A program made the position numbers and the translations under genes. Source: Natrinema saccharevitans (GTDB lineage Archaea > Halobacteriota > Halobacteria > Halobacteriales > Natrialbaceae). From it: DNA of 64,000 bases. Positions 1-64,000 of this stretch are shown here, in pieces. The DNA is taken from contig NZ_LWLN01000002.1 in NCBI RefSeq assembly GCF_001953745.1, forward strand, positions 1-64,000, written 5' to 3'. Position 1 is the first letter of the stretch; every line of letters starts with the position of its first letter. A model generated the notes under the pieces. That model had not been told where the DNA came from. It did no database searches and saw only the letters and a program-made list of their open reading frames with translations.

Positions 1-1032
1 GAGAACCTCGAAACGCTGGCGGAACACGGGTTCCTCGGGATCAACTTCGACGAAGAGTACGGCGGCGCGGGGATGTCCGAGTTCGAAGCGATGCTCCTCA
101 ACGAGCGGTCGGTCGGGTCTGCCCGGACACGGCGTCGTTCCTGAACTCGCTGCATATGGTCGCTCCGCGCGCGATCGATATGTTCGGAACGCCCGAAGCG
201 AAGGCGGCGTATCTCCCGCCGCTGACCGAGGGGAATGACTTCATCGCGATCTGTATCTCCGAACCGGAGGCCGGCTCCGACGTTCACTCGATGAACACGA
301 CGATCGAGGAACGCGACGGCGACCTCGTTCTCAACGGCGAGAAGACGTGGGTCTCACGCTTCGACGAGGCGTCGGCGGGGCGTGACGTGGGTGAAGTTCC
401 CCGACGGACTCGGCACCGTCATCGTCGACTTCGACGACCCCGGCGTCGAAGTGAGCAACCACTACACGAACATGGCCGGCCACGAACAGACCCACTACTA
501 CATGGAAGACGTCGTGATTCCGCCCGAAAACGTCCTCACCCGCGGCGAAGACGCCTTCAAAGAACAGCTGAAGGCCCTCAACTGGGAGCGACTCGCCGTC
601 GCGTCGATCTCGAACACGTGGGCGCTGGCCGCGCTCGAACACGCGCTCGAGTACGCTCAGGATCGCGAACAGTTCGGGCAGCCGATTGCCGAGTTCCAGG
701 GCCTCGAGTGGAAGTTGTCCGAGATGGTGACACACCTCGAGGCGTCTCGCGCGCTCACGTACCGGGCAGCCGAGGACGCAGTGGCACGGGGCCGCGTGCC
801 CGATCCCCTACAGACCGGCGCGGCCAACCTCTTTTCGGGACAGACCGCCGAGACAGTCATCAGCGAAGCGCTCCAGATCTGCGGGGCGAACGGCTACCAG
901 CAGGGGCACCCGCTCGAGTACCTGTACCGACTCCAGCGCGGCTGGCGGTTCGCCGGCGGGACCGACGAGGTACAGAAGAATACGATCGCCCGGTGGCTCA
1001 AACGCGGCGGTGCGCCGTCGCTGCTGAACTGA
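1..1032 (+). pseudogene. Acyl-CoA dehydrogenase, 5' end outside window, two frameshifts
   Basis: Translation shows a typical acyl-CoA dehydrogenase that would oxidise acyl-CoA at the alpha-beta position with FAD. It is readable only by changing frame twice. Frame 1 holds up to about 120 (ending EFEAMLLNERS), then the match moves to the frame starting at 156 (SLHMVAPRAIDMFGTPEAK, ISEPEAGSDVHS) until about 352, then to the frame of 382 (WVKFPDGLGTV through RGWRFAGGTDEVQKNTIARW). The catalytic-base region near the C-terminus, GTDEVQ, is present. No other break is seen, so these are either recent lesions or sequencing errors. The N-terminus lies before base 1. Confidence 0.85.
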
Positions 1033-1633
1033 CGGCGACTCGGCCGCGGACGAGGGTAGCCACCGAAAGTCAACGCACAGCCGATCGTATAACGGCTATG
1101 CGACCGGTGTGCAAATCGTTTCAGTGGCTACTATAGAACGTATTCATGCGTCGTTCTGTAGCGGCGTATCGAGTGTCGATACGTTCCGCATTTCGGAATT
1201 CGCCTTTTCATCGACTCAGCTGGCGTTAAATCCGGCATTTATCGAATCTACGATCGATGACGAGGAGAGTATCGAGGAGTATTTACATCTATATGGTTGT
1301 AAAAACTGGGTCGTCTCGCACGCGCTGGGTCTTTGCCCCAGTGTCCAGTTCGGACGAACGGAACGAAGATATTCATGCGTGAATCCACCGCCGTGCGCTA
1401 GCAGCCGAACGTAGTGAGAGTATCGGCGAGATAAGGCGGTTTCTATATACGGAACAAAGTATCATACTACGCCCTCCAGTACGGGAAGTGGAGACGAGTT
1501 ACTGTCGGTAGGCAGTGTAGTTGTATCCGGCGACCTCATGTAGGGACGGAGACGGCACGCTCACCGAGAACTCCCGCGATCACGGCAGAAAACGGGAAAC
1601 CAACCGACGGTCCTCGATCGCGATCGCAAGCGG
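1033..1633. other. Intergenic region, about 600 bp
   Basis: No convincing gene. A short plus-strand reading frame at 1109-1414 has no recognisable motif, and it begins inside the half-hairpin repeat described separately. The rest is AT-richer than its surroundings around 1270-1310. It probably holds the downstream ends of two convergent transcripts. Confidence 0.5.
1105..1136 (+). repeat. Half copy of the 86-bp hairpin element
   Basis: This stretch reads GTGTGCAAATCGTTTCAG then TGGCTACTATAG. It matches the right arm of the hairpin in the IS6 copy at 5063-5148 almost base for base. The left arm is missing. No IS6 terminal repeat follows, so this is a free remnant of the repeat. Confidence 0.75.
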
Positions 1634-2830
1634 TCAGTAGAACGTCTCGTCGTTCTTCGCCTTCTCGACGAGCAGGTCACACGGCAGCGTCTCGGCGAGT
1701 TTGTTCGTGTCCCCGTGGCGGCTGGCGACTTCGGTTAGCTTCTCGAGGACGACGTCGGTGCCAACTTCGTCTGCCTTCTCGAGCGGGCCGATCGGCCAAT
1801 TCCCGCCGAGGCGGGCACCGGTGTCGACGTCCTCGACGCTGGCGACGTCGTTTTCGACCATTTTGGCGGCTTCGTTGATGATCGGTGCCCAGACGAGCAG
1901 CGTGTCGAAGCCCTGGCCCGCATCGACGGCGATCTGCGGCTCGTCGCGTTCGTCGTAGTCGTAGTAGCCGGCGTCGGCCTTTCGACCGTATCGCCCCTTG
2001 TCGTAGAGCTGATGGAGGATCGGGCAGACCTCCGTGTCGTAGGACATCGGCCGATCGTCCTCGAGGTGGTCCTGTTCGCCCTCGACCCGGAGCTGGATGC
2101 CGCCCGTATAGTCGGCGAGTTCGAACGGCCCCATGGGGAATCCCTCCGCGTACTTCATCGCGGAGTCGATCTCCTCGATCGAGTGTTCGCCTCGATAGAC
2201 CATCCAGGCCGGCCCCTCGCCGTACGGGCGCATCAGCCGGTTGACGATGAACGAGGGGATATCGATCTTGCACCGAATCGGCGTCTTATCGAACGAGTCG
2301 ACGAGCGCCTCGGCGGTGTCGGCCACGCCGTCGGGCGTGTGTTCGGTCATGATCACTTCGACCAGTTCCATCAGCATCGGCGGGTTGAACCAGTGGGTCC
2401 CGACGACCTGCTCGGGGCGGTCCGTCGTCTCGGCGAGCCTGGTAATGTTGAGCCCGGACGTGTTCGTCGCGAGGATTGCGTCCTCGGGAGCCGTCTCGTC
2501 GAGGTTCTCGAAGACGTCCTCCTTGACCGATTGCTGCTCGACCGCCGCCTCGGTGACGAACTCCGCGTCGCCGACCGCCTCCTCGAGGTCGGTCGTAAAG
2601 GAGAGGCGCTCGAGCGCGTCGTCGATCTCCGACTCGGCCGCGGCCCCGTTCTCGACGGACTTCTCGTACGACCACTCGATCTGTTCTCTCGCTTCCTCGA
2701 GTTGTGATTCGTCGATATCGTTGATGTACGCCTCGTAGCCGGCCAGCGCGGCCACGGCACCGATGCCGCGACCCATCTGTCCGCTACCGATCACTGCGAC
2801 GGTCTCGATATCGTTGATACCTACCACCAT
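1634..2830 (-). CDS. 3-hydroxyacyl-CoA dehydrogenase
   Basis: A 398-residue NAD-dependent 3-hydroxyacyl-CoA dehydrogenase of beta-oxidation, converting 3-hydroxyacyl-CoA to 3-oxoacyl-CoA. The N-terminal Rossmann loop GSGQMGRG lies at residues 15-22. NTSGLN is followed by the active-site segment HWFNPP near residue 146, and the C-terminal half holds two repeats of the dimerisation domain (MGPFELADYTG and later LGGNWPIGPLEKAD). It is longer than the 291-residue paralogue at 35504 because it keeps the second C-terminal domain. It is transcribed alone, convergent with the broken dehydrogenase at 1-1032. Substrate range cannot be read from sequence. Confidence 0.92.
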   Translation of the reverse strand: MVVGINDIETVAVIGSGQMGRGIGAVAALAGYEAYINDIDESQLEEAREQIEWSYEKSVENGAAAESEIDDALERLSFTTDLEEAVGDAEFVTEAAVEQQSVKEDVFENLDETAPEDAILATNTSGLNITRLAETTDRPEQVVGTHWFNPPMLMELVEVIMTEHTPDGVADTAEALVDSFDKTPIRCKIDIPSFIVNRLMRPYGEGPAWMVYRGEHSIEEIDSAMKYAEGFPMGPFELADYTGGIQLRVEGEQDHLEDDRPMSYDTEVCPILHQLYDKGRYGRKADAGYYDYDERDEPQIAVDAGQGFDTLLVWAPIINEAAKMVENDVASVEDVDTGARLGGNWPIGPLEKADEVGTDVVLEKLTEVASRHGDTNKLAETLPCDLLVEKAKNDETFY

Positions 2831-3122
2831 ACCCGTGAAATCTCAAACGACGCTCAAAAATGTACCGTTCGAACCGGAATCCGGCGGGACGTATCGTGGT
2901 CCAATGTCGGGTCGAGAGCGGGACCGCCGTATCCGACAAGAATATGTGTGTCGACGAGTGAAATCGCATCAGTATGTTCGATTGTAGCAAGCGGACTCGC
3001 TACCCCGTTCGAGCGGGACCTTCGTTCCTTCGTGCGAAACCGTCGACGGTCGCTCAGACCGTGGGTACCCGCACGGACGCTACGCCGTCCGGCCAAAAGC
3101 GACCACCGAAACGGGGGCACCG

Positions 3123-4301
3123 ATGCTCGCGTTAGATGATATCACCGTTCTCAGCCTCGAGAGCGGCGTGAGTGCGCCGCTGTGTACCCGGATGCTCGGC
3201 GATTTCGGCGCCGAAGTGATCAAGGTCGAACGTCCCGACGTCGGCGACGTCAACCGACACTGGGACTCGGCCGTCTACGGGGACTCGTCGGCCCACGTCT
3301 GGGTCGACCGAAACAAGCTCAGCATCGAGTTGGATCTCAAGTCCGACGACGGATCGAAGATATTCTCCGAACTCGCCGCCGAAGCGGACATCGTCGTCCA
3401 AAACTACGCGCCGGGCGTCGTCGAGCGGCTCGGGGTCGATTACGACTCCGTCTCGGAGATCAACGAGAATGTGATCTATCTGAACATCTCCGGATACGGT
3501 CGAACCGGCCCGTACAGCGACAGAAAAGCGTACGATCTCGTCATGCAGGGCGAATCCGGCGCGATTCTCCTGAACGGGTCGCCCGACGAACCGGCGAAAA
3601 TCCCGATCAGTATCTGCGATATCAACGCCGCGACCTACGGGACGATCGCCACGCTGCTTTCGCTGTTCCATCGCGAACGGACGGGCAACGGCGACGAAAT
3701 CGACGTCACGATGTTCGGGGGCATGCTCTCCTGGATGGGCTATTTCCCACACAAGTACTGGCACAACGACGAACTCCCCGAGCGAATGGGGACGCGTCAT
3801 CACCTGATCACACCGTACGGCCCGTACGAAACGGCCGACGACCAGTACGTCAATTTCGCAATCCTCAGCGAGGCCCACTGGAAGGAGTTCTGCGTCGATA
3901 TCATCGACCGTCCCGCCCTCCTCACGGATGACCGCTTCGAGACGAACGAGGACAGGATCGACAACAGGGACGTACTCGAGTCCACGATCGAATCGGTCAT
4001 CGAAAGCGAGCCCCGTGATCACTGGGCCGATCTCCTCTCCGAAAGCAGCATTCCGTGGGGCGACGTCAACGAACTCGACGACGTACTCGATCACCCCCAG
4101 ACGGAACACCTCGACCTCGTGAAAGAACTCGAAACCGACGACGGTCCCGTCCCGTACGTCGACAACCCGATCTCGTTCGGCGACCTCGAGACGACAACCG
4201 ATCGGATGCCGGACCTCGGCGAACACACGAACGACATCCTCGAGGCGATCGGGTACACCAGCGAGCAGATAGACGAGTTGCACGCGAAAGACGTCGTGTA
4301 G
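3123..4301 (+). CDS. Class III CoA-transferase (CaiB/BaiF family)
   Basis: A 392-residue family III CoA-transferase, which moves CoA between carboxylic acids through an aspartyl-CoA intermediate. The N-terminal CoA-binding part contains LCTRMLGDFGAEVIKVERP. The expected catalytic aspartate is D138 in YDLVMQG, preceded by ISGYGRTGPYSDR. Length matches the family. It lies alone between the hydroxyacyl-CoA dehydrogenase and the IS6 element, and may activate a substrate for the neighbouring beta-oxidation genes. The donor and acceptor acids are unknown. Confidence 0.9.
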   Translation: MLALDDITVLSLESGVSAPLCTRMLGDFGAEVIKVERPDVGDVNRHWDSAVYGDSSAHVWVDRNKLSIELDLKSDDGSKIFSELAAEADIVVQNYAPGVVERLGVDYDSVSEINENVIYLNISGYGRTGPYSDRKAYDLVMQGESGAILLNGSPDEPAKIPISICDINAATYGTIATLLSLFHRERTGNGDEIDVTMFGGMLSWMGYFPHKYWHNDELPERMGTRHHLITPYGPYETADDQYVNFAILSEAHWKEFCVDIIDRPALLTDDRFETNEDRIDNRDVLESTIESVIESEPRDHWADLLSESSIPWGDVNELDDVLDHPQTEHLDLVKELETDDGPVPYVDNPISFGDLETTTDRMPDLGEHTNDILEAIGYTSEQIDELHAKDVV

Positions 4302-4395
4302 AGCGACGGATTACGTCGGGTTCATTTCGCCGATTCAGGCACCGTCTACTTAGCGCAGTTTGAGGAACGAGCAGATCGTAGAGTGAGTTTGGACT

Positions 4396-5096
4396 ATGCT
4401 TGCAGACCTGCTCAGCGAGTGCTACGCGGCGGAATTTGATGAATATCGGGAGCGTGAGCGAACGGCGACGCCCATCAGAGCGTTCGCCGTCCGACTCCAC
4501 GCGACCGGTTGTTCACTTCGATAGACACAAGCAATTCTTCGTTCACTCGGTATCGAACGTTCTCATTAAGCGATCTAGCAGTAAATATATTGGCTGGATG
4601 ATAGCATGACAGACCCGCCGACCGCTTCGCCGTCGCGGGTCGCGGTTGACGAAACCGCTGTCAGTATTAACGGTGATCGATCTGGACGGATACTGCAATA
4701 GACCTGGCACGAAACTCCTTCTTGATCTCGCACTCTTCGGACGGCAGGCACCGATCCAACTGCTGCGTTTCTGCATGGACTCGCCGGGAAACACGATCTC
4801 TCCGAGGCTGCGTTCTCGTCGATGGTGCTGGCTATCTGACTGCCGTCTCTCGTTTCGGATTAAACGGTCACCTCGACTACGTTGCTCGAAACCAGATCGA
4901 AAAGTGGTTTCATACCCTCAAAATGCGGGTTGACCGCTTCGATAATTCATGGGTGGGCAGTCGGGCGGCCGTCAGAGAGTTACTTGAACAGTTTGTACAC
5001 TACTATAACACGCAGCGACCGCACCAGCCACTCAACGGACAGACGCCAACAGAGGTGCTAAACTATAGTAGCCACTGGAAGTCATTGCACACCTGA
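4396..5096 (+). pseudogene. IS6-family transposase, disrupted
   Basis: The reading starts MLADLLSECYAAEFDE and follows the haloarchaeal IS6 transposase (about 230 residues) through TGCSLR, where an in-frame TAG replaces the expected Glu codon. Frameshifts follow before and after the segment containing VAVDETAV, which carries the first catalytic Asp. The C-terminal part is open again, with IEKWFHTLKMRVDRF carrying the catalytic Glu and VHYYNTQRPHQPLNGQ. With several lesions it cannot make active transposase. Confidence 0.88.
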
Positions 5097-5148
5097 TCGC
5101 GCGATGTCGTCACGATCAGTGTGTAAATCGTTTCAGTGGCTACTATAG
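5063..5148 (+). repeat. 86-bp imperfect hairpin, copy in IS6 element 1
   Basis: It begins CTATAGTAGCCACTGGAAG and ends CGTTTCAGTGGCTACTATAG, giving a stem of roughly 40 bp per arm with a small central loop. The two arms are not identical (one reads CATTGCACACC, the other GTGTGTAAATCG), so orientation can be told. The copy at 43100 lies in the opposite orientation although it occupies the same place in its IS. Confidence 0.85.
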
Positions 5149-5300
5149 ACAGTGCCTTCTAATCGACGAGTCGGACCACCGTGTCCGGAACCCGTCCCGG
5201 GTTCCGTCGTCTCCGTCGTCGCGTTTCGAGTTCGGTTACTTTCGGTGTCCAACGACGATAGTTGGGTTTTGATCGGAATCGCCCTTCTCGACCGAATGAA

Positions 5301-5321
5301 ATAACGGACTAAGGTCGTTAT
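5301..5321. promoter_or_regulatory. 21-bp palindromic operator candidate, copy 1
   Basis: The site is ATAAC, eleven bases containing the core CTAAG, then GTTAT. Its reverse complement matches the site at 35296 at 20 of 21 positions. It lies between the IS6 end and the E3 gene, about 146 bp above the likely E3 TATA box. I infer that it binds a regulator of the acyl-CoA genes. The binding protein is not identified. Confidence 0.6.
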
Positions 5322-5463
5322 ATTCGGGAGTGTCAATTCGAGTACCAAAATCAACGGAAAGTAATACTCAAAAGAGTTTATTTGGCGAGAGCCGGTCAGA
5401 CGGAGAACGACGTCGGCCCGAATAGGCGACAGCGAAGCGGCCCTTCGAACCCGGCGATCACAA

Positions 5464-5495
5464 ACCACTATAAGCGATTCGAACGATTCCCGCGT
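5464..5495 (+). promoter_or_regulatory. Likely leaderless promoter of the E3 gene
   Basis: The TATA-like sequence ACTATAAG at 5467-5474 ends 22 nt before the ATG at 5496, the usual spacing for a leaderless haloarchaeal transcript. This supports the start at 5496 over the in-frame upstream start at 5382. Confidence 0.6.
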
Positions 5496-6899
5496 ATGGT
5501 AGCGACTGACGTTCTCGTGATAGGCGGTGGACCGGGCGGCTACAGCGCTGCGATTCGCGCCGCTCAACGCGACTGCCACGTCACGCTCGTCGACCGCGAC
5601 GGGATCGGCGGGACCTGTCTCAACAACGGCTGTATCCCCTCGAAGGCGCTGCTGACCGCATCGAACCTCGTCACCGAATTCGAGTCGGCCTCTCGGATGG
5701 GGATCTACGCCGAGCCGTTCGTCGAGGTCGGCGAGATGATCAGCTGGAAAAACGAGGTCGTCGACCAGCTCACGGGCGGCGTCGAAACGCTCTGTAAGGC
5801 GAACGGCGTTACCCTGCGAGAGGGAACGGCGCGTTTTATGGGCGACCACACCGCCGAAATCACCTCGGGGGACGGGTCCCCCACCGAACTCGAGTTCGAA
5901 AACGCGATCGTCGCGACCGGGAGTCGACCGATGGAACTCCCGGAATTCCCGTTCGACGCCGATCCGATTCTGAACTCCCGGCAGGCGCTGGCGCTCGAGA
6001 CGGCGCCGCGTTCGCTGGTCGTCGTCGGGGCGGGCTACATCGGGACGGAACTCGCGACGGTGTTCGCGAAGCTCGGGACGGACGTGACGGTCATCGAGAT
6101 GGAAGACGACGTGTTACCGGGGTACGAATCGGATCTCACTCGGCCCGTCAAGGAGCGGGCCGAGTCGGTGGGCGTCGACTTCCGGTTCGGTCAGGTCGCG
6201 GCCGACTGGACTCGAGCGGACGACGGGACCGTCACCCTCTCGACTGACGGGACGAACGGGAACAGTCTCGAAATGACCGCCGAGAAGTTCCTCGTCGCGA
6301 TCGGTCGGGAGCCAGTCTCCGATACGCTCGACCTCGAGTCGGTCGGCGTGGCGCCGACCGATGGCGGGTTCCTCGAGACCGACGATCGGATGCGGACGAG
6401 TCGCGATCACGTCTTCGCGGTCGGTGACGTGGCCGGCGAACCGATGCTCGCACACGAGGCGATCGCCGAAGGACTCGTCGCCGCGGAGGTCGCGTCGGGC
6501 GGCGACGCCGCGCTTCGCGACGCCGCGATCCCGACGGCGGTGTTCGTGGATCCGGAAATCGCGACCGTCGGACTGACGGAAGCGGAAGCGCGCGACGCCG
6601 GCCACTCACCGGTCGTCGGTGAGTTCTCGTTCGACGCCAGCGGCCGAGCGCTCACGCTGTCGGAGACGGACGGGTTCGTCCGCGTCGTCGCCGGAGAGGA
6701 CGGCGGCCGACTCCTCGGCGCACAGATCGCGGGTCCGGAGGCGTCCGAGTTGATCGGCGAACTCGGACTGGCGGTCGAGACGGGACTGACGCTCGAGGAC
6801 GTCGCCGGCACCGTCCACATGCACCCGACGCTCTCGGAGGCGGTCATGGAGGCCTGCGAGAACGCGCTCGGACGGGCGATACACACGCTGAACCGGTGA
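5496..6899 (+). CDS. lpdA: Dihydrolipoyl dehydrogenase (E3)
   Basis: A 467-residue flavoprotein that reoxidises dihydrolipoamide on 2-oxoacid dehydrogenase complexes with NAD. The FAD loop GGGPGG is at residues 10-15, the redox pair C41/C46 lies in GGTCLNNGCIPSK, the NAD-binding loop is VVGAGYIGTE, and the dimer-interface active-site segment MHPTLSE is near the C-terminus. Length is normal. It stands apart from the E1alpha/E1beta/E2 genes at 18702-22206 but is the only E3 in the window, so it probably serves them. The 21-bp palindrome lies 175 bp upstream of the start. Confidence 0.93.
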   Translation: MVATDVLVIGGGPGGYSAAIRAAQRDCHVTLVDRDGIGGTCLNNGCIPSKALLTASNLVTEFESASRMGIYAEPFVEVGEMISWKNEVVDQLTGGVETLCKANGVTLREGTARFMGDHTAEITSGDGSPTELEFENAIVATGSRPMELPEFPFDADPILNSRQALALETAPRSLVVVGAGYIGTELATVFAKLGTDVTVIEMEDDVLPGYESDLTRPVKERAESVGVDFRFGQVAADWTRADDGTVTLSTDGTNGNSLEMTAEKFLVAIGREPVSDTLDLESVGVAPTDGGFLETDDRMRTSRDHVFAVGDVAGEPMLAHEAIAEGLVAAEVASGGDAALRDAAIPTAVFVDPEIATVGLTEAEARDAGHSPVVGEFSFDASGRALTLSETDGFVRVVAGEDGGRLLGAQIAGPEASELIGELGLAVETGLTLEDVAGTVHMHPTLSEAVMEACENALGRAIHTLNR

Positions 6900-6923
6900 C
6901 CGACGGCGCGACCGCGACTCGCA

Positions 6924-8138
6924 TCAGGGCTCGACGAGTACTTTGATACGATCGCTGTCGGGATCGCGAAGCTGCTCGAACGCCGATTCGGTCTCCTCGA
7001 GCGAAACGGTTCCGGAGATCATCGGTTCGGGATCGATGCGCCCGTCGGCCACGTAGTCCAGCGCGGTCGCGAACTCCGACCGCGAGGCGAGCGGGCCGCC
7101 CTGGAACCCGAACGAGCCGACGAGTTCCCGCTCCGCCTGCATGACGTCGTTGGGGTGGATCGGGACCTCCTCCTCGAAAACGCTGAGGACGACGACCCGT
7201 TCCCCGTACGCGGTACTCCGGAGCGCGTCCGTGAGCGTCGCGGCCGTTCCGGCACACTCGAACGAGACGTCCACGCGGTCAGTGTCCCGTTGAATCTCCT
7301 CGACGGCGTCGACGGCAGTCGGGTCGATGACGACGTCGGCTCCGAGCGCCGCCGCGGCCTCTCGACGGGCCGCTCGCGGTTCGCTGACGTAGATCTCACG
7401 GGCACCGGCCGCGGCAGCGCCGGCGACGACGCCGAGACCGATCGGACCGGCGCCGAACACCGCGACGCGATCGGTCGGCTCAAGGCCCGATCGGCGAACG
7501 CCTCGAAGCGAGACGCCGAGGGGTTCCGCGAGCGCAGCGTGGCGAAGCGACACCTCGTCCGGAACGGGAACCGCCATCGAAGACGGGACAACGATCCGAT
7601 CCGCGAATCCCCGGCTGGCGACGACGCCGCCGTCCCCCTGCTCGCAGAGGTGGTACTTGCCGTCCGCACAGTAGCGGCAGTCGTGGCAGGCAGTGACCAT
7701 ATTCAACGTGATCCGATCGCCGACGCGAACGTCGTCGACGTTCGCGCCCGGCATCTTCCGGATCTCCTCGACCTCCGCGAAGACCGTCTCCGTGAGTCGG
7801 TTCCGCGGAACGACGCGATTGACCATTCCCAACTCCGCCGCTCGCTGCGCGTCGACAACCTTGCCGGAGAGCAGCAGTTCCGTCGCCTCGTGGAGGTTCG
7901 TGACGAAGGGGTAGACCAGCGTCGGCGGGACCCCGGCCATCCGCAATCCCGGGTAGCCGAACGACGATTCCTCGGTCGCGATCACGAGGTCGGACGCCAT
8001 CGCCAGATCGCTTCCGCCGGCGAGACAGTAGCCGTCGACCGCCGCGATCACCGGTTTATCACACTCCCAGACTGCGTGGACGTGATCGGTCGCGGCGTCG
8101 AACTCGTCGAAAACGGAACCCTCGAGCCGGTCGTCCAC
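6924..8138 (-). pseudogene. In-frame fusion of an enoyl-CoA hydratase fragment and a truncated zinc alcohol dehydrogenase
   Basis: The open frame of 404 codons joins two unrelated partial genes. Residues 1-131 are the middle and end of an enoyl-CoA hydratase (KPVIAAVDGYCLAGG, FGYPGLRMAG, ELGMVNRVVP). From about residue 132 (base 7745) it becomes a medium-chain dehydrogenase with structural-zinc cysteines CHDCRYC and NAD loop GAGPIGLG, of the sorbitol/butanediol dehydrogenase type. The hydratase lacks its N-terminus. The dehydrogenase lacks about 75 N-terminal residues, including the catalytic-zinc Cys and GHE segment. A deletion fused them in frame, and neither activity is likely to survive. 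Confidence 0.8.
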
Positions 8139-8225
8139 GAGCGATACTCGCTCGCGGAAGCCGATCGGGCGTTCGCCGACATGGCGGATCGCAACGCAGT
8201 CGGGAAGCTCGTCGTGGAGCCCTGA
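8100..8225 (+). pseudogene. C-terminal remnant of a zinc-type dehydrogenase/quinone reductase
   Basis: The last 41 codons read ELVENGTLEPVV, then YSLAEADRAFADM and NAVGKLVVEP before a TGA. This is the standard C-terminus of medium-chain alcohol dehydrogenases and quinone reductases. The rest of that gene is absent, and upstream DNA on this strand is antisense to the hydratase fragment. The remnant overlaps the start of the fused frame on the other strand, so this point is a multi-gene deletion scar. Confidence 0.7.
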
Positions 8226-8246
8226 TCGGCGGTCCGCGAGCGGGGG

Positions 8247-9770
8247 TCAGGCGAGTTCGTTCTTCAGCACCTTGCCGGTGGGATTCCGCGGTAGCTCGTC
8301 TCTGAACTCGACCTCGCGGGGCTTCTTGAATCCGGCCAGGTTCGCCCCGACGTGGTCGACGACGTCGTCCTCGGACAGCGCGGCTCCGTCTTCGGGAACG
8401 ACGACGGCTTTCACCCGTTCGCCCCACTGGTCGTCGGGGACGCCGACGACCGCGACCTCGTCTACCCCCTCGAGGTCGTGGAGTACCTCCTCGATCTCCG
8501 CGGGATGGACGTTCTCGCCGCCGGTGATGATCATGTCGTCGGCCCGGCCGACGAAGTAGACGAAGCCGTCCTCGTCCATCCGGACGAGATCGTCGGAGAC
8601 GAACCAATCGTCGTCGAACACCTCGGTCGTCTGCTCCGGCATGCCGTAGTACTCTTTGAACACCGTCGGACCGCGGTAGGCGATCCGTCCCGCCTCGCCG
8701 GTCTCGACCTCGTTGCCGGCCTCGTCGACGACCTTGACTTCGACGTTGATGATCGGTCGCCCCACGCTGTCGGGCTTCTCGAGCGCGTTCTCCGGGCGCA
8801 GCATCGTCGTCGACGGCGAGAGTTCGGTCTGACCGAAGACGTCGTAGAGGTTACAGTCGAAGGTCTCGATGATCGCCTCCTTGAGAGAGCGCTCCGAGGG
8901 CGCCGCGCCGGTCATGTAGTGTTCGAACGACGAGAGGTCGTAGGACTCGGGGTCGGCCGACAGCACCGCACGGCTCATCATCGGGACCATGAACGTCGCC
9001 GTCACGGACTCGTCCTCGAGGACCGAGAGGACCGACGCCGGTTCGAAGTCGTCGACCAGAATCGTCGTCCCGCCGACGTAGAACGACATCATGAACAACC
9101 CGAACGCGGCGATGTGGAACAGCGGCGTCACCACCATGAACCGGGCGTCGCGGGAGAGGTTCACCTCGTAGAGGGAGTTCTCCGCTGCCTGAACGACGTT
9201 ATCGTGCGTGAGGACACAGCCCTTCGGCTTGCCGGTCGTCCCGCTCGTGTACATGATGGCCGCCTCGTCGGCCCTGGCGGGGACGACGTCGACGGGATCG
9301 GCCGACGCGTCGTCCCGTACCGTCTCGTAGTCGGTCGCGAACGCCGGTGTCGACTCACCGACGTGCAGGTACTCCTCGACCGGCGAATCGAACTCGTCGT
9401 GGACGCCGGCGATCGTCTCGCGGCCGGCCTCGTCGAAGATACACAGCGCCGCGTCGCTGTCCTCGAGAACGTAGTTCACCTCGCCGGCTTTGAACCGATG
9501 ATTGATCGGTACCGGCAAGGCACCGAGCTTCATCGTCGCGAGATAGCTCTCGATCGTCTCGATTCGGTTCCCCGTGTACGTCGCGACCGTCGCTCCCGCT
9601 TCGATACCCCGTTCCGCGAGCGCGTTCGCCAGTTGATCTACCCTGCGGTTGAGTTCCTCGAAGGTCTCCGCCTCGGTTCGCTCACCGTCCGCTCGTTGAA
9701 CGACGGCGTCGCCGTCCGGCTGCGTACGCGCGTTCCGTTCCGCGAGGTAGCCGACTGTGAGTCCGTCCAT
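8247..9770 (-). CDS. AMP-forming acyl-CoA ligase
   Basis: A fatty-acid-type acyl-CoA synthetase of 507 residues, forming acyl-AMP and then acyl-CoA. The ATP/AMP P-loop is YTSGTTGKPKG, with the adenylate segment YDVFGQTELSP, the hinge region VGRADDMIITGGENVHPAEIE split across the two domains, and the catalytic Lys in NPTGKVLKNEL at the end. I start at the ATG at 9770 (MDGLTVGYL). The longer frame opens with a TTG inside AT-rich promoter-like DNA. It follows the decarboxylase-like gene and the small zinc protein on the same strand and may be co-transcribed. Confidence 0.9.
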   Translation of the reverse strand: MDGLTVGYLAERNARTQPDGDAVVQRADGERTEAETFEELNRRVDQLANALAERGIEAGATVATYTGNRIETIESYLATMKLGALPVPINHRFKAGEVNYVLEDSDAALCIFDEAGRETIAGVHDEFDSPVEEYLHVGESTPAFATDYETVRDDASADPVDVVPARADEAAIMYTSGTTGKPKGCVLTHDNVVQAAENSLYEVNLSRDARFMVVTPLFHIAAFGLFMMSFYVGGTTILVDDFEPASVLSVLEDESVTATFMVPMMSRAVLSADPESYDLSSFEHYMTGAAPSERSLKEAIIETFDCNLYDVFGQTELSPSTTMLRPENALEKPDSVGRPIINVEVKVVDEAGNEVETGEAGRIAYRGPTVFKEYYGMPEQTTEVFDDDWFVSDDLVRMDEDGFVYFVGRADDMIITGGENVHPAEIEEVLHDLEGVDEVAVVGVPDDQWGERVKAVVVPEDGAALSEDDVVDHVGANLAGFKKPREVEFRDELPRNPTGKVLKNELA

Positions 9771-9793
9771 ATAGTGTTTGATGATAACATAAC

Positions 9794-10003
9794 TCAAAAA
9801 GTTATGGCTCGGTGCGGTGGATCGGCGAGGTGTCCTCGCCGGTGCGTTCGCGCTCGGAGCGCTTCGAGATCGGTCTCCAGATCGTGGAGGATCGGATCCT
9901 CGGTTCGAGCGATCTCGTGGTCGATCAACACAGCGCAGTCAGGACAGTGGAATCGCCGGACAAGGACGGAGCCACCGCAGACGACCCGGACAGCGGCCAA
10001 CAC
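9794..10003 (-). CDS. Small zinc-type protein resembling the C-terminus of acetone carboxylase gamma subunit
   Basis: A 69-residue protein with GTG start only 7 nt after the stop of the upstream decarboxylase-like gene, so probably translated with it. The recognisable part is RRFHCPDCAVLIDHEI followed by DPILHDLETDL. It resembles the C-terminal CxxC segment of acetone carboxylase gamma subunits, which are normally about 160-170 residues. Either this is a short zinc-binding member or a truncated one. HyuA/HyuB proteins related to acetone carboxylase beta and alpha subunits lie 4 kb away. The assignment rests on pattern memory, not alignment. Confidence 0.55.
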   Translation of the reverse strand: MLAAVRVVCGGSVLVRRFHCPDCAVLIDHEIARTEDPILHDLETDLEALRARTHRRGHLADPPHRAITF

Positions 10004-10010
10004 TGTGGGC

Positions 10011-10796
10011 TCAGTCGGACAGATTGTCCAACTCGAGCCAGTCGTTGCTGCGTCCGGCCCCGAAGGCGTACGGGAGGAACGATTCGGGGTCGACGGTGGT
10101 CACGTTCTCCTGTGTCGTGCGCAAGTCCGCTTCGGTGTACGACGCGCCGAGGACTTCCGCTATTTCGAGGTCACTGAGCGGGCCGTTCGGGCCCTCGCCC
10201 AGCGAAAGCGATCCGGTACCGGACTCGTACGCGGCGAGATCGCTGTCCAACGTGACCCGCACCAGCGTCGGGTCGAACTGGAACCCCCGCCCGGTCGCGT
10301 CGGGAAGTGCCTTGTAGTGATAGACCGTCTGCGACGTCGGTTCGGGTTCCCGTTTCGCGTCGATAGTCGCGTCGATCTCGATGAGCGACTCGCCTCGACG
10401 GCTCACTCGCCCGCGCACCTCGTCGCCGGTGCGCTCGAGCGAGATGGTAGCTTTCGTCTTCGGTTCGCCGAACAGCTCTCGGCCCCACGCGATCGCTTCC
10501 TCCGTCGACATCGGCATGGTTACGCAGTACTCTCCGACGTGGCCGTCGTGCTGCGCACGGACGTAGACGCCGCCGCCGCGGAACGAGCCGACGCAGTTAC
10601 TGCGTCCGACGTCGACGACGTCGGCTCGCATCACCGGGTCCTCGATCGGTTCCAGACCGGGCGGGAGAATCCGCTCGACAGTCGACTCGCGAGTGCGAAA
10701 CCTGATCGCCACCTGCTTCGCGTCGTAGAATCGGTTCTCCGCCATCCGTTCTTGAATCGCTTCGATCTCGTCTCTCGACCGAACGAGTCCGGACAT
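10011..10796 (-). CDS. Acetoacetate decarboxylase-family protein
   Basis: A 261-residue member of the acetoacetate decarboxylase fold. Enzymes of the true family decarboxylate acetoacetate through a Schiff-base lysine. The corresponding region here is FGEPKTKATISL, preceded by YCVTMPMSTEEAIAWGRE, and the N-terminal part has YDAKQVAIRFRT. Many family members are not decarboxylases, so the reaction is uncertain. It heads a minus-strand group with the small zinc protein and the CoA ligase at 8247. Confidence 0.8.
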   Translation of the reverse strand: MSGLVRSRDEIEAIQERMAENRFYDAKQVAIRFRTRESTVERILPPGLEPIEDPVMRADVVDVGRSNCVGSFRGGGVYVRAQHDGHVGEYCVTMPMSTEEAIAWGRELFGEPKTKATISLERTGDEVRGRVSRRGESLIEIDATIDAKREPEPTSQTVYHYKALPDATGRGFQFDPTLVRVTLDSDLAAYESGTGSLSLGEGPNGPLSDLEIAEVLGASYTEADLRTTQENVTTVDPESFLPYAFGAGRSNDWLELDNLSD

Positions 10797-10944
10797 GGTC
10801 CGTGGTCACCGTCCCGGATATTAACGGTTCGCCTCGGGGGGACGCCGTCGAGTCCGAACGCGTCCGTCGACCGGTTCGCGGGCGACCGAACGGGACCGCT
10901 GTCCCACCCGAACGCTAATGTATCAGCTCCGAATGTCACTATGT

Positions 10945-12177
10945 ATGGATTTCGGGATCCCGGAGCCGCTCCAGCAGTTGCTCGACGAACTCGACGCGTT
11001 CATCGAAGCGGAGATCGAACCCCTCCAGCGGGAACACGACCGGTTCTTCGATCATCGACGCGAGGACGCGCGGACGAACTGGGAGGACGGTACGCCGACG
11101 GCCGAGTGGGAGGCGTTGCTCGAGGAGATGCGCCGACGCGCCGACGAAGCCGGGTTCTACCGGTACATGCTTCCCGAGGAGTACGGCGGCCGGGACGGGA
11201 GCAACCTCGGAATGGCGGTGATTCGGGAACACCTCGCCAGCAAGGGCGTCGGCCTGCACAACGTCTTGCAGCAGGAGGCCGCCGTCGTCGGCAACTTCAA
11301 CGTCGCCGAGTTGGTACTCGAGTTCGGGAGCGAAGAGCGAAAAGAGCGCCACCTCGAGGACCTCATCGAGGGCGAGACCACCGCCGCGTTCGGCCTGTCC
11401 GAACCCGAACACGGCAGCGACGCGACGCACATGGACACCACGGCCGAGAAAGCGGGCGACGAGTGGGTGATCAACGGCGCCAAGCGCTGGAACAGCGGGA
11501 TGCACACCGCCGACTACGACGTCATCTTCGCTCGGACCGACGGCGAGGACGGCGACCACGAAGGGATCACCGCGTTCTGGGTGCCGACGGACGCGGACGG
11601 GGTCGACGTCGAGTACTTCCACTGGACGTTCAACATGCCGACCGACCACGCCGAGGTGACCCTCGACGACGTTCGCGTTCCCGACGACGCGATCCTCGGC
11701 GAGGAAGGGAAAGGGCTCCAGCAGGCGTCGTACTTCGTCCACGAGGGCCGCATCAGGCAGGCCGCCTCGAGCGTCGGGGCCGCCCAGTACTGTATCGACG
11801 AGGCGGTCGAGTTCGCGAAGGACCGCCACACCTGGGACGAACCGCTCGCGAAGCGACAGGGGATCCAGTTCCCGCTCGCCGACCTGCACACGGAGGCCGA
11901 GCTGGTTCGAAACCTGGTGTACAAGACGGCGTGGCAACTCGACGAGGGCAGTCAACAGAGTGTCAGCGACAAGGTCTCGATGGCGAACTACCGCGCGAAC
12001 CTGCTGGCGTGTGACGCCGCCGACCGGGCGATGCAGGTCCACGGCGGACAGGGGTACACGCGCCACAAGCCGTTCGAACACGTCTACCGTCACCACCGGC
12101 GCTACCGTATCACCGAGGGATCGGAGGAGATCCAGAAGCGCAACGTCGCCGGGCACCTGTTCGACTACCTCGGGTAG
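10945..12177 (+). CDS. Acyl-CoA dehydrogenase (ACAD10/11-like)
   Basis: About 410 residues. FAD-dependent alpha-beta oxidation of acyl-CoA is expected. Motifs include YMLPEEYGGRDGS, FGLSEPEHGSDATHM, and the C-terminal VHGGQGYTRHKPFEHVYR with EGSEEIQKRNVA holding the region of the catalytic base. Starts at 10918, 10933 and 10945 are all possible. I prefer MDFGIPEP at 10945, where family similarity begins. The next two genes encode a DUF6285-like protein and an APH-type kinase, a set that also travels with ACAD10/11-like dehydrogenases in bacteria. Confidence 0.9.
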   Translation: MDFGIPEPLQQLLDELDAFIEAEIEPLQREHDRFFDHRREDARTNWEDGTPTAEWEALLEEMRRRADEAGFYRYMLPEEYGGRDGSNLGMAVIREHLASKGVGLHNVLQQEAAVVGNFNVAELVLEFGSEERKERHLEDLIEGETTAAFGLSEPEHGSDATHMDTTAEKAGDEWVINGAKRWNSGMHTADYDVIFARTDGEDGDHEGITAFWVPTDADGVDVEYFHWTFNMPTDHAEVTLDDVRVPDDAILGEEGKGLQQASYFVHEGRIRQAASSVGAAQYCIDEAVEFAKDRHTWDEPLAKRQGIQFPLADLHTEAELVRNLVYKTAWQLDEGSQQSVSDKVSMANYRANLLACDAADRAMQVHGGQGYTRHKPFEHVYRHHRRYRITEGSEEIQKRNVAGHLFDYLG

Positions 12178-12222
12178 GGGTGACCCGCAGTTTTTTGTAA
12201 CGATACCGTACTATACCAAGGT

Positions 12223-12696
12223 ATGCCATACCTCGATCCGGAGCTGATACTGGACCGGTTCGCGGCGTTCACCCGCGAGGAAGTCCGACCCGCCGTCACC
12301 GACGACGAGTTCGTCCACGCACAGGTCGGCTCGATGGCGTCGACGCTCCAGTTCTTGGCCGGCGACGTCGGTGGGCGGGAGGCCGCCGTTCGAGTACAGC
12401 GCCGAACCCTCCGCGAGAGCCTGACCGAACTCGAGTCGGCACTCGATCGACACGACGTCGGCTCGTCGGCAGTGCGAACTGCGGTCGACGACGCTCGGAG
12501 CGACCTCGAGACCGCAGACGGACCGACGAGAGACGTCGAGGAGACGCTGGTGGCCGTCGCGGACGACGTCCTGACGACGATCGACGCGGAGTTAGACGGG
12601 GACGCTGCGGCGGTTGCCCGGCGACCGCTGTACGACTTCCTCCGAACGCGCGTCGACGAGCAGCTCCGACTACTCGGCCGGGAGGACGACGAATGA
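12223..12696 (+). CDS. Small helical protein, DUF6285-like, partner of the phosphotransferase
   Basis: A 157-residue acidic protein starting MPYLDPELILDRF and continuing HAQVGSMASTLQFLAGD. It is predicted mostly helical, without cysteines, signal or membrane segment. Its length, and its position between an acyl-CoA dehydrogenase and an aminoglycoside-phosphotransferase-like kinase, match the DUF6285 family. Its stop overlaps the next start by 4 nt (ATGA), indicating translational coupling. No function is established. Confidence 0.65.
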   Translation: MPYLDPELILDRFAAFTREEVRPAVTDDEFVHAQVGSMASTLQFLAGDVGGREAAVRVQRRTLRESLTELESALDRHDVGSSAVRTAVDDARSDLETADGPTRDVEETLVAVADDVLTTIDAELDGDAAAVARRPLYDFLRTRVDEQLRLLGREDDE

Positions 12697-13760
12697 CGGA
12701 CTTTTCGTCCGACGCGCTCTCGACGTATCTCTCCGGGACACTCGGCGACGGGGGCGTGACCGTCGACGACGTCGTCGCCCACACCGAGGGATGGTCTCGA
12801 GACACGGTGTCGTTCACGGCTCGCTATCGCGAGGGAGGCGACGAGGTGACCGAACGGCTCGTCCTGCGAGCCGAGAACGAACTCCAGCACGACATCGACG
12901 ACGAGTCGCTGCCCGGCAACGACATTCGGACGGAGTACGAGACGGTCGCGGCGGCGCAAGACGCACCCGTTCCGGTCCCGCGGGTTCGCTGGTTCGACGA
13001 GACCGGCGGGCCGTTCGGACGCGGCCTCTTCGTCATGGATCACCTCGAGGGGGAGCCGCCGATCACGTGGGATCCGCGCGACCGGCAGGACTTGTACGAC
13101 GCGTGGGACTCGGACGACCGACGCCTTCCGAACCGGTTCGTCGACGCCGCCGCGGGCGTCCATTCGATCGACGGCGCGGCGATTCCGGGGATCGAAGACG
13201 TCCCGCCCGACGAGGTCGTAACTCGCGAGATCGACCGCTGGGAGGAACTGTACCGGAGCGCCGAACTGAAGCGGGAGCCGGCGGTCGAGGAGGCGATCCG
13301 CTGGTTCCGCGCGAACGCGCCGACGGTTCCCGAAACGACGCTGGTCCACGGCGACTTCCGGATCGGCAACGCCCTCATCGACGGCGATCGGATCACCGGG
13401 CTGCTCGACTGGGAGTTCGCCCGCGTCGGCGATCCCCTGTTCGACCTCGGCTACGCGAGTACGCGGTACTTCGCCGGAAAACTCGTCGAGCCGATCGAGC
13501 GGCCCGAACTGGCCTGTTCGCTGCTCGAGCGGGAGTGGTTCTACGACGAGTACGAGCGCCGGACGGGACGGACCGTCGACCGCGAGCGCGTCCGCTACTG
13601 GCAGGCGTTCTCGGCGTTCGTCATGCTCACCATCTGCTGCTGGGGTGCCAGTCAGTACGAGACCGGCTCGAGCGACGACGTCCGCAACGCCTGGTTCCAG
13701 TACCCCGTCCCGGGGCTGATCGAGGACCTGCTCGCCATCATCGAGGACGACCGTCTCTGA
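12693..13760 (+). CDS. APH-family phosphotransferase (ACAD10/11 kinase-like)
   Basis: A 355-residue kinase of the aminoglycoside phosphotransferase superfamily. The Brenner-type catalytic segment LVHGDFRIGNALI and the metal-binding DWEFARVGDPLFDLGY are intact, and an early loop reads GRGLFVMDHLEGE. In mammals such kinase domains are fused to or partnered with ACAD10/11 and phosphorylate 4-hydroxyacyl-CoA. By analogy this trio may process hydroxylated acyl-CoAs, which is inference. It is translationally coupled to the DUF6285-like gene. Confidence 0.82.
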   Translation: MTDFSSDALSTYLSGTLGDGGVTVDDVVAHTEGWSRDTVSFTARYREGGDEVTERLVLRAENELQHDIDDESLPGNDIRTEYETVAAAQDAPVPVPRVRWFDETGGPFGRGLFVMDHLEGEPPITWDPRDRQDLYDAWDSDDRRLPNRFVDAAAGVHSIDGAAIPGIEDVPPDEVVTREIDRWEELYRSAELKREPAVEEAIRWFRANAPTVPETTLVHGDFRIGNALIDGDRITGLLDWEFARVGDPLFDLGYASTRYFAGKLVEPIERPELACSLLEREWFYDEYERRTGRTVDRERVRYWQAFSAFVMLTICCWGASQYETGSSDDVRNAWFQYPVPGLIEDLLAIIEDDRL

Positions 13761-13869
13761 GAGACCGAGACTCGACCCCTCGGAGAACCGCCCCGTTCCG
13801 AAGCGACCGCTCCGCCGGTACTCCTCGTCCCGTACAGCCCTCGCCGCTGTAGCCCATTGATAACAGTTA

Positions 13870-13916
13870 CCACAACATATATTGGACCGGCTGTGGACAC
13901 CGGAGACGAACAGTAC
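13870..13916 (+). promoter_or_regulatory. Likely promoter of the hyuA-hyuB operon
   Basis: CATATATT at 13876-13884 is a good TATA box about 33 nt before the ATG at 13917. It argues that the in-frame start at 13857 is not used. Confidence 0.55.
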
Positions 13917-15989
13917 ATGTATACGCTTGGCATGGACATCGGCGGGACCTTCACGGACTTCACGCTGGTCGATCGGGAGTCCGGCGACGTCACCGTCGAC
14001 AAGGAGCCGACGACGCCGGCCAATCCAGCGGAGGGGGCGCTGACCGGTGCCCACCGGATCCTCGAGGAGAACGGCGTCGCGTTCGGAGAGTTGGACACCG
14101 TTATTCACGGAACGACGTTGGTCTCGAACACGCTCATCGAAGGGACCGGCGCGACGACGGGACTGTTGACGACCGACGGGATCCGCGATACGCTCGAGTT
14201 GCGGCGCGGATCGCGGTACGACATGTTCGACTGGGAGATGGAGTACCCCGATCCGCTGGTCCCCCGCCAGCGCCGGCTCGAACTGAACGAGCGGCTGAAC
14301 GACGCGGGGGAAGTCGTCGAACCGCTCGACCGCGAGGAAGTCCGCGAGCGGACCCGAACGCTGGTCGAGGACCACGACGTCGACTCCGTCGCCGTCTCGC
14401 TGCTCCACTCCTACGAATCGGACGAACACGAACGGATCGTGGCGGACGTCATCGCGGAGGAATACCCCGACCTGAACGTCTCGCTGTCCTCGGCGGTCGT
14501 CCCGGTCATCAGGGAGTACGAGCGGACGTCGACCACCGTCATCAACGCCTACGTCGCGCCCGTCGTGGCGGACTACCTCGAGTTCCTCCGCTCGGAGCTG
14601 GAATCGGAGGGGTTCGCGGGCGAGGTCTACATGATGACCTCGTCGGGCGGTATCGTCGACGTTCGAACGGCGAAGGCGGAGCCGATTCGGCTCGTCGAGT
14701 CCGGGCCGGCGGCGGGCGTCCTCGCCTCGCGCATCTTCGGCGAGAACCACGGCAACGACGACGTGTTCTCGTTCGACATGGGCGGCACCACTGCGAAGGG
14801 CTCGATCGTCGAAGACGGCGACGTGCGGATGAAATACGAGGCCGACGTCGCTCGCGTCCACCGGTTCAAAGAAGGCAGCGGCTACGACCTCGTCTCGCCG
14901 CTGATCGACCTGACCGAGATCGGCGCCGGCGGCGGCTCGATCGCCGCCGTGAACGACGTCGGACTCATCGAAGTCGGTCCGGAATCGTCCGGATCCGACC
15001 CCGGCCCGATCTGTTACAACAGGGGCGGTGAGGATCCGACGGTGACGGACGCGTCGCTCCTGCTCGGCTACCTCAACCCGGAGAACTTCTACGGCGGACG
15101 GATGGACCTGGCCGCGGAGAAGACCCGCTCGATCTTCGAGGAACGCCTCGCCGACCCGCTCGGCGTCTCCGTCACGGAGGCGGCGTGGCGGGTGTTCGAG
15201 GTCGTCAACGAGAACATGGCGACGGCGTTCCGGCGATACGCCGCCTCCCGCGGGCTCGATACGCGCGGGCTCTCGATGACCGCGCTCGGCGGTGCGGGGC
15301 CCTCGCACGCGTTCCGGGTCGCCCGCAAACTCGACATCGACGAGGTCGTCTGCCCGTACGGCGCGGGCGTCGGCTCCTCGATCGGACTCACCGAAGCGCC
15401 GCGCATGTACGAGGCCAGTTCGACCAGCCAGGCCGTCCTCGAGACGCTGTCTACCGACGACTTCCGGCGACAGTTCGACGCCCTCCGCGAGGAGGCGGCG
15501 GCCGTTCTCGAGCGGGCCGGCATCGACCCCGACGAGACCGAGGCGTCGCTCAGCCTCGACATGCGCCACGTCGACCAGGGCCACGAGATCAAGGTCCCCC
15601 TCGAGGGGTACGACAGCGACGAGGTGACGCCCGACGTCGCTCGCGAGGCCTTCGAGCGGACGTACCGGGAGACGTTCAACCGCGAAACGCTCGAGTTCCC
15701 CGTCGAAGTCCTCACGTACCGGCTCGAACTCAGCGAGGGTGGCCGCGACGCCGAGACCGCACAGCTCGCCGTTCCCGACGACGGGAGCGACGAACCGACC
15801 AGCCGCGACGTCTACTTCGGCGCCGAAGAGGGAACGGTCACGACCGACATCTACAGCTGGGACGGGCTCGAAGCGGGCCAGACGATAGCGGGCCCTGTCG
15901 TCGTCGAGGCCGACCAGACGACGGTCGTCGCCGATCCGGATTCGAGCGTGACCGTGGCCGACAACTACGATATCACCATCGAACTATGA
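13917..15989 (+). CDS. hyuA: Hydantoinase/oxoprolinase A family protein (HyuA; acetone carboxylase beta-like)
   Basis: A 690-residue ASKHA-fold ATPase subunit. The phosphate-1 loop DIGGTFTDF is at residues 7-15, the strictly conserved HGTTLVSNTLIEG follows, and later SFDMGGTTAKG and GAGGGSIA are present. Such subunits pair with HyuB to hydrolyse ATP while opening a hydantoin or 5-oxoproline ring, or while carboxylating a ketone. The stop overlaps the hyuB start by 4 nt. The gamma-like zinc protein at 9794 raises the ketone-carboxylase option. The substrate is not determined. Confidence 0.88.
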   Translation: MYTLGMDIGGTFTDFTLVDRESGDVTVDKEPTTPANPAEGALTGAHRILEENGVAFGELDTVIHGTTLVSNTLIEGTGATTGLLTTDGIRDTLELRRGSRYDMFDWEMEYPDPLVPRQRRLELNERLNDAGEVVEPLDREEVRERTRTLVEDHDVDSVAVSLLHSYESDEHERIVADVIAEEYPDLNVSLSSAVVPVIREYERTSTTVINAYVAPVVADYLEFLRSELESEGFAGEVYMMTSSGGIVDVRTAKAEPIRLVESGPAAGVLASRIFGENHGNDDVFSFDMGGTTAKGSIVEDGDVRMKYEADVARVHRFKEGSGYDLVSPLIDLTEIGAGGGSIAAVNDVGLIEVGPESSGSDPGPICYNRGGEDPTVTDASLLLGYLNPENFYGGRMDLAAEKTRSIFEERLADPLGVSVTEAAWRVFEVVNENMATAFRRYAASRGLDTRGLSMTALGGAGPSHAFRVARKLDIDEVVCPYGAGVGSSIGLTEAPRMYEASSTSQAVLETLSTDDFRRQFDALREEAAAVLERAGIDPDETEASLSLDMRHVDQGHEIKVPLEGYDSDEVTPDVAREAFERTYRETFNRETLEFPVEVLTYRLELSEGGRDAETAQLAVPDDGSDEPTSRDVYFGAEEGTVTTDIYSWDGLEAGQTIAGPVVVEADQTTVVADPDSSVTVADNYDITIEL

Positions 15990-17665
15990 GCGGAACGAAC
16001 GACACCGGGGCGACCGATTCGGCAGGCCTCGAGACGCAGGTGCTGTGGAACCGACTCCAAGCGACCGCCGACGAGATGTACGACGCCGCCGAGCGGCTGG
16101 CGTACTCTTTCTCCATTCGAGAGGGGGCCGACGCCTCGACGGCAGTCATGACGGCCGACGGCGACGCGATCGGCCTCTCGGACCAGTCCGTCCCCGTTCT
16201 CTCGGGGGCGCTCTCCCGGACGACGAGGATTATCCTTGCGGACTACTTCCCGCCCGAGACGCTCGAGCCCGGCGACACAATCATCACGAACGATCCCTGG
16301 AGCGGGGGCGGCCACCTGTCGGACGTGGTCGTTCTGAACCCCGTCTTCCACGACGGCGACCTCGTCAGCATCGTCGGCAGTCTGGGACACACCGACGACG
16401 TGGGCGGGAACCGCGGCGGCTGGTCGACTGACGCCGAACAGGTGTACGAGGAGGGACTCCTCGTTCCGCCCGTGAAACTCTACGAGGCTGGCGAGCGAAA
16501 CGACGCTATCGACTCCGTCATCCGGAGCAACGTCCGGATCCCCCATCAGGCGCTCGGAGACCTCGAGGCATTGCGATCGGGGAACACGGTCGGCGAGGAA
16601 CGAGTTCGCGAAATCGTCGACGAACGGGGCCCCGAAACGTTCGACCGCGTCGCCGACGAAGTTATCACCCGAACCGAACGGGCGCTCCGGGAGCGATTCG
16701 CCGATCTGCCCGACGGCACCTACGAGGAGTCGGTCGAGTTCGCCATCGCCGACCACGACCTCGAAATCTGCGTCGCCGCGACGATCGACGGCGACGACCT
16801 CGAGGTCGACTTCACCGGGACGTCGGCACAGGTCGAGGGCGGGATCAACTGCCCGTTCGGAAACATCGTCACCATCACCGAGTACATCGTCAAGTGCATG
16901 CTCGTCCCCGATCTGCCGAACGCGGAGGGATTCTTCCGGCCGATCGAGGTGACCGCTCCGGAGGGATCGATTCTCAACTGCGATCGGCCGAAGGCCACGA
17001 TGGGACGGCACCTCACGTACTCGCGAGCGGAAGACGCGCTCATCCGCGCGCTGGGTCAGGTCGTCCCCGAATCGGCGCTCTCCGAGATGGCGGGCATTCA
17101 GCTTGCGCCGTTTTCGGGCGCCGACGAGAACGGCGACGAGTTCATCGCCGTCGGCGGGACGGCCGGCGGCCTTCCGCCCAGCGCCGACAAGGACGGCATC
17201 CCCGGCGTCTACTTCCCGTACAACGGCCAGAACACACCGATCGAAATGTTCGAACGGTACAGCCCCCTCCGCTGGGAGGAGACGGCGCTCGTCCCCGACA
17301 GCGAGGGCGCCGGGGAACACCGGTCCGGCCCGGCGATGCGGACGTCGTACCACAATCCGACCGAGCGGCGGGTGTACTTCGCGCTCACCTCCGGCCGGGC
17401 CGATGACGACCCATCGGGGTTCCGCGGTGGTCGGCCGGGCAACCGAGCGACGACCGCGTCCTCGAGCGACGAGAAGGACGTCCCGCCGAACGGGTCCGGC
17501 GTACTCGAGCCCGGCGAAACGCTCACGCTCGTCTCGGCGACGCCCGGTGGATACGGCGATCCCGAGGACCGCGACCCCGAAGCCGTCGCGGAGGACGTCG
17601 AGCAGGGGCTGCTCACCGAAGAGCGCGCCCGCGAGGTCTACGGCTACCAACCCGACGAGCCATGA
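15986..17665 (+). CDS. hyuB: Hydantoinase B family protein (HyuB; acetone carboxylase alpha-like)
   Basis: A 559-residue partner of HyuA. It shows NDPWSGGGHLSDVVV, SLGHTDDVGG, DFTGTSAQVEGGINCPFGN and the C-terminal GGYGDPEDRDPEAVAEDV, all standard HyuB signatures. The ATG overlaps the hyuA stop (ATGA), and its own stop overlaps the start of the following broken luciferase-family gene in the same way, so three genes formed one operon. It would act with HyuA as a heteromer in the cytoplasm. Confidence 0.88.
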   Translation: MSGTNDTGATDSAGLETQVLWNRLQATADEMYDAAERLAYSFSIREGADASTAVMTADGDAIGLSDQSVPVLSGALSRTTRIILADYFPPETLEPGDTIITNDPWSGGGHLSDVVVLNPVFHDGDLVSIVGSLGHTDDVGGNRGGWSTDAEQVYEEGLLVPPVKLYEAGERNDAIDSVIRSNVRIPHQALGDLEALRSGNTVGEERVREIVDERGPETFDRVADEVITRTERALRERFADLPDGTYEESVEFAIADHDLEICVAATIDGDDLEVDFTGTSAQVEGGINCPFGNIVTITEYIVKCMLVPDLPNAEGFFRPIEVTAPEGSILNCDRPKATMGRHLTYSRAEDALIRALGQVVPESALSEMAGIQLAPFSGADENGDEFIAVGGTAGGLPPSADKDGIPGVYFPYNGQNTPIEMFERYSPLRWEETALVPDSEGAGEHRSGPAMRTSYHNPTERRVYFALTSGRADDDPSGFRGGRPGNRATTASSSDEKDVPPNGSGVLEPGETLTLVSATPGGYGDPEDRDPEAVAEDVEQGLLTEERAREVYGYQPDEP

Positions 17666-18663
17666 ACTTCGGCGGGTTCGTCGCCACCGATTCGGTGGCC
17701 GACGCGACCGAGTACGCCCGCTCGCTCGAGCGCTGGGGCTGGGACGCCCTCTGGGCGATCGACTCCCAGTAGCTCTACACCGACCTCTACGTCACGCTCA
17801 CGGCGTGTGCGAGGGCGACCGACGAACTGACGCTCGCGCCCGGAATCACCAACCCGAAGAGCCGACATCCCTCCGTGACGGCGAACGCGATCGCCTCGCT
17901 GGATCAAGTTGCCGACGGCCGAACCGTCCTGGGGATCGGCGCCGGCGATAGCGCCGTCTACTCGGTCGGCAAACAGCCGGCCACGGTCGACGAACTCGCG
18001 GAGAGCGCCGGGAAGATCCGGCGGCTACTCCGCGGCGAGGAAGTCGCGTTCGGCGGCGAACCCTTCCGCCTCGAGTCGCGGCGGCGAGACGTTCCGACCT
18101 ACGTCGCCGCCGAGGGGCCGCAGACGCTTCGAATGGCCGGCGAAGTGGCTGACGGCGTCATCTTCGGCGGCGGGCCGAACCCCGAGACGGTCGAGGACCT
18201 CGGACTGGCGAACGTCCGCCGCGGGGCGGAACGCGCCGGATGATCCCTCAAAGACATCGATATCGTAACGCTCACGCCGACCTGCGTCGCTGGGACTCGA
18301 GCGGAGGCGGTCGAGAAGCTCGAGTCGGTCATCGAACCGATCGCCTACCACAACTTCACGTTCTCCGTCGAGGAAGCGCCGGACGACGTGCAGGCCGATC
18401 TCCGCGCGCTCGTCGACGCACACGACATGCAGGAACACGGCGACGAGGAAGCCGATGCGCTCTCCGACATCGACGACGAGGTGTGGGAGTACCTCGGCGA
18501 CCGCTTCGCCGTCGCGGGGCCGCCCGAGACGTGCCGGGAGCGACTCCGGTCCCTCGAGGACCTCGGCGTCGATCACGTCATGTGCCTGTTCCCGCCCGAC
18601 CGAGTCGCGGAAAACGAGCGGTTCCACGAGGCGGTCTTCGCGGGCACCGATCTGGTGCCCTGA
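17662..18663 (+). pseudogene. LLM-class (F420-dependent) oxidoreductase with two in-frame stops
   Basis: The whole 333-codon frame reads as a luciferase-like monooxygenase/F420 reductase: MNFGGFVATDSVADA, GWDALWAIDSQ, then TAG at 17770, LYTDLYVTLTACARA, GRTVLGIGAGDSAVYSVGK, GEVADGVIFGGGPN, then TGA at 18241, and on to PPETCRERLRSLEDLGVDHV. No frameshift is needed, only the two nonsense codons. It is the third gene of the hyu operon (ATGA overlap). Point-mutation decay is more likely than recoding. Confidence 0.85.
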
Positions 18664-18701
18664 GAGCGACCGACTCGGGGTCCGGTCCGTCGCGCCCCGT
18701 G

Positions 18702-20144
18702 CTACACGGCGTCGAACGCTCGACCGGGGTACTCGAGGTACTCGGCGAGCCGGTCGAGGAACGCGCCCGAGTCGGCGCCGTCGAGGGCCCGGTGATCGAT
18801 CGTCAGGCTGAACGTCATCCCGCGCTCGAATTCGACGTCGCCGTCGCGCTCGACGGGCATCGGCTTGCGGCGACCGAGCGCGAGGATCGCGACTTGTGGC
18901 GGATTGATGATCGAGTAGGAGACGTCCATGTCGAAGACGCCGACGTTGGTGACGGTGAAGGTGCCCCCCTGGAGATCCGACGGTTCGTGTTCGTTTTCGA
19001 GGACCGCGTCGACGAGCCTACGCCGTTCCGACGCTAACTCCTCGAGATCGCGATTCGGCGCGTCGTCGATCACCGGCACCACGAGCCCCTTCTCGCTGTC
19101 GACCGCGTAGCCGACGTTGACCTCGTCGATGAGTCGGTGTTCCCCGTCCTCGAAGTGGGCGTTGAACTCGGGGAGATCCTCGAGCGTCCGGCCGACGAAG
19201 TGAAGCACGAGGTCGTTCAACGAGACGTCGACGCCGTTCTCCTGCAGTCGGTCCGTGACTTCCTCGAGCCGTTCGATGCCGATCTCGCGCGTCCCCATGA
19301 CGTGGGGCTTCTCTCGAGCGCTCTCGCTCAGACGCTCCGCGATCGTCTTCCGCGCGCCGGTGAGTTCCCGCGAGTCCGTCACGGTGAGGCCGTCACCGGA
19401 CGACTCGCCGCTCGCGGACGCCGACGCGTCGGGCCCGTGGTCACCGCCGCCGCTCGCGAACTCGACCACGTCGTCCTCGGTGATCGCCCCCTGCGGACCC
19501 GTCCCGTCGACTCGCGACAGTTCGACGCCCTCTTCTTCCGCTCGGCGCTTCGCTCGCGGCGTCGCCTTGACGTCCGCCGTCGATCCGCCGTCGGAATCGG
19601 ACTCGTCGCCGCCCCCTGCCGACGCTCCGTCGCCGCTCTCGAGGAACGCTTCGATATCGTTCTCGGTGACCGCTCCCTGGGGTCCCGTTCCGTCGATCCC
19701 CGTCAGGTCGACGTCTTCGTCGTTTGCGCGGCGCTTGGCCCGCGGCGTCGCCTTGACGTCCGCGGCCGCCGCGGCCGTGCCGCCGTTTGCCTCCGCACCG
19801 GCGGAGCCGGCGTTCGGACTCGCTGCCGCCTCATCGGCACTCGACCGGCCGTCGTCGCTTCCGCCGTCGTCTTCGAGTTCCGCTACCGACGGCGCCGACT
19901 CTCCCTCCTCGCCGATCACCGCGAGCGGTTTGCCCACCTCGATGGCGATCTCTTCGCCCTCCTCGACGTACTGCTCGAGCAAGACCTCGCTCGCCGGCGC
20001 CTCGATCTCGGCGCTGGCCTTCTCGGACTCGAGGACGGCGACGACGTCTCCCTCCTCGACGCGGTCGCCCGTATCGAACTCCCAGGCGACGAGATCGCCG
20101 TAGTCACTCAGCCCGAGCTTCGGAATCCGTACTACGTCTACCAT
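18702..20144 (-). CDS. Dihydrolipoamide acyltransferase (E2) with two E3-binding domains
   Basis: A 480-residue E2 core of a 2-oxoacid dehydrogenase complex. The lipoyl domain spans residues 1-80 with lipoyl-Lys K42 in LESEKASA. Two peripheral-subunit-binding domains follow at about 129-170 and 191-232, each opening ADVKATPRAKRRA and containing DGTGPQGA. The catalytic domain ends with DHRALDGADSG near residue 458. One binding domain is usual. I start at 20144 because a TATA box (TATTTAAAT at 20169-20177, minus-strand sense) lies 25-33 nt before it. E1beta lies just upstream. Confidence 0.92.
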   Translation of the reverse strand: MVDVVRIPKLGLSDYGDLVAWEFDTGDRVEEGDVVAVLESEKASAEIEAPASEVLLEQYVEEGEEIAIEVGKPLAVIGEEGESAPSVAELEDDGGSDDGRSSADEAAASPNAGSAGAEANGGTAAAAADVKATPRAKRRANDEDVDLTGIDGTGPQGAVTENDIEAFLESGDGASAGGGDESDSDGGSTADVKATPRAKRRAEEEGVELSRVDGTGPQGAITEDDVVEFASGGGDHGPDASASASGESSGDGLTVTDSRELTGARKTIAERLSESAREKPHVMGTREIGIERLEEVTDRLQENGVDVSLNDLVLHFVGRTLEDLPEFNAHFEDGEHRLIDEVNVGYAVDSEKGLVVPVIDDAPNRDLEELASERRRLVDAVLENEHEPSDLQGGTFTVTNVGVFDMDVSYSIINPPQVAILALGRRKPMPVERDGDVEFERGMTFSLTIDHRALDGADSGAFLDRLAEYLEYPGRAFDAV

Positions 20145-20239
20145 GTTTGCTACCATGGTTCACCCTTCTATTTAAATTCTCACCCGCGTCGATCGTCGAA
20201 AGGCTGGACGCTCGGTGAACGGAGTCGCAGCCGACGGTC

Positions 20240-21205
20240 CTAGAAGAGCGACTCGATTCCGTCGGCGATGCGATCGGCCGAGGGCAGGGCTTCCTGCTCG
20301 AGCGGCGGACTCAGCGGAATCGGGATCTCTTTCACCCCGATGGTCTTCGGCGGCGCGTCGAGGCTGAAGAAGTCGTTCTCGACGATTTCGTTCGCGATGT
20401 GGCCCTGTGTCCCGTAGCGTTCGACGGTTTCGTCGACGACGACCAGCCGCCCCGTCTTCCGGACGCTCTCGGCGATCGTCTCGGTGTCGAGCGGGGCGAA
20501 CGTCCGGGGATTGACGATCTCGACGTCGGCGTCGACCTGCGCCGCGGCTTCCTTCGCGCGGTGGAACATGAGCTGGGTCGCGACGACGGTGACGTCCTCG
20601 CCTTCCTCCTCGACCGCGGCCTCCCCGAGCGGAAGCGTGTACTCCTCCTCGGGGACTTCGCCTTTCGTCTCGCTCAGCATCTTGTGCGGGAGGAAGAAGA
20701 CGGGATTGTCGTCCCGGATGGCGCTCTTGAACAGCCCCTTCGCGTCGTACGGCGTCGTCGCGGTGACGACGACCCACCCCGGGACGTTCCCGAGCCAGGA
20801 GTGGACGGACTGGGAGTGCTGTGCGCCCGCACCGATCCCGGCCCCGGACGGCGCGAAGATGGTGAGCGGGGCCTCGATCTGCCCGCCGCTGACGTAGGGC
20901 TGTTTCGGGATCTGATTGAACACCTCGTCGCCCGCCGTCGCCGCGAAGTCCGCGAACTGCAGTTCCGCGACCGGACGGATCCCCCCGACGGCGGCACCGA
21001 GGGCCATGCCCGCGATCCCGATCTCGGACAGCGGCGTGTTCCGCACGCGATCGCGACCGTGCTTCTCGTAGAGTCCCTCGGTCTCGCCGAAGTTCCCGCC
21101 GAACTCCTCGACGTCCTCGCCGAACAGGACGACGTCCTCGTCCCGCTGCAGTTCCTCGTCTATCGCCTCCGCGATCGCCTGTACGTACGTGATCTCTCGC
21201 GTCAT
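20240..21205 (-). CDS. 2-oxoacid (acetoin/pyruvate-type) dehydrogenase E1 beta
   Basis: A 321-residue transketolase-fold beta subunit that, with E1alpha, decarboxylates a 2-oxoacid on thiamine diphosphate and acylates E2 lipoate. Motifs are VVLFGEDVEEFGGNFGET, PLSEIGIAGMALGAA, QFADFAATAGDEV and QHSQSVHSWLGNVPGW, all typical for acetoin-, pyruvate- and branched-chain-type E1beta. Its ATG overlaps the E1alpha stop by 4 nt. The likely substrate (pyruvate, acetoin or branched-chain oxoacid) cannot be decided. Confidence 0.92.
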   Translation of the reverse strand: MTREITYVQAIAEAIDEELQRDEDVVLFGEDVEEFGGNFGETEGLYEKHGRDRVRNTPLSEIGIAGMALGAAVGGIRPVAELQFADFAATAGDEVFNQIPKQPYVSGGQIEAPLTIFAPSGAGIGAGAQHSQSVHSWLGNVPGWVVVTATTPYDAKGLFKSAIRDDNPVFFLPHKMLSETKGEVPEEEYTLPLGEAAVEEEGEDVTVVATQLMFHRAKEAAAQVDADVEIVNPRTFAPLDTETIAESVRKTGRLVVVDETVERYGTQGHIANEIVENDFFSLDAPPKTIGVKEIPIPLSPPLEQEALPSADRIADGIESLF

Positions 21206-22206
21206 CGTCGATCACCCTGTCCGTAGAGCGGTGTCTTGTAGACGTGTTCGTAGGCCGCTTCCGGTTCGGGTTCCGGGCTCTCGCGAGCGAACTCGACGGC
21301 CTCCTCGACCTCCGCTTCGATGTTCGCGACCATATCCTCGAGTTCGGCCTCGGTGATGACGCCGTTCTCGAGCAGTCGCTCCCGGTAGTTCTCTATCGGA
21401 TCTTTCTCTTCCTTGGCCCGTTCGTAGGCTTCCTCGTCGCGGTAGGTCTCTTTGTCCCCCTCGAAGTGCGGAACGAGGCGGACGACGCGGCTCTCGATGA
21501 CCGTCGGCCCTTCGCCGCTACGGGCGCGCTCGATCGCCTCGGAGACCGTGTGGTACACTTCTTCGACGTCGCTCCCGTCGATGCTCTCGGTGGGCATATT
21601 GTGCGGGATGCCGTAGTCCGAGAGGCGGTCCGGTGACAGCGATTCGGCGGGCGTCGAGATGGCCCACTCGTTGTTCTCGATGACGAACACGACCGGCAGG
21701 TCCCAGTACGCGGCGAAGACGAGCGCCGTGTGGAACGAGCCGCGGCTCGTTCCGCCGTCGCCGATGGTCGTCACCGCCACGTTGTCGGTGCCTTTCATCT
21801 CCTCGGCGAGCCCGAGTCCGACGGCCGGGTTCTGCCCGGAGCCGATCGTCGCGGCGTGCCCGTACAGCCGCCGATCGACGTCGGAGACGTGCATCTGACC
21901 GCCGTGACCCTCGTTCGATCCCCCGACGCGTCCGTAGAGTTCCGCCATGATCTCCGGGAGCGGCACGCCCTTCGCGATGTACTGTCCGATCAGCCGGGCG
22001 CCGCCGACGGCCAGCCAGTCGTCGTCGTCCATCGCGGCGCCCATTCCGACGTGTGATCCTTCGTGACCGCCACTGAGGTGTACGAATCCCGGAATCTCTC
22101 CCTCTCCGAACCGCTCTTTCGTCTCCTCCTCGAAGACGTCGATGCGGAGCATCTCCTCGAGGAAGTCTCTCGCCAGTTCGTCGTCGACGCTAACTTTTTG
22201 TGTCAT
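21202..22206 (-). CDS. 2-oxoacid (acetoin/pyruvate-type) dehydrogenase E1 alpha
   Basis: A 334-residue thiamine-diphosphate-binding alpha subunit. The motif GDGGTSRGSFHTALVFAAYW runs into IENNEWAIS, and the N-terminal part has GFVHLSGGHEGSHVG and GGQMHVSD. It resembles AcoA/PdhA of the alpha2beta2 class. It is first in the operon. A minus-strand TATA box (TTTTATAC, plus coordinates about 22241-22248) lies 35-42 nt before its ATG, giving a very short leader. Confidence 0.92.
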   Translation of the reverse strand: MTQKVSVDDELARDFLEEMLRIDVFEEETKERFGEGEIPGFVHLSGGHEGSHVGMGAAMDDDDWLAVGGARLIGQYIAKGVPLPEIMAELYGRVGGSNEGHGGQMHVSDVDRRLYGHAATIGSGQNPAVGLGLAEEMKGTDNVAVTTIGDGGTSRGSFHTALVFAAYWDLPVVFVIENNEWAISTPAESLSPDRLSDYGIPHNMPTESIDGSDVEEVYHTVSEAIERARSGEGPTVIESRVVRLVPHFEGDKETYRDEEAYERAKEEKDPIENYRERLLENGVITEAELEDMVANIEAEVEEAVEFARESPEPEPEAAYEHVYKTPLYGQGDRR

Positions 22207-22389
22207 GTGATCTCACAGTATGGGGTTGCTTCGGTGAGGCGTATAAAACTATCCCAGGTGATACGTCCGACGGAAGGGACCACGGGACGGTACAACTCGA
22301 GTATGGAGAACGGAGATCGAAATCGGTCCGTCGACGGACCGGTCGGCCACCCGTACTTTCTTATGGAAGACTCGCCTCTTTGGAGCCGA

Positions 22390-23139
22390 ATGCGAGGGTT
22401 ACGAGACAAGACTGCGGTGATCACGGGCGGTGCCTCGGGTATCGGACGCGCGACGGCCCACCGACTGGCAGAGGAAGGCGTCGACGTCGTCGTTACCGAT
22501 ATCGACGCCGACGGCGGCGAAACGACCGTCGAGCAGATCGAGACGAACGACGCGGCGGACGGGACCGCCGAGTTCCGTCCGCTCGACGTCAGCGACTACG
22601 ACCGGTTCGAGGAGTGCTTGCTCGCCGTCGCGGAGAGCTACGGCGGACTGGACGTTCTGTTCAATAACGCCGGCGTCGGCGAAGCGCGCTCCTTTCGCGA
22701 AACGACGCGCGACCACAGGGACGAACTGATCGACGTGAATCTGAACGGCGTGTAGAACGGGTGTCACGCCGCCCTCCCCATCTTCGAGGAGAACGGCGGC
22801 GGAGCCGTCGTCAACACGGCGTCGATGGCGGGCTGGAAACCGGCGCCGATCACGACCTACGCGCTCACGAAAGCGGCAGTGCTTCACTTCACGCGGTCCG
22901 TCGCCGGTGAGTTCGCTCAGTACGACGTGCGCATCAACGCGGTCTGCCCGGGTCTGATCGATACGGCGATGACCGACGAGTGGTACTCCGCAGAAGAACA
23001 GGAGGCCATGCGCCGACAGACGGCGCTCGACCGCTGGGCCGACCCGGAAGAGGTCGCGTCCTGCGTCGCGTTCCTGGCCAGCGAGGACGCGTCGTACGTG
23101 ACCGGCCGCACGATGAAAGTCGACGCCGGCTACGTCTGA
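22390..23139 (+). pseudogene. SDR-family dehydrogenase with one in-frame stop
   Basis: A 249-codon short-chain dehydrogenase frame is complete except for TAG at 22753, between DVNLNGV and NGCHAALP, where the family has Trp (TGG). The NAD loop GGASGIGRA, NNAGVGEA, the active-site Ser in NTASMAG, the YALTK catalytic pair and CPGLIDTAMTDEW are all intact. A single G-to-A change would explain the stop. It is divergent from the E1alpha gene. Confidence 0.87.
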
Positions 23140-23670
23140 ACGGCTGGTATACGGTAGTCGGTACAGTACGCCGTCCGGTTGCTCAAAACGGGTCAAGGAA
23201 GCGGTCGGGCGTGACGAGTGACGCCACAGACCGACTCGAAGGAGATCGTGAGACACCGTCCGAAAACGGGTCTCGCCGAACGAGTCGATCGATACTAGGG
23301 CGGGAATGTGTGACACGTACTCTTATGTCGATCGCCGACGAACCGCTCAATCGCAGGGGTGAATCCCGCCTCGTAGCTGCCAAATCCAGCCACTACTGCC
23401 GCCCCTGCTCATGGAATCCCGTGTCTGGCCGGTTCCCGACGGCCGTTCACCGTTCGTTTCGGAACAACCGTTCGATCAGATCCCCTCCCGTCCTTGTGCG
23501 AGTTGGGGCACGAGAACAGTTCGGTATCGCCCTGACGAACTGAAATCGCGGCTTCAGCTACGCATTCGATCGATCGCCCTCGAGAGACCGATTGATCGGT
23601 TTCCGGCCTCTATCGAATACGTCGCACAGTCACCACAGCGTGAGAGTCGCTCGTCAACTCTCTGTTCTCA
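23140..23670. other. Intergenic region, about 530 bp
   Basis: I see no gene with recognisable motifs here. Short open frames on both strands look random. The region separates the broken SDR gene from the end of the amidohydrolase operon. Confidence 0.5.
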
Positions 23671-24036
23671 TCAACCGTCGGCAGCTGTCTCGTCGAAGTA
23701 CTCCGCTCGGCGAGCGGCTTTCCGTTTCTGTCGCTGCTGCTGTGCTTCCTCGGCCATCATCCCCGTGTGCCAGTCGACGCCTTCGTCCGTCTCGAGAGTG
23801 ACGGACGTCACCCCCTCGATGGCCCCGACCCGCTCGTCGATTTCCTCGACGAAGTAGGGGAGTTGCATACAGAAGGGCGTGGTGAGTCGCATCGAGACGG
23901 TAACGTGGCCCTCATCGATGTCGACTGCGTCGAGGAGGCCCATCTCGATAATACTGAGGTCCGTTCCGTTGGCCGCGCTACACGGGTCGACAACCTCGTC
24001 CAGTCGCTCGCGGATCCGGTCCTCTAGGGCGGACAT
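23671..24036 (-). CDS. MIP18/DUF59-family protein
   Basis: A 121-residue DUF59 (MIP18/PaaD-type) protein. The family assists iron-sulfur cluster assembly or acts as an accessory in oxygenase and hydroxylase systems. Visible are LDEVVDPCSAANGTDL, IIEMGLLDAVDIDEGHVTV and TTPFCMQLPYFVEEI. The N-terminal Cys is in the usual place, and a charged C-terminal tail QQQRQKRKAARRAEYF is added. Its ATG shares one base with the stop of the amidohydrolase, so the pair is coupled. It probably supports that enzyme or an Fe-S partner. Confidence 0.82.
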   Translation of the reverse strand: MSALEDRIRERLDEVVDPCSAANGTDLSIIEMGLLDAVDIDEGHVTVSMRLTTPFCMQLPYFVEEIDERVGAIEGVTSVTLETDEGVDWHTGMMAEEAQQQRQKRKAARRAEYFDETAADG

Positions 24037-25127
24037 CACGCCACCTCGCCGTTCGTCGTCGAGTACGGTTCTGCAAGTTCTCCGTCCGGTTGTGCAACAT
24101 CGAACTCGTCGTCCTCGAGACGAGCGCGGGCCTCGTCGATGTCGAGACCGATGAGATTCGCGTAGTTCTCGCCGAGGATCTTCCGCTTGTGGTCGTCGGT
24201 GATCTGCGGGAGTTCACCCATCATACTGGTGTTCTTGCGGACCGCCTCGGAGAACTCGAAGTCGCGGAACGCTTCGAGTTGGGGCCGCGGGTGGACGGAC
24301 ATCGCTCCCGAACTCCAGAACAGCCGGTCCATACCGTCTTCGCCAAGGAAACTGATCAATTCGGCCAACAACTCGCCGAACCGCCGTTCGTTACCGAGCA
24401 GAATAGCCGGCAGTCCCTCGAGGTTGACGTAGACGTTCGGGAAACGAGCGAGCTGCCAGGCGGTCTCTTCGGTGAACGAATAGCCGCCGTGGACGATACT
24501 GAACGTGAGGTCGGGAAAGCTCTCGGCCGCTTCGTCGACGTCTCCGGGGTGATACGGCCCTCGCGGGACGGGCCCGAACGGAATGGCTTTGTGGATATCG
24601 ATGAGTTCGATGCCGAGGTCGTGAGCCTTCTCGAAAACGGGGAACGCGACCTCCGGATCTCCCATGCTCCAACCTTCGTGATGGTCCTCGCTCCAGTGGG
24701 ACGGATACAGTTTGATCCCGAGCGGGTCGAAGTCCCGGATCTGCGCCTCGAGTTCCTCCTCCCACTCGTCTCGGAGCGGATCCACGCAGGCGTAGGAACG
24801 GAACCGATCGGGCCATCGGTCCACGACCTCGCCCGCTTTGTCGTTGGCGACCAATCCGTCGTGGAAGGCGTACATCGGAACTGGATGGAACGTCGCCATG
24901 TCCGTGTAGCTCTCTTCGAACAGCATGGTCGCCGTCTCTTCGACGCCCCAGTCTCGCACGAACCCCTCCGGAGTGAGAGTGTACTCGTCGGAAACGACGC
25001 TCGACACGTTCCCGAAGAGCATCTCCGTGATTCCCTCGGCGTGCTGTTCGTTCCGGTAGTTCGATGGGGCCATGTTGTACGAGTGCGTTACGGCGTCGTA
25101 CACGAACGTCTCCTCGAGGTCTAACAT
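24036..25127 (-). CDS. Amidohydrolase-2 family metal-dependent hydrolase/decarboxylase
   Basis: A 363-residue TIM-barrel protein of the amidohydrolase-related family that includes aminocarboxymuconate-semialdehyde and orsellinate-type decarboxylases. Visible are GIKLYPSHW, LIDIHKAIPFGP (metal His on the barrel), VHGGYSFTEETAWQL, NVYVNLEG and LFWSSGAMSVHPR where a conserved Asp normally stands. The N-terminal HxH motif is not obvious (THSYNMAPS). The reaction could be a decarboxylation or hydrolysis. The coupled DUF59 protein is an unusual partner. Confidence 0.78.
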   Translation of the reverse strand: MLDLEETFVYDAVTHSYNMAPSNYRNEQHAEGITEMLFGNVSSVVSDEYTLTPEGFVRDWGVEETATMLFEESYTDMATFHPVPMYAFHDGLVANDKAGEVVDRWPDRFRSYACVDPLRDEWEEELEAQIRDFDPLGIKLYPSHWSEDHHEGWSMGDPEVAFPVFEKAHDLGIELIDIHKAIPFGPVPRGPYHPGDVDEAAESFPDLTFSIVHGGYSFTEETAWQLARFPNVYVNLEGLPAILLGNERRFGELLAELISFLGEDGMDRLFWSSGAMSVHPRPQLEAFRDFEFSEAVRKNTSMMGELPQITDDHKRKILGENYANLIGLDIDEARARLEDDEFDVAQPDGELAEPYSTTNGEVA

Positions 25128-25529
25128 AGGTACTCCCCGCCTCGTTCTCGGTTTCGTTGCTCGAATTCACACGGAACTGCCCGCATAGTGTTTGACATTG
25201 TATATGTTGTTTGTTAACAGATCACTATTAATAGCTTCGGACGAGACTCAAATAGTGATTCGACAGGAGTGATGCGGGACAGGAGAGGGTCTGTCAATCA
25301 CCGTCAACTGCCTCTGAACAGGAACTTCCACAGGCGAATTTTTCGGTACTGTGACGGCTGCGACGATGAGACAGCACCTCTCCACCACCGAACCCGAACG
25401 CGAAGACGAGCAGGGACAGACGGCCGTCACGGTGAGAGTGGGAGTCCGCCCGGCCCCGAAAACGGGTAATACGTTCTCTACTCAGCAATCTACCGAAAGC
25501 GCTAACGGGAACGGGAGAAGCGTTCGCCG
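25128..25529. other. Intergenic region with promoter of the amidohydrolase operon
   Basis: About 400 bp. An AT-rich block at 25195-25240 should hold the minus-strand promoter for the amidohydrolase. The rest, up to the thiolase stop, shows no gene with recognisable motifs. Confidence 0.45.
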
Positions 25530-26705
25530 CTAGACCCGCTCGAGGATCGTGGCGATCCCCTGTCCGAAGCCGATGCACATGGTCGACAGCGCCGTGTCTT
25601 GGCCCGTCCGCTCGAGTTCGTGGGCCAACTTGGTCAGCAACATCGCGCCGGTCGCGCCCAGCGGGTGGCCGTGGGCGATCGCGCCGCCGTTGACGTTGAC
25701 GTCCTCCCAGGACGCGCCGGTCTCCTCGAGCCAGGCGGCGACGACCGAGGCGAAGGCCTCGTTGACCTCGAACAGATCGATGTCGCCGACCGACATGTCG
25801 GCCTGCTCGAGGACGTTCTCGGTGGCCGGAATCGGTCCCTTGAGCATCGTCACGGGGTCGACGCCGACGACCTCGGTCTGGACGATGCGGGCCATCGGGT
25901 CCCAGCCGTGTGCCTCGGCGGCCGCCTCGCTCGCGATCAGCAACGCGGCCGAGCCGTCGACGATCCCCGAGGAGTTTCCGGGGTGGTGAAAGCCCTCGCC
26001 CTCCTCGCGGAACGACAGCGGCAGTTCCGAGAGGGTTTCCATATCGGTTCCGGGACGGGGGTGTTCGTCCTGTTCGACGACCACCTCTTCCCCGTCGAGT
26101 TCGGTCTCGACCGGCGTGATCTGGTCATCGTAGCGGTCCCCGTCCCAGGCCTCCTTCCAGCGCCGTTGGGAGTCGACGGCGATCTCGTCGAGTTGCTCGC
26201 GCGTGAACCCATACTCCTCGGCGATGCGTTCGGCGCCTTCGCCTTGGTGGGTCAGCTCGTCGAAGTGTTCGAAGTAGGTGTCGGTGACGGATTCCGATCC
26301 GTCGGCGCCGGCGACGCCGTCCGACCCCATCGGCACGCGGGTCATGTGTTCGACCCCGCCCGCGATGAGGACGTCGTGCTGGCCGGCCATGACGTTCGCC
26401 GCGGCGAAGTTCGCCGCCTGCTGGCCCGATCCGCACATCCGATTGAGTTGGACGCCCGGAACGATATCGCCCCAGCCGGCGACCATCGGTGCGATTCTGG
26501 CGATGTTTAACCCCTGTTCGTCCGTCGGCGTTACGCAGCCGTAGATGACGTCTTCGACCGTCTCCGGCTCGAAGTCGTTGCGCTCGCGCAGCGCCTCGAG
26601 GGGTTCGGCCGCGAGGTCCTGAGGATGGGTGTCGCGGAACGATCCGTCTCGTTTTCCGAACGGCGTCCGAACTGCGTCGACGATAACTGCGTTTCTTATT
26701 GTCAC
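25530..26705 (-). CDS. Acetyl-CoA C-acyltransferase (thiolase)
   Basis: A 391-residue thiolase that cleaves 3-oxoacyl-CoA with CoA or runs in reverse. The nucleophilic Cys is C91 in NRMCGSGQQ. GGVEHMTRVP, the C-terminal His segment NGGAIAHGHPLGATGA and the second catalytic Cys in MCIGFGQG are all present. The start is GTG (VTIRNAVIVDAVRTP). A TATA-like sequence (minus-strand CCTATTACC, plus 26729-26737) lies 24-32 nt upstream, and the 21-bp palindrome lies 165 bp upstream. Confidence 0.93.
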   Translation of the reverse strand: MTIRNAVIVDAVRTPFGKRDGSFRDTHPQDLAAEPLEALRERNDFEPETVEDVIYGCVTPTDEQGLNIARIAPMVAGWGDIVPGVQLNRMCGSGQQAANFAAANVMAGQHDVLIAGGVEHMTRVPMGSDGVAGADGSESVTDTYFEHFDELTHQGEGAERIAEEYGFTREQLDEIAVDSQRRWKEAWDGDRYDDQITPVETELDGEEVVVEQDEHPRPGTDMETLSELPLSFREEGEGFHHPGNSSGIVDGSAALLIASEAAAEAHGWDPMARIVQTEVVGVDPVTMLKGPIPATENVLEQADMSVGDIDLFEVNEAFASVVAAWLEETGASWEDVNVNGGAIAHGHPLGATGAMLLTKLAHELERTGQDTALSTMCIGFGQGIATILERV

Positions 26706-27130
26706 GTGTCTCGTTAACTACCGGCTCGGTAATAGGCTTTGTTCCCGTTCGTCGCGGTAGACGGTCCTCTTAGCGTCTCGTTCGATCGTTTATCGACACC
26801 ATGTGACGTTATAACAACTAACGCTCCCGTTGGCTTTCCGGCGGACTTGACCGCGAATCGGACGATCAAATAACGAACTAAGTCAGTTATCTTTTCGACC
26901 GGTGTTGTGGATCCAAACACCGACTATTGTATATGGTATCTAATATCGAACTGACGTTCCACATACGGAAGGCACCGAATCTGAGCCGCGCTTTCGAACG
27001 ACTCGTCGCCCTGCGCATCGCGGCGTATACCGAACGAGCAGTCACCTCGGGAAGACGCGGCGACCGGCGAAGAAGGGGTTCGGTAACTGAGAGCGCCCCA
27101 CGATCGCCTCGTTCGGTCGCGAGAGGCGTG
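26706..27130. other. Regulatory intergenic region upstream of the thiolase
   Basis: About 425 bp between two minus-strand genes. It holds the thiolase promoter, the 21-bp palindrome at 26870-26890 and a half-site-like GTTATAAC near 26812. No gene with recognisable motifs is seen. The long plus-strand frame starting at 26927 is antisense to the ligase. Confidence 0.5.
26870..26890. promoter_or_regulatory. 21-bp palindromic operator candidate, copy 2
   Basis: ATAAC, eleven bases with core CTAAG, then GTTAT. The same architecture is found at 5301 and 35296. The proximal edge is 133 bp above the likely thiolase TATA box, close to the spacing at the other two sites. Confidence 0.6.
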
Positions 27131-28432
27131 TTACGAATCCGTGATCCCCGCTCGCTCGCGCAGCGTCTGACGGCGTACCTTGCCGGTAGACGTCTTCGGG
27201 AGTTCGTCGACGAATTCGATCGTCCGCGGGTATTCGTAGGGCGCGAGTCCGTCCTTGACACGGTCCCCGATCCGCTCTTTCAGTTCGGGCGTCTGTCGGT
27301 CCTCGTCGGTCGTGACGACGAACGCTTTCGGCACCGTCCCCCGCTCGTCGTCGGGGACCCCAATCACCGCGGCGTCCGCGACGGCGGGGTGATCCGCGAT
27401 CGCCCCCTCGACCTCTTGGGGGCTTACGCGGTACCCCGACGTGATGATCACGTCGTCCTTGCGGCCCTCGAACGAGAAGAACCCGTCTTCGTCGACCGAT
27501 CCCAGGTCCTCGGTCAACAGCCAACCGTTTCTGACTTTTCGGTCAGTCAGGTCCGGTTTCTCCCAGTACTCCTCGAAGCAGACCGGATTACCCTCGTATC
27601 GGACCGCAATTTCGCCGACCGTCCCCGGTTCGTCGATCGGCTCGGCGGTCTCGGGATCGACGATCGCCACCTCGTGGCCCGGGGCCGCGAGCCCCATCTT
27701 CCCGACTCGAGGCCGTTCCAGCGATCCGCAGTCGGCGACGACGAGGTTCGCCTCGGTCTGACCGTAGAGTTCTTCGACGGCTGCGCCGTCGAACGTCTCC
27801 TCCGCCCAGTCGACGACCCCCTCACCGACCGCCTCGCCGCCCGCGCCGACGCGCCGAACAGATTTCAGGTCGTATCGCTCCGCCGGTGCGTCGACTTGCA
27901 TCATCATTCGCAGGGCGGTCGGCGGCGACCCGAGATCGGTCACTTCGTACCGCTCGAGGAGTTCGGACGCCGACTCGGCGTCGAACCGGTCGGCGTCGTA
28001 CGCGACCACCGGCCGCCCGTAGTACAGCGCCGGCATCACGAGCGAGAACAGCGATCCGATCCACGACCACTCGACCGGCGTCCAGAACACGGTTCCGTCC
28101 GAGGTTCCCTCCTCGAGGAAGCTCTCGGCGAACGCCGGCAGGTGGCCGAGTAGCAGTCGTTGTGCGTGAAGCACTCCTTTGGGGTCGCCCGTGGTTCCGC
28201 TCGTGTAGATGAGGAGCGCATCGTCGTCAGCGTCAGTCGCCGCCGTTTCGAAGTCCTTCGGTGACCGCCGTTGCACTGAATCCCACGTCGTCTCGGTCGG
28301 AACCGGATCGCAGTCGACGGTCACCACCGTGTCCAGCGACGCGAGGTCGTCGCGGATCGAACGGAATGTTTCGACGCTCGAGTCGCCGACGACACAGGCC
28401 GTTGCGCGACAGTCGTCGAGTCGGACGCCCCG
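27131..28432 (-). pseudogene. AMP-forming CoA ligase lacking its N-terminus
   Basis: The longest frame starts at a GTG at 28327 (398 residues). Homologous sequence continues in frame to 28432 (GVRLDDCRATACVVGD) and stops abruptly one base after the stop codon of the neighbouring ligase. The P-loop YTSGTTGDPKG, EELYGQTEAN, GRKDDVIITSGYRVSP and the C-terminal TSTGKVRRQTLRE are intact, as in acetyl/propionyl- or acyl-CoA synthetases. About 130-150 N-terminal residues are missing, so a deletion joined this gene to the end of the next. Partial activity is unlikely. Confidence 0.75.
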
Positions 28433-28433
28433 A

Positions 28434-29946
28434 TTACTCCTCGAGCGCGGACCGCTTGATCTTGCCGCTGGCGGTCTTGGGAAGTTCGTCGAGGAACTCG
28501 ACCTCGCGGGGGTACTCGTGTTTCGAGAGTTCGGACCGCGCGAACTCCTGCAGTTCCTCGCCCAGGTCGTCGCCGGGCTCGTGATCGCCGACGAGTGTGA
28601 CGTACGCCTTGACGATCTCGCCGCGGGTCTCGTGGTCGACGCCGACGACCGCGGCCTCCTCGACCGCGGGATGGTCCAAGAGCGTTTCCTCGACCTCCGC
28701 GGGGCCGATCCGGTAGCCCGCCGAGATGATGACGTCGTCGGCCCGGCTGACGTACCAGTAGTAGCCGTCCTCGTCCCGCCGCGCCAGATCGCCGGTCCGG
28801 AGCCAGCGGCCCGTGAACGTCTCGAGGGTCGCTTCGGGTCGCCCCCAGTAGGATCCCCGCGCGTCCTCGTCGCGCTCGATCGCGATCTCGCCGACCTCGC
28901 CCTGCTCGACGCGGTCGCCGTCCTCGTCCACCAGCGCCACTTCCTCGCCCGGCGTCACCTTCCCCATACTCCCCGGCTTCACGTCCCAGTCATCGAACGC
29001 GAAGTTACAGATCGCCATGCCGACCTCGGTCAGTCCGTAGGCGTCCTGAGGCGGCGCGCCCAGCCCCTCCTCACACCAGACGACGGTCTCCTCGTCCAGC
29101 GACTCGCCGGCCGAAATCAGCACCCGGAGGTCGATGTCGTACTCCTCGAGATCCATCCCGGCGGCCCGCGCCTGCCGGAGCGCCGTCGGCGGGACCATGG
29201 CGTTATCGACGTCCCACTCCTCGAGAGTCTCGAAGAACGTGTGGGGATCGAACTCCCCGCAATAGCACCCGATCGCCGTCCCGCGGATCCCGGACATGAT
29301 CGTTCCCATGTTGAGTCCGTACGACCACGACGGCGACGCGGCGACGAGATAGACGTCGTCCGGCCGCAAATCGACGACGTACTCCGTGTACGCGTACAGT
29401 TCGATCGGGCCGCGATGCGCACTGAGGACCCCCTTCGGCGGGCCGGTCGTCCCGGACGTGTACGTCAGCGTATAGGGATCGTTCGGATGCGTCTCGCCGG
29501 TCTCGAAGTCGTCGGAGCGGTCCCGGACCGCGTCGTAGTCGTCGACCGTCACGTCGCCGTCGAAGGCGCCGTCGCCCACACCGTCGACCGTGACAACGCG
29601 TTCGAGCGTCGAGGGTCCCGTCGGCGACCGCACACCCGTCCGCCGTCGTGAACAGGACGGCCGCCCCGGAGTCCTCGAGGCGATAGTTCAGTGCGTCGGG
29701 CCCGAACACCGGAGCGAGCGGCGTGTAGATCCGACCGGCTTTGATGGTTCCGAAGACGACGGCGTACAGTTCGAACCGCGTCGGCAGCATCGCACCGACC
29801 CGGTCGCCTCGATCGGTGTGTGTCTCCAGGTAGTTACTCACGTCGTTCGTCGCCGCGTCGAGTTCGGCGAAGGTGTAGGTGCGGGTCTCGCCGGTCTCGA
29901 AGTCCCGGATTCGAAGTCCGGTCGACGACGACGCGTGCCGACCCAA
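28434..29946 (-). pseudogene. AMP-forming CoA ligase (benzoate/acetyl-CoA ligase-like), frameshifted
   Basis: Two overlapping frames make one ligase. The N-terminal part (DFETGETRTYTFAELDAAT, RVGAMLPTRFELYAVVFG, VLFTTADG) is open from 29946 and homology extends upstream to about 30041 (SWDEHAHVGDREALN) without an ATG. The remainder (VVTVDG, YTSGTTGPPKG, DAYGLTEVGM, SRADDVIISAGYRIGP, TASGKIKRSALEE) is in another frame. The shift lies near 29600-29640. It would have activated an aromatic or short-chain acid. The missing start and the frameshift mark it as broken. Confidence 0.8.
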
Positions 29947-30267
29947 CGCCTCCTCGGCGACGTTGAGTGCCTCTCTGTCGCCGACGTGTGCGTGTTCGTC
30001 CCAACTCTCGTCGGTCTCGTACCGATCGGAGATCGTTTCGTAGATGCTTCTATATGACCTACGGTACCACTTATCACGATATACGATATGGGTTTTTCGT
30101 CTGTCAGAAAAGCAGGATCGACCGGACGGGGACTGCGGTCACCGGTTCGCAACGCACCGTTAGTACGACCGCGGGAGACCGAGGTGGTGTTTCGCGATGT
30201 TGGCTTTCCGACGAGGAATGGATTCGCCCGTACGACCCTACGGCGAGTCGAGAGTCCCGCGAGCCGT

Positions 30268-31257
30268 TCACTTGCTCTCGTAGAACCGAACGCCGTCGTC
30301 GAGAACGCTCCGGACAGCACCCCCGTCCTCGAGGTATTCGACGAGTCCGACGGTCTCCGCCAAGATCCGGCTGATTCCGCGTTTCGTGCCCGCTCTCTCC
30401 GCCGCGATCTGAAAAGCCGTCACTCGGCCCGATTCGATCCGGTCGAGACACTGCTCGAGTTTGGACTCCAGATCAGCGATAGATCGATCGAGACACTTCT
30501 CGTACCGATCGTGTACCGGGCCGTGACCCGGGAACACGCGCTCGAACTGATACGTCTTGAGTCGCTCGAGCGTCGCGTAAAACGTTCGCACACTGTCTTC
30601 GACTCCGTCGTCGAAATTGACGAGTAGCGACGGCGCGCGGAACGGTTCCATCGCCATGTCGCCGGAGAAAACGACTCGATCACCATCGAGAGTCGTCCCG
30701 AAGCAGGAGTGACTGATGTGATGGCCCGGTGAATAGATCGGGTCGATTTCGCGCGTCCCGACCGTAAACGGGTCGTCGTCGATCCAGACGTCGACCGCGT
30801 CCGCGGGAAGCGCCTCGCGTACCGTGCGGTGAGCGGAAAGCAGGCGGTCACTGGCCGAATCGAGGTACTCGGGCTCGAGGCCGGCCTCGAGTAGATTCGT
30901 CCGAGTCCGCTCGGCGACCGTTTCCATATCCCGCTCGTATCGATCGCGTAGTTGCGTCGGCGCATAGACGGTCGGCGACCCGGCCTCGAGCAGCGTCGGC
31001 GTCTGACCGACGTGGTCCGTGTGACCGTGCGTGAGTACGACGTGGTCGATGTCCGACGGTGCGTACCCGTGGTCATCCAGTTCGGCGCGTAACTCCTCGG
31101 CGCCGCGCTCACCGGGCGTCCCCGCGTCGATGAGAATCGGTTCATCGCCCGGAATCACGTACGCCGCCGCGTGGCCAGGCGGCCACTCGACGGTGAACTC
31201 CAGTCGGTGGACCCTCGCATCGCGGTCGGTCTCGTCGGTCCGGTTCGTTCCGCTCAT
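30268..31257 (-). CDS. Metallo-beta-lactamase-fold hydrolase
   Basis: A 329-residue MBL-fold protein with the metal-binding THGHTDHVG, GHHISHSCF, VFSGDMAM and FPGHGPVHDRYEKCL. The C-terminal helical extension (SIADLESKLEQCLDRI, GISRILAETVGLVEYL) resembles the winged-helix end of the LACTB2/hydroxyacylglutathione-hydrolase-like branch. The start at 31257 (MSGTNRTDE) is preferred over 31305 because the extra 16 residues show no conservation signs. It is next to an acyl-CoA dehydrogenase and could be a thioesterase, which is inference. Confidence 0.85.
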   Translation of the reverse strand: MSGTNRTDETDRDARVHRLEFTVEWPPGHAAAYVIPGDEPILIDAGTPGERGAEELRAELDDHGYAPSDIDHVVLTHGHTDHVGQTPTLLEAGSPTVYAPTQLRDRYERDMETVAERTRTNLLEAGLEPEYLDSASDRLLSAHRTVREALPADAVDVWIDDDPFTVGTREIDPIYSPGHHISHSCFGTTLDGDRVVFSGDMAMEPFRAPSLLVNFDDGVEDSVRTFYATLERLKTYQFERVFPGHGPVHDRYEKCLDRSIADLESKLEQCLDRIESGRVTAFQIAAERAGTKRGISRILAETVGLVEYLEDGGAVRSVLDDGVRFYESK

Positions 31258-31377
31258 GGCGATAGCTACGGTCATCCACGATGGATAAGCTTCGATTAGC
31301 GGCAAAGTCGTCCAGAAAGGGTACCGGCTCGACGGACGTCTCGGTACTGGACTCGAGGTCCGCCCCTGTCGTCCGGT

Positions 31378-32604
31378 CTACGTTTCCACGCCGTATTGCT
31401 TCGCGATCGTGTTGAGCTGGATCTCGTCGGTCCCTTCGACGATCCGCTGGATCCGTGCGCGGTGAAGTCGATCCATGAAGAGGTTCTCCTCGGCGAGTCC
31501 GTTGGCGCCGTGAAGCTGGACGACGTCGTCGGCGATCTCCCAGAACGCGTTGGTCGCGAACCACTTGAGGATCGACGATTCGGCGATCGCGGGGTCGCCC
31601 TGATCGAGCAGCCACGCGCACTTGAGGCCGACAGTGTCGGCCGCCATCGCGTTCGCTCGACCGCGCGCGATCTTGTGCGATACCGCCTGATACCGGCCGA
31701 TATGCTCGCCGAACGCTTCGCGTTCGTTCGCGTACTCAGTGGCCTTGTCGAGCAGCCCTTCCGCGTGGCCGACCGCCGTCGCACCGATCTCGACGCGGCC
31801 GAGTCCGAGGAACGACATCGCGTCGTAGAACGCGTTGTCGACGCTCCCGAGGACGCGGTCGGCCGGAAGCCGGACGTCGTCGAGGTGGACCTCCGCCTGA
31901 ACGCCGGTCGCACCGACGGCGTTGTTCAGCGTCCCGATCTCGTACTCGTCTTCCTCGACGATGAAACACGTGATGCCGCCGTGTCTGCCGGCCTCCTCCT
32001 GGGGCGTCGTCCGCGCGAACACCTGAATGAAGTCCGCGTAGGGGGCGTTCGTGATCCACTGCTTCGTTCCGTTCAGCTCCCACTCGTCGCCGTCCTTCTC
32101 GGCTCGCGTCTCCATGTTCGGCGAGTCCGATCCGACCCCGGGCTCCGTCTGCCCGAACGCGGTCGTCTTCTCCCCTCGCATCGCCGGCTCGAGGTATCGC
32201 TCGACCTGCTGTCCCTCGGCCTGTGCGAGCAACGGCTTCGGGCCCTCCGGACCGGCGAGAACGTCCGACGCCAGCGGCACGTCCTTCGTCGCGAGGCGTT
32301 TGTTCGCCCGGTACCAGGTCACGGCCGACACGTCCTCGCCGCCGACCGCTTCGGGCATGTTCATCGCGTAGAATCCGGCCTCGGCGCTCTTTCGTCGCAC
32401 TTCGTCTTTCGCCTCGAGGACCTCGTCGGTCAGACGGCCATCGGGCTCGTGTCCGAGTCTGGGGTTGGTGAGCGTCTCGCCGAGTTCGTCGGCGAGGGGC
32501 TCGACTTCCTGCTCGACGAACTCGTCGAGGCTCTCGAGGATGAGTTCCGTCTCGTCGGCGGTCCCGAACGAAACGCCGGAACCGGTCTCCGCTGATCGTG
32601 CCAT
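31378..32604 (-). CDS. Acyl-CoA dehydrogenase
   Basis: A 408-residue FAD-dependent acyl-CoA dehydrogenase. FGQTEPGVGSDSPNMETR, KQWITNAPYADF, LGLGRVEIGATAVGHAEG and the C-terminal QLHGANGLAEENLFMDRLHRA followed by EGTDEIQLNTIA are intact. The start is MARSAETGSG at 32604. The very long frame reaching 33783 is only an open upstream extension antisense to the hydratase gene. A minus-strand TATA box (TTTATATG, plus about 32633-32641) lies 30-36 nt above the start. Confidence 0.93.
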   Translation of the reverse strand: MARSAETGSGVSFGTADETELILESLDEFVEQEVEPLADELGETLTNPRLGHEPDGRLTDEVLEAKDEVRRKSAEAGFYAMNMPEAVGGEDVSAVTWYRANKRLATKDVPLASDVLAGPEGPKPLLAQAEGQQVERYLEPAMRGEKTTAFGQTEPGVGSDSPNMETRAEKDGDEWELNGTKQWITNAPYADFIQVFARTTPQEEAGRHGGITCFIVEEDEYEIGTLNNAVGATGVQAEVHLDDVRLPADRVLGSVDNAFYDAMSFLGLGRVEIGATAVGHAEGLLDKATEYANEREAFGEHIGRYQAVSHKIARGRANAMAADTVGLKCAWLLDQGDPAIAESSILKWFATNAFWEIADDVVQLHGANGLAEENLFMDRLHRARIQRIVEGTDEIQLNTIAKQYGVET

Positions 32605-32734
32605 GCGTACGCACTCCGTTAGTCCGAATACACATATAAATCTCGCCATCGACAGAGGAATGCTGTCAACTACGACCGGCCGCCGGCCCGGGACCGTGCC
32701 TCGAACCGTTCGACTCGAGGGGCGAAGCGGCGGT

Positions 32735-32766
32735 ACAATTAAGGCGAATCTGGTCGTCCCTCCGGT
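32735..32766 (+). promoter_or_regulatory. Likely leaderless promoter of the enoyl-CoA hydratase gene
   Basis: ACAATTAAG at 32735-32743 is 24-32 nt before the ATG at 32767, the usual haloarchaeal TATA-to-start spacing. It is back to back with the promoter of the divergent acyl-CoA dehydrogenase. Confidence 0.5.
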
Positions 32767-33576
32767 ATGCGAGAGGTTGGCACTGGTCACGTACTCGTGG
32801 ACGTCGACGGCCACCGCGCCGACGTCGTTCTGAACCGTCCGGACAAGCGAAACGCGATGAACGAGGCCCTCCTGTCGGACCTGAAGCGAGCGTTCGAGAC
32901 GGTCGACGCGAACGAGGACGTTCGCGCCGTCGCACTGCTCGGCGAGGGGCCCGTCTTCTGTGCGGGGATGGACCTCGAGATGATGCGCGATCGAGGCGAG
33001 CAGGCCCAGGAAGGAGAGCGTCGCGGAGACGATAGCGCCGGCGACCTGCTCGGAGACGTCGTCGAGGCCATCGATACCGCACGCGTTCCGACCGTCGTCG
33101 GGATCAAGCGCGCCGCGCCCGCCGGCGCGTTCGAGCTGTCGCTGCCCGCCGACTTCCGCGTCATCTCCGAAGACGCGAACTACGGCGTCATCGAGGTCAA
33201 ACTCGGTACCTTCCCGCACGGCGGTGCGACCCAACGGCTGCCCCGCATGATCGGGCTGGCGAAGGCGAAGGAACTGGTTCTGGGCGGGGAGTTCATCGAC
33301 CCCGCGGAAGCCGAGCGGATCGGGCTCGTCAACGAGGTCTGCGACGCGGACGCGGTCGACGACCGCGCTCGCGAACTGGCCGACGACCTCGCCGAGAACG
33401 CGCCGCTGGGAATGGAACGTGCCCGAGAGGCCCTCAATGCGGCGCTCGAGATGCCGCTCGATGACGGACTCGCCTACGAGCGCACCCTCGGAGCGCAACT
33501 CGACGACACGCACGACTATACGGAAGGGTTCACGGCCCGACTCGAGGGACGCGAACCGGAGTTCGAGGGTCGCTGA
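32767..33576 (+). CDS. Enoyl-CoA hydratase/isomerase family protein
   Basis: A 269-residue crotonase-fold enzyme hydrating 2-enoyl-CoA. The oxyanion-hole segment is GPVFCAGMDLEMM. Both usual catalytic glutamates are placed: one in PAGAFELSLPADF and one in YGVIEVKLGTFPHGGATQRL. The C-terminal ERIGLVNEVCD and EGFTARLEGREPEFEGR are typical. It is divergent from the acyl-CoA dehydrogenase at 31378 and the two probably act in the same oxidation route. Confidence 0.92.
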   Translation: MREVGTGHVLVDVDGHRADVVLNRPDKRNAMNEALLSDLKRAFETVDANEDVRAVALLGEGPVFCAGMDLEMMRDRGEQAQEGERRGDDSAGDLLGDVVEAIDTARVPTVVGIKRAAPAGAFELSLPADFRVISEDANYGVIEVKLGTFPHGGATQRLPRMIGLAKAKELVLGGEFIDPAEAERIGLVNEVCDADAVDDRARELADDLAENAPLGMERAREALNAALEMPLDDGLAYERTLGAQLDDTHDYTEGFTARLEGREPEFEGR

Positions 33577-33631
33577 GCGACCCGACCGCCAGCGGGTCGG
33601 CGACGGCAGCGTCTCAACTGTCCTTGGGGGC

Positions 33632-33844
33632 CTAAGAAGCCGCGGAACGTCGGCGAAGAGGGAGAGGAAAGTCGGCTCGAGACCGCCCGTCCCCCGTCGC
33701 GTCGGCGATGCGAGCGGAGTACTCGTCGACGCCGAGAACGACGACGTCGGCTCCCTCGTCCGCGATTGTTCGACAGTCTTCACTTCCGATCCGTCCGGTG
33801 CCGCCGGTGACGACGGCAGTCCTGTCGCTGAGTCCTAGGTCCAT
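33632..33844 (-). pseudogene. N-terminal fragment of an SDR dehydrogenase
   Basis: It starts MDLGLSDRTAVVTGGTGRIGS, followed by CRTIADEGADVVVLGVD, a clear SDR Rossmann segment. Similarity stops after about 50 residues. No NNAG or YxxxK segment follows, so only about a fifth of the gene remains. It is wedged between two enoyl-CoA hydratase genes. Confidence 0.7.
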
Positions 33845-33970
33845 CGCGTTTCGCACGAATGTGTCGATTCTAATACCGTTTGGTGTTCGGCGGGGTCCCC
33901 GAACGCCGCCGCTCGCTTCGTCGTCCGTTCGGCTACCACGCCGCGACGATCGAGGGGCCGGTGAACCGAT

Positions 33971-34007
33971 CAGGAGAATTATAACGGTAGATCGTGTCCG
34001 TGGTAGC
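33971..34007 (+). promoter_or_regulatory. Likely leaderless promoter of the second enoyl-CoA hydratase gene
   Basis: AATTATAA at 33977-33984 lies about 24-31 nt before the ATG at 34008, which supports that start over the long upstream open frame. Confidence 0.5.
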
Positions 34008-34808
34008 ATGGCGCATTCACTGCCGGAGTGTGAGAACTTCGTCCTCGAGCGGGACGGTGCCGTCCTCTCGATCACGATCGACAGCACGACGAAATTCAAC
34101 TCGCTCAACGACGGGATGGGCGACGAACTGCTCGAACTGGCGAGTTTTCTCGCCGGCGACGACGAGACCCGATGTGCCGTGATGACGGGAACGGACGGAG
34201 TCTTCTGTGCCGGTGCCGACGTCGAGAGCTTCGCCGGCGACGACCACGGACCCGACTCTGTCCGGCGCGGAGCGTCGATCCTGCACGACGCGATCGTCCA
34301 GTTCCATCAGGCGGACGTCCCGCTGGTCACCGGCGTCAACGGCGTCGCGACCGGTGCCGGCCTCGGAATCGCCCTTCTGGGCGATCTGGTCGTCGTGAGC
34401 GAGGACGCCCGGTTCGAATACGGCTATCCGCGGCTCGGACTCCCTGGGGACGGCGGGGCGACGTTCCACCTCCCGCGGCTCGTCGGTCTCAGACGGGCGA
34501 AGGAGATCGCACTGCTCGATCGACCGATCTCGCCAGCGGAGGCCGTCGACTGGGGACTGGCGACCGAATCGGTCCCCGGCGACGAACTGGACGACCGGCT
34601 CGAGGAGTTGGCGAGCGAACTGGCGTCCGGACCGACGCGAGCCTACGGTGCCGCCAAACGACTCCTCGCGCGGAGCCTCGATCGATCGCTCGAGGAGCAA
34701 CTCGCAGCGGAGACCGACGCCATCGCCAGGGGAGCAGAGACCGACGATCACGCCGAAGGCGTCGCGGCGTTCGTCGAACGGCGCGAACCGAAGTTCGAGG
34801 GACACTGA
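34008..34808 (+). CDS. Enoyl-CoA hydratase/isomerase family protein lacking the usual glutamates
   Basis: A 266-residue crotonase-fold protein with DGVFCAGADVESFAG and the oxyanion segment NGVATGAGLGIALLGDL. The two glutamates used by hydratases are replaced (GLGIAL in place of the first, YGYPRLGL near the second), while GDGGATFHLPRL is kept. It may therefore be an isomerase, thioester hydrolase or another crotonase-fold enzyme. Length and C-terminus (FVERREPKFEGH) are normal. It lies in a beta-oxidation neighbourhood but has its own promoter. Confidence 0.88.
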   Translation: MAHSLPECENFVLERDGAVLSITIDSTTKFNSLNDGMGDELLELASFLAGDDETRCAVMTGTDGVFCAGADVESFAGDDHGPDSVRRGASILHDAIVQFHQADVPLVTGVNGVATGAGLGIALLGDLVVVSEDARFEYGYPRLGLPGDGGATFHLPRLVGLRRAKEIALLDRPISPAEAVDWGLATESVPGDELDDRLEELASELASGPTRAYGAAKRLLARSLDRSLEEQLAAETDAIARGAETDDHAEGVAAFVERREPKFEGH

Positions 34809-34902
34809 AACGAACTCCCTCGAGCGACCGAGAGACCGCGACTGCGTTTTCCGGTGAGGAAACATACAAACGGTCGGCTCCCGCACTATGGAATAGAGTA
34901 CC

Positions 34903-35148
34903 ATGGCAGAGAAAATCAACCTCTCGCGGGTAGAGCAGGTACCACCGGACGCGCGGGTCTACCACTACGACGAACTGCCCGAGCGTGCGAAGACTCACCT
35001 TCCCCGCCTGGTCGACGCCGAGGCGTCGGAAGTGTTCGCCCCCGAACGGGTCGCTGAGGAACTCGAACCGTACGATCTCGTCAAGTTCACCGAATACTAT
35101 CGAATCACGGTCCGCGAGGACCCGCTCTCGACGCCACAGTTTTCCTGA
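34903..35148 (+). CDS. Small conserved-looking haloarchaeal protein, function unknown
   Basis: An 81-residue acidic protein reading MAEKINLSRVEQVPPDARVY, then HYDELPERAKTHLPRLVDAE and a C-terminal VKFTEYYRITVRED. It has a proper ATG, haloarchaeal composition and a plausible upstream A/T-rich region, but no cysteines, signal or known motif. It resembles small haloarchaeal proteins of unknown function. No role can be given. Confidence 0.6.
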   Translation: MAEKINLSRVEQVPPDARVYHYDELPERAKTHLPRLVDAEASEVFAPERVAEELEPYDLVKFTEYYRITVREDPLSTPQFS

Positions 35149-35503
35149 TAGGGGCCCCCGGTACCGGCCCTGACCGACCCGATAGCATCAGGCATCGAAA
35201 CCCATCGGTATCGTCCGATTCTGTCCACCGTGTCACATTGCCCGTACACTACGATGATTTGATTTCACATATCGCTTCGATCCGTCGCGAATTGAATAAC
35301 GTCCTTAGTCCGTTATTCCCTCCGGTCGGAGTTGCAGTACAAATCCGCCGGGTGCGATTATCCGGACTACATCGAACGTGAAAAGTACTATAACGTTATC
35401 CCGTGAGACCGCTCCGGTCACTCTCCGATTCGGCTCCGGCACTCCGTCCGTCAGTAATTATATTACGGTGGGTACGGATGCTAGTGGTGAGGCATGACCT
35501 AGC
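35149..35503 (+). other. Regulatory intergenic region upstream of 3-hydroxyacyl-CoA dehydrogenase
   Basis: About 355 bp, AT-rich for this genome. It contains the 21-bp palindrome at 35296-35316, a shorter palindrome ATAACGTTAT near 35391-35400 and a TATA-like TAATTATAT at 35455-35463. A two-codon upstream reading frame (ATG ACC TAG) lies at 35494, just before the gene start at 35504. Confidence 0.55.
35296..35316. promoter_or_regulatory. 21-bp palindromic operator candidate, copy 3
   Basis: ATAAC, eleven bases with core CTTAG, then GTTAT. It differs from the reverse complement of the site at 5301 at one position. It lies 139 bp above the likely TATA box of the hydroxyacyl-CoA dehydrogenase gene. 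Confidence 0.62.
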
Positions 35504-36379
35504 ATGAATGTCGCAGTTTTGGGAGCTGGTTTCATGGGTCACGGTATCGCCCACGTCAGCGCCCTCGGTGGACACTCGGTTATCGTTCGCGACGTCGAAC
35601 AGGAACTCGTCGACGAGGGCCTCGAACAGATCGAGGCGAACCTCGAGGAAGGCATCGAACGCGAGAAGATAACGCCGGCCGAGAAGGAAGACGCCATCGA
35701 GCGACTCACCGGGACGGTCTCGCTCGAGGCGGCCGTAGAGGAGGCGGATCTCGTCATCGAGGCGGTCCCCGAACGGCTCGATATCAAGCAGGACGTCTTC
35801 GCAGACGTCGAGGAATACGCCCCCGACGACGCGGTCGTGGCGACGAACACGTCGTCGCTGTCGGTGACGGAGATCGCGAGCATACTCGACGACCCGTCCC
35901 GGTGCATCGGGCTTCACTTCTTCAATCCGGCCCACATCATGCCGCTGGTGGAGATCGTCGTCGCGGAACAGACCAGCGGCGAAACCAAAGAGTTCGCGGA
36001 CCACTACGTCGAGAGCATCGAGAAGACGCCCACGACCGTTACCGACGTCCCCGGGTTCGCATCCTCGCGACTCGGCGCGATCTTCAGCCTCGAGGCGATC
36101 CGAATGGCCCAGGAGGGCGTGGCGAGTATCGAGGACATCGACGAGACGATGCGATTGGGGTACAACCTCCCGATGGGGCCGATCGAACTCGTCGATCACA
36201 CCGGGATCGACGTCAACGTCGAAGTGATGGAGTACCTCAGGGAGGAGTTGGGCGAGCGATTCAAACCGCCGCAGCTGTTGAAACGCAAACTCCGCGCCGG
36301 AACGCTCGGTCGGAAGACCGGCGAAGGGTTCTATATCTGGGAGGACGGGGAGATCGCCGGTGTGAGCGACGAGGAGTAA
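35504..36379 (+). CDS. 3-hydroxyacyl-CoA dehydrogenase (3-hydroxybutyryl-CoA type)
   Basis: A 291-residue NAD-dependent dehydrogenase of the single-domain-repeat type (about 285 residues is usual). GAGFMGHG is the NAD loop, NTSSLSVTEIAS and LHFFNPAHIMPLVEI hold the active-site His, and GFASSRLGAIFSLEAI and GYNLPMGPIELVDHTG complete the family. Catalysis is 3-hydroxyacyl-CoA to 3-oxoacyl-CoA. The distal palindrome suggests control shared with the thiolase and E3. A luciferase-family gene follows but has its own promoter. Confidence 0.93.
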   Translation: MNVAVLGAGFMGHGIAHVSALGGHSVIVRDVEQELVDEGLEQIEANLEEGIEREKITPAEKEDAIERLTGTVSLEAAVEEADLVIEAVPERLDIKQDVFADVEEYAPDDAVVATNTSSLSVTEIASILDDPSRCIGLHFFNPAHIMPLVEIVVAEQTSGETKEFADHYVESIEKTPTTVTDVPGFASSRLGAIFSLEAIRMAQEGVASIEDIDETMRLGYNLPMGPIELVDHTGIDVNVEVMEYLREELGERFKPPQLLKRKLRAGTLGRKTGEGFYIWEDGEIAGVSDEE

Positions 36380-36461
36380 GTCGACCGCTCGACGTTCGAT
36401 TCGCAAGCGACGCCCGCGTTCGTCACGTACTTTTATTATGAATGCAGAATACGCCACAGAC

Positions 36462-37460
36462 ATGACCGATAGGGACGTCTTTCTGCCGGTCGGCGCACAG
36501 CCCACGCTCGAGGATCTCGTCGAACAAGCGGTCACGGCGGAGGAGTTGGGGTACGACCGCGCTTGGTTCCCGGAAACGTGGGGACGCGACGCCGTCACGG
36601 CGATGGCCACGGCCGCGGAACGGACCGACGAAATCGGAATCGGAACGAGTATCGCCAACATCTACTCGCGGTCGCCGGCGCTGCTCGGCCAGACGGCCGC
36701 GACGCTACAGGAGGCCACCGACGGCCGGTTCCGTCTCGGCGTCGGTCCCAGCGGCCCGATCGTCATCGAAAACTGGCACGGAATGGAGTTCGGCAATCCG
36801 CTCCGCCGGACTCGAGAGACGGTCGAGATCGTCAAACGAGTCCTCTCCGGGGATCCCGTCTCCTACGACGGCGAGTACTTCGACCTCGAGGGGTTCCGGC
36901 TCCGCTGTGATGTGCCCGAGCCCGCGCCACCGGTCGACGCGTCGGGCCTCGGTCCGAAAGCCGTCGAACTCGCCGGCCGCTTCGCCGACGGTTGGCACGC
37001 CGTCTCCTACACCAGAGACGGCCTCACCGAGCGCCTCGCGGATCTTCGACGGGGCGCCGAACTCGGCGACAGAGATCCGAACGACCTCCGCGTGACGGTT
37101 TCGGTGAGCTGTTGTGCCCTCGAGGACGGCGAACGCGCTCGCGAACTCGTCGCTCAACACACCGCCTTCTACATCGGCGGCATGGGGACGTTCTATCGCG
37201 ATAACCTCGCCCGACAGGGATACGAGACGGTCGCTAACGAGATCTACGAGCGGTGGCAGGACGGCGAGAAAGAACGCGCCACGGCGATCGTCCGAGAAGA
37301 ACTGCGCGACCAGATGGGGGCCGCGGGAACGTCCGACGAGGCTCGCGAGCAGTTGCGGCAGTACCTCGATCTCGACGGGCTGGACGCCGTCAACGTCTCG
37401 TTCCCTCGCGGCGCAGGACCCGAGGAAGTCCACGAAACGATGACTGCATTAGCCCCGTAA
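36462..37460 (+). CDS. LLM-class (F420-dependent-type) oxidoreductase
   Basis: About 332 residues of the luciferase-like/methylene-tetrahydromethanopterin-reductase-like superfamily. ELGYDRAWFPETWGRDAV, IGIGTSIANIYSRSP, GRFRLGVGPSGP and the VDASGLGPKAVELAGRFADGW segment are typical. F420 is the likely cofactor in a haloarchaeon, but the substrate is unknown. The start at 36462 (MTDRDVFLP) fits a TATA box (TTTTATTA at 36431-36438) about 25-30 nt upstream. The longer frame from 36438 would overlap that box. It is an intact paralogue of the broken gene at 17662. Confidence 0.87.
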   Translation: MTDRDVFLPVGAQPTLEDLVEQAVTAEELGYDRAWFPETWGRDAVTAMATAAERTDEIGIGTSIANIYSRSPALLGQTAATLQEATDGRFRLGVGPSGPIVIENWHGMEFGNPLRRTRETVEIVKRVLSGDPVSYDGEYFDLEGFRLRCDVPEPAPPVDASGLGPKAVELAGRFADGWHAVSYTRDGLTERLADLRRGAELGDRDPNDLRVTVSVSCCALEDGERARELVAQHTAFYIGGMGTFYRDNLARQGYETVANEIYERWQDGEKERATAIVREELRDQMGAAGTSDEAREQLRQYLDLDGLDAVNVSFPRGAGPEEVHETMTALAP

Positions 37461-37607
37461 TCCGACGGTTCCGACTGGCAGCGACTGTGAAGCTCCCGTT
37501 CGGACGTCCCGACTCGTCGCGGGGCCGACCGAGCCGACTCCGCGGTCGGTGCAGGTCCGTGTCTCTCCGCGAGAGACTTTAATAGGTAGTAGTCACAGTA
37601 CCCGACT

Positions 37608-38096
37608 ATGACGGCCTCATCCGACGACGATGACGTTCTCGAAATAGACGAGATCGATCGACGGATTCTCGAGATACTCGCGAACGACCCGCGGAGCCCG
37701 TACGCGGACATCGCCGACGAGTTGGCCGAGTACGACATCGAACTGAGCAGCGAGGGGGTCCGCCGCCGCGTGACGTCGCTGCTCGAGAACATGACCAGTT
37801 TCTTCTTACCGCGTCCGGAGCGAAACAGCTGGGAGATCGTCCTCGTCACGGCCAGAACGGCCGACGAAGCGAACTCGAAACGGGAGGTCTTCGAGGCGAT
37901 GTCGAACATGGACTTCTGGTTCGTCGCCGAAGGGTTCGGCACCGTCGACCTGTACGGAATCGCCACGGCGAAATCGAACACCGAGATCGACGAGTTACTC
38001 GTCCAGATGCGAGCGCTCGACTCGGTGACCGAAATCGACTACTTCATCGAAACCGACCGCGCCGTGAACATCAGGAACTACCTTCCCGTGTACTGA
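37608..38096 (+). CDS. Lrp/AsnC-family transcriptional regulator
   Basis: A 162-residue regulator. The N-terminal helix-turn-helix is LEIDEIDRRILEILANDPRSPYADIADEL with EGVRRRVTSL, and the C-terminal half is a RAM-like ligand domain (WEIVLVTARTADEANS, GFGTVDLYGIATAKS, TEIDYFIETDRAVNIRNYL). TTTAATA at 37578-37584 is a leaderless promoter. It is the only Lrp-type regulator in this catabolic half, so it is a candidate controller of nearby acyl-CoA genes. Whether it binds the 21-bp palindromes is unknown. Confidence 0.88.
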   Translation: MTASSDDDDVLEIDEIDRRILEILANDPRSPYADIADELAEYDIELSSEGVRRRVTSLLENMTSFFLPRPERNSWEIVLVTARTADEANSKREVFEAMSNMDFWFVAEGFGTVDLYGIATAKSNTEIDELLVQMRALDSVTEIDYFIETDRAVNIRNYLPVY

Positions 38097-38143
38097 CTGC
38101 GGTCGGCGAGATGGGCCGTCGATCGGAACTCTCCGGAACGAGG

Positions 38144-39991
38144 TCAGTTCTGTACCGGTTGCTCGAACGAGACGGTGTCGAACTCGGTATCGACGGCGGA
38201 CTCCGGATGGGTCGTCGCGACCAGGTACTCGGTTTCGTCGGCGAAGTAATCGACCAAGCGGCGGGTCCGTTCCGCATCGAACGCCCCCAGCGAGTCGAGG
38301 ACGAGAACCGGCGTCACCTCGTCGACGTCGTACGTGACGAAGCCGGCGAGCGCGAGGACGAGACCGATCATCTCGCGTTCGCTCTCGGCGAGGTGTTCGA
38401 TCGAGTCCGACTGCGTTCGGCCGTCGACCTCTCGAGCGACCACGAGGTCGAACTCGCCGTCGAGCCAGACGCGCTCGATCCGTTCGAACTCGAGTGCGTC
38501 CAGTAACTCGTCCATCGTCTCGTTGAACACCGTCCGGAGTTCACTTTCGAGGTTCTCGATTCGATCGGTCAACGACGTGATCTCCCCGGAGAGTTCGTCG
38601 ACCTCGTCGCGCTTGCGTTCGAGGTCCGTGCGAGTTTCACGGAGCGAATCACAGGTCTCTTCGAGTCGCGTGATATCGCGCCGAAGCGTCTCGATCTCGA
38701 CTCGCGTCTCCTCGATTTCGTCGGTGAGTTCCGACTGCTCGGAGCGCTGGTCGGCCGCCCGATCGTCGATTTCGTCGTCGAGTTCCGAGAGTCGGTCGCG
38801 GATCTCCTCTAACTGGTCGCGTCGTTCGTTTAGGGAGTCGCGCCGGCTCGATAGTTTCTGTTCGACGTCCTGTTTCTCCGTCTCGAGTCGCTGGATGTCC
38901 TGCTCCGAGCGCCGCACCTCTTCGATCCGCTCGGAGAGTTCTTCGATCTCGGGTTCGCGTTCGCGCTTTCGGCGCTTCTCCGCTTTGACGAGCGCCGTCA
39001 GATCTTCGATCGTTTCCTCGAGGTCCTCGGTCGGCGCCGAGCGACCACACGCCCAGCAGGTCACTTCGTCGCCCATCAGTCCCGAGTTGCGACCGAGCGC
39101 ACCCGTGAATTCCGAGTCGACCATCTCCCGGTTCGCGGTCAGGACCGACTGCAACACGCCGAGACGTTCCGTCACGTCGTCGAGTTCGGCTCGTGCGGAC
39201 TCGCGCTCCTGCTTGAGGGACTTGATATCCGTCTCCTCGACCGCGGCGCGTGCGTCCTCGAGTTCGTCGTCGATCTCGTCCGCTCGTTCCTCGAGACGAT
39301 CGATAGCCGCTTCGAGCTGCTCGATCTGCGTCTCGCACTCGGCCTCGTTAGAGCGGACGTCGGCTCGCTCGTCGCGCAGTTTCTGAAGCGCACCGTCGGT
39401 TTTCGTCGTGTCCTGCTCTTCGTACAGTTCCTCGAGCGTCGACTCGAGTTCGTCGAGGTGGTCACGTTTTTCCGCGAGTTCCCGTTTTCGGTCCTCGAGT
39501 CGGCTCTCGACGTCTCCGGCGGACTCGATCTCGTTCGTAAGTTCTCGCTTCCGAGCCATCAGCTCCGATCGTTCCGCCTCGAGCGCCTCGATGTCCATCG
39601 GTTCTTTCAGAAGCGATTCGACGCCCTCGTTCCGGGCGACGGCGCTCCTGAGCGAGTTCGTCTCCAGCAGTCCCGCGAACCGCTCGAGAAGCGTGATGTC
39701 GTCGGCGTCCGATACCCACGCCTCGCCGCTCGTTTCGATACCTGCGTCGGTCCGTCTGGCGACCCGTTCGATGCGTTTGTCGCCGGCCGAGAGTACTGCC
39801 CGAGCCTCGTCAGTCCCGCTTCGAATCGGAACCGACGAACTTCCCAGCGCGAAGAGGAGTCCCCTGAGGAACGACGTCTTGTTCGCGGCGTTCGGTCCCT
39901 GAATGAACGTCGGCCCCGCGGTAATCGACAGTTCCTCGTGTTCGATGCCACCGATGTTTTCCAGTTCGAGGTGAAGTGTTCGGTCAGACAT
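38144..39991 (-). CDS. Archaea-specific SMC-related ATPase (Rad50-like with zinc hook)
   Basis: A 615-residue coiled-coil ATPase. The variant Walker A GPNAANKTS is at residues 32-40. Two long coiled-coil arms (about 160-300 and 330-500) meet at a CWAC zinc hook, C312 and C315. The C-terminal half-domain holds LAESEREMIGLVLALAG (signature-like) and VLVLDSLGAFDAERTRRLVDYF (Walker B and D-loop). It is shorter than Rad50 or SMC proteins. The ATG at 39991 lies 2 nt after the rdfA stop. The adjacent RdfA homologue suggests a role in cell-shape control or DNA organisation. Confidence 0.87.
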   Translation of the reverse strand: MSDRTLHLELENIGGIEHEELSITAGPTFIQGPNAANKTSFLRGLLFALGSSSVPIRSGTDEARAVLSAGDKRIERVARRTDAGIETSGEAWVSDADDITLLERFAGLLETNSLRSAVARNEGVESLLKEPMDIEALEAERSELMARKRELTNEIESAGDVESRLEDRKRELAEKRDHLDELESTLEELYEEQDTTKTDGALQKLRDERADVRSNEAECETQIEQLEAAIDRLEERADEIDDELEDARAAVEETDIKSLKQERESARAELDDVTERLGVLQSVLTANREMVDSEFTGALGRNSGLMGDEVTCWACGRSAPTEDLEETIEDLTALVKAEKRRKREREPEIEELSERIEEVRRSEQDIQRLETEKQDVEQKLSSRRDSLNERRDQLEEIRDRLSELDDEIDDRAADQRSEQSELTDEIEETRVEIETLRRDITRLEETCDSLRETRTDLERKRDEVDELSGEITSLTDRIENLESELRTVFNETMDELLDALEFERIERVWLDGEFDLVVAREVDGRTQSDSIEHLAESEREMIGLVLALAGFVTYDVDEVTPVLVLDSLGAFDAERTRRLVDYFADETEYLVATTHPESAVDTEFDTVSFEQPVQN

Positions 39992-39993
39992 AA

Positions 39994-40578
39994 TCAGTCG
40001 TCGCAACGACAGACGTATTCGCGGCGGATCGCCCGATCGACTGGGACGCGAGCGTGACAGTTCTCGCACTCGAGTTCGGCGGTCACGGAAACGCTCACGT
40101 CACCGCCGGCACTCAGCCGGCCCTTGTTCCGGAGCGAGCGGACGGCTGCTTCGATCTTCGTGGTCGCATGATCCGTCGAGATCTCGATCGCGTCCCGTTC
40201 CCAGTCCCCGCTGGAGAGGTCGACATCCGCCGACAGACACTCCTTCAGATGGGTTCGAATCACACCGTAAGAGACGAAATCGCTCCGCAGTCGCTCGATC
40301 GGAACGCCTGCATTTGCCAACTCCGACGCGACCTCCTCTGCGACCGCTTCGTCCGACCGCAGCCGCTCGTACTTGGACTCGGCTTCGTCGCCGAGCGTCG
40401 AGAGTCCCGCTCGGTCCATTTCGCGGCGCAGCATGAGCGTATTGAACCACTCGGCGAGTTGCCGATACCCCTTCCGCTGGGGGCCGTCGGCTTGCCACTG
40501 CTCGAGGAGTTGCTCCTCGTATCGCTCCATTCCGTATTCGTCTAGTATTCGGCAAACTTTACACCCGTATTCGCTCAT
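39994..40578 (-). CDS. rdfA: Rod-determining factor RdfA homologue
   Basis: A 194-residue protein with an N-terminal CKVC pair (C6, C9) in a segment MSEYGCKVCRILDEYGMERY, then QWQADGPQRKGYRQLAEWFN, HLKECL, and a C-terminal zinc-ribbon-like CENC ... CRC. This matches the RdfA family, first described as a factor needed for rod-shaped cells in Haloferax volcanii. It is the first gene of a two-gene unit with the SMC-related ATPase. Haloarchaea often carry several such pairs, so this may be an accessory copy. Confidence 0.82.
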   Translation of the reverse strand: MSEYGCKVCRILDEYGMERYEEQLLEQWQADGPQRKGYRQLAEWFNTLMLRREMDRAGLSTLGDEAESKYERLRSDEAVAEEVASELANAGVPIERLRSDFVSYGVIRTHLKECLSADVDLSSGDWERDAIEISTDHATTKIEAAVRSLRNKGRLSAGGDVSVSVTAELECENCHARVPVDRAIRREYVCRCDD

Positions 40579-40646
40579 TGGTCGTACCTACGCCCGTGGA
40601 CAAATAAGGACCGCGATTCGAACTAAATCGGCCGCACTCGGTGACT

Positions 40647-42311
40647 TCAGCCGTCTGAACCGGATCGTTGGACTCGGTCCCGAAGGTCCGTCTTGACGAC
40701 TTTTCCGACCGGGTTCCGGGGGATTTCCTCGACGACTTCCAGTCGCTCGGGACGCTTATAGACGGCGACGTCGTCGCCCATGTACCCCGTAATGTCTTCG
40801 AGCTGAAGATTTTCGCCCGGCTGTGGCACTGCGAAGACCGCGACCCGCTCGCCTAGGTCTTCGTGCGGTTCGCCGACGACGGCGGCGTCGGCGACTTTCG
40901 GATGCTCGATGACTATGTTCTCGACTTCCTTCGCGCTGATAGTGAACCCGCCCCGGATGATGACGTCCTTCTTCCGGTCGAAGAAGCTCATATAATCGTC
41001 CGCCTCGATCTGAAACAGATCGCCGGTGTAGAAGTAGCCGTCTTCGTCGAACGCGTCCGCCGTGAGGTCGGGCTGGTTGTAATAGCCGGCCATGAGTCCC
41101 GGGCCCTTGAATGCGACCTCGCCGACCTCGCCCGGTTCGGTCACGTCGTCGCCGCTCTCGGGGTCGACGATACGGATGTCGACGGTGTCGATCCGCGGGT
41201 CGTTGATGCCCCAGTCGACATCCTCGGCGAACCGCGGAAAGTCAGTCGCGCGCCGCTCGAGGGGCGTCGTCTTCGGGCCACTAATGGCTGACGTCCCCTC
41301 GTTCTGGCCCCAGATGTTGATGATTTCGATCCCCCACCGCTCGTTGAACTCCTGCATCGCCCACTCCGAGGGGGCGGCCGAGCCGGTGGTGATCGTCTCG
41401 ACGTCGCTCAGATCGAACTCGTCCACGTCGGGATGTTTGAGCAACTGATTTAGCATCGTGGGGACGAGGATGGTGAACGTGACGCCCTCGTCTTGCATCT
41501 GCTCGACCATCAGCCCGAGATCGATGGGGTGGTGAAGCACGAGCGTTCCCCGAGTGAGCAGCCACGGCACGTAGTTGACGCCGAGCGCGGTCATGTTGAC
41601 CAACGGCGCCGCACAGAGGACGACGTCGCCCTCGTTCATATCGCACAGCAGCGGCGTCGGGTTCGACTGCCAGTTGTTGTGCGTCATCGGGCACGCCTTG
41701 GGATCGGCGGTCGTCCCCGACGTCCACTGGAGGTTAAACACCTCGTTGGCACCGACCTCGACATCGTCGAGCGCCGCGGTGTCCGCGTCGGCTGTCGTGA
41801 ACTCGCGCACGTCCGCGAACGAGATGACGTCGTCGAGCGTCGCCGACTCGTCGGCGAACGCCGTCGCCATCTCGACGTGGTCGAACCCGTCGAAATCCCG
41901 CGGCCCGACGTAGGCGACGGCCTCCGTCACATCGACCACGTGCTCGAGTTCGTGTCGCCGCCACTGGATCGGCATGGGCGACAGGACGGCGCCCGCTCGA
42001 GCGACCGCGAGGTACAACATGGCCAGTTCCCACGTGTTCGGCAATTGCGCCACGACGAAGTCGTCCTTTCCGATGCCGCGCTCGCAAAGCGACGTCGCGA
42101 CGGCGTCGACGGCGTCGGCGAACTCCGTGTACGTCAATCGCTCGGGTTCTCGGTCGACCAACGCCGGCGTGTTCGGCGGATCGACGACGGCCGTCCGATC
42201 GGGATACCGTTCGGCGGTGTTCGCGAACCGCTCGAGTAGCGTCTCGTCGCCCCAGGCACCCGCGTCCTCGTATCGCGCTATCTCTTCCGGATCGTGGAAC
42301 TCCATGGACAT
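40647..42311 (-). CDS. AMP-forming CoA ligase with degenerate P-loop
   Basis: A 554-residue acyl-CoA ligase, cyclohexanecarboxylate/fatty-acid type. The phosphate loop reads WTSGTTADPKACPMTHNN where TSGTTGxPKG is expected, so two glycines are replaced. Other motifs are sound: NIWGQNEGTSA, YYNQPDLTADAFDEDGYFYTGD, DRKKDVIIRGGFTISAKEVE and the catalytic Lys in NPVGKVVKTDL. It is monocistronic, and its start lies about 60 bp from the IS6 copy 2 left end. The substrate is unknown, and adenylation may be weakened. Confidence 0.88.
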   Translation of the reverse strand: MSMEFHDPEEIARYEDAGAWGDETLLERFANTAERYPDRTAVVDPPNTPALVDREPERLTYTEFADAVDAVATSLCERGIGKDDFVVAQLPNTWELAMLYLAVARAGAVLSPMPIQWRRHELEHVVDVTEAVAYVGPRDFDGFDHVEMATAFADESATLDDVISFADVREFTTADADTAALDDVEVGANEVFNLQWTSGTTADPKACPMTHNNWQSNPTPLLCDMNEGDVVLCAAPLVNMTALGVNYVPWLLTRGTLVLHHPIDLGLMVEQMQDEGVTFTILVPTMLNQLLKHPDVDEFDLSDVETITTGSAAPSEWAMQEFNERWGIEIINIWGQNEGTSAISGPKTTPLERRATDFPRFAEDVDWGINDPRIDTVDIRIVDPESGDDVTEPGEVGEVAFKGPGLMAGYYNQPDLTADAFDEDGYFYTGDLFQIEADDYMSFFDRKKDVIIRGGFTISAKEVENIVIEHPKVADAAVVGEPHEDLGERVAVFAVPQPGENLQLEDITGYMGDDVAVYKRPERLEVVEEIPRNPVGKVVKTDLRDRVQRSGSDG

Positions 42312-42426
42312 TGAGTGTAGGCAACATACACCATGATAGATGTTTCCCTCGCTGACAGTACGTCGATGCGGGCACCGTCTAGTCAGCGCAGTTTGAGGAA
42401 CGAGCAGGTCGTAGAGTTGGTTTGGA

Positions 42427-43115
42427 ATGACACTCGCAGACCTGCTCAGCGAGAGCTACGCGGCGGAATTTGATGAATGTTGGGAGCGTGAGCGGACGGC
42501 GACGCCCGTCAGGGCGTTCGCCGTCCGGCTCCACTCGACCGGCTGTTCGCTTCGAGAGACACAAGCGATTCTTCGCTCAATCGGCGTTGAACGCTCTCCT
42601 CAAGCAATCTGGCACTGAGTACATCAGCTTGCTGATAGCGTGCCAGACCCGCCGACGGCTTCGCCGTCGCGGGTCGCGGTTGACGAAACCGCTGTCAGGA
42701 TTAACGGCAACCGATCTTGGCTGCACGCTGCAATAGACCTTGAGACGAAACTCATTCTCGATGTCGCACTCTTTGGTCGGCGAGGCACCGATCCAGCTGC
42801 TGCGTTTCTGCATGGACTCGCCGAGAAACACGATCTTTCCGACGCTGAGTTTCTCGTCGATGGTGGTGGCTATCTGACTGCCCTCTCTCGATTAGGGTTG
42901 AGCGGTCACTCGACTATGTCGATCGAAACCACATCGAAAAGTGGTTTCATACCCTCAAAATACGGATCGACCGCTTCCACAACTCGTGGGTTGGCAGTCG
43001 GGCCAGCACCAGCGAATGGCTTGAACAGTTTGTACACTACTATAACACACAGCGACCGCACCAGTCACTCAACAAACAACCGCCAGCGGAGGTGCTAAAC
43101 TATAGTAGCCGCTGA
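42427..43115 (+). pseudogene. IS6-family transposase, one nonsense codon and one frameshift
   Basis: It starts MTLADLLSESYAAEFDE and is open to QAIWH, where TGA at 42616 replaces a Trp codon. The same frame resumes with VHQLADSVPDPPTA, VAVDETAVRING (Asp), FLHGLAEKHDLSDAEFLVDGGGY (Asp). A one-base deletion near 42905-42910 relative to copy 1 shifts the frame before HIEKWFHTLKIRIDRF (Glu). All DDE residues are encoded. Only two lesions separate it from an intact gene. Confidence 0.88.
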
Positions 43116-43185
43116 AACGATTCACACACTGATCGCACGACAGCGCTGCGATCAGGTGTGCAATGACTTTCAGCGGCTACTATAG
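43100..43185 (-). repeat. 86-bp imperfect hairpin, copy in IS6 element 2
   Basis: It opens CTATAGTAGCCGCTGAAACG and closes GACTTTCAGCGGCTACTATAG in two arms of about 40 bp. Relative to the copy at 5063 the two distinguishable arms are swapped, so the element is inverted. The stem sequence CCGCTG/CAGCGG replaces CCACTG/CAGTGG with pairing kept. Confidence 0.85.
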
Positions 43186-43363
43186 ACAGTGCCTCAATGA
43201 TGGACTTGTTAAAAGTATTACTTGAGATGCTCCAGCTGGATTGAGGGACGATCGTCTGGATTTCTCTTGATGAAAAGTCTCCGATATGCTCTACCGGCGT
43301 CGCTCTGAATTTCCCGGGACAGTCGACTCGGTGTCAGAATTCCTTTGTCAGGGCACGGGGATG

Positions 43364-43759
43364 TCACTCCTCGACCCATTCGCTCCGGAGCGCATAGCGG
43401 CTCATATCGTCAACATCGACCGCCAGCGTGAACTCCAACGTGATCGTTTCTTCGACGCCGATGGACTTCTTCAGCTCGAGCCCCGATCGGTGCAGCGTAC
43501 CGCCGCCGTTGTCCAAGAACGTGCAGACGACTCGTGGGACCCGCCCCTCCGGCGTAATTGGCTCGACCCCCTGGTTTTCGGCTGTCACATCGACGACGAC
43601 ACGGGTACCGGAGTACGTCGCCTGCGTCGAGTACTCGTGGGAGAAGACGAGCGGTGTTTCATTTGAGATGACCTCCCCGTCAACTCTCGACCCGGAACAG
43701 CCCGCAAACAGTGCCCCGCAACCTGCGGCAAGCGTCCCGAGAACGGCTCGACGGTGCAT
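43364..43759 (-). CDS. Predicted Tat-exported lipoprotein, function unknown
   Basis: A 131-residue protein starting MHRRAVLGTLAAGCGALFAGC. Twin arginines R3-R4, a hydrophobic stretch and the lipobox LFAGC with Cys 21 point to Tat export and lipid anchoring, as is usual in haloarchaea. The mature part looks like a small beta-sandwich (VVVDVTAENQGVEPITPEG, TLEFTLAVDVDDMSRYAL) similar to FxLYD or DUF-type carbohydrate/cell-surface modules. The longer upstream frame runs into the hairpin repeat at 43830 and is not used here. It is the first gene inside the phosphonate side of the IS6 copy. Confidence 0.75.
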   Translation of the reverse strand: MHRRAVLGTLAAGCGALFAGCSGSRVDGEVISNETPLVFSHEYSTQATYSGTRVVVDVTAENQGVEPITPEGRVPRVVCTFLDNGGGTLHRSGLELKKSIGVEETITLEFTLAVDVDDMSRYALRSEWVEE

Positions 43760-43829
43760 ACTCCAACCACCGAGCAGTCTCACTGTGAACCTATCGTCCG
43801 TAGAGTCCGTACTTCGTCGGCTTCGGGAG

Positions 43830-43915
43830 CTATAGTCGCTCTTGAAACGATTTACACACCGATCACAACGCTGTCCTGCGATCGGGTGTGCATTGACTTT
43901 CAAGAGCTACTATAG
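43830..43915 (-). repeat. 86-bp imperfect hairpin, free copy
   Basis: It opens CTATAGTCGCTCTTGAAACG and closes GACTTTCAAGAGCTACTATAG. It has the same 86-bp length and the same orientation as the copy at 43100, but no IS6 ends or transposase flank it. The stem GCTCTTG/CAAGAGC differs from the others with pairing preserved. It lies between the lipoprotein start and the end of the phn operon. Confidence 0.85.
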
Positions 43916-43934
43916 AAGAGAGTGACAGTCGCTG

Positions 43935-44606
43935 TCAGCGCTGTTCGGTCAGTACTTCAACCAGCGACCGGAGATCCGGTACCTCAGCAGTTGGCTCAAC
44001 TGAGAGGGCCACGTCTGCGACGTGGTCTCGGCGGAGAAAGACCGAGTCGATATCGGCACGCCGGGCCGCGACGATGTCCTTCTCGGAATCACCAACGTAC
44101 AGCGCCTCGCTCGCATCTAAGTCCGCCAGCGCCCGCTCGAGGTAATCCGACTCCGGCTTCCGTCGGGCCGCACCTGCGAGCGTCGGCTGTCGACCGTAGG
44201 CCGTCCTGAACCCGTCCAGATCATAGTGTGCGAGCAGAAACTCGATCGTTGCGTGCTGGTTGTTGCTCACTATCCCGAGAGGCAGGTCCAGCTGTCCGAG
44301 TGCCGCGACGTCGTCGTAGACTTGCTTGCCGCCATCCCGGACGTGGGCCTGCTGGGCGAGGCTGGCGGTCAACTCGCGGTGATGCCAGAACGCTTCCGGA
44401 TCGAGTCCGTGTTCGCGGGCCGCCTCGATCGGGACGGTGTCCTCGGCGACCGTCCGTCGGGCGACCGACCGATCGATTTCGACGCCGAAGGCTCGAAACG
44501 AGTCCACGACGGCGTCGACGAGTACCTCGCGCTCAGTCGGGGCGACCAGCACGCCGTCGTTGTCGAAGACGACGGCATCGTAGTCATCCGCCCATCGGTC
44601 ACTCAC
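43935..44606 (-). CDS. HAD-superfamily hydrolase in the phosphonate operon
   Basis: A 223-residue phosphatase-type HAD protein. The nucleophile motif is FDNDGVLV (D15, D17), motif II is GIVSNNQ, the Lys is in RRKPESDYL, and motif IV is YVGDSEKD. The helical cap (about residues 30-95) is of the C1 beta-phosphoglucomutase/phosphoglycolate-phosphatase kind. It is the last gene of the phn operon and overlaps the TIM-barrel gene by 8 nt. I infer it dephosphorylates a ribose phosphate made after C-P cleavage. It is not PhnX by motif context, since no lysine-type cap signature is seen. Confidence 0.83.
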   Translation of the reverse strand: MSDRWADDYDAVVFDNDGVLVAPTEREVLVDAVVDSFRAFGVEIDRSVARRTVAEDTVPIEAAREHGLDPEAFWHHRELTASLAQQAHVRDGGKQVYDDVAALGQLDLPLGIVSNNQHATIEFLLAHYDLDGFRTAYGRQPTLAGAARRKPESDYLERALADLDASEALYVGDSEKDIVAARRADIDSVFLRRDHVADVALSVEPTAEVPDLRSLVEVLTEQR

Positions 44607-45405
44607 GGGCCGTCAGCTCCGTTTCGGGGGGCGTTTTGTCGGTGCCGACGCTCGTCGCCAGGTCGCCGACCGACTTCGTCTCGAAGACGAAGTAGTCCGC
44701 CGGAATCGCCTCGACGACCGACTCGTAGTCGGGAAACGGCTCGTGCTGGTCGGCAGTGCCGTCGTTATCGTGGAGGTGACAGACCCGGATCCGATGGCCA
44801 AATTCCTCCACGAACGCGCGCCAGTCGTACCCGTTGACCTTCGCGTGGCCCACGTCGAGCGTGACGCCGAGATACTGCGGTGGTACGTCGACGGTGTTCC
44901 GCATCGCCGCGAGATCTGCTGGCGTCGTAGTGTAGCGCCGCTTCTCCTCATTGATGGGCTGGTTTTCCAGACATAGTGGCACGCCAACCAGTTGAGCGTA
45001 CTCTGCACACTCCGCAAGCGAGTGCAGCGCGTTCTGCTTCGCGCGGTCGCGGATCCACTCGGGGTAGCGATTCGGGACCGACCCACCGTGGACGACGACG
45101 GCCCCAGCCCTGGCCTCGGCGGCGTCATCGAGCGTCCGCTTGACCCGCTCGACGGAGTCCTGCCGGACCACTTCGTTGTAACTGCCGATGTTCCAGTTCC
45201 GGAAGGGTGCGTGGTACGTGACGCTGACGCCGTAGCGGTCGGACAGTTCCCGAATCCGCTCGGGGCCGGGCGTCTCCGGATGGCCCGCGAGGTACTCGCG
45301 TTTGAACTCCACGTGGTCCAGTCCGATGTCGGTGACGTAGCGCATGAACTCTTCGACGGTCTCCCCGAAGCGAATGTCCATCGCTGCGCCGACGCTCGGG
45401 GTCAT
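44599..45405 (-). CDS. Xylose-isomerase-like TIM-barrel protein in the phosphonate operon
   Basis: A 268-residue sugar-phosphate isomerase/epimerase or AP-endonuclease-2-family protein. Metal-ligand positions of the fold are visible: Glu in CLENQP, Asp and His in DVGHAKVNGYDW, HLHDND and Glu in FETKS, with VVHGGSVP before them. Family members are isomerases, epimerases or phosphodiesterases (endonuclease IV). It overlaps phnM by 4 nt and the HAD gene by 8 nt, so it is part of the C-P lyase operon. It could replace PhnP in opening the cyclic phosphate. That is inference. Confidence 0.82.
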   Translation of the reverse strand: MTPSVGAAMDIRFGETVEEFMRYVTDIGLDHVEFKREYLAGHPETPGPERIRELSDRYGVSVTYHAPFRNWNIGSYNEVVRQDSVERVKRTLDDAAEARAGAVVVHGGSVPNRYPEWIRDRAKQNALHSLAECAEYAQLVGVPLCLENQPINEEKRRYTTTPADLAAMRNTVDVPPQYLGVTLDVGHAKVNGYDWRAFVEEFGHRIRVCHLHDNDGTADQHEPFPDYESVVEAIPADYFVFETKSVGDLATSVGTDKTPPETELTARE

Positions 45406-46565
45406 CGCACCACCCGATCGGCGCGGTACACCGGCTGGCCGGCGACGAGCGCGCTAACGACCGTCGGTGTCGGGTCACGGTCGACGACGAGCAAGTCGGC
45501 TCGCGCCCCGACTTCGATCCGACCGCGGTCGTCGAAACCGACCGCGTCGGCGGGATTGGCGCTGACGCGGTTGACCCGCTTGGGCAGTGGTTCCCCGGTG
45601 TCGACGAACGCGGCCGCGAGCAGCGACGGCGGGTGGTAGTCGGCCACGAGAGTGTCGACGACACCGGCGTCGATGGCGTCGCCCGTCGAGAGATTGCCCC
45701 ACTGGCTCTCTCCGCGGACGAGATTCGGAGCGCCCATCGCGGTCGTCATACCGAGTTCGGCCGCGCGCTCGGCGGTCTCTAACGTGATCGGATACTCCGT
45801 GATGTCCACGCCGGCATCAGCCAATCGCTCGACTTCCGCGGGATTCTCATCGTCGTGCGAGGCCGTCACTGCACCGGTGTCGTGGGCGGCCTCGACGATC
45901 TCGTCGACGCGCTCGCGCAGCGTCGCCATCGCGATGTCGGTTCGCTCTTCGATCATTTCTTCGGCCTCCTCGGCCGTGTGCTCGCTGGCGTTCTCGTAGT
46001 ACCGTTTAAACGCCTCGACGTCGCGGAACTGGCCCTTGCCGGGGATGTGGCTCATCACCGAAACGAGGTCGGCGTCGCCGTTCTCGACGACTTCGAGAAC
46101 CGCGTCGACACAGCGTTTCTGGGTGACTTCACAACGGGCGTGTAGGCGGTGGTCCACGAGGAGGTCGTCGGCAGCGGTGATTGCCGCTGTCAACGTCGCC
46201 GCGAGTTCGGGCGACCGATCGGCCTCCTCGTCGAGTTCGAAGGAGATGGCGTGAAACTTCGTCGTGATTCCTGCCGCAACATTCGCGCGGTCGGCCGAGG
46301 CCAGCGCCATCGGGAGCGCCATCCGCGCTCCCGAGCGCGGATGGAGGTGATTCTCGATGTCGTCGCCGTGGAGATCGACCAGGCCGGGCATGATAAGGCG
46401 GCCGTTGACGTCGATCACGGTATCAGCGTCGTCGTCGATGTCACCGACTTCGACGATCCGGTCACCCTCGATACGAACGCCGCCCTCGAGCACGGCTTCG
46501 GGCGTGATGACGCGTCCGCCAACGACGGCGACACTTCCCTCTGTGGTCTGGGTGGTTGAACTCAT
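45402..46565 (-). CDS. phnM: PhnM, alpha-D-ribose 1-methylphosphonate 5-triphosphate diphosphatase
   Basis: A 387-residue amidohydrolase-family enzyme (E. coli PhnM is about 378). It removes pyrophosphate from ribose 1-alkylphosphonate 5-triphosphate to give the PhnJ substrate. Motifs are GRLIMPGLVDLHGDDIENH split over the start of the barrel, VMSHIPGKGQFRD, VTASHDDENPAEV, TTAMGAPNLVRGESQWGN and the C-terminal ADLLVVDRD. It overlaps phnL by 4 nt upstream and the TIM-barrel gene by 4 nt downstream. Confidence 0.93.
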   Translation of the reverse strand: MSSTTQTTEGSVAVVGGRVITPEAVLEGGVRIEGDRIVEVGDIDDDADTVIDVNGRLIMPGLVDLHGDDIENHLHPRSGARMALPMALASADRANVAAGITTKFHAISFELDEEADRSPELAATLTAAITAADDLLVDHRLHARCEVTQKRCVDAVLEVVENGDADLVSVMSHIPGKGQFRDVEAFKRYYENASEHTAEEAEEMIEERTDIAMATLRERVDEIVEAAHDTGAVTASHDDENPAEVERLADAGVDITEYPITLETAERAAELGMTTAMGAPNLVRGESQWGNLSTGDAIDAGVVDTLVADYHPPSLLAAAFVDTGEPLPKRVNRVSANPADAVGFDDRGRIEVGARADLLVVDRDPTPTVVSALVAGQPVYRADRVVR

Positions 46566-47299
46566 CCGATCACCACCTCCTCATCGTACGCCTCGATGGG
46601 GGCGACGCGCTGGAGGCGACCATCGTCCAGGACGACCACTCGATCCGCGACGGCATCGACCACATCCGTGTTGTGGAAGACGCCGATGACCGTCGTCTCC
46701 GAACCGAGATACGTTGAAAGGAGATCGATCGCGGCCTGACGGGTGTCGGGGTCGAGCGCGCTGGTCGGTTCGTCCAGCAGGAGCAGGTCCGGTTTCGGTG
46801 CGAGGGCCTGTGCGAGGTTCACTCGCTGGCGCTCGCCGCCGGAGAACGTCGCCGGATACGCCTGCCACAGCTCTTCGGGTACCGACAGCGCCGACAGCAG
46901 GTCACGAGCAGTCGACCGCGCATCCTCGCGGTCGACCCCCTGTTCGACTAGGGGCCGAGCAACCACGTCGACTGCGGGGACCCGGGGAATTTCGTCGAGG
47001 AACTGTGAGGTGTATCCAATGCTGTCCCCCCGGAGGTCGATGACCGTCCGGTCGGGACACGAGGCCAGATCGACGTCGCCGTCGGGACCGTGGTAGACGA
47101 CCTCGCCCGAACTGGGATCGTAGGTTCGGTACAGACATTTCAGCAGCGAGGACTTACCGCTGCCGGATTCTCCGACGATAGCGAGGAACTCGCCCTCGCG
47201 GACGTCGAACGATACGTCGTCGAGACCGACGACCTGGGTGTCGCCGAGCACGTGCATGTCGAAGGTTTTGGAGAGACCGTCGACGGACAGGACTGTCAT
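46562..47299 (-). CDS. phnL: PhnL, C-P lyase ABC-type ATPase subunit
   Basis: A 245-residue ABC ATPase. Walker A is GESGSGKSS at residues 43-51, with GYTSQFLDEIPRVPA as the Q-loop region, signature FSGGERQRVN, Walker B LLLLDEPTSALD and the switch His in GVFHNTD. In bacteria PhnL joins PhnG-H-I for the nucleotide-displacement step and binds the core complex. It is not a membrane importer. It overlaps phnK and phnM by 4 nt each. Confidence 0.92.
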   Translation of the reverse strand: MTVLSVDGLSKTFDMHVLGDTQVVGLDDVSFDVREGEFLAIVGESGSGKSSLLKCLYRTYDPSSGEVVYHGPDGDVDLASCPDRTVIDLRGDSIGYTSQFLDEIPRVPAVDVVARPLVEQGVDREDARSTARDLLSALSVPEELWQAYPATFSGGERQRVNLAQALAPKPDLLLLDEPTSALDPDTRQAAIDLLSTYLGSETTVIGVFHNTDVVDAVADRVVVLDDGRLQRVAPIEAYDEEVVIG

Positions 47300-48126
47300 A
47301 TTACTGAATTGATAAGGGTCTGGGTGTACTCGTGGTGCGGGTCTTCCATGATGCGATCGGTGAGACCGGACTCGACGATGCGACCGTGGCGCATCACGAG
47401 CGTCCGATCGGCGAGTAGGCGGACGACGCTCAGGTCGTGTGAGACCACAATGGCGGCGACGCCCTCTTCGCGCTGGACGCGGCGGAACATGTCCAGTACG
47501 CGGGCTTGGACGCTCACGTCGAGCCCTGTCGTCGGTTCGTCCAGCACGACCAGGTCCGGGTCGGTCGCCAGTGCGCGGGCGATCTGAACGCGCCGCTGCA
47601 TCCCTCCGGAGTAGGTGCTGGTGGGGTCGTCCATCCGGGCGACCGGGATCTCCGTCTCATCGAAAAGATCCCGAACGCGCCCGCGGACATCCTCATACGA
47701 ACGGTTTCCGGCCGAGAGCAGTTTCTCCGCGACGTTGCCGCCGCCAGTGAACTCGAGATTCAGGCCGTCGCGGATGTGCTGGTGGACGAGTGCGATCTCT
47801 CCCGTGCGGAGATCGTGGCGCGTTTCGTAGTCTACCCCGAGCAGATTACCGTCGTGGCCCGCGTAGTTGACCTCGCCGGCAGTTGTAGCGTCGTCGTCGC
47901 GCTCGAGCGCGAGCAGTTCCGCGAGGCTGGACTTACCGGACCCGGACTCGCCGACGATGCCCAACACCTCCCCGGCCTCGACGCTGAGGTCCGCCTCGGC
48001 ACAGGCGACGACGCTACCGCAGTGGGGGCACTGGTTCGTCCCAGCGCGGTCGCCGGTCGACTCGACACAGCGGGGACAGCCGGGTCCGTAGCGCGTCTGC
48101 AAGTCGTGGGCTTCCAACAGCGTCAT
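47296..48126 (-). CDS. phnK: PhnK, C-P lyase ABC-type ATPase subunit with N-terminal zinc ribbon
   Basis: A 276-residue ABC ATPase that binds the PhnGHIJ core in bacteria. A CPRC ... CPHC insert (C17, C20, C33, C36) sits before the first strand pair and looks like a zinc ribbon. It is absent from E. coli PhnK (about 252 residues) but may be common in other lineages. Walker A GESGSGKSS is at 59-67, signature YSGGMQRRV, Walker B LVVLDEPTTGLD, switch His VSHDLSV. It overlaps phnJ and phnL by 4 nt. Confidence 0.92.
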   Translation of the reverse strand: MTLLEAHDLQTRYGPGCPRCVESTGDRAGTNQCPHCGSVVACAEADLSVEAGEVLGIVGESGSGKSSLAELLALERDDDATTAGEVNYAGHDGNLLGVDYETRHDLRTGEIALVHQHIRDGLNLEFTGGGNVAEKLLSAGNRSYEDVRGRVRDLFDETEIPVARMDDPTSTYSGGMQRRVQIARALATDPDLVVLDEPTTGLDVSVQARVLDMFRRVQREEGVAAIVVSHDLSVVRLLADRTLVMRHGRIVESGLTDRIMEDPHHEYTQTLINSVI

Positions 48127-49187
48127 TCCTCGGCACCTCCCTGTTCGATCGCAGCTCCGGCGTCGTTCGTGCCCGCGTCGGGCGTTCCCGGCCCCCAGTC
48201 GACTTCCTCCTCGAGGTGATGGTCCTTCGGGAGGTCGGGATCCTCGCGGCGTTTCTCACAGAAGCTCGAGTCGTTGCAGGCGTAGCGGGTCTCGAAGGCG
48301 TCGTCTCCGTCCTCGGTGGCCTCCTCTGAGACCTCGACGAGGTATGTGTCGGTCGATCCGCAGGCGTGGCAGGCCTGCTCGGGGAAACGCTCGACGGTGA
48401 ACTGCCGGTCCTCGAAGGCTAGTGGTTCGACCTCGGTGTGTGGCGGGACGGCGTAGATACGCGCCTCCCGGCCCGCAGCCAACAACGTGAGATGGTCCGC
48501 GTGATCGAGTTTCGGTACGTCCCATCGCGGGATCGGCGAGGGGTCCATCAGGTAGCGCCCGGCGACCATCGTCGGATACCGAGAGGCGATCTTGATCTCG
48601 CCGTACTCGACGATGTTCTCATAGAGGTGGACCCACATTTTCCCGTAGTTCTTGTGAGCGTGTCGCCGACGGTTGGCTGCGTCCGAGGGATCGACCGTCC
48701 GCAGCGCGTCGGTGATCGGAACCTGCAACACTAGGCGCTGCTTGTCGGTCAGTACCTCCTCGGGGATGCGGTGACGACTCTGGATCAGGTCCGCCTCAGT
48801 GGTGTCGGTCGTCGTCGCCACGTCAGCGGTGGTCTCCGCCAGCCGACGGATGTTGGCGGCGTTGACGCTCTCGTCCGCGCCCTGGTCGATCACTTTGAAC
48901 GTGTCCTCGGGATCGAGGATCGATAGCGAGGCCTGAATACCGCCGGTGCCCCACCCGCGGGCCAGCGGCATCGGCCGGGAGGCGTAGGGTACCTGGTGGC
49001 CGGGGATGGCAACGGCTTTCAGTATCGAGCGTCGGACCTCGCGTTTGGTGTGCTCGTCGAGGTACGCGTAATTGTACCCTTCCAGGCCGTCACTGTCCAG
49101 GGACTCGAGAGCGGCGTCGACGGAGTCGGTCGCGACGGGCGTGCCCCCGCCGGGCGATACGTCGTCGGTTGTGGTCTGTTCAGTCAT
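48123..49187 (-). CDS. phnJ: PhnJ, radical-SAM C-P lyase
   Basis: The 354-residue catalytic subunit, which splits the C-P bond of ribose 1-alkylphosphonate 5-phosphate to alkane and a 1,2-cyclic phosphate. GYNYAYLDEHTKREVRR, ASRPMPLARGWGTGGIQ and HKNYGKMWVHLYENI are PhnJ signatures. The Fe-S and thiyl cysteines are CHAC, then a Cys 27 residues later, then NDSSF and a final Cys, matching E. coli C241, C244, C266 and C272 with a slightly longer loop. It has extra N- and C-terminal acidic tails compared with the 281-residue E. coli protein. I use ATG 49187 rather than GTG 49193. Confidence 0.94.
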   Translation of the reverse strand: MTEQTTTDDVSPGGGTPVATDSVDAALESLDSDGLEGYNYAYLDEHTKREVRRSILKAVAIPGHQVPYASRPMPLARGWGTGGIQASLSILDPEDTFKVIDQGADESVNAANIRRLAETTADVATTTDTTEADLIQSRHRIPEEVLTDKQRLVLQVPITDALRTVDPSDAANRRRHAHKNYGKMWVHLYENIVEYGEIKIASRYPTMVAGRYLMDPSPIPRWDVPKLDHADHLTLLAAGREARIYAVPPHTEVEPLAFEDRQFTVERFPEQACHACGSTDTYLVEVSEEATEDGDDAFETRYACNDSSFCEKRREDPDLPKDHHLEEEVDWGPGTPDAGTNDAGAAIEQGGAEE

Positions 49188-50313
49188 CGTCACTCGTTCC
49201 CGCGACTGCTGGGTCCGCGAGTTGTTCGTCGGTTTCGATGCGGCCGCCCTCGCTCAACCCCTTGCGCTCTCTGATGGCGCGGATGCGGTCCAGGATCGAC
49301 TGGAACGTGACGTAGTGGGGCAGTTTGAGGTGTTCGATGAAGCCGAAGGAGTCCATCCCGTCGACCGTGTCGAGGACGAACTCGGCGTTCTCGGCGGGTT
49401 CCTCGTCGCTGTCGAGCTGGATTGAGGCGTCCAGAATGGTCATCCCGATGGCCTTGCGTTCGTTGCGGCCGAAGGTCAGCCCGTATCCGAACGCGAACTG
49501 TGGGTCCTCGCGCTTCTCGTAGACGGGGACGACCGCCTCGGACTCGGTGACCTCGGTGTGGGTGACGGTCACCTCCTCACCGGTGTACGGGTGTTCGATC
49601 CGGACAGGCAGGCGTCCGACCCGAACCTCCGCCAGCGTCGGATGGACCTGACCGTACCCCCGCAGCGCGGAGTAGCCCAGCGCGGTCACCGCGCCGGTCT
49701 CGCCGCGGGCCAGTTCTTGGAGGACCTCGTCGCGCTCGGGCGGGTGTGTGACCGACTCCCGGGTCGTGTCGTTGGGTTCGTCGACCACCGGTTCGTCGGG
49801 TTCGTGCAACAGCCCTTCTTCCCGAAGCAGTTCCGTGACGTTGGTCAGCCGCTCGGGATCACCCTCGTCATCGAGGTCCCACTCGGCGGTGGGGTCCTCG
49901 GGATCGTCGTCAGCGAGATCAAAATCCAGTAGTCGCTGGGTGTAGTCCTTGGTCGCACCGAGGATCTGGCCACCGGGGACGTCCTTGAACGCCGGTGAAA
50001 CCCGCCTACTGGCGATCATCTCGCCCGGATCGACTGTGATCGTCTCATCGAACCGTTCCAGCGTCGAGCGGTACGCCCGCAGCAGGAACGCGGCCTCGAC
50101 CGTGTCGCCCTGGGCCTGCTTGACCGCCAACGCGGCCAGTCGTGGCGCGTAGAGGCCGCCCTCACTCATCGCCTTTGCGGTGAGGCGGCCGAGTTGCCCC
50201 TCGATCTGATCGATACCGATATCGTCGGAATCGTCGTCGATGCGCTGTTTCTCGAATAACTGTTCGGCGCGCTCGATGAGTTCCTCCCCAGCAGTAACCG
50301 CGACGTACCCCAC
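49180..50313 (-). CDS. phnI: PhnI, C-P lyase nucleosidase subunit
   Basis: A 377-residue PhnI, the subunit that displaces adenine from ATP with the phosphonate when assembled with PhnG, PhnH and PhnL. MGYVAVTAGEELIERAEQL opens the protein (GTG start), then EGGLYAPRLAALAVKQAQGD, FKDVPGGQILGATKDYTQRLLDF split between strands, ALGYSALRGYGQVHPTLAE and FGYGLTFGRNERKA are hallmark segments. An acidic linker at about 135-180 is a haloarchaeal insertion. It overlaps phnJ by 8 nt. Confidence 0.94.
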   Translation of the reverse strand: MGYVAVTAGEELIERAEQLFEKQRIDDDSDDIGIDQIEGQLGRLTAKAMSEGGLYAPRLAALAVKQAQGDTVEAAFLLRAYRSTLERFDETITVDPGEMIASRRVSPAFKDVPGGQILGATKDYTQRLLDFDLADDDPEDPTAEWDLDDEGDPERLTNVTELLREEGLLHEPDEPVVDEPNDTTRESVTHPPERDEVLQELARGETGAVTALGYSALRGYGQVHPTLAEVRVGRLPVRIEHPYTGEEVTVTHTEVTESEAVVPVYEKREDPQFAFGYGLTFGRNERKAIGMTILDASIQLDSDEEPAENAEFVLDTVDGMDSFGFIEHLKLPHYVTFQSILDRIRAIRERKGLSEGGRIETDEQLADPAVAGTSDDD

Positions 50314-50859
50314 TCAGACCACCTCCATCGTTACCGACCGCGGGAGTGCAGCCACGCGATCCTCGGTGGCGAAGATAGCGTCGACGCCGCGCGGGTAGTC
50401 GGACTGGGCCGCAGCAAGTGCAGACAGTTCCGTCTCGGGTAGAGCCACCGATAGCGTTGCCGTCCCGTCGACACCTGGGCCCGAGAGGCTCAGTGTTGTT
50501 CCGTTGGCCGCGTCGTCGTCGAGTGTTTCGACGCGGTAGACCACGGTCGCACCGTCGCTGGGTTCGGTCAGCGAGCCACGCCTGCAGTCCTGTACATCCC
50601 AATCGATGTGTTCGCGGGCGTGGACGATGTCCGCCTCCCCGAACGGAGCGCGTTTGAACCGGCCCTGATCGGCCAGGGCGTCCCGCACGGTCTCGTCGTC
50701 GGTCGCAAGCGTCACCTCGTGGTCGACGAGGGTCGCGACGACGGCGTGGTCCGCGGGCGCCGGGACGGCGTGGACGGTTCCGGGCCGACTCATCGCCTCG
50801 AGTAGCCCGTCGAACGTCCGGCGAGTATCGTGAACGGGGTCGATGCCGAGGGCTCTCAC
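50314..50859 (-). CDS. phnH: PhnH, C-P lyase core subunit
   Basis: A 181-residue PhnH (about 194 in E. coli), a structural partner in the PhnGHI step and core complex. It shows DPVHDTRRTFDGLLEAMSRPG at the N-terminus and later SLSGPGVDGTATLSV, YPRGVDAIFATEDRVAALPR. It overlaps phnG by 4 nt, and its stop directly abuts the phnI start. Confidence 0.92.
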   Translation of the reverse strand: MRALGIDPVHDTRRTFDGLLEAMSRPGTVHAVPAPADHAVVATLVDHEVTLATDDETVRDALADQGRFKRAPFGEADIVHAREHIDWDVQDCRRGSLTEPSDGATVVYRVETLDDDAANGTTLSLSGPGVDGTATLSVALPETELSALAAAQSDYPRGVDAIFATEDRVAALPRSVTMEVV

Positions 50860-51299
50860 TCTTGGCCCTCCATCGTCTCGAACTCGACGGCGGTGTGTTT
50901 GCTCTGTGCCCAGTCCCGGCGTCGCTGCTCGCGCTGTCGGGCCGCCACGTCCTCGAGTGCGGCGACGATCGCGGGCGTCTCCTCGTGGCCCGCGGCGACA
51001 GCAGCATCGACGATCGCGCCCGAGAGCGCGGCCCGTTCGCCCTTGCCCGGCACCATGGCAAAGCCGCGCGTCTCCTCGAGTTCCACCTCCGCGGGTGTCA
51101 CCAGAACCTCGCCGAGGTTGAACGGGCGATGTTCGACCGGGTCACACACCTGTTGCATCAGTAACTGTGGCCGCGGTTCTTGACGGACCGACAGCGGCGG
51201 GTCCCCTTCGAGCACGTCGTTGGCGAACTGAGCGAGTGTCGCCCCCTCGCAGGCGGCGATCAGCTCGAACCGATCGGATCTGTCGTGTGGATCAACCAT
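50856..51299 (-). CDS. phnG: PhnG, C-P lyase core subunit
   Basis: A 147-residue PhnG, close to the E. coli length of about 150. RFELIAACEGATLAQFAND, PQLLMQQVCDPVEHRPFNLGE in two parts, VELEETRGFAMVPGKGERAALSGAIVDAA and the C-terminal QREQRRRDWAQSKHTAVEFE are family segments. I choose ATG 51299 (MVDPHDRSD) because length fits and a TATA-like TTCTTATG (plus 51330-51337) lies about 30 nt upstream. An in-frame ATG at 51332 is the alternative. It is the first gene of the operon. Confidence 0.9.
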   Translation of the reverse strand: MVDPHDRSDRFELIAACEGATLAQFANDVLEGDPPLSVRQEPRPQLLMQQVCDPVEHRPFNLGEVLVTPAEVELEETRGFAMVPGKGERAALSGAIVDAAVAAGHEETPAIVAALEDVAARQREQRRRDWAQSKHTAVEFETMEGQE

Positions 51300-51552
51300 A
51301 CACTCGGTCGAAACACGTCCAAACGACTGCATAAGAATTCTCTCGGTACTCTCTATGGACCGCTCGTCGTCGGGGTTGATCCCACCGATCAGTGAGCCGA
51401 GTACAGACGGGTACGTACTCCGTGTGATAGTCGGTGTCTCTATCCGGGAAGCAGACGGACCGACACGGAGCCTTCGGACTCTACCCAGCCAATCGTTATT
51501 CGGTCGATTTTCCAGTGTTGAATTGATGTGTGACAGACAGAGCAACGACAGA
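51300..51552. promoter_or_regulatory. Divergent promoter region between the phnG and phnD operons
   Basis: About 250 bp separate the two divergent operons. A minus-strand TATA-like TTCTTATG near 51330-51337 could serve phnG. CGTTATTC at 51494-51501 is 25-30 nt before the ATG at 51526 and could serve phnD. I see no clear palindrome, but control by the PhoU-like regulators downstream is plausible. Confidence 0.55.
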
Positions 51553-52551
51553 ATGGGAGAATCAACACCCAACGGAGACAGTCGGAGCAACGCGGTCGGT
51601 CGACGCGGGTTTCTTTCCGGAACCGCGGCGACCGCCCTCACTGCGAGTCTAGCAGGCTGTGGGGGCGTCCTCGGCGGGACCGCTGACGAAAACGTCGTTA
51701 CGATGCTATTGACGCCTGGGACACCGGCGGACGCTCGCCGCCGATATAAACCCGTTCAGAACCTCCTCAACGCAGAAATCGACGGTGCAGAGTTCGAGAT
51801 GCAGGTTCCGACGGACTACTCGGCGATTCTCCCGGCCCTCGAGAGCGAGCAGGCCGAAATCGGCATGGACGACGTGACGGTGCTGGCGAATCCGGATAAA
51901 ATGGACATCTACGGCTCGACCGTGACTGGCGGGTCGGCGTTCTACTTCTCGCTGATGGTCGTCCCACCGGAATCGGATATCGGTGGGCCCGAAGACGTCG
52001 AGGGCCAGACGTGGGCCTTCGCCGACCGTCTCTCGACCAGCGGTTCTATCTTCGCGCTGTACGCGCTCCAGGAAGCCGGGCTCGATATCGGTGACGCGCC
52101 GAAGGATGATCCGGTCGACTTCGAAGGAAGTTGGACCGACCACGACCAGGCACTCCAGCGGGTCGGGGAGGGGCAGGCCGACGGGGCGACGACCTGGGGC
52201 GGCAACGGCATCCCGCACCTGCCAGAAGATACCGAAGTGCCCGACCGCGTCGAGGAAAATAGCTCTTTCCTGGAAACGATGGGCACCGAAACGCCGGAGT
52301 TCAAGGCGGTTTGGTGGTCGTTCCCGATCCCGAAACAGCCGATGTACGCCCGGACCAGCTGGGAGTCTGATGTGAAAGAGGAGGTGGGGGAAGTTCTTCG
52401 AGGCTCTGATAAAGAGCAGATCGAAGAACACTATCCGGATGACTACAACGAGGATGAGCTACCGTTCACCACGCTCAGTGACACGTCGATAGAGGATTAC
52501 CAACCAATCATCGAACGGATGAACGCAGTCGGTATCGAGCCCGGCGAATAA
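51553..52551 (+). CDS. phnD: PhnD, phosphonate-binding lipoprotein
   Basis: A 332-residue periplasm-side binding protein of the PhnCDE importer. Twin-arginine GRRGFLSG (R17-R18), a hydrophobic stretch and the lipobox SLAGC (Cys 36) show Tat export and lipid anchoring. The binding domain has VTMLLTPGTPADARRRY, VPTDYSAILPALESEQAEIGMDD in two parts, GQTWAFADRLSTSGSIF and DHDQALQRVGEGQADGA, as in PhnD/phosphite-binding families. ATG 51526 is an equally possible start that lengthens the N-terminus by 9 residues. Ligand (phosphonate or phosphite) is not determined. Confidence 0.9.
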   Translation: MGESTPNGDSRSNAVGRRGFLSGTAATALTASLAGCGGVLGGTADENVVTMLLTPGTPADARRRYKPVQNLLNAEIDGAEFEMQVPTDYSAILPALESEQAEIGMDDVTVLANPDKMDIYGSTVTGGSAFYFSLMVVPPESDIGGPEDVEGQTWAFADRLSTSGSIFALYALQEAGLDIGDAPKDDPVDFEGSWTDHDQALQRVGEGQADGATTWGGNGIPHLPEDTEVPDRVEENSSFLETMGTETPEFKAVWWSFPIPKQPMYARTSWESDVKEEVGEVLRGSDKEQIEEHYPDDYNEDELPFTTLSDTSIEDYQPIIERMNAVGIEPGE

Positions 52552-52571
52552 CCACCACAATTATCATTTCT

Positions 52572-53378
52572 ATGAGTACACTCAAAGTCGAGAACCTGTC
52601 GAAACAGTATGGCGACGTGACCGCACTCGAAGACGTATCCTTCGAGATAGAGGATGAGTTCGTCGTCCTGCTGGGTGAATCCGGCGCAGGCAAGTCGACG
52701 CTACTGCGGTGTGTGAACGGACTGACCGAACCGACCGAAGGTTCAATCTACCTCGACAACGAGGAGATATCCGGCTCGCAGACGGACGTCGGGATGATCT
52801 TCCAGCAGCACAACCTCGTAGAGGGCGTTTCGGCGTATCTCAACGCGCTAACCGGCTCGCTCAGTCGCGTCTCGATGCTCCGGAGTATGCTTCAGTGGCA
52901 ATCCCAGGAGGACAAGGTCCGGGCCCTAGAAGCCCTCGAAACCGTCGGCCTGCTTGAAGAGAGCCACCAGAAGGTCGCACAGATGTCCGGCGGCCAACAG
53001 CAGCGGGTCGGTATCGCCAGAGCGCTCGTTCAGGACCCGCGACTGCTGCTGGCCGACGAGCCGGTCGCCAGTCTTGACCCTTCTAGTGCCGAGACGGTGA
53101 TGACATATCTTCGTAAGGCCGCGAAGGAGCACGACGTGACCGCGCTCGTGAGCCTCCACCAAGTGAACGTCGCCGCCCACTTCGGTGATCGGTTCATCGG
53201 GCTTCGTGAGGGACAGAAGCTGTTCGATGTCGGACGCGGGGAACTCACCCCCGAGCTGATTGACGCCCTCTATGGCAGTGTAGAGACCGTCAGCCTCGCC
53301 GAGCAACCGAGCACAGTTGGGAACGAACAGGACGAGGGGGTACCGCTCGACGACATCGAGCAGGGGATCGAAGCATGA
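52572..53378 (+). CDS. phnC: PhnC, phosphonate ABC importer ATPase
   Basis: A 268-residue ABC ATPase. Walker A GESGAGKST is at residues 35-43, with IFQQHNLVEGVSAYLNAL after the Q-loop, signature MSGGQQQRVGIARAL, Walker B LLLADEPVASLDP and the switch His in VSLHQVNVA. These are PhnC features. It follows phnD after 20 nt and overlaps phnE by 4 nt. Confidence 0.92.
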   Translation: MSTLKVENLSKQYGDVTALEDVSFEIEDEFVVLLGESGAGKSTLLRCVNGLTEPTEGSIYLDNEEISGSQTDVGMIFQQHNLVEGVSAYLNALTGSLSRVSMLRSMLQWQSQEDKVRALEALETVGLLEESHQKVAQMSGGQQQRVGIARALVQDPRLLLADEPVASLDPSSAETVMTYLRKAAKEHDVTALVSLHQVNVAAHFGDRFIGLREGQKLFDVGRGELTPELIDALYGSVETVSLAEQPSTVGNEQDEGVPLDDIEQGIEA

Positions 53379-54406
53379 GTGCGCCACCCTCGAAGATGGA
53401 CTCACTCGCGGCTTACTTCGGCTACGCTGACATCGGAGACTCGCCAGCCGAGCAGAAGCTTCAGGACATGAAACGCCGCAAAACGAAGCGGCGGCTCTGG
53501 ACGCTCGGCGGACTCATCGCGACCTACCTGTTGTTCTATGCGAGCCTCCTTCTCATCGAGTTCAACGTCGCCGAACTGGTTGGCCAGCTTGATCAGTTCT
53601 ACGATGCGCTGCTGGGGTACTTCCCGCCGACGACGTACTTCGGTATCCCCTTTATTGATCTGGGAGCCTACACGAGCTTCATCATCGAGGAAAATCTCAT
53701 CCTCACAGTCGAGGGTGGCCAGATTGTCTGGGGTGCGATGTTCGTCACGATGGCTGTCGCCATCGTCGGGACGGTACTCGGTTTGCCGCTCGCGCTATTC
53801 TTCGGAGTCATGTCTAGCGAACGGGTCATTCCCTACCCGTTCAATTTCATCTTCCGCGGGACGATGAGTCTCATCCGTGCGATTCCGGGGCTGGTGTGGT
53901 TCCTGATCCTGATCCCGCTGGCAGGTGTTACTCCGTTCACAGGCGCCCTGGCGATTATGGTCGATACCACCGGCTACCTCGGGAGGCTCTTTACCGACGA
54001 ACTCGAGGAGATCGAAGACGGTCCGATCGAGGGGATCCGTTCAACGGGTGCGAGCAGTTCACAGATTGTCTCCTTCGGTATGTTGAGTCAGGTATTCCGG
54101 CAGTTCATCGCCTGGATTGCTTTCGATCTCGAACACAACGTCAGAGCCGCGATCGGGCTCGGTATCATCGGTGCTGGTGGGCTCGGACTCGAACTGTACG
54201 TCCAACGCCAGACGTTCAACTACACCGAGATGATGGCCTGTATCATCCTCATCTTCCTGCTGGCAGCCTCCGTCGAATTGGTTAGCCAGCGCGTCCGCTC
54301 GACCCTTCGCGACGACGACGATGTCGAGAAGTCGGGAATCATCGAGGCGTTCGCTAACGCACCCAGGAATATCCTCTCCTCGACGATGGGACGACGCGGC
54401 CAATGA
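53375..54406 (+). CDS. phnE: PhnE, phosphonate ABC importer permease
   Basis: A 343-residue membrane permease with at least five hydrophobic helices ([77 protein letters not shown]). The coupling loop [22 protein letters not shown] is the EAA-type contact to PhnC. A cytoplasmic N-terminal part precedes the first helix. Start and stop overlap the flanking genes by 4 nt. Confidence 0.92.
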
Positions 54407-55074
54407 CCTACTACCAGGACTACGGGCCGGACCGGACGCGCACGCTCGAGCCGGAACCGACGCTACACGACCCCGTCTCGATCACCGAGAGCGAACTCGG
54501 AGCGTGGACGGAGGTCCGGCATCACGCCCGGCTCAACGAGTCGGCGATCGGTGACTACACCTATCTCATGGAGCGCGTCCAACTCGATTACGCCACCGTC
54601 GGGAAGTTCGGCAACGTCGCGGCCGACGCCAGGCTCGGCCCGACGAACCACCCGATCGACCGGCCGACGGCCCACCACTTCACCTACCGGGCGGCGATGT
54701 ACGACCTCGGCAGCGACGACGAATCGATCTTCGAGTGGCGGGCCGATCAGCCGGTTGAGATCGGTCACGACGTCTGGATCGGGCACGGTGCGATCGTTTT
54801 GCCCGGGGTCACTATCGGTAACGGTGCGGTCGTCGGTGCCGGTGCCGTCGTCACCAAAGACATCCCCGCCTACACGCTCGTCGCTGGAGTCCCTGCCGAA
54901 CCGATCCGCCGGCGGTTCCCCGAGGACGTGGCCGCCCGCATCGAGGCGACCGAGTGGTGGCACTGGGACCACGCGACGCTGGCCGAGCGACTCGACGCGT
55001 TCCGTGATCTCGAGCGATTCCTCGCCGAGTTCGCTCCCGAAGAGAGCCGTCAGTGTGGACAGGCCGACGCGTGA
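54403..55074 (+). CDS. Phosphonate-operon hexapeptide-repeat transferase
   Basis: A 223-residue left-handed beta-helix protein of the family often found in C-P lyase and phosphonate clusters (phosphonate metabolism hexapeptide protein). Repeats run from [18 protein letters not shown] to [20 protein letters not shown] and [20 protein letters not shown], followed by [12 protein letters not shown]. It may acylate an aminophosphonate or intermediate using acetyl-CoA. The substrate is unknown. It overlaps phnE and the MFS gene by 4 nt each. Confidence 0.86.
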
Positions 55075-56297
55075 CCACCGAGCCGGTCGGCTCCCAACGT
55101 GAGCCCCGGCGCGGCCCGTTCAGTCTGCGAGAGCGCCACCGCGTCCTGCTGGTGACGGCGGCCGTACTGTTTCTGTCGGTGCTGGTCTGGTTTAATTACG
55201 CGGCCGTGCTGCCGCAGGTCGTCGATGACTGGGGACTGAGCGGAACGCAGGCCGGCGTCCTCTTCGGTGCGTTCCAGGCTGGGTACCTGGTCGCGATCCT
55301 CCCCGCTGGATGGCTTGCCGACCGCTACTCCCCACGGTGGGTGATCGCGGTTGGCGCGAGTGGAACCGCGCTGCCGAGCCTCGCGTTCGCCGCGGTAGCA
55401 GAGGGTGCGGTCCTCGGAACGGCCCTGCGGTTCTGCTCGGGGCTGTTCGTGGCGGGCGTCTACGTGCCGGGGATGCGGTTCATCAGCGACTGGTTTCCCG
55501 AGCGAGTCAGGGGTCGCGCGCTCGGGGCCTATATCGGGACCTTCGAGCTTGGAAGCGGGCTCGCGTTCGTCTCCGCCACAGCGGTCACTCAGATAACGGG
55601 TTGGCGGTTCGCGATCGCCGTGACGAGCGTCGGGGCGCTTCTTGTGTCGCCGCTGGTCGTCCGGTCGACGAGAGACGCGTCGAACCGTGCCCAACCCCAG
55701 TCGGGATTCGACTGGTCGCTTCTCGAAAATCGGACCTACCTGCTCGCGACCGGCGTCTACGCCTGGCACAACTGGGAGCTATTCGGCGTCCGGAGCTGGA
55801 TGCTCGCCTTTCTCGTCGCGACCCCCGCTTTCGCTGCGACGGGCTCGTCTCTACTCCCCGGAGTCCTCGTGGGCGCGATGATTGTCGCGAGCGGTGTCGG
55901 TAACGTTCTCGGCGGCTGGCTCAGCGACCGAGTCGGCCGACCGATCGTCCTCGCGGTCGGGCTCGGATCGAGCGCTGCGATCAGTGCCGTAATCGGCCTG
56001 CTCGGAGCCCTCTCGAGAGCGGTGCTGATTGTTCTCATTTTGATCTACGGTCTCGTCCTCGCGCTCGATAGCGCGCCGACGTCGACGCTCGTGACCGAGG
56101 TCGTCTCCGAGGAACGCGTCGGCTCCGCGCTCTCGTTGCAGTCACTTGCTGGTTTCTCAACGACGATTGTCTCTCCGATTGTCTTCGGGCTCGCACTCGA
56201 TCGGGGCGGATACGCCGCTGCCTTTCCGACGCTGGCAGCCGGCGCGGTCCTCGGGCTGTTGTTCGTCGGCGGGCTGGCGGTAAAACGGGCCAGTTAG
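55071..56297 (+). CDS. Major facilitator superfamily transporter
   Basis: A 408-residue MFS protein with about twelve hydrophobic helices, GTG start overlapping the previous stop (GTGA). [11 protein letters not shown] after helix 2 and [13 protein letters not shown] after helix 8 are the two classical MFS loops. It belongs to the phnD-C-E operon, so it may export or import a phosphonate-pathway product, such as an organophosphate. Its closest relative here is the fragment at 58797. Its stop overlaps the convergent regulator gene by 4 nt. Confidence 0.88.
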
Positions 56298-57199
56298 ATT
56301 GCGGTGTGATCCGGCTGGTGGCCGGAGTGAATTTGCACCGCCAGTTCCGCGGCGTCGACCCAGTAGTAGATCGCTCGCTCGAGCGCCCGTGTAACCGTCA
56401 CCAGATAGCCGTACATGTCCGGATCGTACGCCGTCACGAGCTCGAACAGTTCGTCCAAGTCTCGGTGGACGGTCTCCTCCTGGTCGCGGAGCTGTCGGTG
56501 GACCGCGAGTTCACAGTCGAACAGGATTTCCGAGAAGTACTCGTTGATCCGCGTACCCGACGCGAAGATGTCTGCCATGCGCTCGCCAACGATCCCATTC
56601 GGACCGGTGCCCTCGCGGTCGACGACATCGGCGATGAAGCAGGCTCGATCCCCGACAATCTCGAGGTTCGTTGCGATGGTTGACAGGTCCGCTGCAACGC
56701 GGTTGCCCGGCCAGTCGGTCGTCAACGTGTATGACTTCAATTCCGCGAGGACCGCCGAGTAGCGCTCGTTGGTAAGCGACTCCAGAGTTTTTGCTGAGTG
56801 CTCTACGCTCTCGCCGAGAAATGCCGCGCGGGCGGCGTCGTACTGGCGCGTAGTCACTGACTCCAGGCGGTCGAGCAGTCCCAGCACTTCCGTCCCACGA
56901 TCACTGGTCTCTCCGTCCGATGCTATCTCCGCGCCGTCGGCATCGTCGTTGAACAATTTTGAGATGCGTCTCGAATTGTCGTACAGCGCTGCGTCGTCGA
57001 CGACGTAGCCTTTCTGGACTATCTCTTCGGCTTTGAGTTCCTGCAGCAACTCCGAGAGATACTGTTCGGAAATACCGACCGTATGCGCAAGTTCCTCTTT
57101 GGTTTCCGGTGCGATCCTGTCGATCGATTCGACGACCTGAGCACGCGTCGCGTCACGACCGCCTGTTCCCAGCGGGCGCTGCCATGTTCGATGGGACAT
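56294..57199 (-). CDS. Winged-helix/PhoU-domain regulator
   Basis: A 301-residue protein. The N-terminus holds a winged helix (RAQVVESIDRIAPETKEELAHTVGISEQYLSELLQEL, residues about 20-65). The rest is helical and PhoU-like (TRQYDAARAAFLGESVEHS, AADLSTIATNLEIVGDRACFIADVV). PhoU domains sense phosphate state through importers or kinases. Next to the phn operons it is a likely phosphorus-responsive regulator of phosphonate use. It is divergent from the second PhoU-domain gene. Confidence 0.82.
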   Translation of the reverse strand: MSHRTWQRPLGTGGRDATRAQVVESIDRIAPETKEELAHTVGISEQYLSELLQELKAEEIVQKGYVVDDAALYDNSRRISKLFNDDADGAEIASDGETSDRGTEVLGLLDRLESVTTRQYDAARAAFLGESVEHSAKTLESLTNERYSAVLAELKSYTLTTDWPGNRVAADLSTIATNLEIVGDRACFIADVVDREGTGPNGIVGERMADIFASGTRINEYFSEILFDCELAVHRQLRDQEETVHRDLDELFELVTAYDPDMYGYLVTVTRALERAIYYWVDAAELAVQIHSGHQPDHTAI

Positions 57200-57271
57200 A
57201 CCTGCTGGTCACGGCTGCCAGTATTAGGGCTGGTCCACAGATTGTTCGGACGATTATATAGCTCTATGACC

Positions 57272-57286
57272 AAATCGAATCGATTT
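57272..57286. promoter_or_regulatory. 15-bp perfect palindrome between two PhoU-type regulator genes
   Basis: AAATCGA-A-TCGATTT is a perfect inverted repeat with 7-bp arms and a 1-bp centre. It lies in the 197-bp divergent region, next to a minus-strand TATA box (TATATA at 57255-57260) of the winged-helix/PhoU gene. It is a good operator candidate for one or both regulators. Confidence 0.6.
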
Positions 57287-57396
57287 CGCCTTGAATCAAC
57301 TCTCTTGTATATGCTGTACTGATATATGTGTCTCACTATCGGCACGGACCATTCATACCAAATCTAAGGTTTCATCGGCCCCATGATGGTTCACGT

Positions 57397-58413
57397 ATGG
57401 AAACACGCAAAGTCCAACTCTCCGGAGGGACGACGTACACCATTTCGCTTCCGAAATCGTGGGCACAGGAACACGGCATCGACGCCGGGTCGGCGCTCTC
57501 GTTGTATCCCAACGGCGACGGTTCGCTGCTGGTCGAGGCGAAGGCCGACCGGTCGACTGAGACGCGGTCGACGACCGTGGACATCTCGACCGACTCGGAC
57601 AACGCTACCAGACAGTGGATTCACGCGCTTCACGCCGTCGGCTTCGATACGGTGACGTTGGTCGACAGGACGGGCCATTCCGCCGAGCGCCGTAAGGTTG
57701 TTGAGGACACGGTCGCGAACCTCTCCGGATTCGAGTTGCTGGAGGCTGGCGATACCAGAATTCAGCTGACGAACCTCATCGACGCCGAGAACGTCGACAT
57801 ACGAAAGTCGACACTGCGCCTCCGCCTCGTGATGCTCGGGATGCACCGTGACGCGGTGAGTGCCGTCGTGACTGACGACGAGACGCTGGCACAGCGCGTC
57901 ATCGACCGCGATAACGAAGCCGACAAGTTGTTCGCGATGGTGACCCGTCACTTCCGACGGGCACTGACGAACCTCCACGAGGTCGAGAAACTCGAGTACA
58001 CCCGGGACGAACTGTTCGAATATTACTACGTCAGCCGGCAGTTCGAGCGCATTGCCGATCACGCCGAGAAAATCGCTCGCTTCACCCTCGATTCTGATGT
58101 CACGATACCGGCGAATTTCGAGGATCGAATCGATTTGCTGGCCTCGAGTTCCAGGCATGTCATCAATACTGCCGCGGACGTGATCCTTGCCGACACCGGT
58201 ATCGAGGGAGCACACACAGCACTTACCGAACGGGACGATCTCACAGACGACCTCAGGGAGTTGGACCGGGAACTCTACACGCACGACGACCCCGCAGAGG
58301 CGTACGTCGTCGGTCTCCTTCTCGACAGTATCCGTCGGACCGCCGAGTACGGGGCGAACGTCGCCGGTATCGCCATTCAGCAGGTCGCACGCGACTGCGA
58401 ATGTCTCGAGTAA
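57397..58413 (+). CDS. AbrB/PhoU-domain phosphate-uptake-type regulator
   Basis: A 338-residue archaeal PhoU-type protein. The N-terminal SpoVT/AbrB-like DNA-binding domain is METRKVQLSGGTTYTISLPK with SWAQEHGIDAGSALSLYPNG. Two PhoU repeats follow (DRDNEADKLFAMVTRHFRRAL, VSRQFERIADHAEKIARF, and DSIRRTAEYGANVAGIAIQQV). Such proteins regulate phosphate transport genes in haloarchaea. The in-frame GTG start at 57328 is less likely because the family begins at the METRKVQ segment. With the divergent regulator it frames the phosphonate island. Confidence 0.88.
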   Translation: METRKVQLSGGTTYTISLPKSWAQEHGIDAGSALSLYPNGDGSLLVEAKADRSTETRSTTVDISTDSDNATRQWIHALHAVGFDTVTLVDRTGHSAERRKVVEDTVANLSGFELLEAGDTRIQLTNLIDAENVDIRKSTLRLRLVMLGMHRDAVSAVVTDDETLAQRVIDRDNEADKLFAMVTRHFRRALTNLHEVEKLEYTRDELFEYYYVSRQFERIADHAEKIARFTLDSDVTIPANFEDRIDLLASSSRHVINTAADVILADTGIEGAHTALTERDDLTDDLRELDRELYTHDDPAEAYVVGLLLDSIRRTAEYGANVAGIAIQQVARDCECLE

Positions 58414-58796
58414 CATTGCTCGGTACAGAGCCATTGAGACCCAACTTCACCGGCGAATGAATGACATTTAATTGATTCTGATCGCCATCCGAAGCTGCCA
58501 TCTTTCCATTTGCAGACATCTCTTTGGTAACGGTTCTGGCGAGTATGTTCGAGGAATGCGGGTAACAATTCTCGGCAATGTTTGTTCTGTACCGCACCGA
58601 CGGTCTTGTCGTTCATAGGCTTCCCAGTCGAGCATCCCGAAGCAGTAGCTTTCACAGAGTTCGCGGACTGCCTGCGGATCCAATACGATCGCGCCGGTCG
58701 ACATCGTCGCAGCTTGCAGTGTGGCCATATCTGGACCTTGCGGGGCGACCCCCGCACCCCTGCCAGAGGCAATAAACCGACGCGGGAGGTGCCTCC
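58414..58796. other. Junction region, about 380 bp, no firm gene
   Basis: A minus-strand frame at 58468-58728 (MSTGAIVLDPQAVRELCESY, then FGMLDWEAYERQDRRCG) could be the remnant of a small haloarchaeal protein, but I recognise no family. The region joins the end of the phosphonate island to an MFS fragment and looks like recombined DNA. Confidence 0.4.
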
Positions 58797-59232
58797 CTAG
58801 GCGCGGTCGGCAACGTTTTCGGTGGTACCCTGTCCGACCGAATCGGTCGGCAGATCGTCATCGCAGCCGGATTGACGGTCAGCGGGACGGTGAGCCTCTT
58901 GATCGGCGGACTCCAATGGCTCCCACTGTGGGCGCTCACGGGAGTGATCCTCGTCTATGGCATCGTCATCACCGTCGACAGCGCTCCGACGTCGACTATG
59001 ATCACCGAGGTCGTCGACGACGGCCGTGTCGGGTCCGCGCTGGCGATTCAGGCGTTCGAGACGCTCGCCGGCATCGTCGCACCGGTGATTTTCGGGGCTG
59101 CTGTCGACTACAGCGGATACGGTCTCGCCTTCCAGACACTGGGGTGTCGCCGTCTTTGTCGGTGTTGGTACGGTCGTTCTCGTGCGGTCACAGTTCGATA
59201 TTGAAACAAGTGCAATGGCGAGTTCCGACTAA
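58797..59232 (+). pseudogene. C-terminal fragment of an MFS transporter
   Basis: It begins within GAVGNVFGGTLSDRIGRQIV and continues VYGIVITVDSAPTSTMITEVV, GSALAIQAFETLAGIVAPVIFG. A frameshift near 59144 leads to VAVFVGVGTVVLVRSQF and a TAA at 59230. These segments align with the last third of the MFS protein at 55071 ([34 protein letters not shown]). The N-terminal two thirds are absent. Confidence 0.82.
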
Positions 59233-59268
59233 GAGGAAACTGTCAGTCTGGGCTCCGACACGTGACAT

Positions 59269-60384
59269 TCACGAGATGTCCCTGTACACCGAGAGAAAGC
59301 GCCGGATGTCCGATTCGGTGTTGAATCCGTGGATCGAGAGACGGATAACGTCCGGATCGCTGATCGGTTTCACCTGGATATCGTGCCTTGCCAGGCGTTC
59401 GACGGTGCGTTCTGGCGCGTCGTCGGCGATAGCGACGAGGCCCGATTCGAACGACTGCGGCGACAGGAGTGCCTCCGCCGGAAGTTCGTCTTTCAGGTGC
59501 CCAGTCAGCGACTCGATTCGGCGTTCGATCGTCGAGACACCGACTGACGTCGTTCGTTCGAGTGCCGTCCCGAGTCCGACGTAGGGGGCCGCCGATGTCG
59601 TCCCGATTTCGAGACGGCGAGCGTCGGGATGGGGGTCGAGCGTCGGCGACTCCCTGTCGACGCCTCGGTAGCTCACGTGGCGTGGACGTAACTGTGGAAC
59701 GACGTCCGAATCGACGTACAGAAAGCCCGCTCCCCAGGGACCGACGAGCCACTTGTGACTCGCCGCAGCGACGTAGTCCGCCCCCCATTCGGTCACGTCG
59801 ACAGGCACCTGCCCGACCGACTGAACGGCGTCGACGAGGACCTCTGCCCCCGCATCGTGGGCAATGTCAGTAATGTCGCTAATCGGCAGTCGCCGCCCGT
59901 ATTTTCGTGAGATCGAGCTCACACAGACCAACCGCGCGCCGTCGACGGCGTCTTTCAGCCGATCCAAATCGACGTGACCAGCGTCCGTTTCGAGGACGTC
60001 CAGGTTCAGGTCGTGCTCGCGTTCGAGGGCGTTCCAGGGAACGACGGCAGTGGGGTGTTCGAGGTCAGTTCGGACGACCCTGTCACCGCTCTCCCACTGG
60101 ATCGCGTTTGCAATACGGCTCGCCCCATCGCCGGTACTCTGCGTGAGGGCGATCTCTTCCGGGTGAGCGTTCAGGAAGTCCGCGACGTCTCGCCGTGTTT
60201 CCTCGAAAGCCTCGTAGACCGGTTGATACATGCCCTCCGCAGTCGGTGACTCGTATCCGTGCTGTTCGAGGAACGCCTGCATCGATTCGACGACGGCAAC
60301 GCTGCTCGGGCTACTCGAACCCGTATTCAGGTACGTTGCCTCGTTCGCTGCTGGGAGAGTCGCTCTGAAGCCGTCTAGGTCCAT
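59269..60384 (-). CDS. Class V aminotransferase (cysteine desulfurase/selenocysteine lyase-like)
   Basis: A 371-residue PLP enzyme. EATYLNTGSSSPSS, LTQSTGDGASRIANAI, DLEHPTAVVPWNAL, VLVDAVQSVGQVPVDV and the PLP-Lys in AASHKWLVGPWGAGFLY are typical of the class V NifS/CsdA-like group. A catalytic Cys loop is not evident, so it may be an aminotransferase or lyase rather than a desulfurase. It lies outside the phn operons. Any phosphonate role (for example an AEP transaminase) is unproven. Confidence 0.85.
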   Translation of the reverse strand: MDLDGFRATLPAANEATYLNTGSSSPSSVAVVESMQAFLEQHGYESPTAEGMYQPVYEAFEETRRDVADFLNAHPEEIALTQSTGDGASRIANAIQWESGDRVVRTDLEHPTAVVPWNALEREHDLNLDVLETDAGHVDLDRLKDAVDGARLVCVSSISRKYGRRLPISDITDIAHDAGAEVLVDAVQSVGQVPVDVTEWGADYVAAASHKWLVGPWGAGFLYVDSDVVPQLRPRHVSYRGVDRESPTLDPHPDARRLEIGTTSAAPYVGLGTALERTTSVGVSTIERRIESLTGHLKDELPAEALLSPQSFESGLVAIADDAPERTVERLARHDIQVKPISDPDVIRLSIHGFNTESDIRRFLSVYRDIS

Positions 60385-60525
60385 CGTTTCGATGTTGGGT
60401 GTATTCGAACACTCGGAGAGTAGCTCAGTCGGTCACCCTCGGAGAGCAGTGCCGCCGATTCGTCCGCGAACGTCTTCCCTGTCACTCGCTGGGCGGCGAG
60501 AAGAGTTCATGGCCGATGTGGACGA

Positions 60526-60951
60526 TCAGTCGTCGGAATGGAACTCGTCGAACAGGGCGACGACGCGCTGTTCGATATCGTCTCGAATCTCCCGGATCTG
60601 GTCCATGTCTTGGCCATCGGGATCTTCGAGTGCCCAGTCGCGAATATCGACCGACTCCGCATCGAGTTCGAGCGTCGAACAGCCCATGGTCGCGACGACG
60701 TCGCACGATTCGAGTTCGGCGGTCGAGACTTCCTGGGGCGTCCGCTCGGAGAGATCGAATCCCTCCTCACCCATCACGTCGACGACTTCCTCGTGGACGT
60801 GCTCGGCTGGATGGGTTCCTCCGGTGAGGATCTCGACGCTGTCTTCGAGATCGCGCCGCTCTCGCTCTCGTTCCGCGAACGCTGTCGACATCTGGCTGCG
60901 GCCGGCGTTCTGTACGCACACGAACGCGAACGTCGTCGAATCAGTAGACAT
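60526..60951 (-). CDS. Arsenate reductase/low-molecular-weight phosphatase-like protein
   Basis: A 141-residue LMW-PTP-fold protein with the P-loop C12-X5-R18 (CVQNAGRSQ) and the general-acid Asp in WALEDPDGQD. VATMGCSTLELDAESVDIRDW contains an additional Cys in the region where thioredoxin-linked arsenate reductases carry theirs. Arsenate reduction is likely. A broken ArsR-type regulator lies directly upstream, supporting an arsenic-resistance origin. The start is ATG 60951 (MSTDSTTFAFV). Confidence 0.85.
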   Translation of the reverse strand: MSTDSTTFAFVCVQNAGRSQMSTAFAERERERRDLEDSVEILTGGTHPAEHVHEEVVDVMGEEGFDLSERTPQEVSTAELESCDVVATMGCSTLELDAESVDIRDWALEDPDGQDMDQIREIRDDIEQRVVALFDEFHSDD

Positions 60952-61052
60952 GGTTACTGGTTCAGTGTCGCAGTCTTTAGCTTTCGTATGTGTACTATAG
61001 GTCCCACCGTATCTCTCAATAGAGCCGTTCGGGAGCCTCGCGTGGGGCCGCC

Positions 61053-61233
61053 TCATCTGCGAGATCCGTTGAGTGCGACGAGGAGTGCGTCGGCCCGCAC
61101 AGTCGTCCGGGTATTTTCGCCATTTCCCGTCTTTCCGACGAGTCATGAGTCCGGCGTCGGTGATCTGCGAGAGGGCATGACTGATCGCGCTGTCGCTGAC
61201 GTCGAGAAGCGGCGAAAATTCACAGACAGAGAG
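61053..61233 (-). pseudogene. ArsR-family regulator remnant
   Basis: The frame reads VCEFSPLLDVSDSAISHALS, QITDAGLMTRRKDGKWRKY, which is an ArsR helix-turn-helix and wing. A frameshift around 61095-61125 separates it from RADALLVALNGSRR and the TGA. Sequence before the VCEF segment is cut by a TAA at 61234, so the N-terminus is missing. It lies just upstream of the arsenate-reductase-like gene on the same strand. Confidence 0.75.
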
Positions 61234-61600
61234 TTAATCATGCGTATCTCTCGTACGACGAACTCGCATCGACCATCGAGAATTCCACCGACCCACAGAA
61301 AGCGTAGATGGCCACCACACGGACACCAGCCAAAGAAGTTGTCGAGCCGAATAGCGACGACATATCCTGATGTTCCGAATACGGAACGTGGTCCAGATTA
61401 TGCCAATAATCACGACCACTTTGAAGTACCCCGACGCCGTCCGGTAAGCACGAATGCTGCAATCGTCTCGTGAGGCCGCTTCCCCGGGTAGAGCCGCCAT
61501 GACTGGGATGCCACTTTGCTCTGAATTTAGTTAGCGTGCGTCGACAGAATGGTTGGAAACTGACATCGATATAGAACGAACAACCTCAACCTATATTAAG
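61234..61600. other. Intergenic region with a short palindrome
   Basis: About 370 bp without a firm gene. A short plus-strand reading (SYDELASTIENSTDPQKA before a TAG near 61302) may be the tail of a DUF7344-like regulator, but too little remains to call. A palindrome GTTCCG-AATA-CGGAAC lies at 61372-61387. Confidence 0.4.
61372..61387. promoter_or_regulatory. Short palindrome GTTCCG-AATA-CGGAAC
   Basis: It has 6-bp arms with a 4-bp spacer in otherwise non-coding DNA. It could be an operator of the lost arsenic regulator or of a deleted gene. Nothing else supports a role. Confidence 0.35.
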
Positions 61601-62667
61601 AGGGTGTCATAGAACGAGTAGCACACCAAAGAGCAGGGTGAACGCTGTGGTGGATGAGCCCAGCGACCCTGCAAGAGCAGTCTTCGGTAGAGACGTTCTT
61701 CAATGTCGTGGAGACAGAGACGCTAGCGTTGTTTGAGCATCTCTCCTTCGAGTTTCTCGAAGAGTTCGACGTGTTCGCCCCGGCGGAGACGGGGCGAACA
61801 CGAGATCATGAGCCACCAGAGATGATGCGTGGCTTCCTCCATTGCTACTATAAAGACATCTACGGCATCCGCCCCGTTGAACGAGAACTTCAGAATGCAG
61901 TTGTCTGTCTCAGTTGTGGCTTCGATCGACCGCCGTCGAGAGACGCGGTCGATCGCTTTCTCACCGATCTCGAACACGTCGTTGACGAAATCTTCGACCA
62001 CCTCGTCGAGCAGGCCGCCCGCCGCGGCCTGCTCGACTTGACCTACTGCATCGATTCAACTGACGTGAGAACGATGCCAGCCGATCAAGATGCGTCGAAA
62101 TGCTACGATCCAACCGCCGAAGAATACTACTACGGCTACGGCTGCACGATCGTCTCGACCGGACAAAAGATCCCTATTGCCGCGGAATTCACCGAGAGCA
62201 AACAAGCACCAGAAGAGACGGCGATGCGCGTCACGCGTGACGCGCTCGCCGTCGCCAAGCCGATCTGGATGGTCGGTGATAGTGCCTACGACACGCTTGA
62301 CTGGCACGACCACCTGCTGGCCGCAGGGGTCGTGCCAGTCGCTCCGTACAACGCACGAAACACTGACGACCCGAAAGATATCGAGTACAGGGTCGAAGAC
62401 CGCATCACTGAGCACAGTAAGGACGTTCAGTTGAAGCAGTCGACGTTAGACGAGACGTACAACCGCCGCACAGGAGTCGAACGAACCAACAATGCAGTCA
62501 AAGACTGCGGCCTCGGGCACGTCCGAGCCCGAGGCCGCGTCCATGCACGAGCGCAGGTATTTCTTGCTCTATGTCTCCGTCTCGTCGTTGCGATCACCAA
62601 CTATGAACGTGGAGACAACCCAGGAAGTACCGTGATCTCGGTGTGAGAAGACTTCTATGACACCCTA
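61601..62667 (+). mobile_element. Apparently intact DDE insertion sequence with 9-bp target duplication
   Basis: The 1,067-bp element starts AGGGTGTCATAGAA and ends with its complement TTCTATGACACCCT plus one base, so there are 14-bp perfect terminal repeats. The 9-bp sequence TATATTAAG flanks both sides (61592-61600 and 62668-62676), a clean target duplication. The transposase gene fills most of the element and appears intact. This is the youngest mobile element in the window. Confidence 0.88.
61654..62646 (+). CDS. DDE transposase (IS4/IS5-superfamily, haloarchaeal ISH type)
   Basis: A 330-residue transposase. Catalytic positions are visible as Asp in YCIDSTDVR, Asp in WMVGDSAYDT and Glu in RRTGVERTNN, with the YYYGYGCTIVSTGQKIP strand between. 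The N-terminus FFNVVETETLALFEHLSFEF matches a widespread haloarchaeal IS family. I cannot name the exact ISH type. No frameshift or stop is seen. Confidence 0.9.
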   Translation: MSPATLQEQSSVETFFNVVETETLALFEHLSFEFLEEFDVFAPAETGRTRDHEPPEMMRGFLHCYYKDIYGIRPVERELQNAVVCLSCGFDRPPSRDAVDRFLTDLEHVVDEIFDHLVEQAARRGLLDLTYCIDSTDVRTMPADQDASKCYDPTAEEYYYGYGCTIVSTGQKIPIAAEFTESKQAPEETAMRVTRDALAVAKPIWMVGDSAYDTLDWHDHLLAAGVVPVAPYNARNTDDPKDIEYRVEDRITEHSKDVQLKQSTLDETYNRRTGVERTNNAVKDCGLGHVRARGRVHARAQVFLALCLRLVVAITNYERGDNPGSTVISV

Positions 62668-62697
62668 TATATTAAGACAAAGCACGAACTGTCGCTT

Positions 62698-63237
62698 ATG
62701 ACCGAAGATAAATCAAACTCCGAGAGCCTGATGGACCGTCAGACCACGGGTGAAGACCGTGTACGGATGGTCGCACGACAGTTGTCGGAGCCGCGGACGG
62801 CAAACTGGATCGCGTCTGAAGCGGGCTGGTCACACGAACCCACCAAGCGCGTCCTCGAGCGACTCGTCGACGACGGGATCCTTCACCGTGACGAGAGTGG
62901 CACTCATACCACGTACTATCCCGATTACCGTCGTCAGGCGATGCAAGAGGCAATGCGCCTTCGAGATAGCGGTCACACTGTCGAGGAGCTCACGGATCGG
63001 CTCGCCGACATGAAGGCACAAATCTGTGATTGGAAGGATAAGTTCGATGTCGAGTCGCCGAACCAGCTTCGTGGGACGCTCGCCAACGAGACCCTTGACG
63101 CTGACGAAGAAGACTATCGACGTGAGATCGCTCGTGAGTGGGAGCATCTCCAGCGCCGCATCAAAATCGTCGGGTTCGCCATCCGCGAGTGGGACTTCCT
63201 GTCCCCAACGACAGAGCCCGCTGAGGCCAGCAGCTAA
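62698..63237 (+). CDS. Haloarchaeal winged-helix protein (DUF7342-like)
   Basis: A 179-residue protein. The helix-turn-helix is VARQLSEPRTANWIASEAGWS with TKRVLERLVDDGILHRDESG, then the wing THTTYYPDYRRQ, then a helical region MKAQICDWKDKFDVESPNQL. It resembles DUF7342, a common haloarchaeal regulator-like family. Its TATA box is formed by the target duplication of the IS upstream (TATATATTA at 62666-62674, 24-32 nt before ATG). A partial gene and a PadR fragment follow. Confidence 0.72.
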   Translation: MTEDKSNSESLMDRQTTGEDRVRMVARQLSEPRTANWIASEAGWSHEPTKRVLERLVDDGILHRDESGTHTTYYPDYRRQAMQEAMRLRDSGHTVEELTDRLADMKAQICDWKDKFDVESPNQLRGTLANETLDADEEDYRREIAREWEHLQRRIKIVGFAIREWDFLSPTTEPAEASS

Positions 63238-63240
63238 CGG

Positions 63241-63384
63241 ATGTCGGTCCCGCATCCCGGTGGTGACCCGAACGCGAATCTCTATGCCCAGCTGAAGCGG
63301 GATGTCCTCGACCGTGTCCCACAGATCACGGCAATCGAGTACGAACGAGATCCACCACGGACGACTGTATCCCAACCTCGATGA
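63241..63384 (+). pseudogene. N-terminal fragment of the gene following the DUF7342-like gene
   Basis: It begins 3 nt after the previous stop and reads MSVPHPGGDPNANLYAQLKR, then DVLDRVPQITAIEYERDPPR and TTVSQPR before TGA. The first 43 residues look like a genuine haloarchaeal protein start. After TTV the frame enters DNA that codes for PadR in another frame, so the rest of this gene was lost in a fusion. Confidence 0.65.
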
Positions 63385-63532
63385 TGTCGTCGACAAAGGA
63401 CTCGTCGAGAAAGGCGAGGTCGACAAACGAACGAACTACTACACGATCACAGCGCGTGGTCGGCGCGAACTCGAGGCCCGTCGGGAGTGGGAAAATCAGT
63501 ACGTCGGTGAGTTACTCTCGAGTTCGAAGTAA
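63347..63532 (+). pseudogene. PadR-family regulator, C-terminal fragment
   Basis: It reads EIHHGRLYPNLDDVVDKGLV then EKGEVDKRTNYYTITARGRR and ends REWENQYVGELLSSSK. It matches residues about 38-90 of the intact PadR gene at 63719 (EINHGRLYPNLDTVV, EKGQLDRRTNYYEI). The N-terminal 37 residues are gone. The junction lies at a shared sequence CCACGGACGACTGTA. Confidence 0.8.
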
Positions 63533-63718
63533 GACGATTACAACCGCTGAGCGTGCGCGCTGGATCGAATCCCTCGAGTACTCTATCACGGCCACAGTTT
63601 CAGGATATCGTGAATGATAAGAGAGGCAGCTAGTGGTATAAAGAACCGACTAGTTTGATTAGCTTACAGCTACGTACGTATGGTATAACAAATATCATCT
63701 GGCCTGAATGGCTGGGCC
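63533..63718 (+). other. Intergenic region with promoter of the PadR gene
   Basis: About 185 bp. TATAACAAAT near 63682-63691 lies 28-37 nt before the ATG at 63719 and is the likely TATA box. I see no gene. Confidence 0.45.
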
Positions 63719-63991
63719 ATGGACGACCTTACAGGATTCCAACGAGACCTGCTGTACGTGATCGCGGGCGCCGACCGCCCATCCGGACAGGATGTTAAAG
63801 ACGAGATCGAGCAGTACTACAGTTCAGAGATCAATCATGGTCGGCTGTATCCCAATCTCGATACGGTTGTGAATAAGGACCTTGTCGAGAAAGGACAACT
63901 CGACAGACGCACAAACTATTATGAGATTGCAGACGAGGGGGAGCAAGCGATCGAGGATCGCCGTGAGTGGGAATCACAATACATCGACTAA
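63719..63991 (+). CDS. PadR-family transcriptional regulator
   Basis: A complete 90-residue haloarchaeal PadR-type regulator. MDDLTGFQRDLLYVIAGADR begins the winged helix, SGQDVKDEIEQYYSSEINHG is the recognition part, and LYPNLDTVVNKDLVEKGQLD with RRTNYYEIADEGEQAI is the wing. Single-domain members of about 90 residues are common in this group. Target genes are unknown. A truncated paralogue lies 190 bp upstream. Confidence 0.85.
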   Translation: MDDLTGFQRDLLYVIAGADRPSGQDVKDEIEQYYSSEINHGRLYPNLDTVVNKDLVEKGQLDRRTNYYEIADEGEQAIEDRREWESQYID

Positions 63992-64000
63992 ACCGAGATC

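Follow-up and report, generated by a model that had tools for sequence, protein, structure and literature searches.

Distal palindromes in haloarchaeal acyl-CoA catabolic clusters, and RdfA with an SMC-like partner as their probable reader

A stretch of 64,000 nucleotides from Natrinema saccharevitans (contig NZ_LWLN01000002.1), referred to below as the window, carries three copies of a 21-bp palindrome, each well above the TATA box or TATA-like box of a gene of acyl-CoA or oxoacid metabolism. Which protein reads these palindromes, and what might it do from such a distance?

Three palindromes and their target genes

An earlier note on this DNA had reported palindromes with a CTWAG core at 5301, 26870 and 35296. 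All coordinates were confirmed, the core being present in 3/3 of the sites, and so was the single-base difference between the reverse complement of site A and site C. The sites and the features around them are as follows.

5301..5321, site A: 21-bp palindrome, 147 bp upstream of the E3 (lpdA) TATA box
5469..5474, + strand: E3 TATA box, 27 nt ahead of the ATG of this leaderless gene; it reads CAAACCAYTATAA without variation in 5 genomes
5496..6899, + strand: E3 dihydrolipoyl dehydrogenase, target of site A (TIGR01350, 495.8 bits, over the cut-off)
25530..26705, - strand: thiolase, target of site B (Pfam Thiolase_N/C)
26730..26736, - strand: TATA-like box CCTATTA of thiolase
26870..26890, site B: 21-bp palindrome, 133 bp upstream of the thiolase TATA-like box
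34903..35148, + strand: small ORF of 81 aa, whose 3' end lies 150-205 bp from site C in relatives (tblastn)
35296..35316, site C: 21-bp palindrome, 141 bp above a TATA-like box and 148 bp past the 3' end of the small ORF
35458..35465, + strand: TATA-like box of 3-hydroxyacyl-CoA dehydrogenase
35504..36379, + strand: 3-hydroxyacyl-CoA dehydrogenase, downstream of site C here and not a conserved target (Pfam 3HCDH_N/3HCDH)

The three palindromes are genuine and are not explained by chance. Palindromes with at most one mismatch were found four times, compared to 0.22 expected from dinucleotide shuffles. Furthermore, a search of the 3.98-Mb genome with up to three mismatches to site A returned only sites A, B and C and position C2:411717 (reversed control, 0). 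The latter was discarded as a fourth target. Indeed, the end of contig C2 (L005, L006) is a 99.5-99.8% copy of window positions 1-15479, indicating that this contig is circular and was left untrimmed, and since its ends overlap by ~15.5 kb, C2:411717 is the same locus as 5301. The sites of this genome are grouped on one part of a megaplasmid.

Each palindrome had been described as preceding an acyl-CoA or oxoacid gene, 133-146 bp above its likely TATA box, and the distances that we measured (147, 133 and 141 bp) are close to this. The placements before E3 and thiolase are conserved. In the E3 promoters of five Natrinema genomes, the TATA box is invariant beside the ATG and the palindrome is found ~150 bp higher, at 173-179 bp from the E3 start or, in one genome with a 100-bp insertion, at 277 bp. 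Site B is kept before seven thiolase orthologues, 166-236 bp above the start. The spacing is therefore long, as claimed, but not fixed. The placement before 3-hydroxyacyl-CoA dehydrogenase was not borne out, and this gene was dropped as a conserved target: in relatives, site C stays at 150-205 bp from the 3' end of the small ORF behind an enoyl-CoA hydratase (ECH) gene, whereas its other neighbor varies between 3-hydroxyacyl-CoA dehydrogenase (as in the window), an acyl-CoA synthetase, and 3-hydroxyacyl-CoA dehydrogenase in the opposite orientation. The Natrinema salinisoli plasmid NZ_CP084470.1 carries the same cluster (PGAP annotation). There, sites precede the genes for an AMP-binding protein, thiolase and lpdA, and one end of the cluster holds rdfA, ASRP and asnC.

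Placement of the sites across Halobacteriales

Across Halobacteriales, the motif ATAACRNMCTWAGKNYGTTAT was found in few genomes and near catabolic genes. Among 125 genomes of the family, the strict pattern ATAACNNNCTWAGNNNGTTAT matched in 16 and its reversed control in none; the refined pattern TAACRNMCTWAGKNYGTTA matched in 24 of the 392 genomes of the order, where the control gave a single match. In 1.15 Mb around the sites, we obtained 50, 61 and 65 matches at 0, 1 and 2 mismatches, respectively, and none in the reversed sequence.

None of 64 sites was located inside a gene, even though 78% of the DNA is coding. Similarly, 0/49 sites lay less than 85 bp from a start codon, compared to 12 expected from random drops in the same gaps; among these 49, there is thus no operator over the TATA box or start, as a simple promoter-blocking repressor would use. 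Instead, 89% of the sites lie 85-340 bp above a start, versus 36% of the background. The acyl-CoA and oxoacid regulon with unusually distal sites that the earlier note had put forward is supported in many genomes, and neither a random spread of the motif nor a lack of conservation, both looked for across genomes, was observed.

The palindrome is an inverted repeat and could in principle be transcribed, acting as a hairpin (a terminator or an RNA element) and not as a protein site. We consider this extremely improbable. The sites stand upstream of the TATA boxes of genes with a short leader or none, the letters of the core do not vary, and the free arm positions are complementary in 22, 19 and 23 of 54 cases, compared to shuffled means of 24, 19 and 25. 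Such arms without covariation fit a protein site, and the RNA hairpin was rejected on this basis.

A plasmid maintenance element is nearly as improbable. Under this explanation, the palindromes would be centromere-like partition or replication sites, with a ParB-like RdfA and an SMC-like ATPase, and both the grouping of the sites on part of a megaplasmid and the SMC-like gene near site C (see below) would suit it. However, sites occur partly on plasmids and partly on contigs of 3.4-4.1 Mb (G032, G070, G102), presumably main chromosomes, and for this reason a partition site was rejected. Furthermore, there are just one to six sites per genome, spaced within ~14-96 kb, and they always lie beside catabolic genes at the distance from the starts given above.

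Genes that accompany the palindrome

Approximately 3-5 kb from site C, the window encodes an RdfA family protein and an archaea-specific SMC-related ATPase (ASRP/Sph), with an AsnC-type gene adjoining.

37608..38096, + strand: Lrp/AsnC-type regulator (HTH_AsnC PF13404, 36.4 bits versus a cut-off of 27)
38144..39991, - strand: ASRP/Sph, proposed partner of RdfA (NF045487, 482.4 bits versus a cut-off of 300)
39994..40578, - strand: RdfA family protein and putative palindrome reader (PF21811, 178.2 bits versus a cut-off of 27)

The ASRP matches NF045487 over its full length (profile positions 1-593 of 593). The RdfA gene adjoins the SMC-like gene both in the window (38144-39991 and 39994-40578) and in N. 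salinisoli (PGAP).

Motif and RdfA were found to go together. Membership in the RdfA clade of the window (clade 1) was set in the surveys at about 56-58% identity. An RdfA at least 58% identical is present in 17 of the 125 family genomes, namely all 16 strict-motif genomes and G118. The strict motif thus occurs in 16/17 genomes with a clade-1 RdfA and in 0/108 without (Fisher 3e-19; the genomes are related and the counts not independent). In G118, sites were predicted from the presence of RdfA, and degenerate ones were then found. Outside the family, all 12 motif genomes carry an RdfA of clade 1 or, next to the site, one of its sister clade (clade 2); in most cases the gene lies within ~25 kb of a site. 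A related RdfA is thus present in 30/30 exact-site genomes of the two surveys.

In the survey of the order, an RdfA at least 56% identical was found in 18 genomes, 15 of which have exact motifs. Two others, L249 (G303) and L250 (G191), have sites at one mismatch, and the remaining one (G126) is probably the MAG QS_8 (L207), which also has a one-mismatch site. Further clade-1 loci with one-mismatch sites were found in Halorientalis regularis, Haloglomus irregulare and Halocatena marina; within 8 kb of rdfA, there was no site in Halomarina halobia, Haladaptatus pallidirubidus and Halomarina rubra. For RdfA proteins at 45-48% identity (G371, G240, G281), the regions examined around the loci contained no CTWAG motif, and a search upstream of distant rdfA genes for other palindromes or paired repeats gave none that was convincing.

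Clade-2 RdfA proteins are about 36-43% identical to those of clade 1 (a clade-2 paralogue scores 147.6 bits with PF21811). Their CTWAG palindromes lie in the promoter of their own rdfA-asrp genes, beside amidohydrolase genes, and are often paired 52-70 bp apart. Overall, promoter palindromes were found at 22/88 rdfA loci, compared to 0.3 expected. Sites of this kind are hence also found with related RdfA modules in unrelated clusters. The sites differ in their outer bases, with ATAAC...GTTAT in clade 1 and TTAAC...GTTAA or TATACACCCTWAGGGTGTGAA in clade 2; at position -10, 92% of clade-1 half-sites have A and 82% of clade-2 half-sites have T. These motif classes coincide with the RdfA clades, which have 100/100 support.

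These data bear on another candidate binder, the AsnC/Lrp-type protein encoded at 37608-38096, for which RdfA and ASRP would be mere passengers of the cluster. This protein matches a Pfam HTH of the AsnC type, and odd-length palindromes are bound by Lrp-family dimers. AsnC relatives occur in 16/16 strict-motif family genomes, and in L026 one site is found 158 bp ahead of an asnC gene. We nevertheless hold this explanation to be unlikely. Indeed, at 28 clade-2 palindrome loci, RdfA and ASRP are present without any AsnC relative within about 8-10 kb, and AsnC as the sole binder is disfavored for this reason. Moreover, the site variants follow the RdfA clades, and three genomes with an AsnC relative at 41-42% identity (G044, G092, G113) have neither a clade-1 RdfA nor the strict motif. 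In clade 1, the AsnC-type protein is a possible co-regulator or effector sensor.

Two clade-1 loci (L205, L212) have RdfA and a site but no ASRP within 8 kb. Taken with the clade-2 loci devoid of AsnC, this identifies RdfA as the constant partner of the sites. ASRP and RdfA are nearly always adjacent, and co-occurrence cannot fully separate the two.

A predicted recognition helix and a proposed mechanism

The AlphaFold model of RdfA (mean pLDDT, 88.9) contains helices at residues 77-89, 94-100 and 104-114, and conservation within the family is highest over residues 77-114 (VS[YW]G..RTHL). Based on this secondary-structure pattern and conservation, residues 77-114 are predicted to form a helix-turn-helix; the C-terminus harbors zinc-ribbon-like cysteines. 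We refer to the helix-turn-helix as a prediction because Foldseek found no significant structural relative of RdfA in the PDB (best E, 1.5). No solved relative was found by sequence, and RdfA gave no significant match to an HTH Pfam family.

The CTWAG core goes together with the residue at position 105 of RdfA, in the predicted recognition helix. Outside clade 1, a promoter CTWAG palindrome is present for 23/30 proteins with Gly105 (seven are without a detected site) and for 0/46 with any other residue; the proteins are related, and the P value is only indicative. Clade-1 relatives with Ser105 likewise lack the motif, and the change at this residue is seen in both RdfA clades.

We consider it reasonably likely that the palindromes are sites of the RdfA encoded at 39994-40578, which would act distally, together with ASRP, on the catabolic operons; we infer binding, dimerization, the partner role of ASRP and the sign of regulation. 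As the motif occurs only alongside a matching RdfA, RdfA and its SMC-like partner are probably a site-specific gene regulator. An RdfA dimer would read the half-sites ATAACRNMCT and AGKNYGTTAT by its helix-turn-helix, with the VS[YW]G..RTHL signature in the recognition helix. Since the sites stand clear of the core promoter, on its upstream side, RdfA would act from afar. ASRP, its usual partner, would probably join sites to each other or to promoters, and in clade 1 the linked AsnC-type protein may supply ligand sensing. As a result, an acyl-CoA/oxoacid catabolic cluster of 30-100 kb would be expressed in a coordinated manner.

A bolder and doubtful version is that RdfA-ASRP represents a new type of archaeal regulator, in which RdfA hands palindromes to ASRP and the bridging of distant sites folds and switches the 30-100 kb catabolic domain as a unit. 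With such bridging, the cell-shape members discussed below would be one branch of a family of SMC-linked regulators, since RdfA paralogues differ in site preference.

Somewhat less probable still is that the sites are architectural anchors. RdfA-ASRP would then tether the catabolic domain, form loops in it or bring SMC-like ATPases to it, and individual promoters would be under little direct control. This would agree with the SMC-like nature of the partner, the distance of the sites from core promoters, the presence of some sites between convergent genes, and the behavior of site C, which holds its distance to the ECH/small-ORF 3' end when its other neighbor changes. However, the E3 and thiolase sites are kept above the same start codons in five and seven genomes, and clade-2 sites are paired within the rdfA promoter itself, which makes clade-2 rdfA look autoregulated. 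Convergent gaps are not preferred either, as they hold 9% of the sites versus 15% of the background. That a few sites do sit between convergent genes nevertheless counts against RdfA as a regulator of the operons. In MatP-matS/MukBEF and ParB-parS/SMC, a site-specific DNA-binding protein works with an SMC-type ATPase. These systems serve chromosome structure or segregation, whereas the sites described here precede catabolic operons.

In Sulfolobus, the TetR-family regulator FadR-Sa controls fatty acid genes (PMC6449355). As is proposed here for RdfA, FadR-Sa acts locally on an archaeal cluster of fatty-acid genes; the present system differs in that its sites lie 85-340 bp above starts, and Pfam scans of about 40 window proteins showed no TetR-family gene. 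Archaea-specific SMC-related proteins (ClsN/Sph) have been described, ClsN being associated with low-transcription chromosome compartments, and the part of that paper covered here describes no sequence-specific adaptor or palindrome for haloarchaeal Sph (PMC9389158). The window protein encoded at 38144-39991 passes the NCBI equivalog cut-off for ASRP.

RdfA and Sph/ASRP are widespread, with several copies per genome, and their mechanism is not known; in the literature searched, neither had been linked to a DNA site or regulon. One RdfA/ASRP branch now gains a candidate DNA target and target genes, together with a candidate recognition helix in which one residue tracks the site; this makes the role of RdfA/ASRP directly testable. 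For haloarchaeal physiology, a probable regulator can be named for a large acyl-CoA catabolic island on megaplasmids.

The best-studied pair, RdfA-Sph3 of Haloferax volcanii, has the same two protein families side by side as in the window, and 42 of 54 RdfA proteins are adjacent to an SMC-like gene (PMC10869688). That pair is needed for rod shape and motility and is known for these functions and not for gene regulation (PMC10869688), which counts against our reading of RdfA. No DNA site is described for it there, whereas the paralogous pair of the window comes with a palindrome and catabolic genes. Our findings suggest that Haloferax rdfA/sph3 mutants could owe their cell-shape phenotype indirectly to gene regulation.

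Clade-2 rdfA loci

A second rdfA-asrp pair, belonging to clade 2, the sister clade of the window-type RdfA, was found on the window's own plasmid (G000:C2:292331-293110; L078:9202-10015 in locus coordinates), and its promoter holds two palindromes. Two RdfA paralogues with near-identical sites therefore coexist. In the clade-2B rdfA promoters (L191:9600-10500 and loci L187-L189), we found TATACACCCTWAGGGTGTGAA in two copies, spaced by about 59-69 bp, and this sequence is a distinct site variant.

Other features of the window

34903-35148: 81-aa ORF, no Pfam match
43935-56297: operon for phosphonate C-P lyase, including PhnH, PhnI and PhnJ with their neighbours
With this operon (43935-56297): phosphonate ABC transporter
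Adjoining this operon (43935-56297): PhoU/AbrB-like gene

The 81-aa ORF is kept in relatives, in its position behind the enoyl-CoA hydratase gene. Site A, the palindrome upstream of lpdA, adjoins an IS-like element at about 4300-5150, which consists of a transposase-like ORF and inverted repeats of about 86 bp; a second copy, 84% identical, lies at 42361-43194. Since positions 10011-17665 unite an acetoacetate decarboxylase family member and a hydantoinase A/B pair, with a CoA-transferase III close by, this region suggests a degradation island for ketone, aromatic or terpenoid acids.

Contig ends and apparent frameshifts

Alignment revealed an overlap of the contig ends of ~15.5 kb (window 1-15479 and G000:C2 about 406420-421898), with few mismatches yet 16-23 gaps in each aligned piece. 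The contig is circular and untrimmed, and one copy of the overlap carries indel errors.

Several genes at 22390-23139, 31378-33513 and 8352-12014 are apparently split or fused through frameshifts, in line with homopolymer indels. Among the affected genes are an SDR gene in two pieces and an acyl-CoA dehydrogenase with a 300-aa N terminus lacking a Pfam match.
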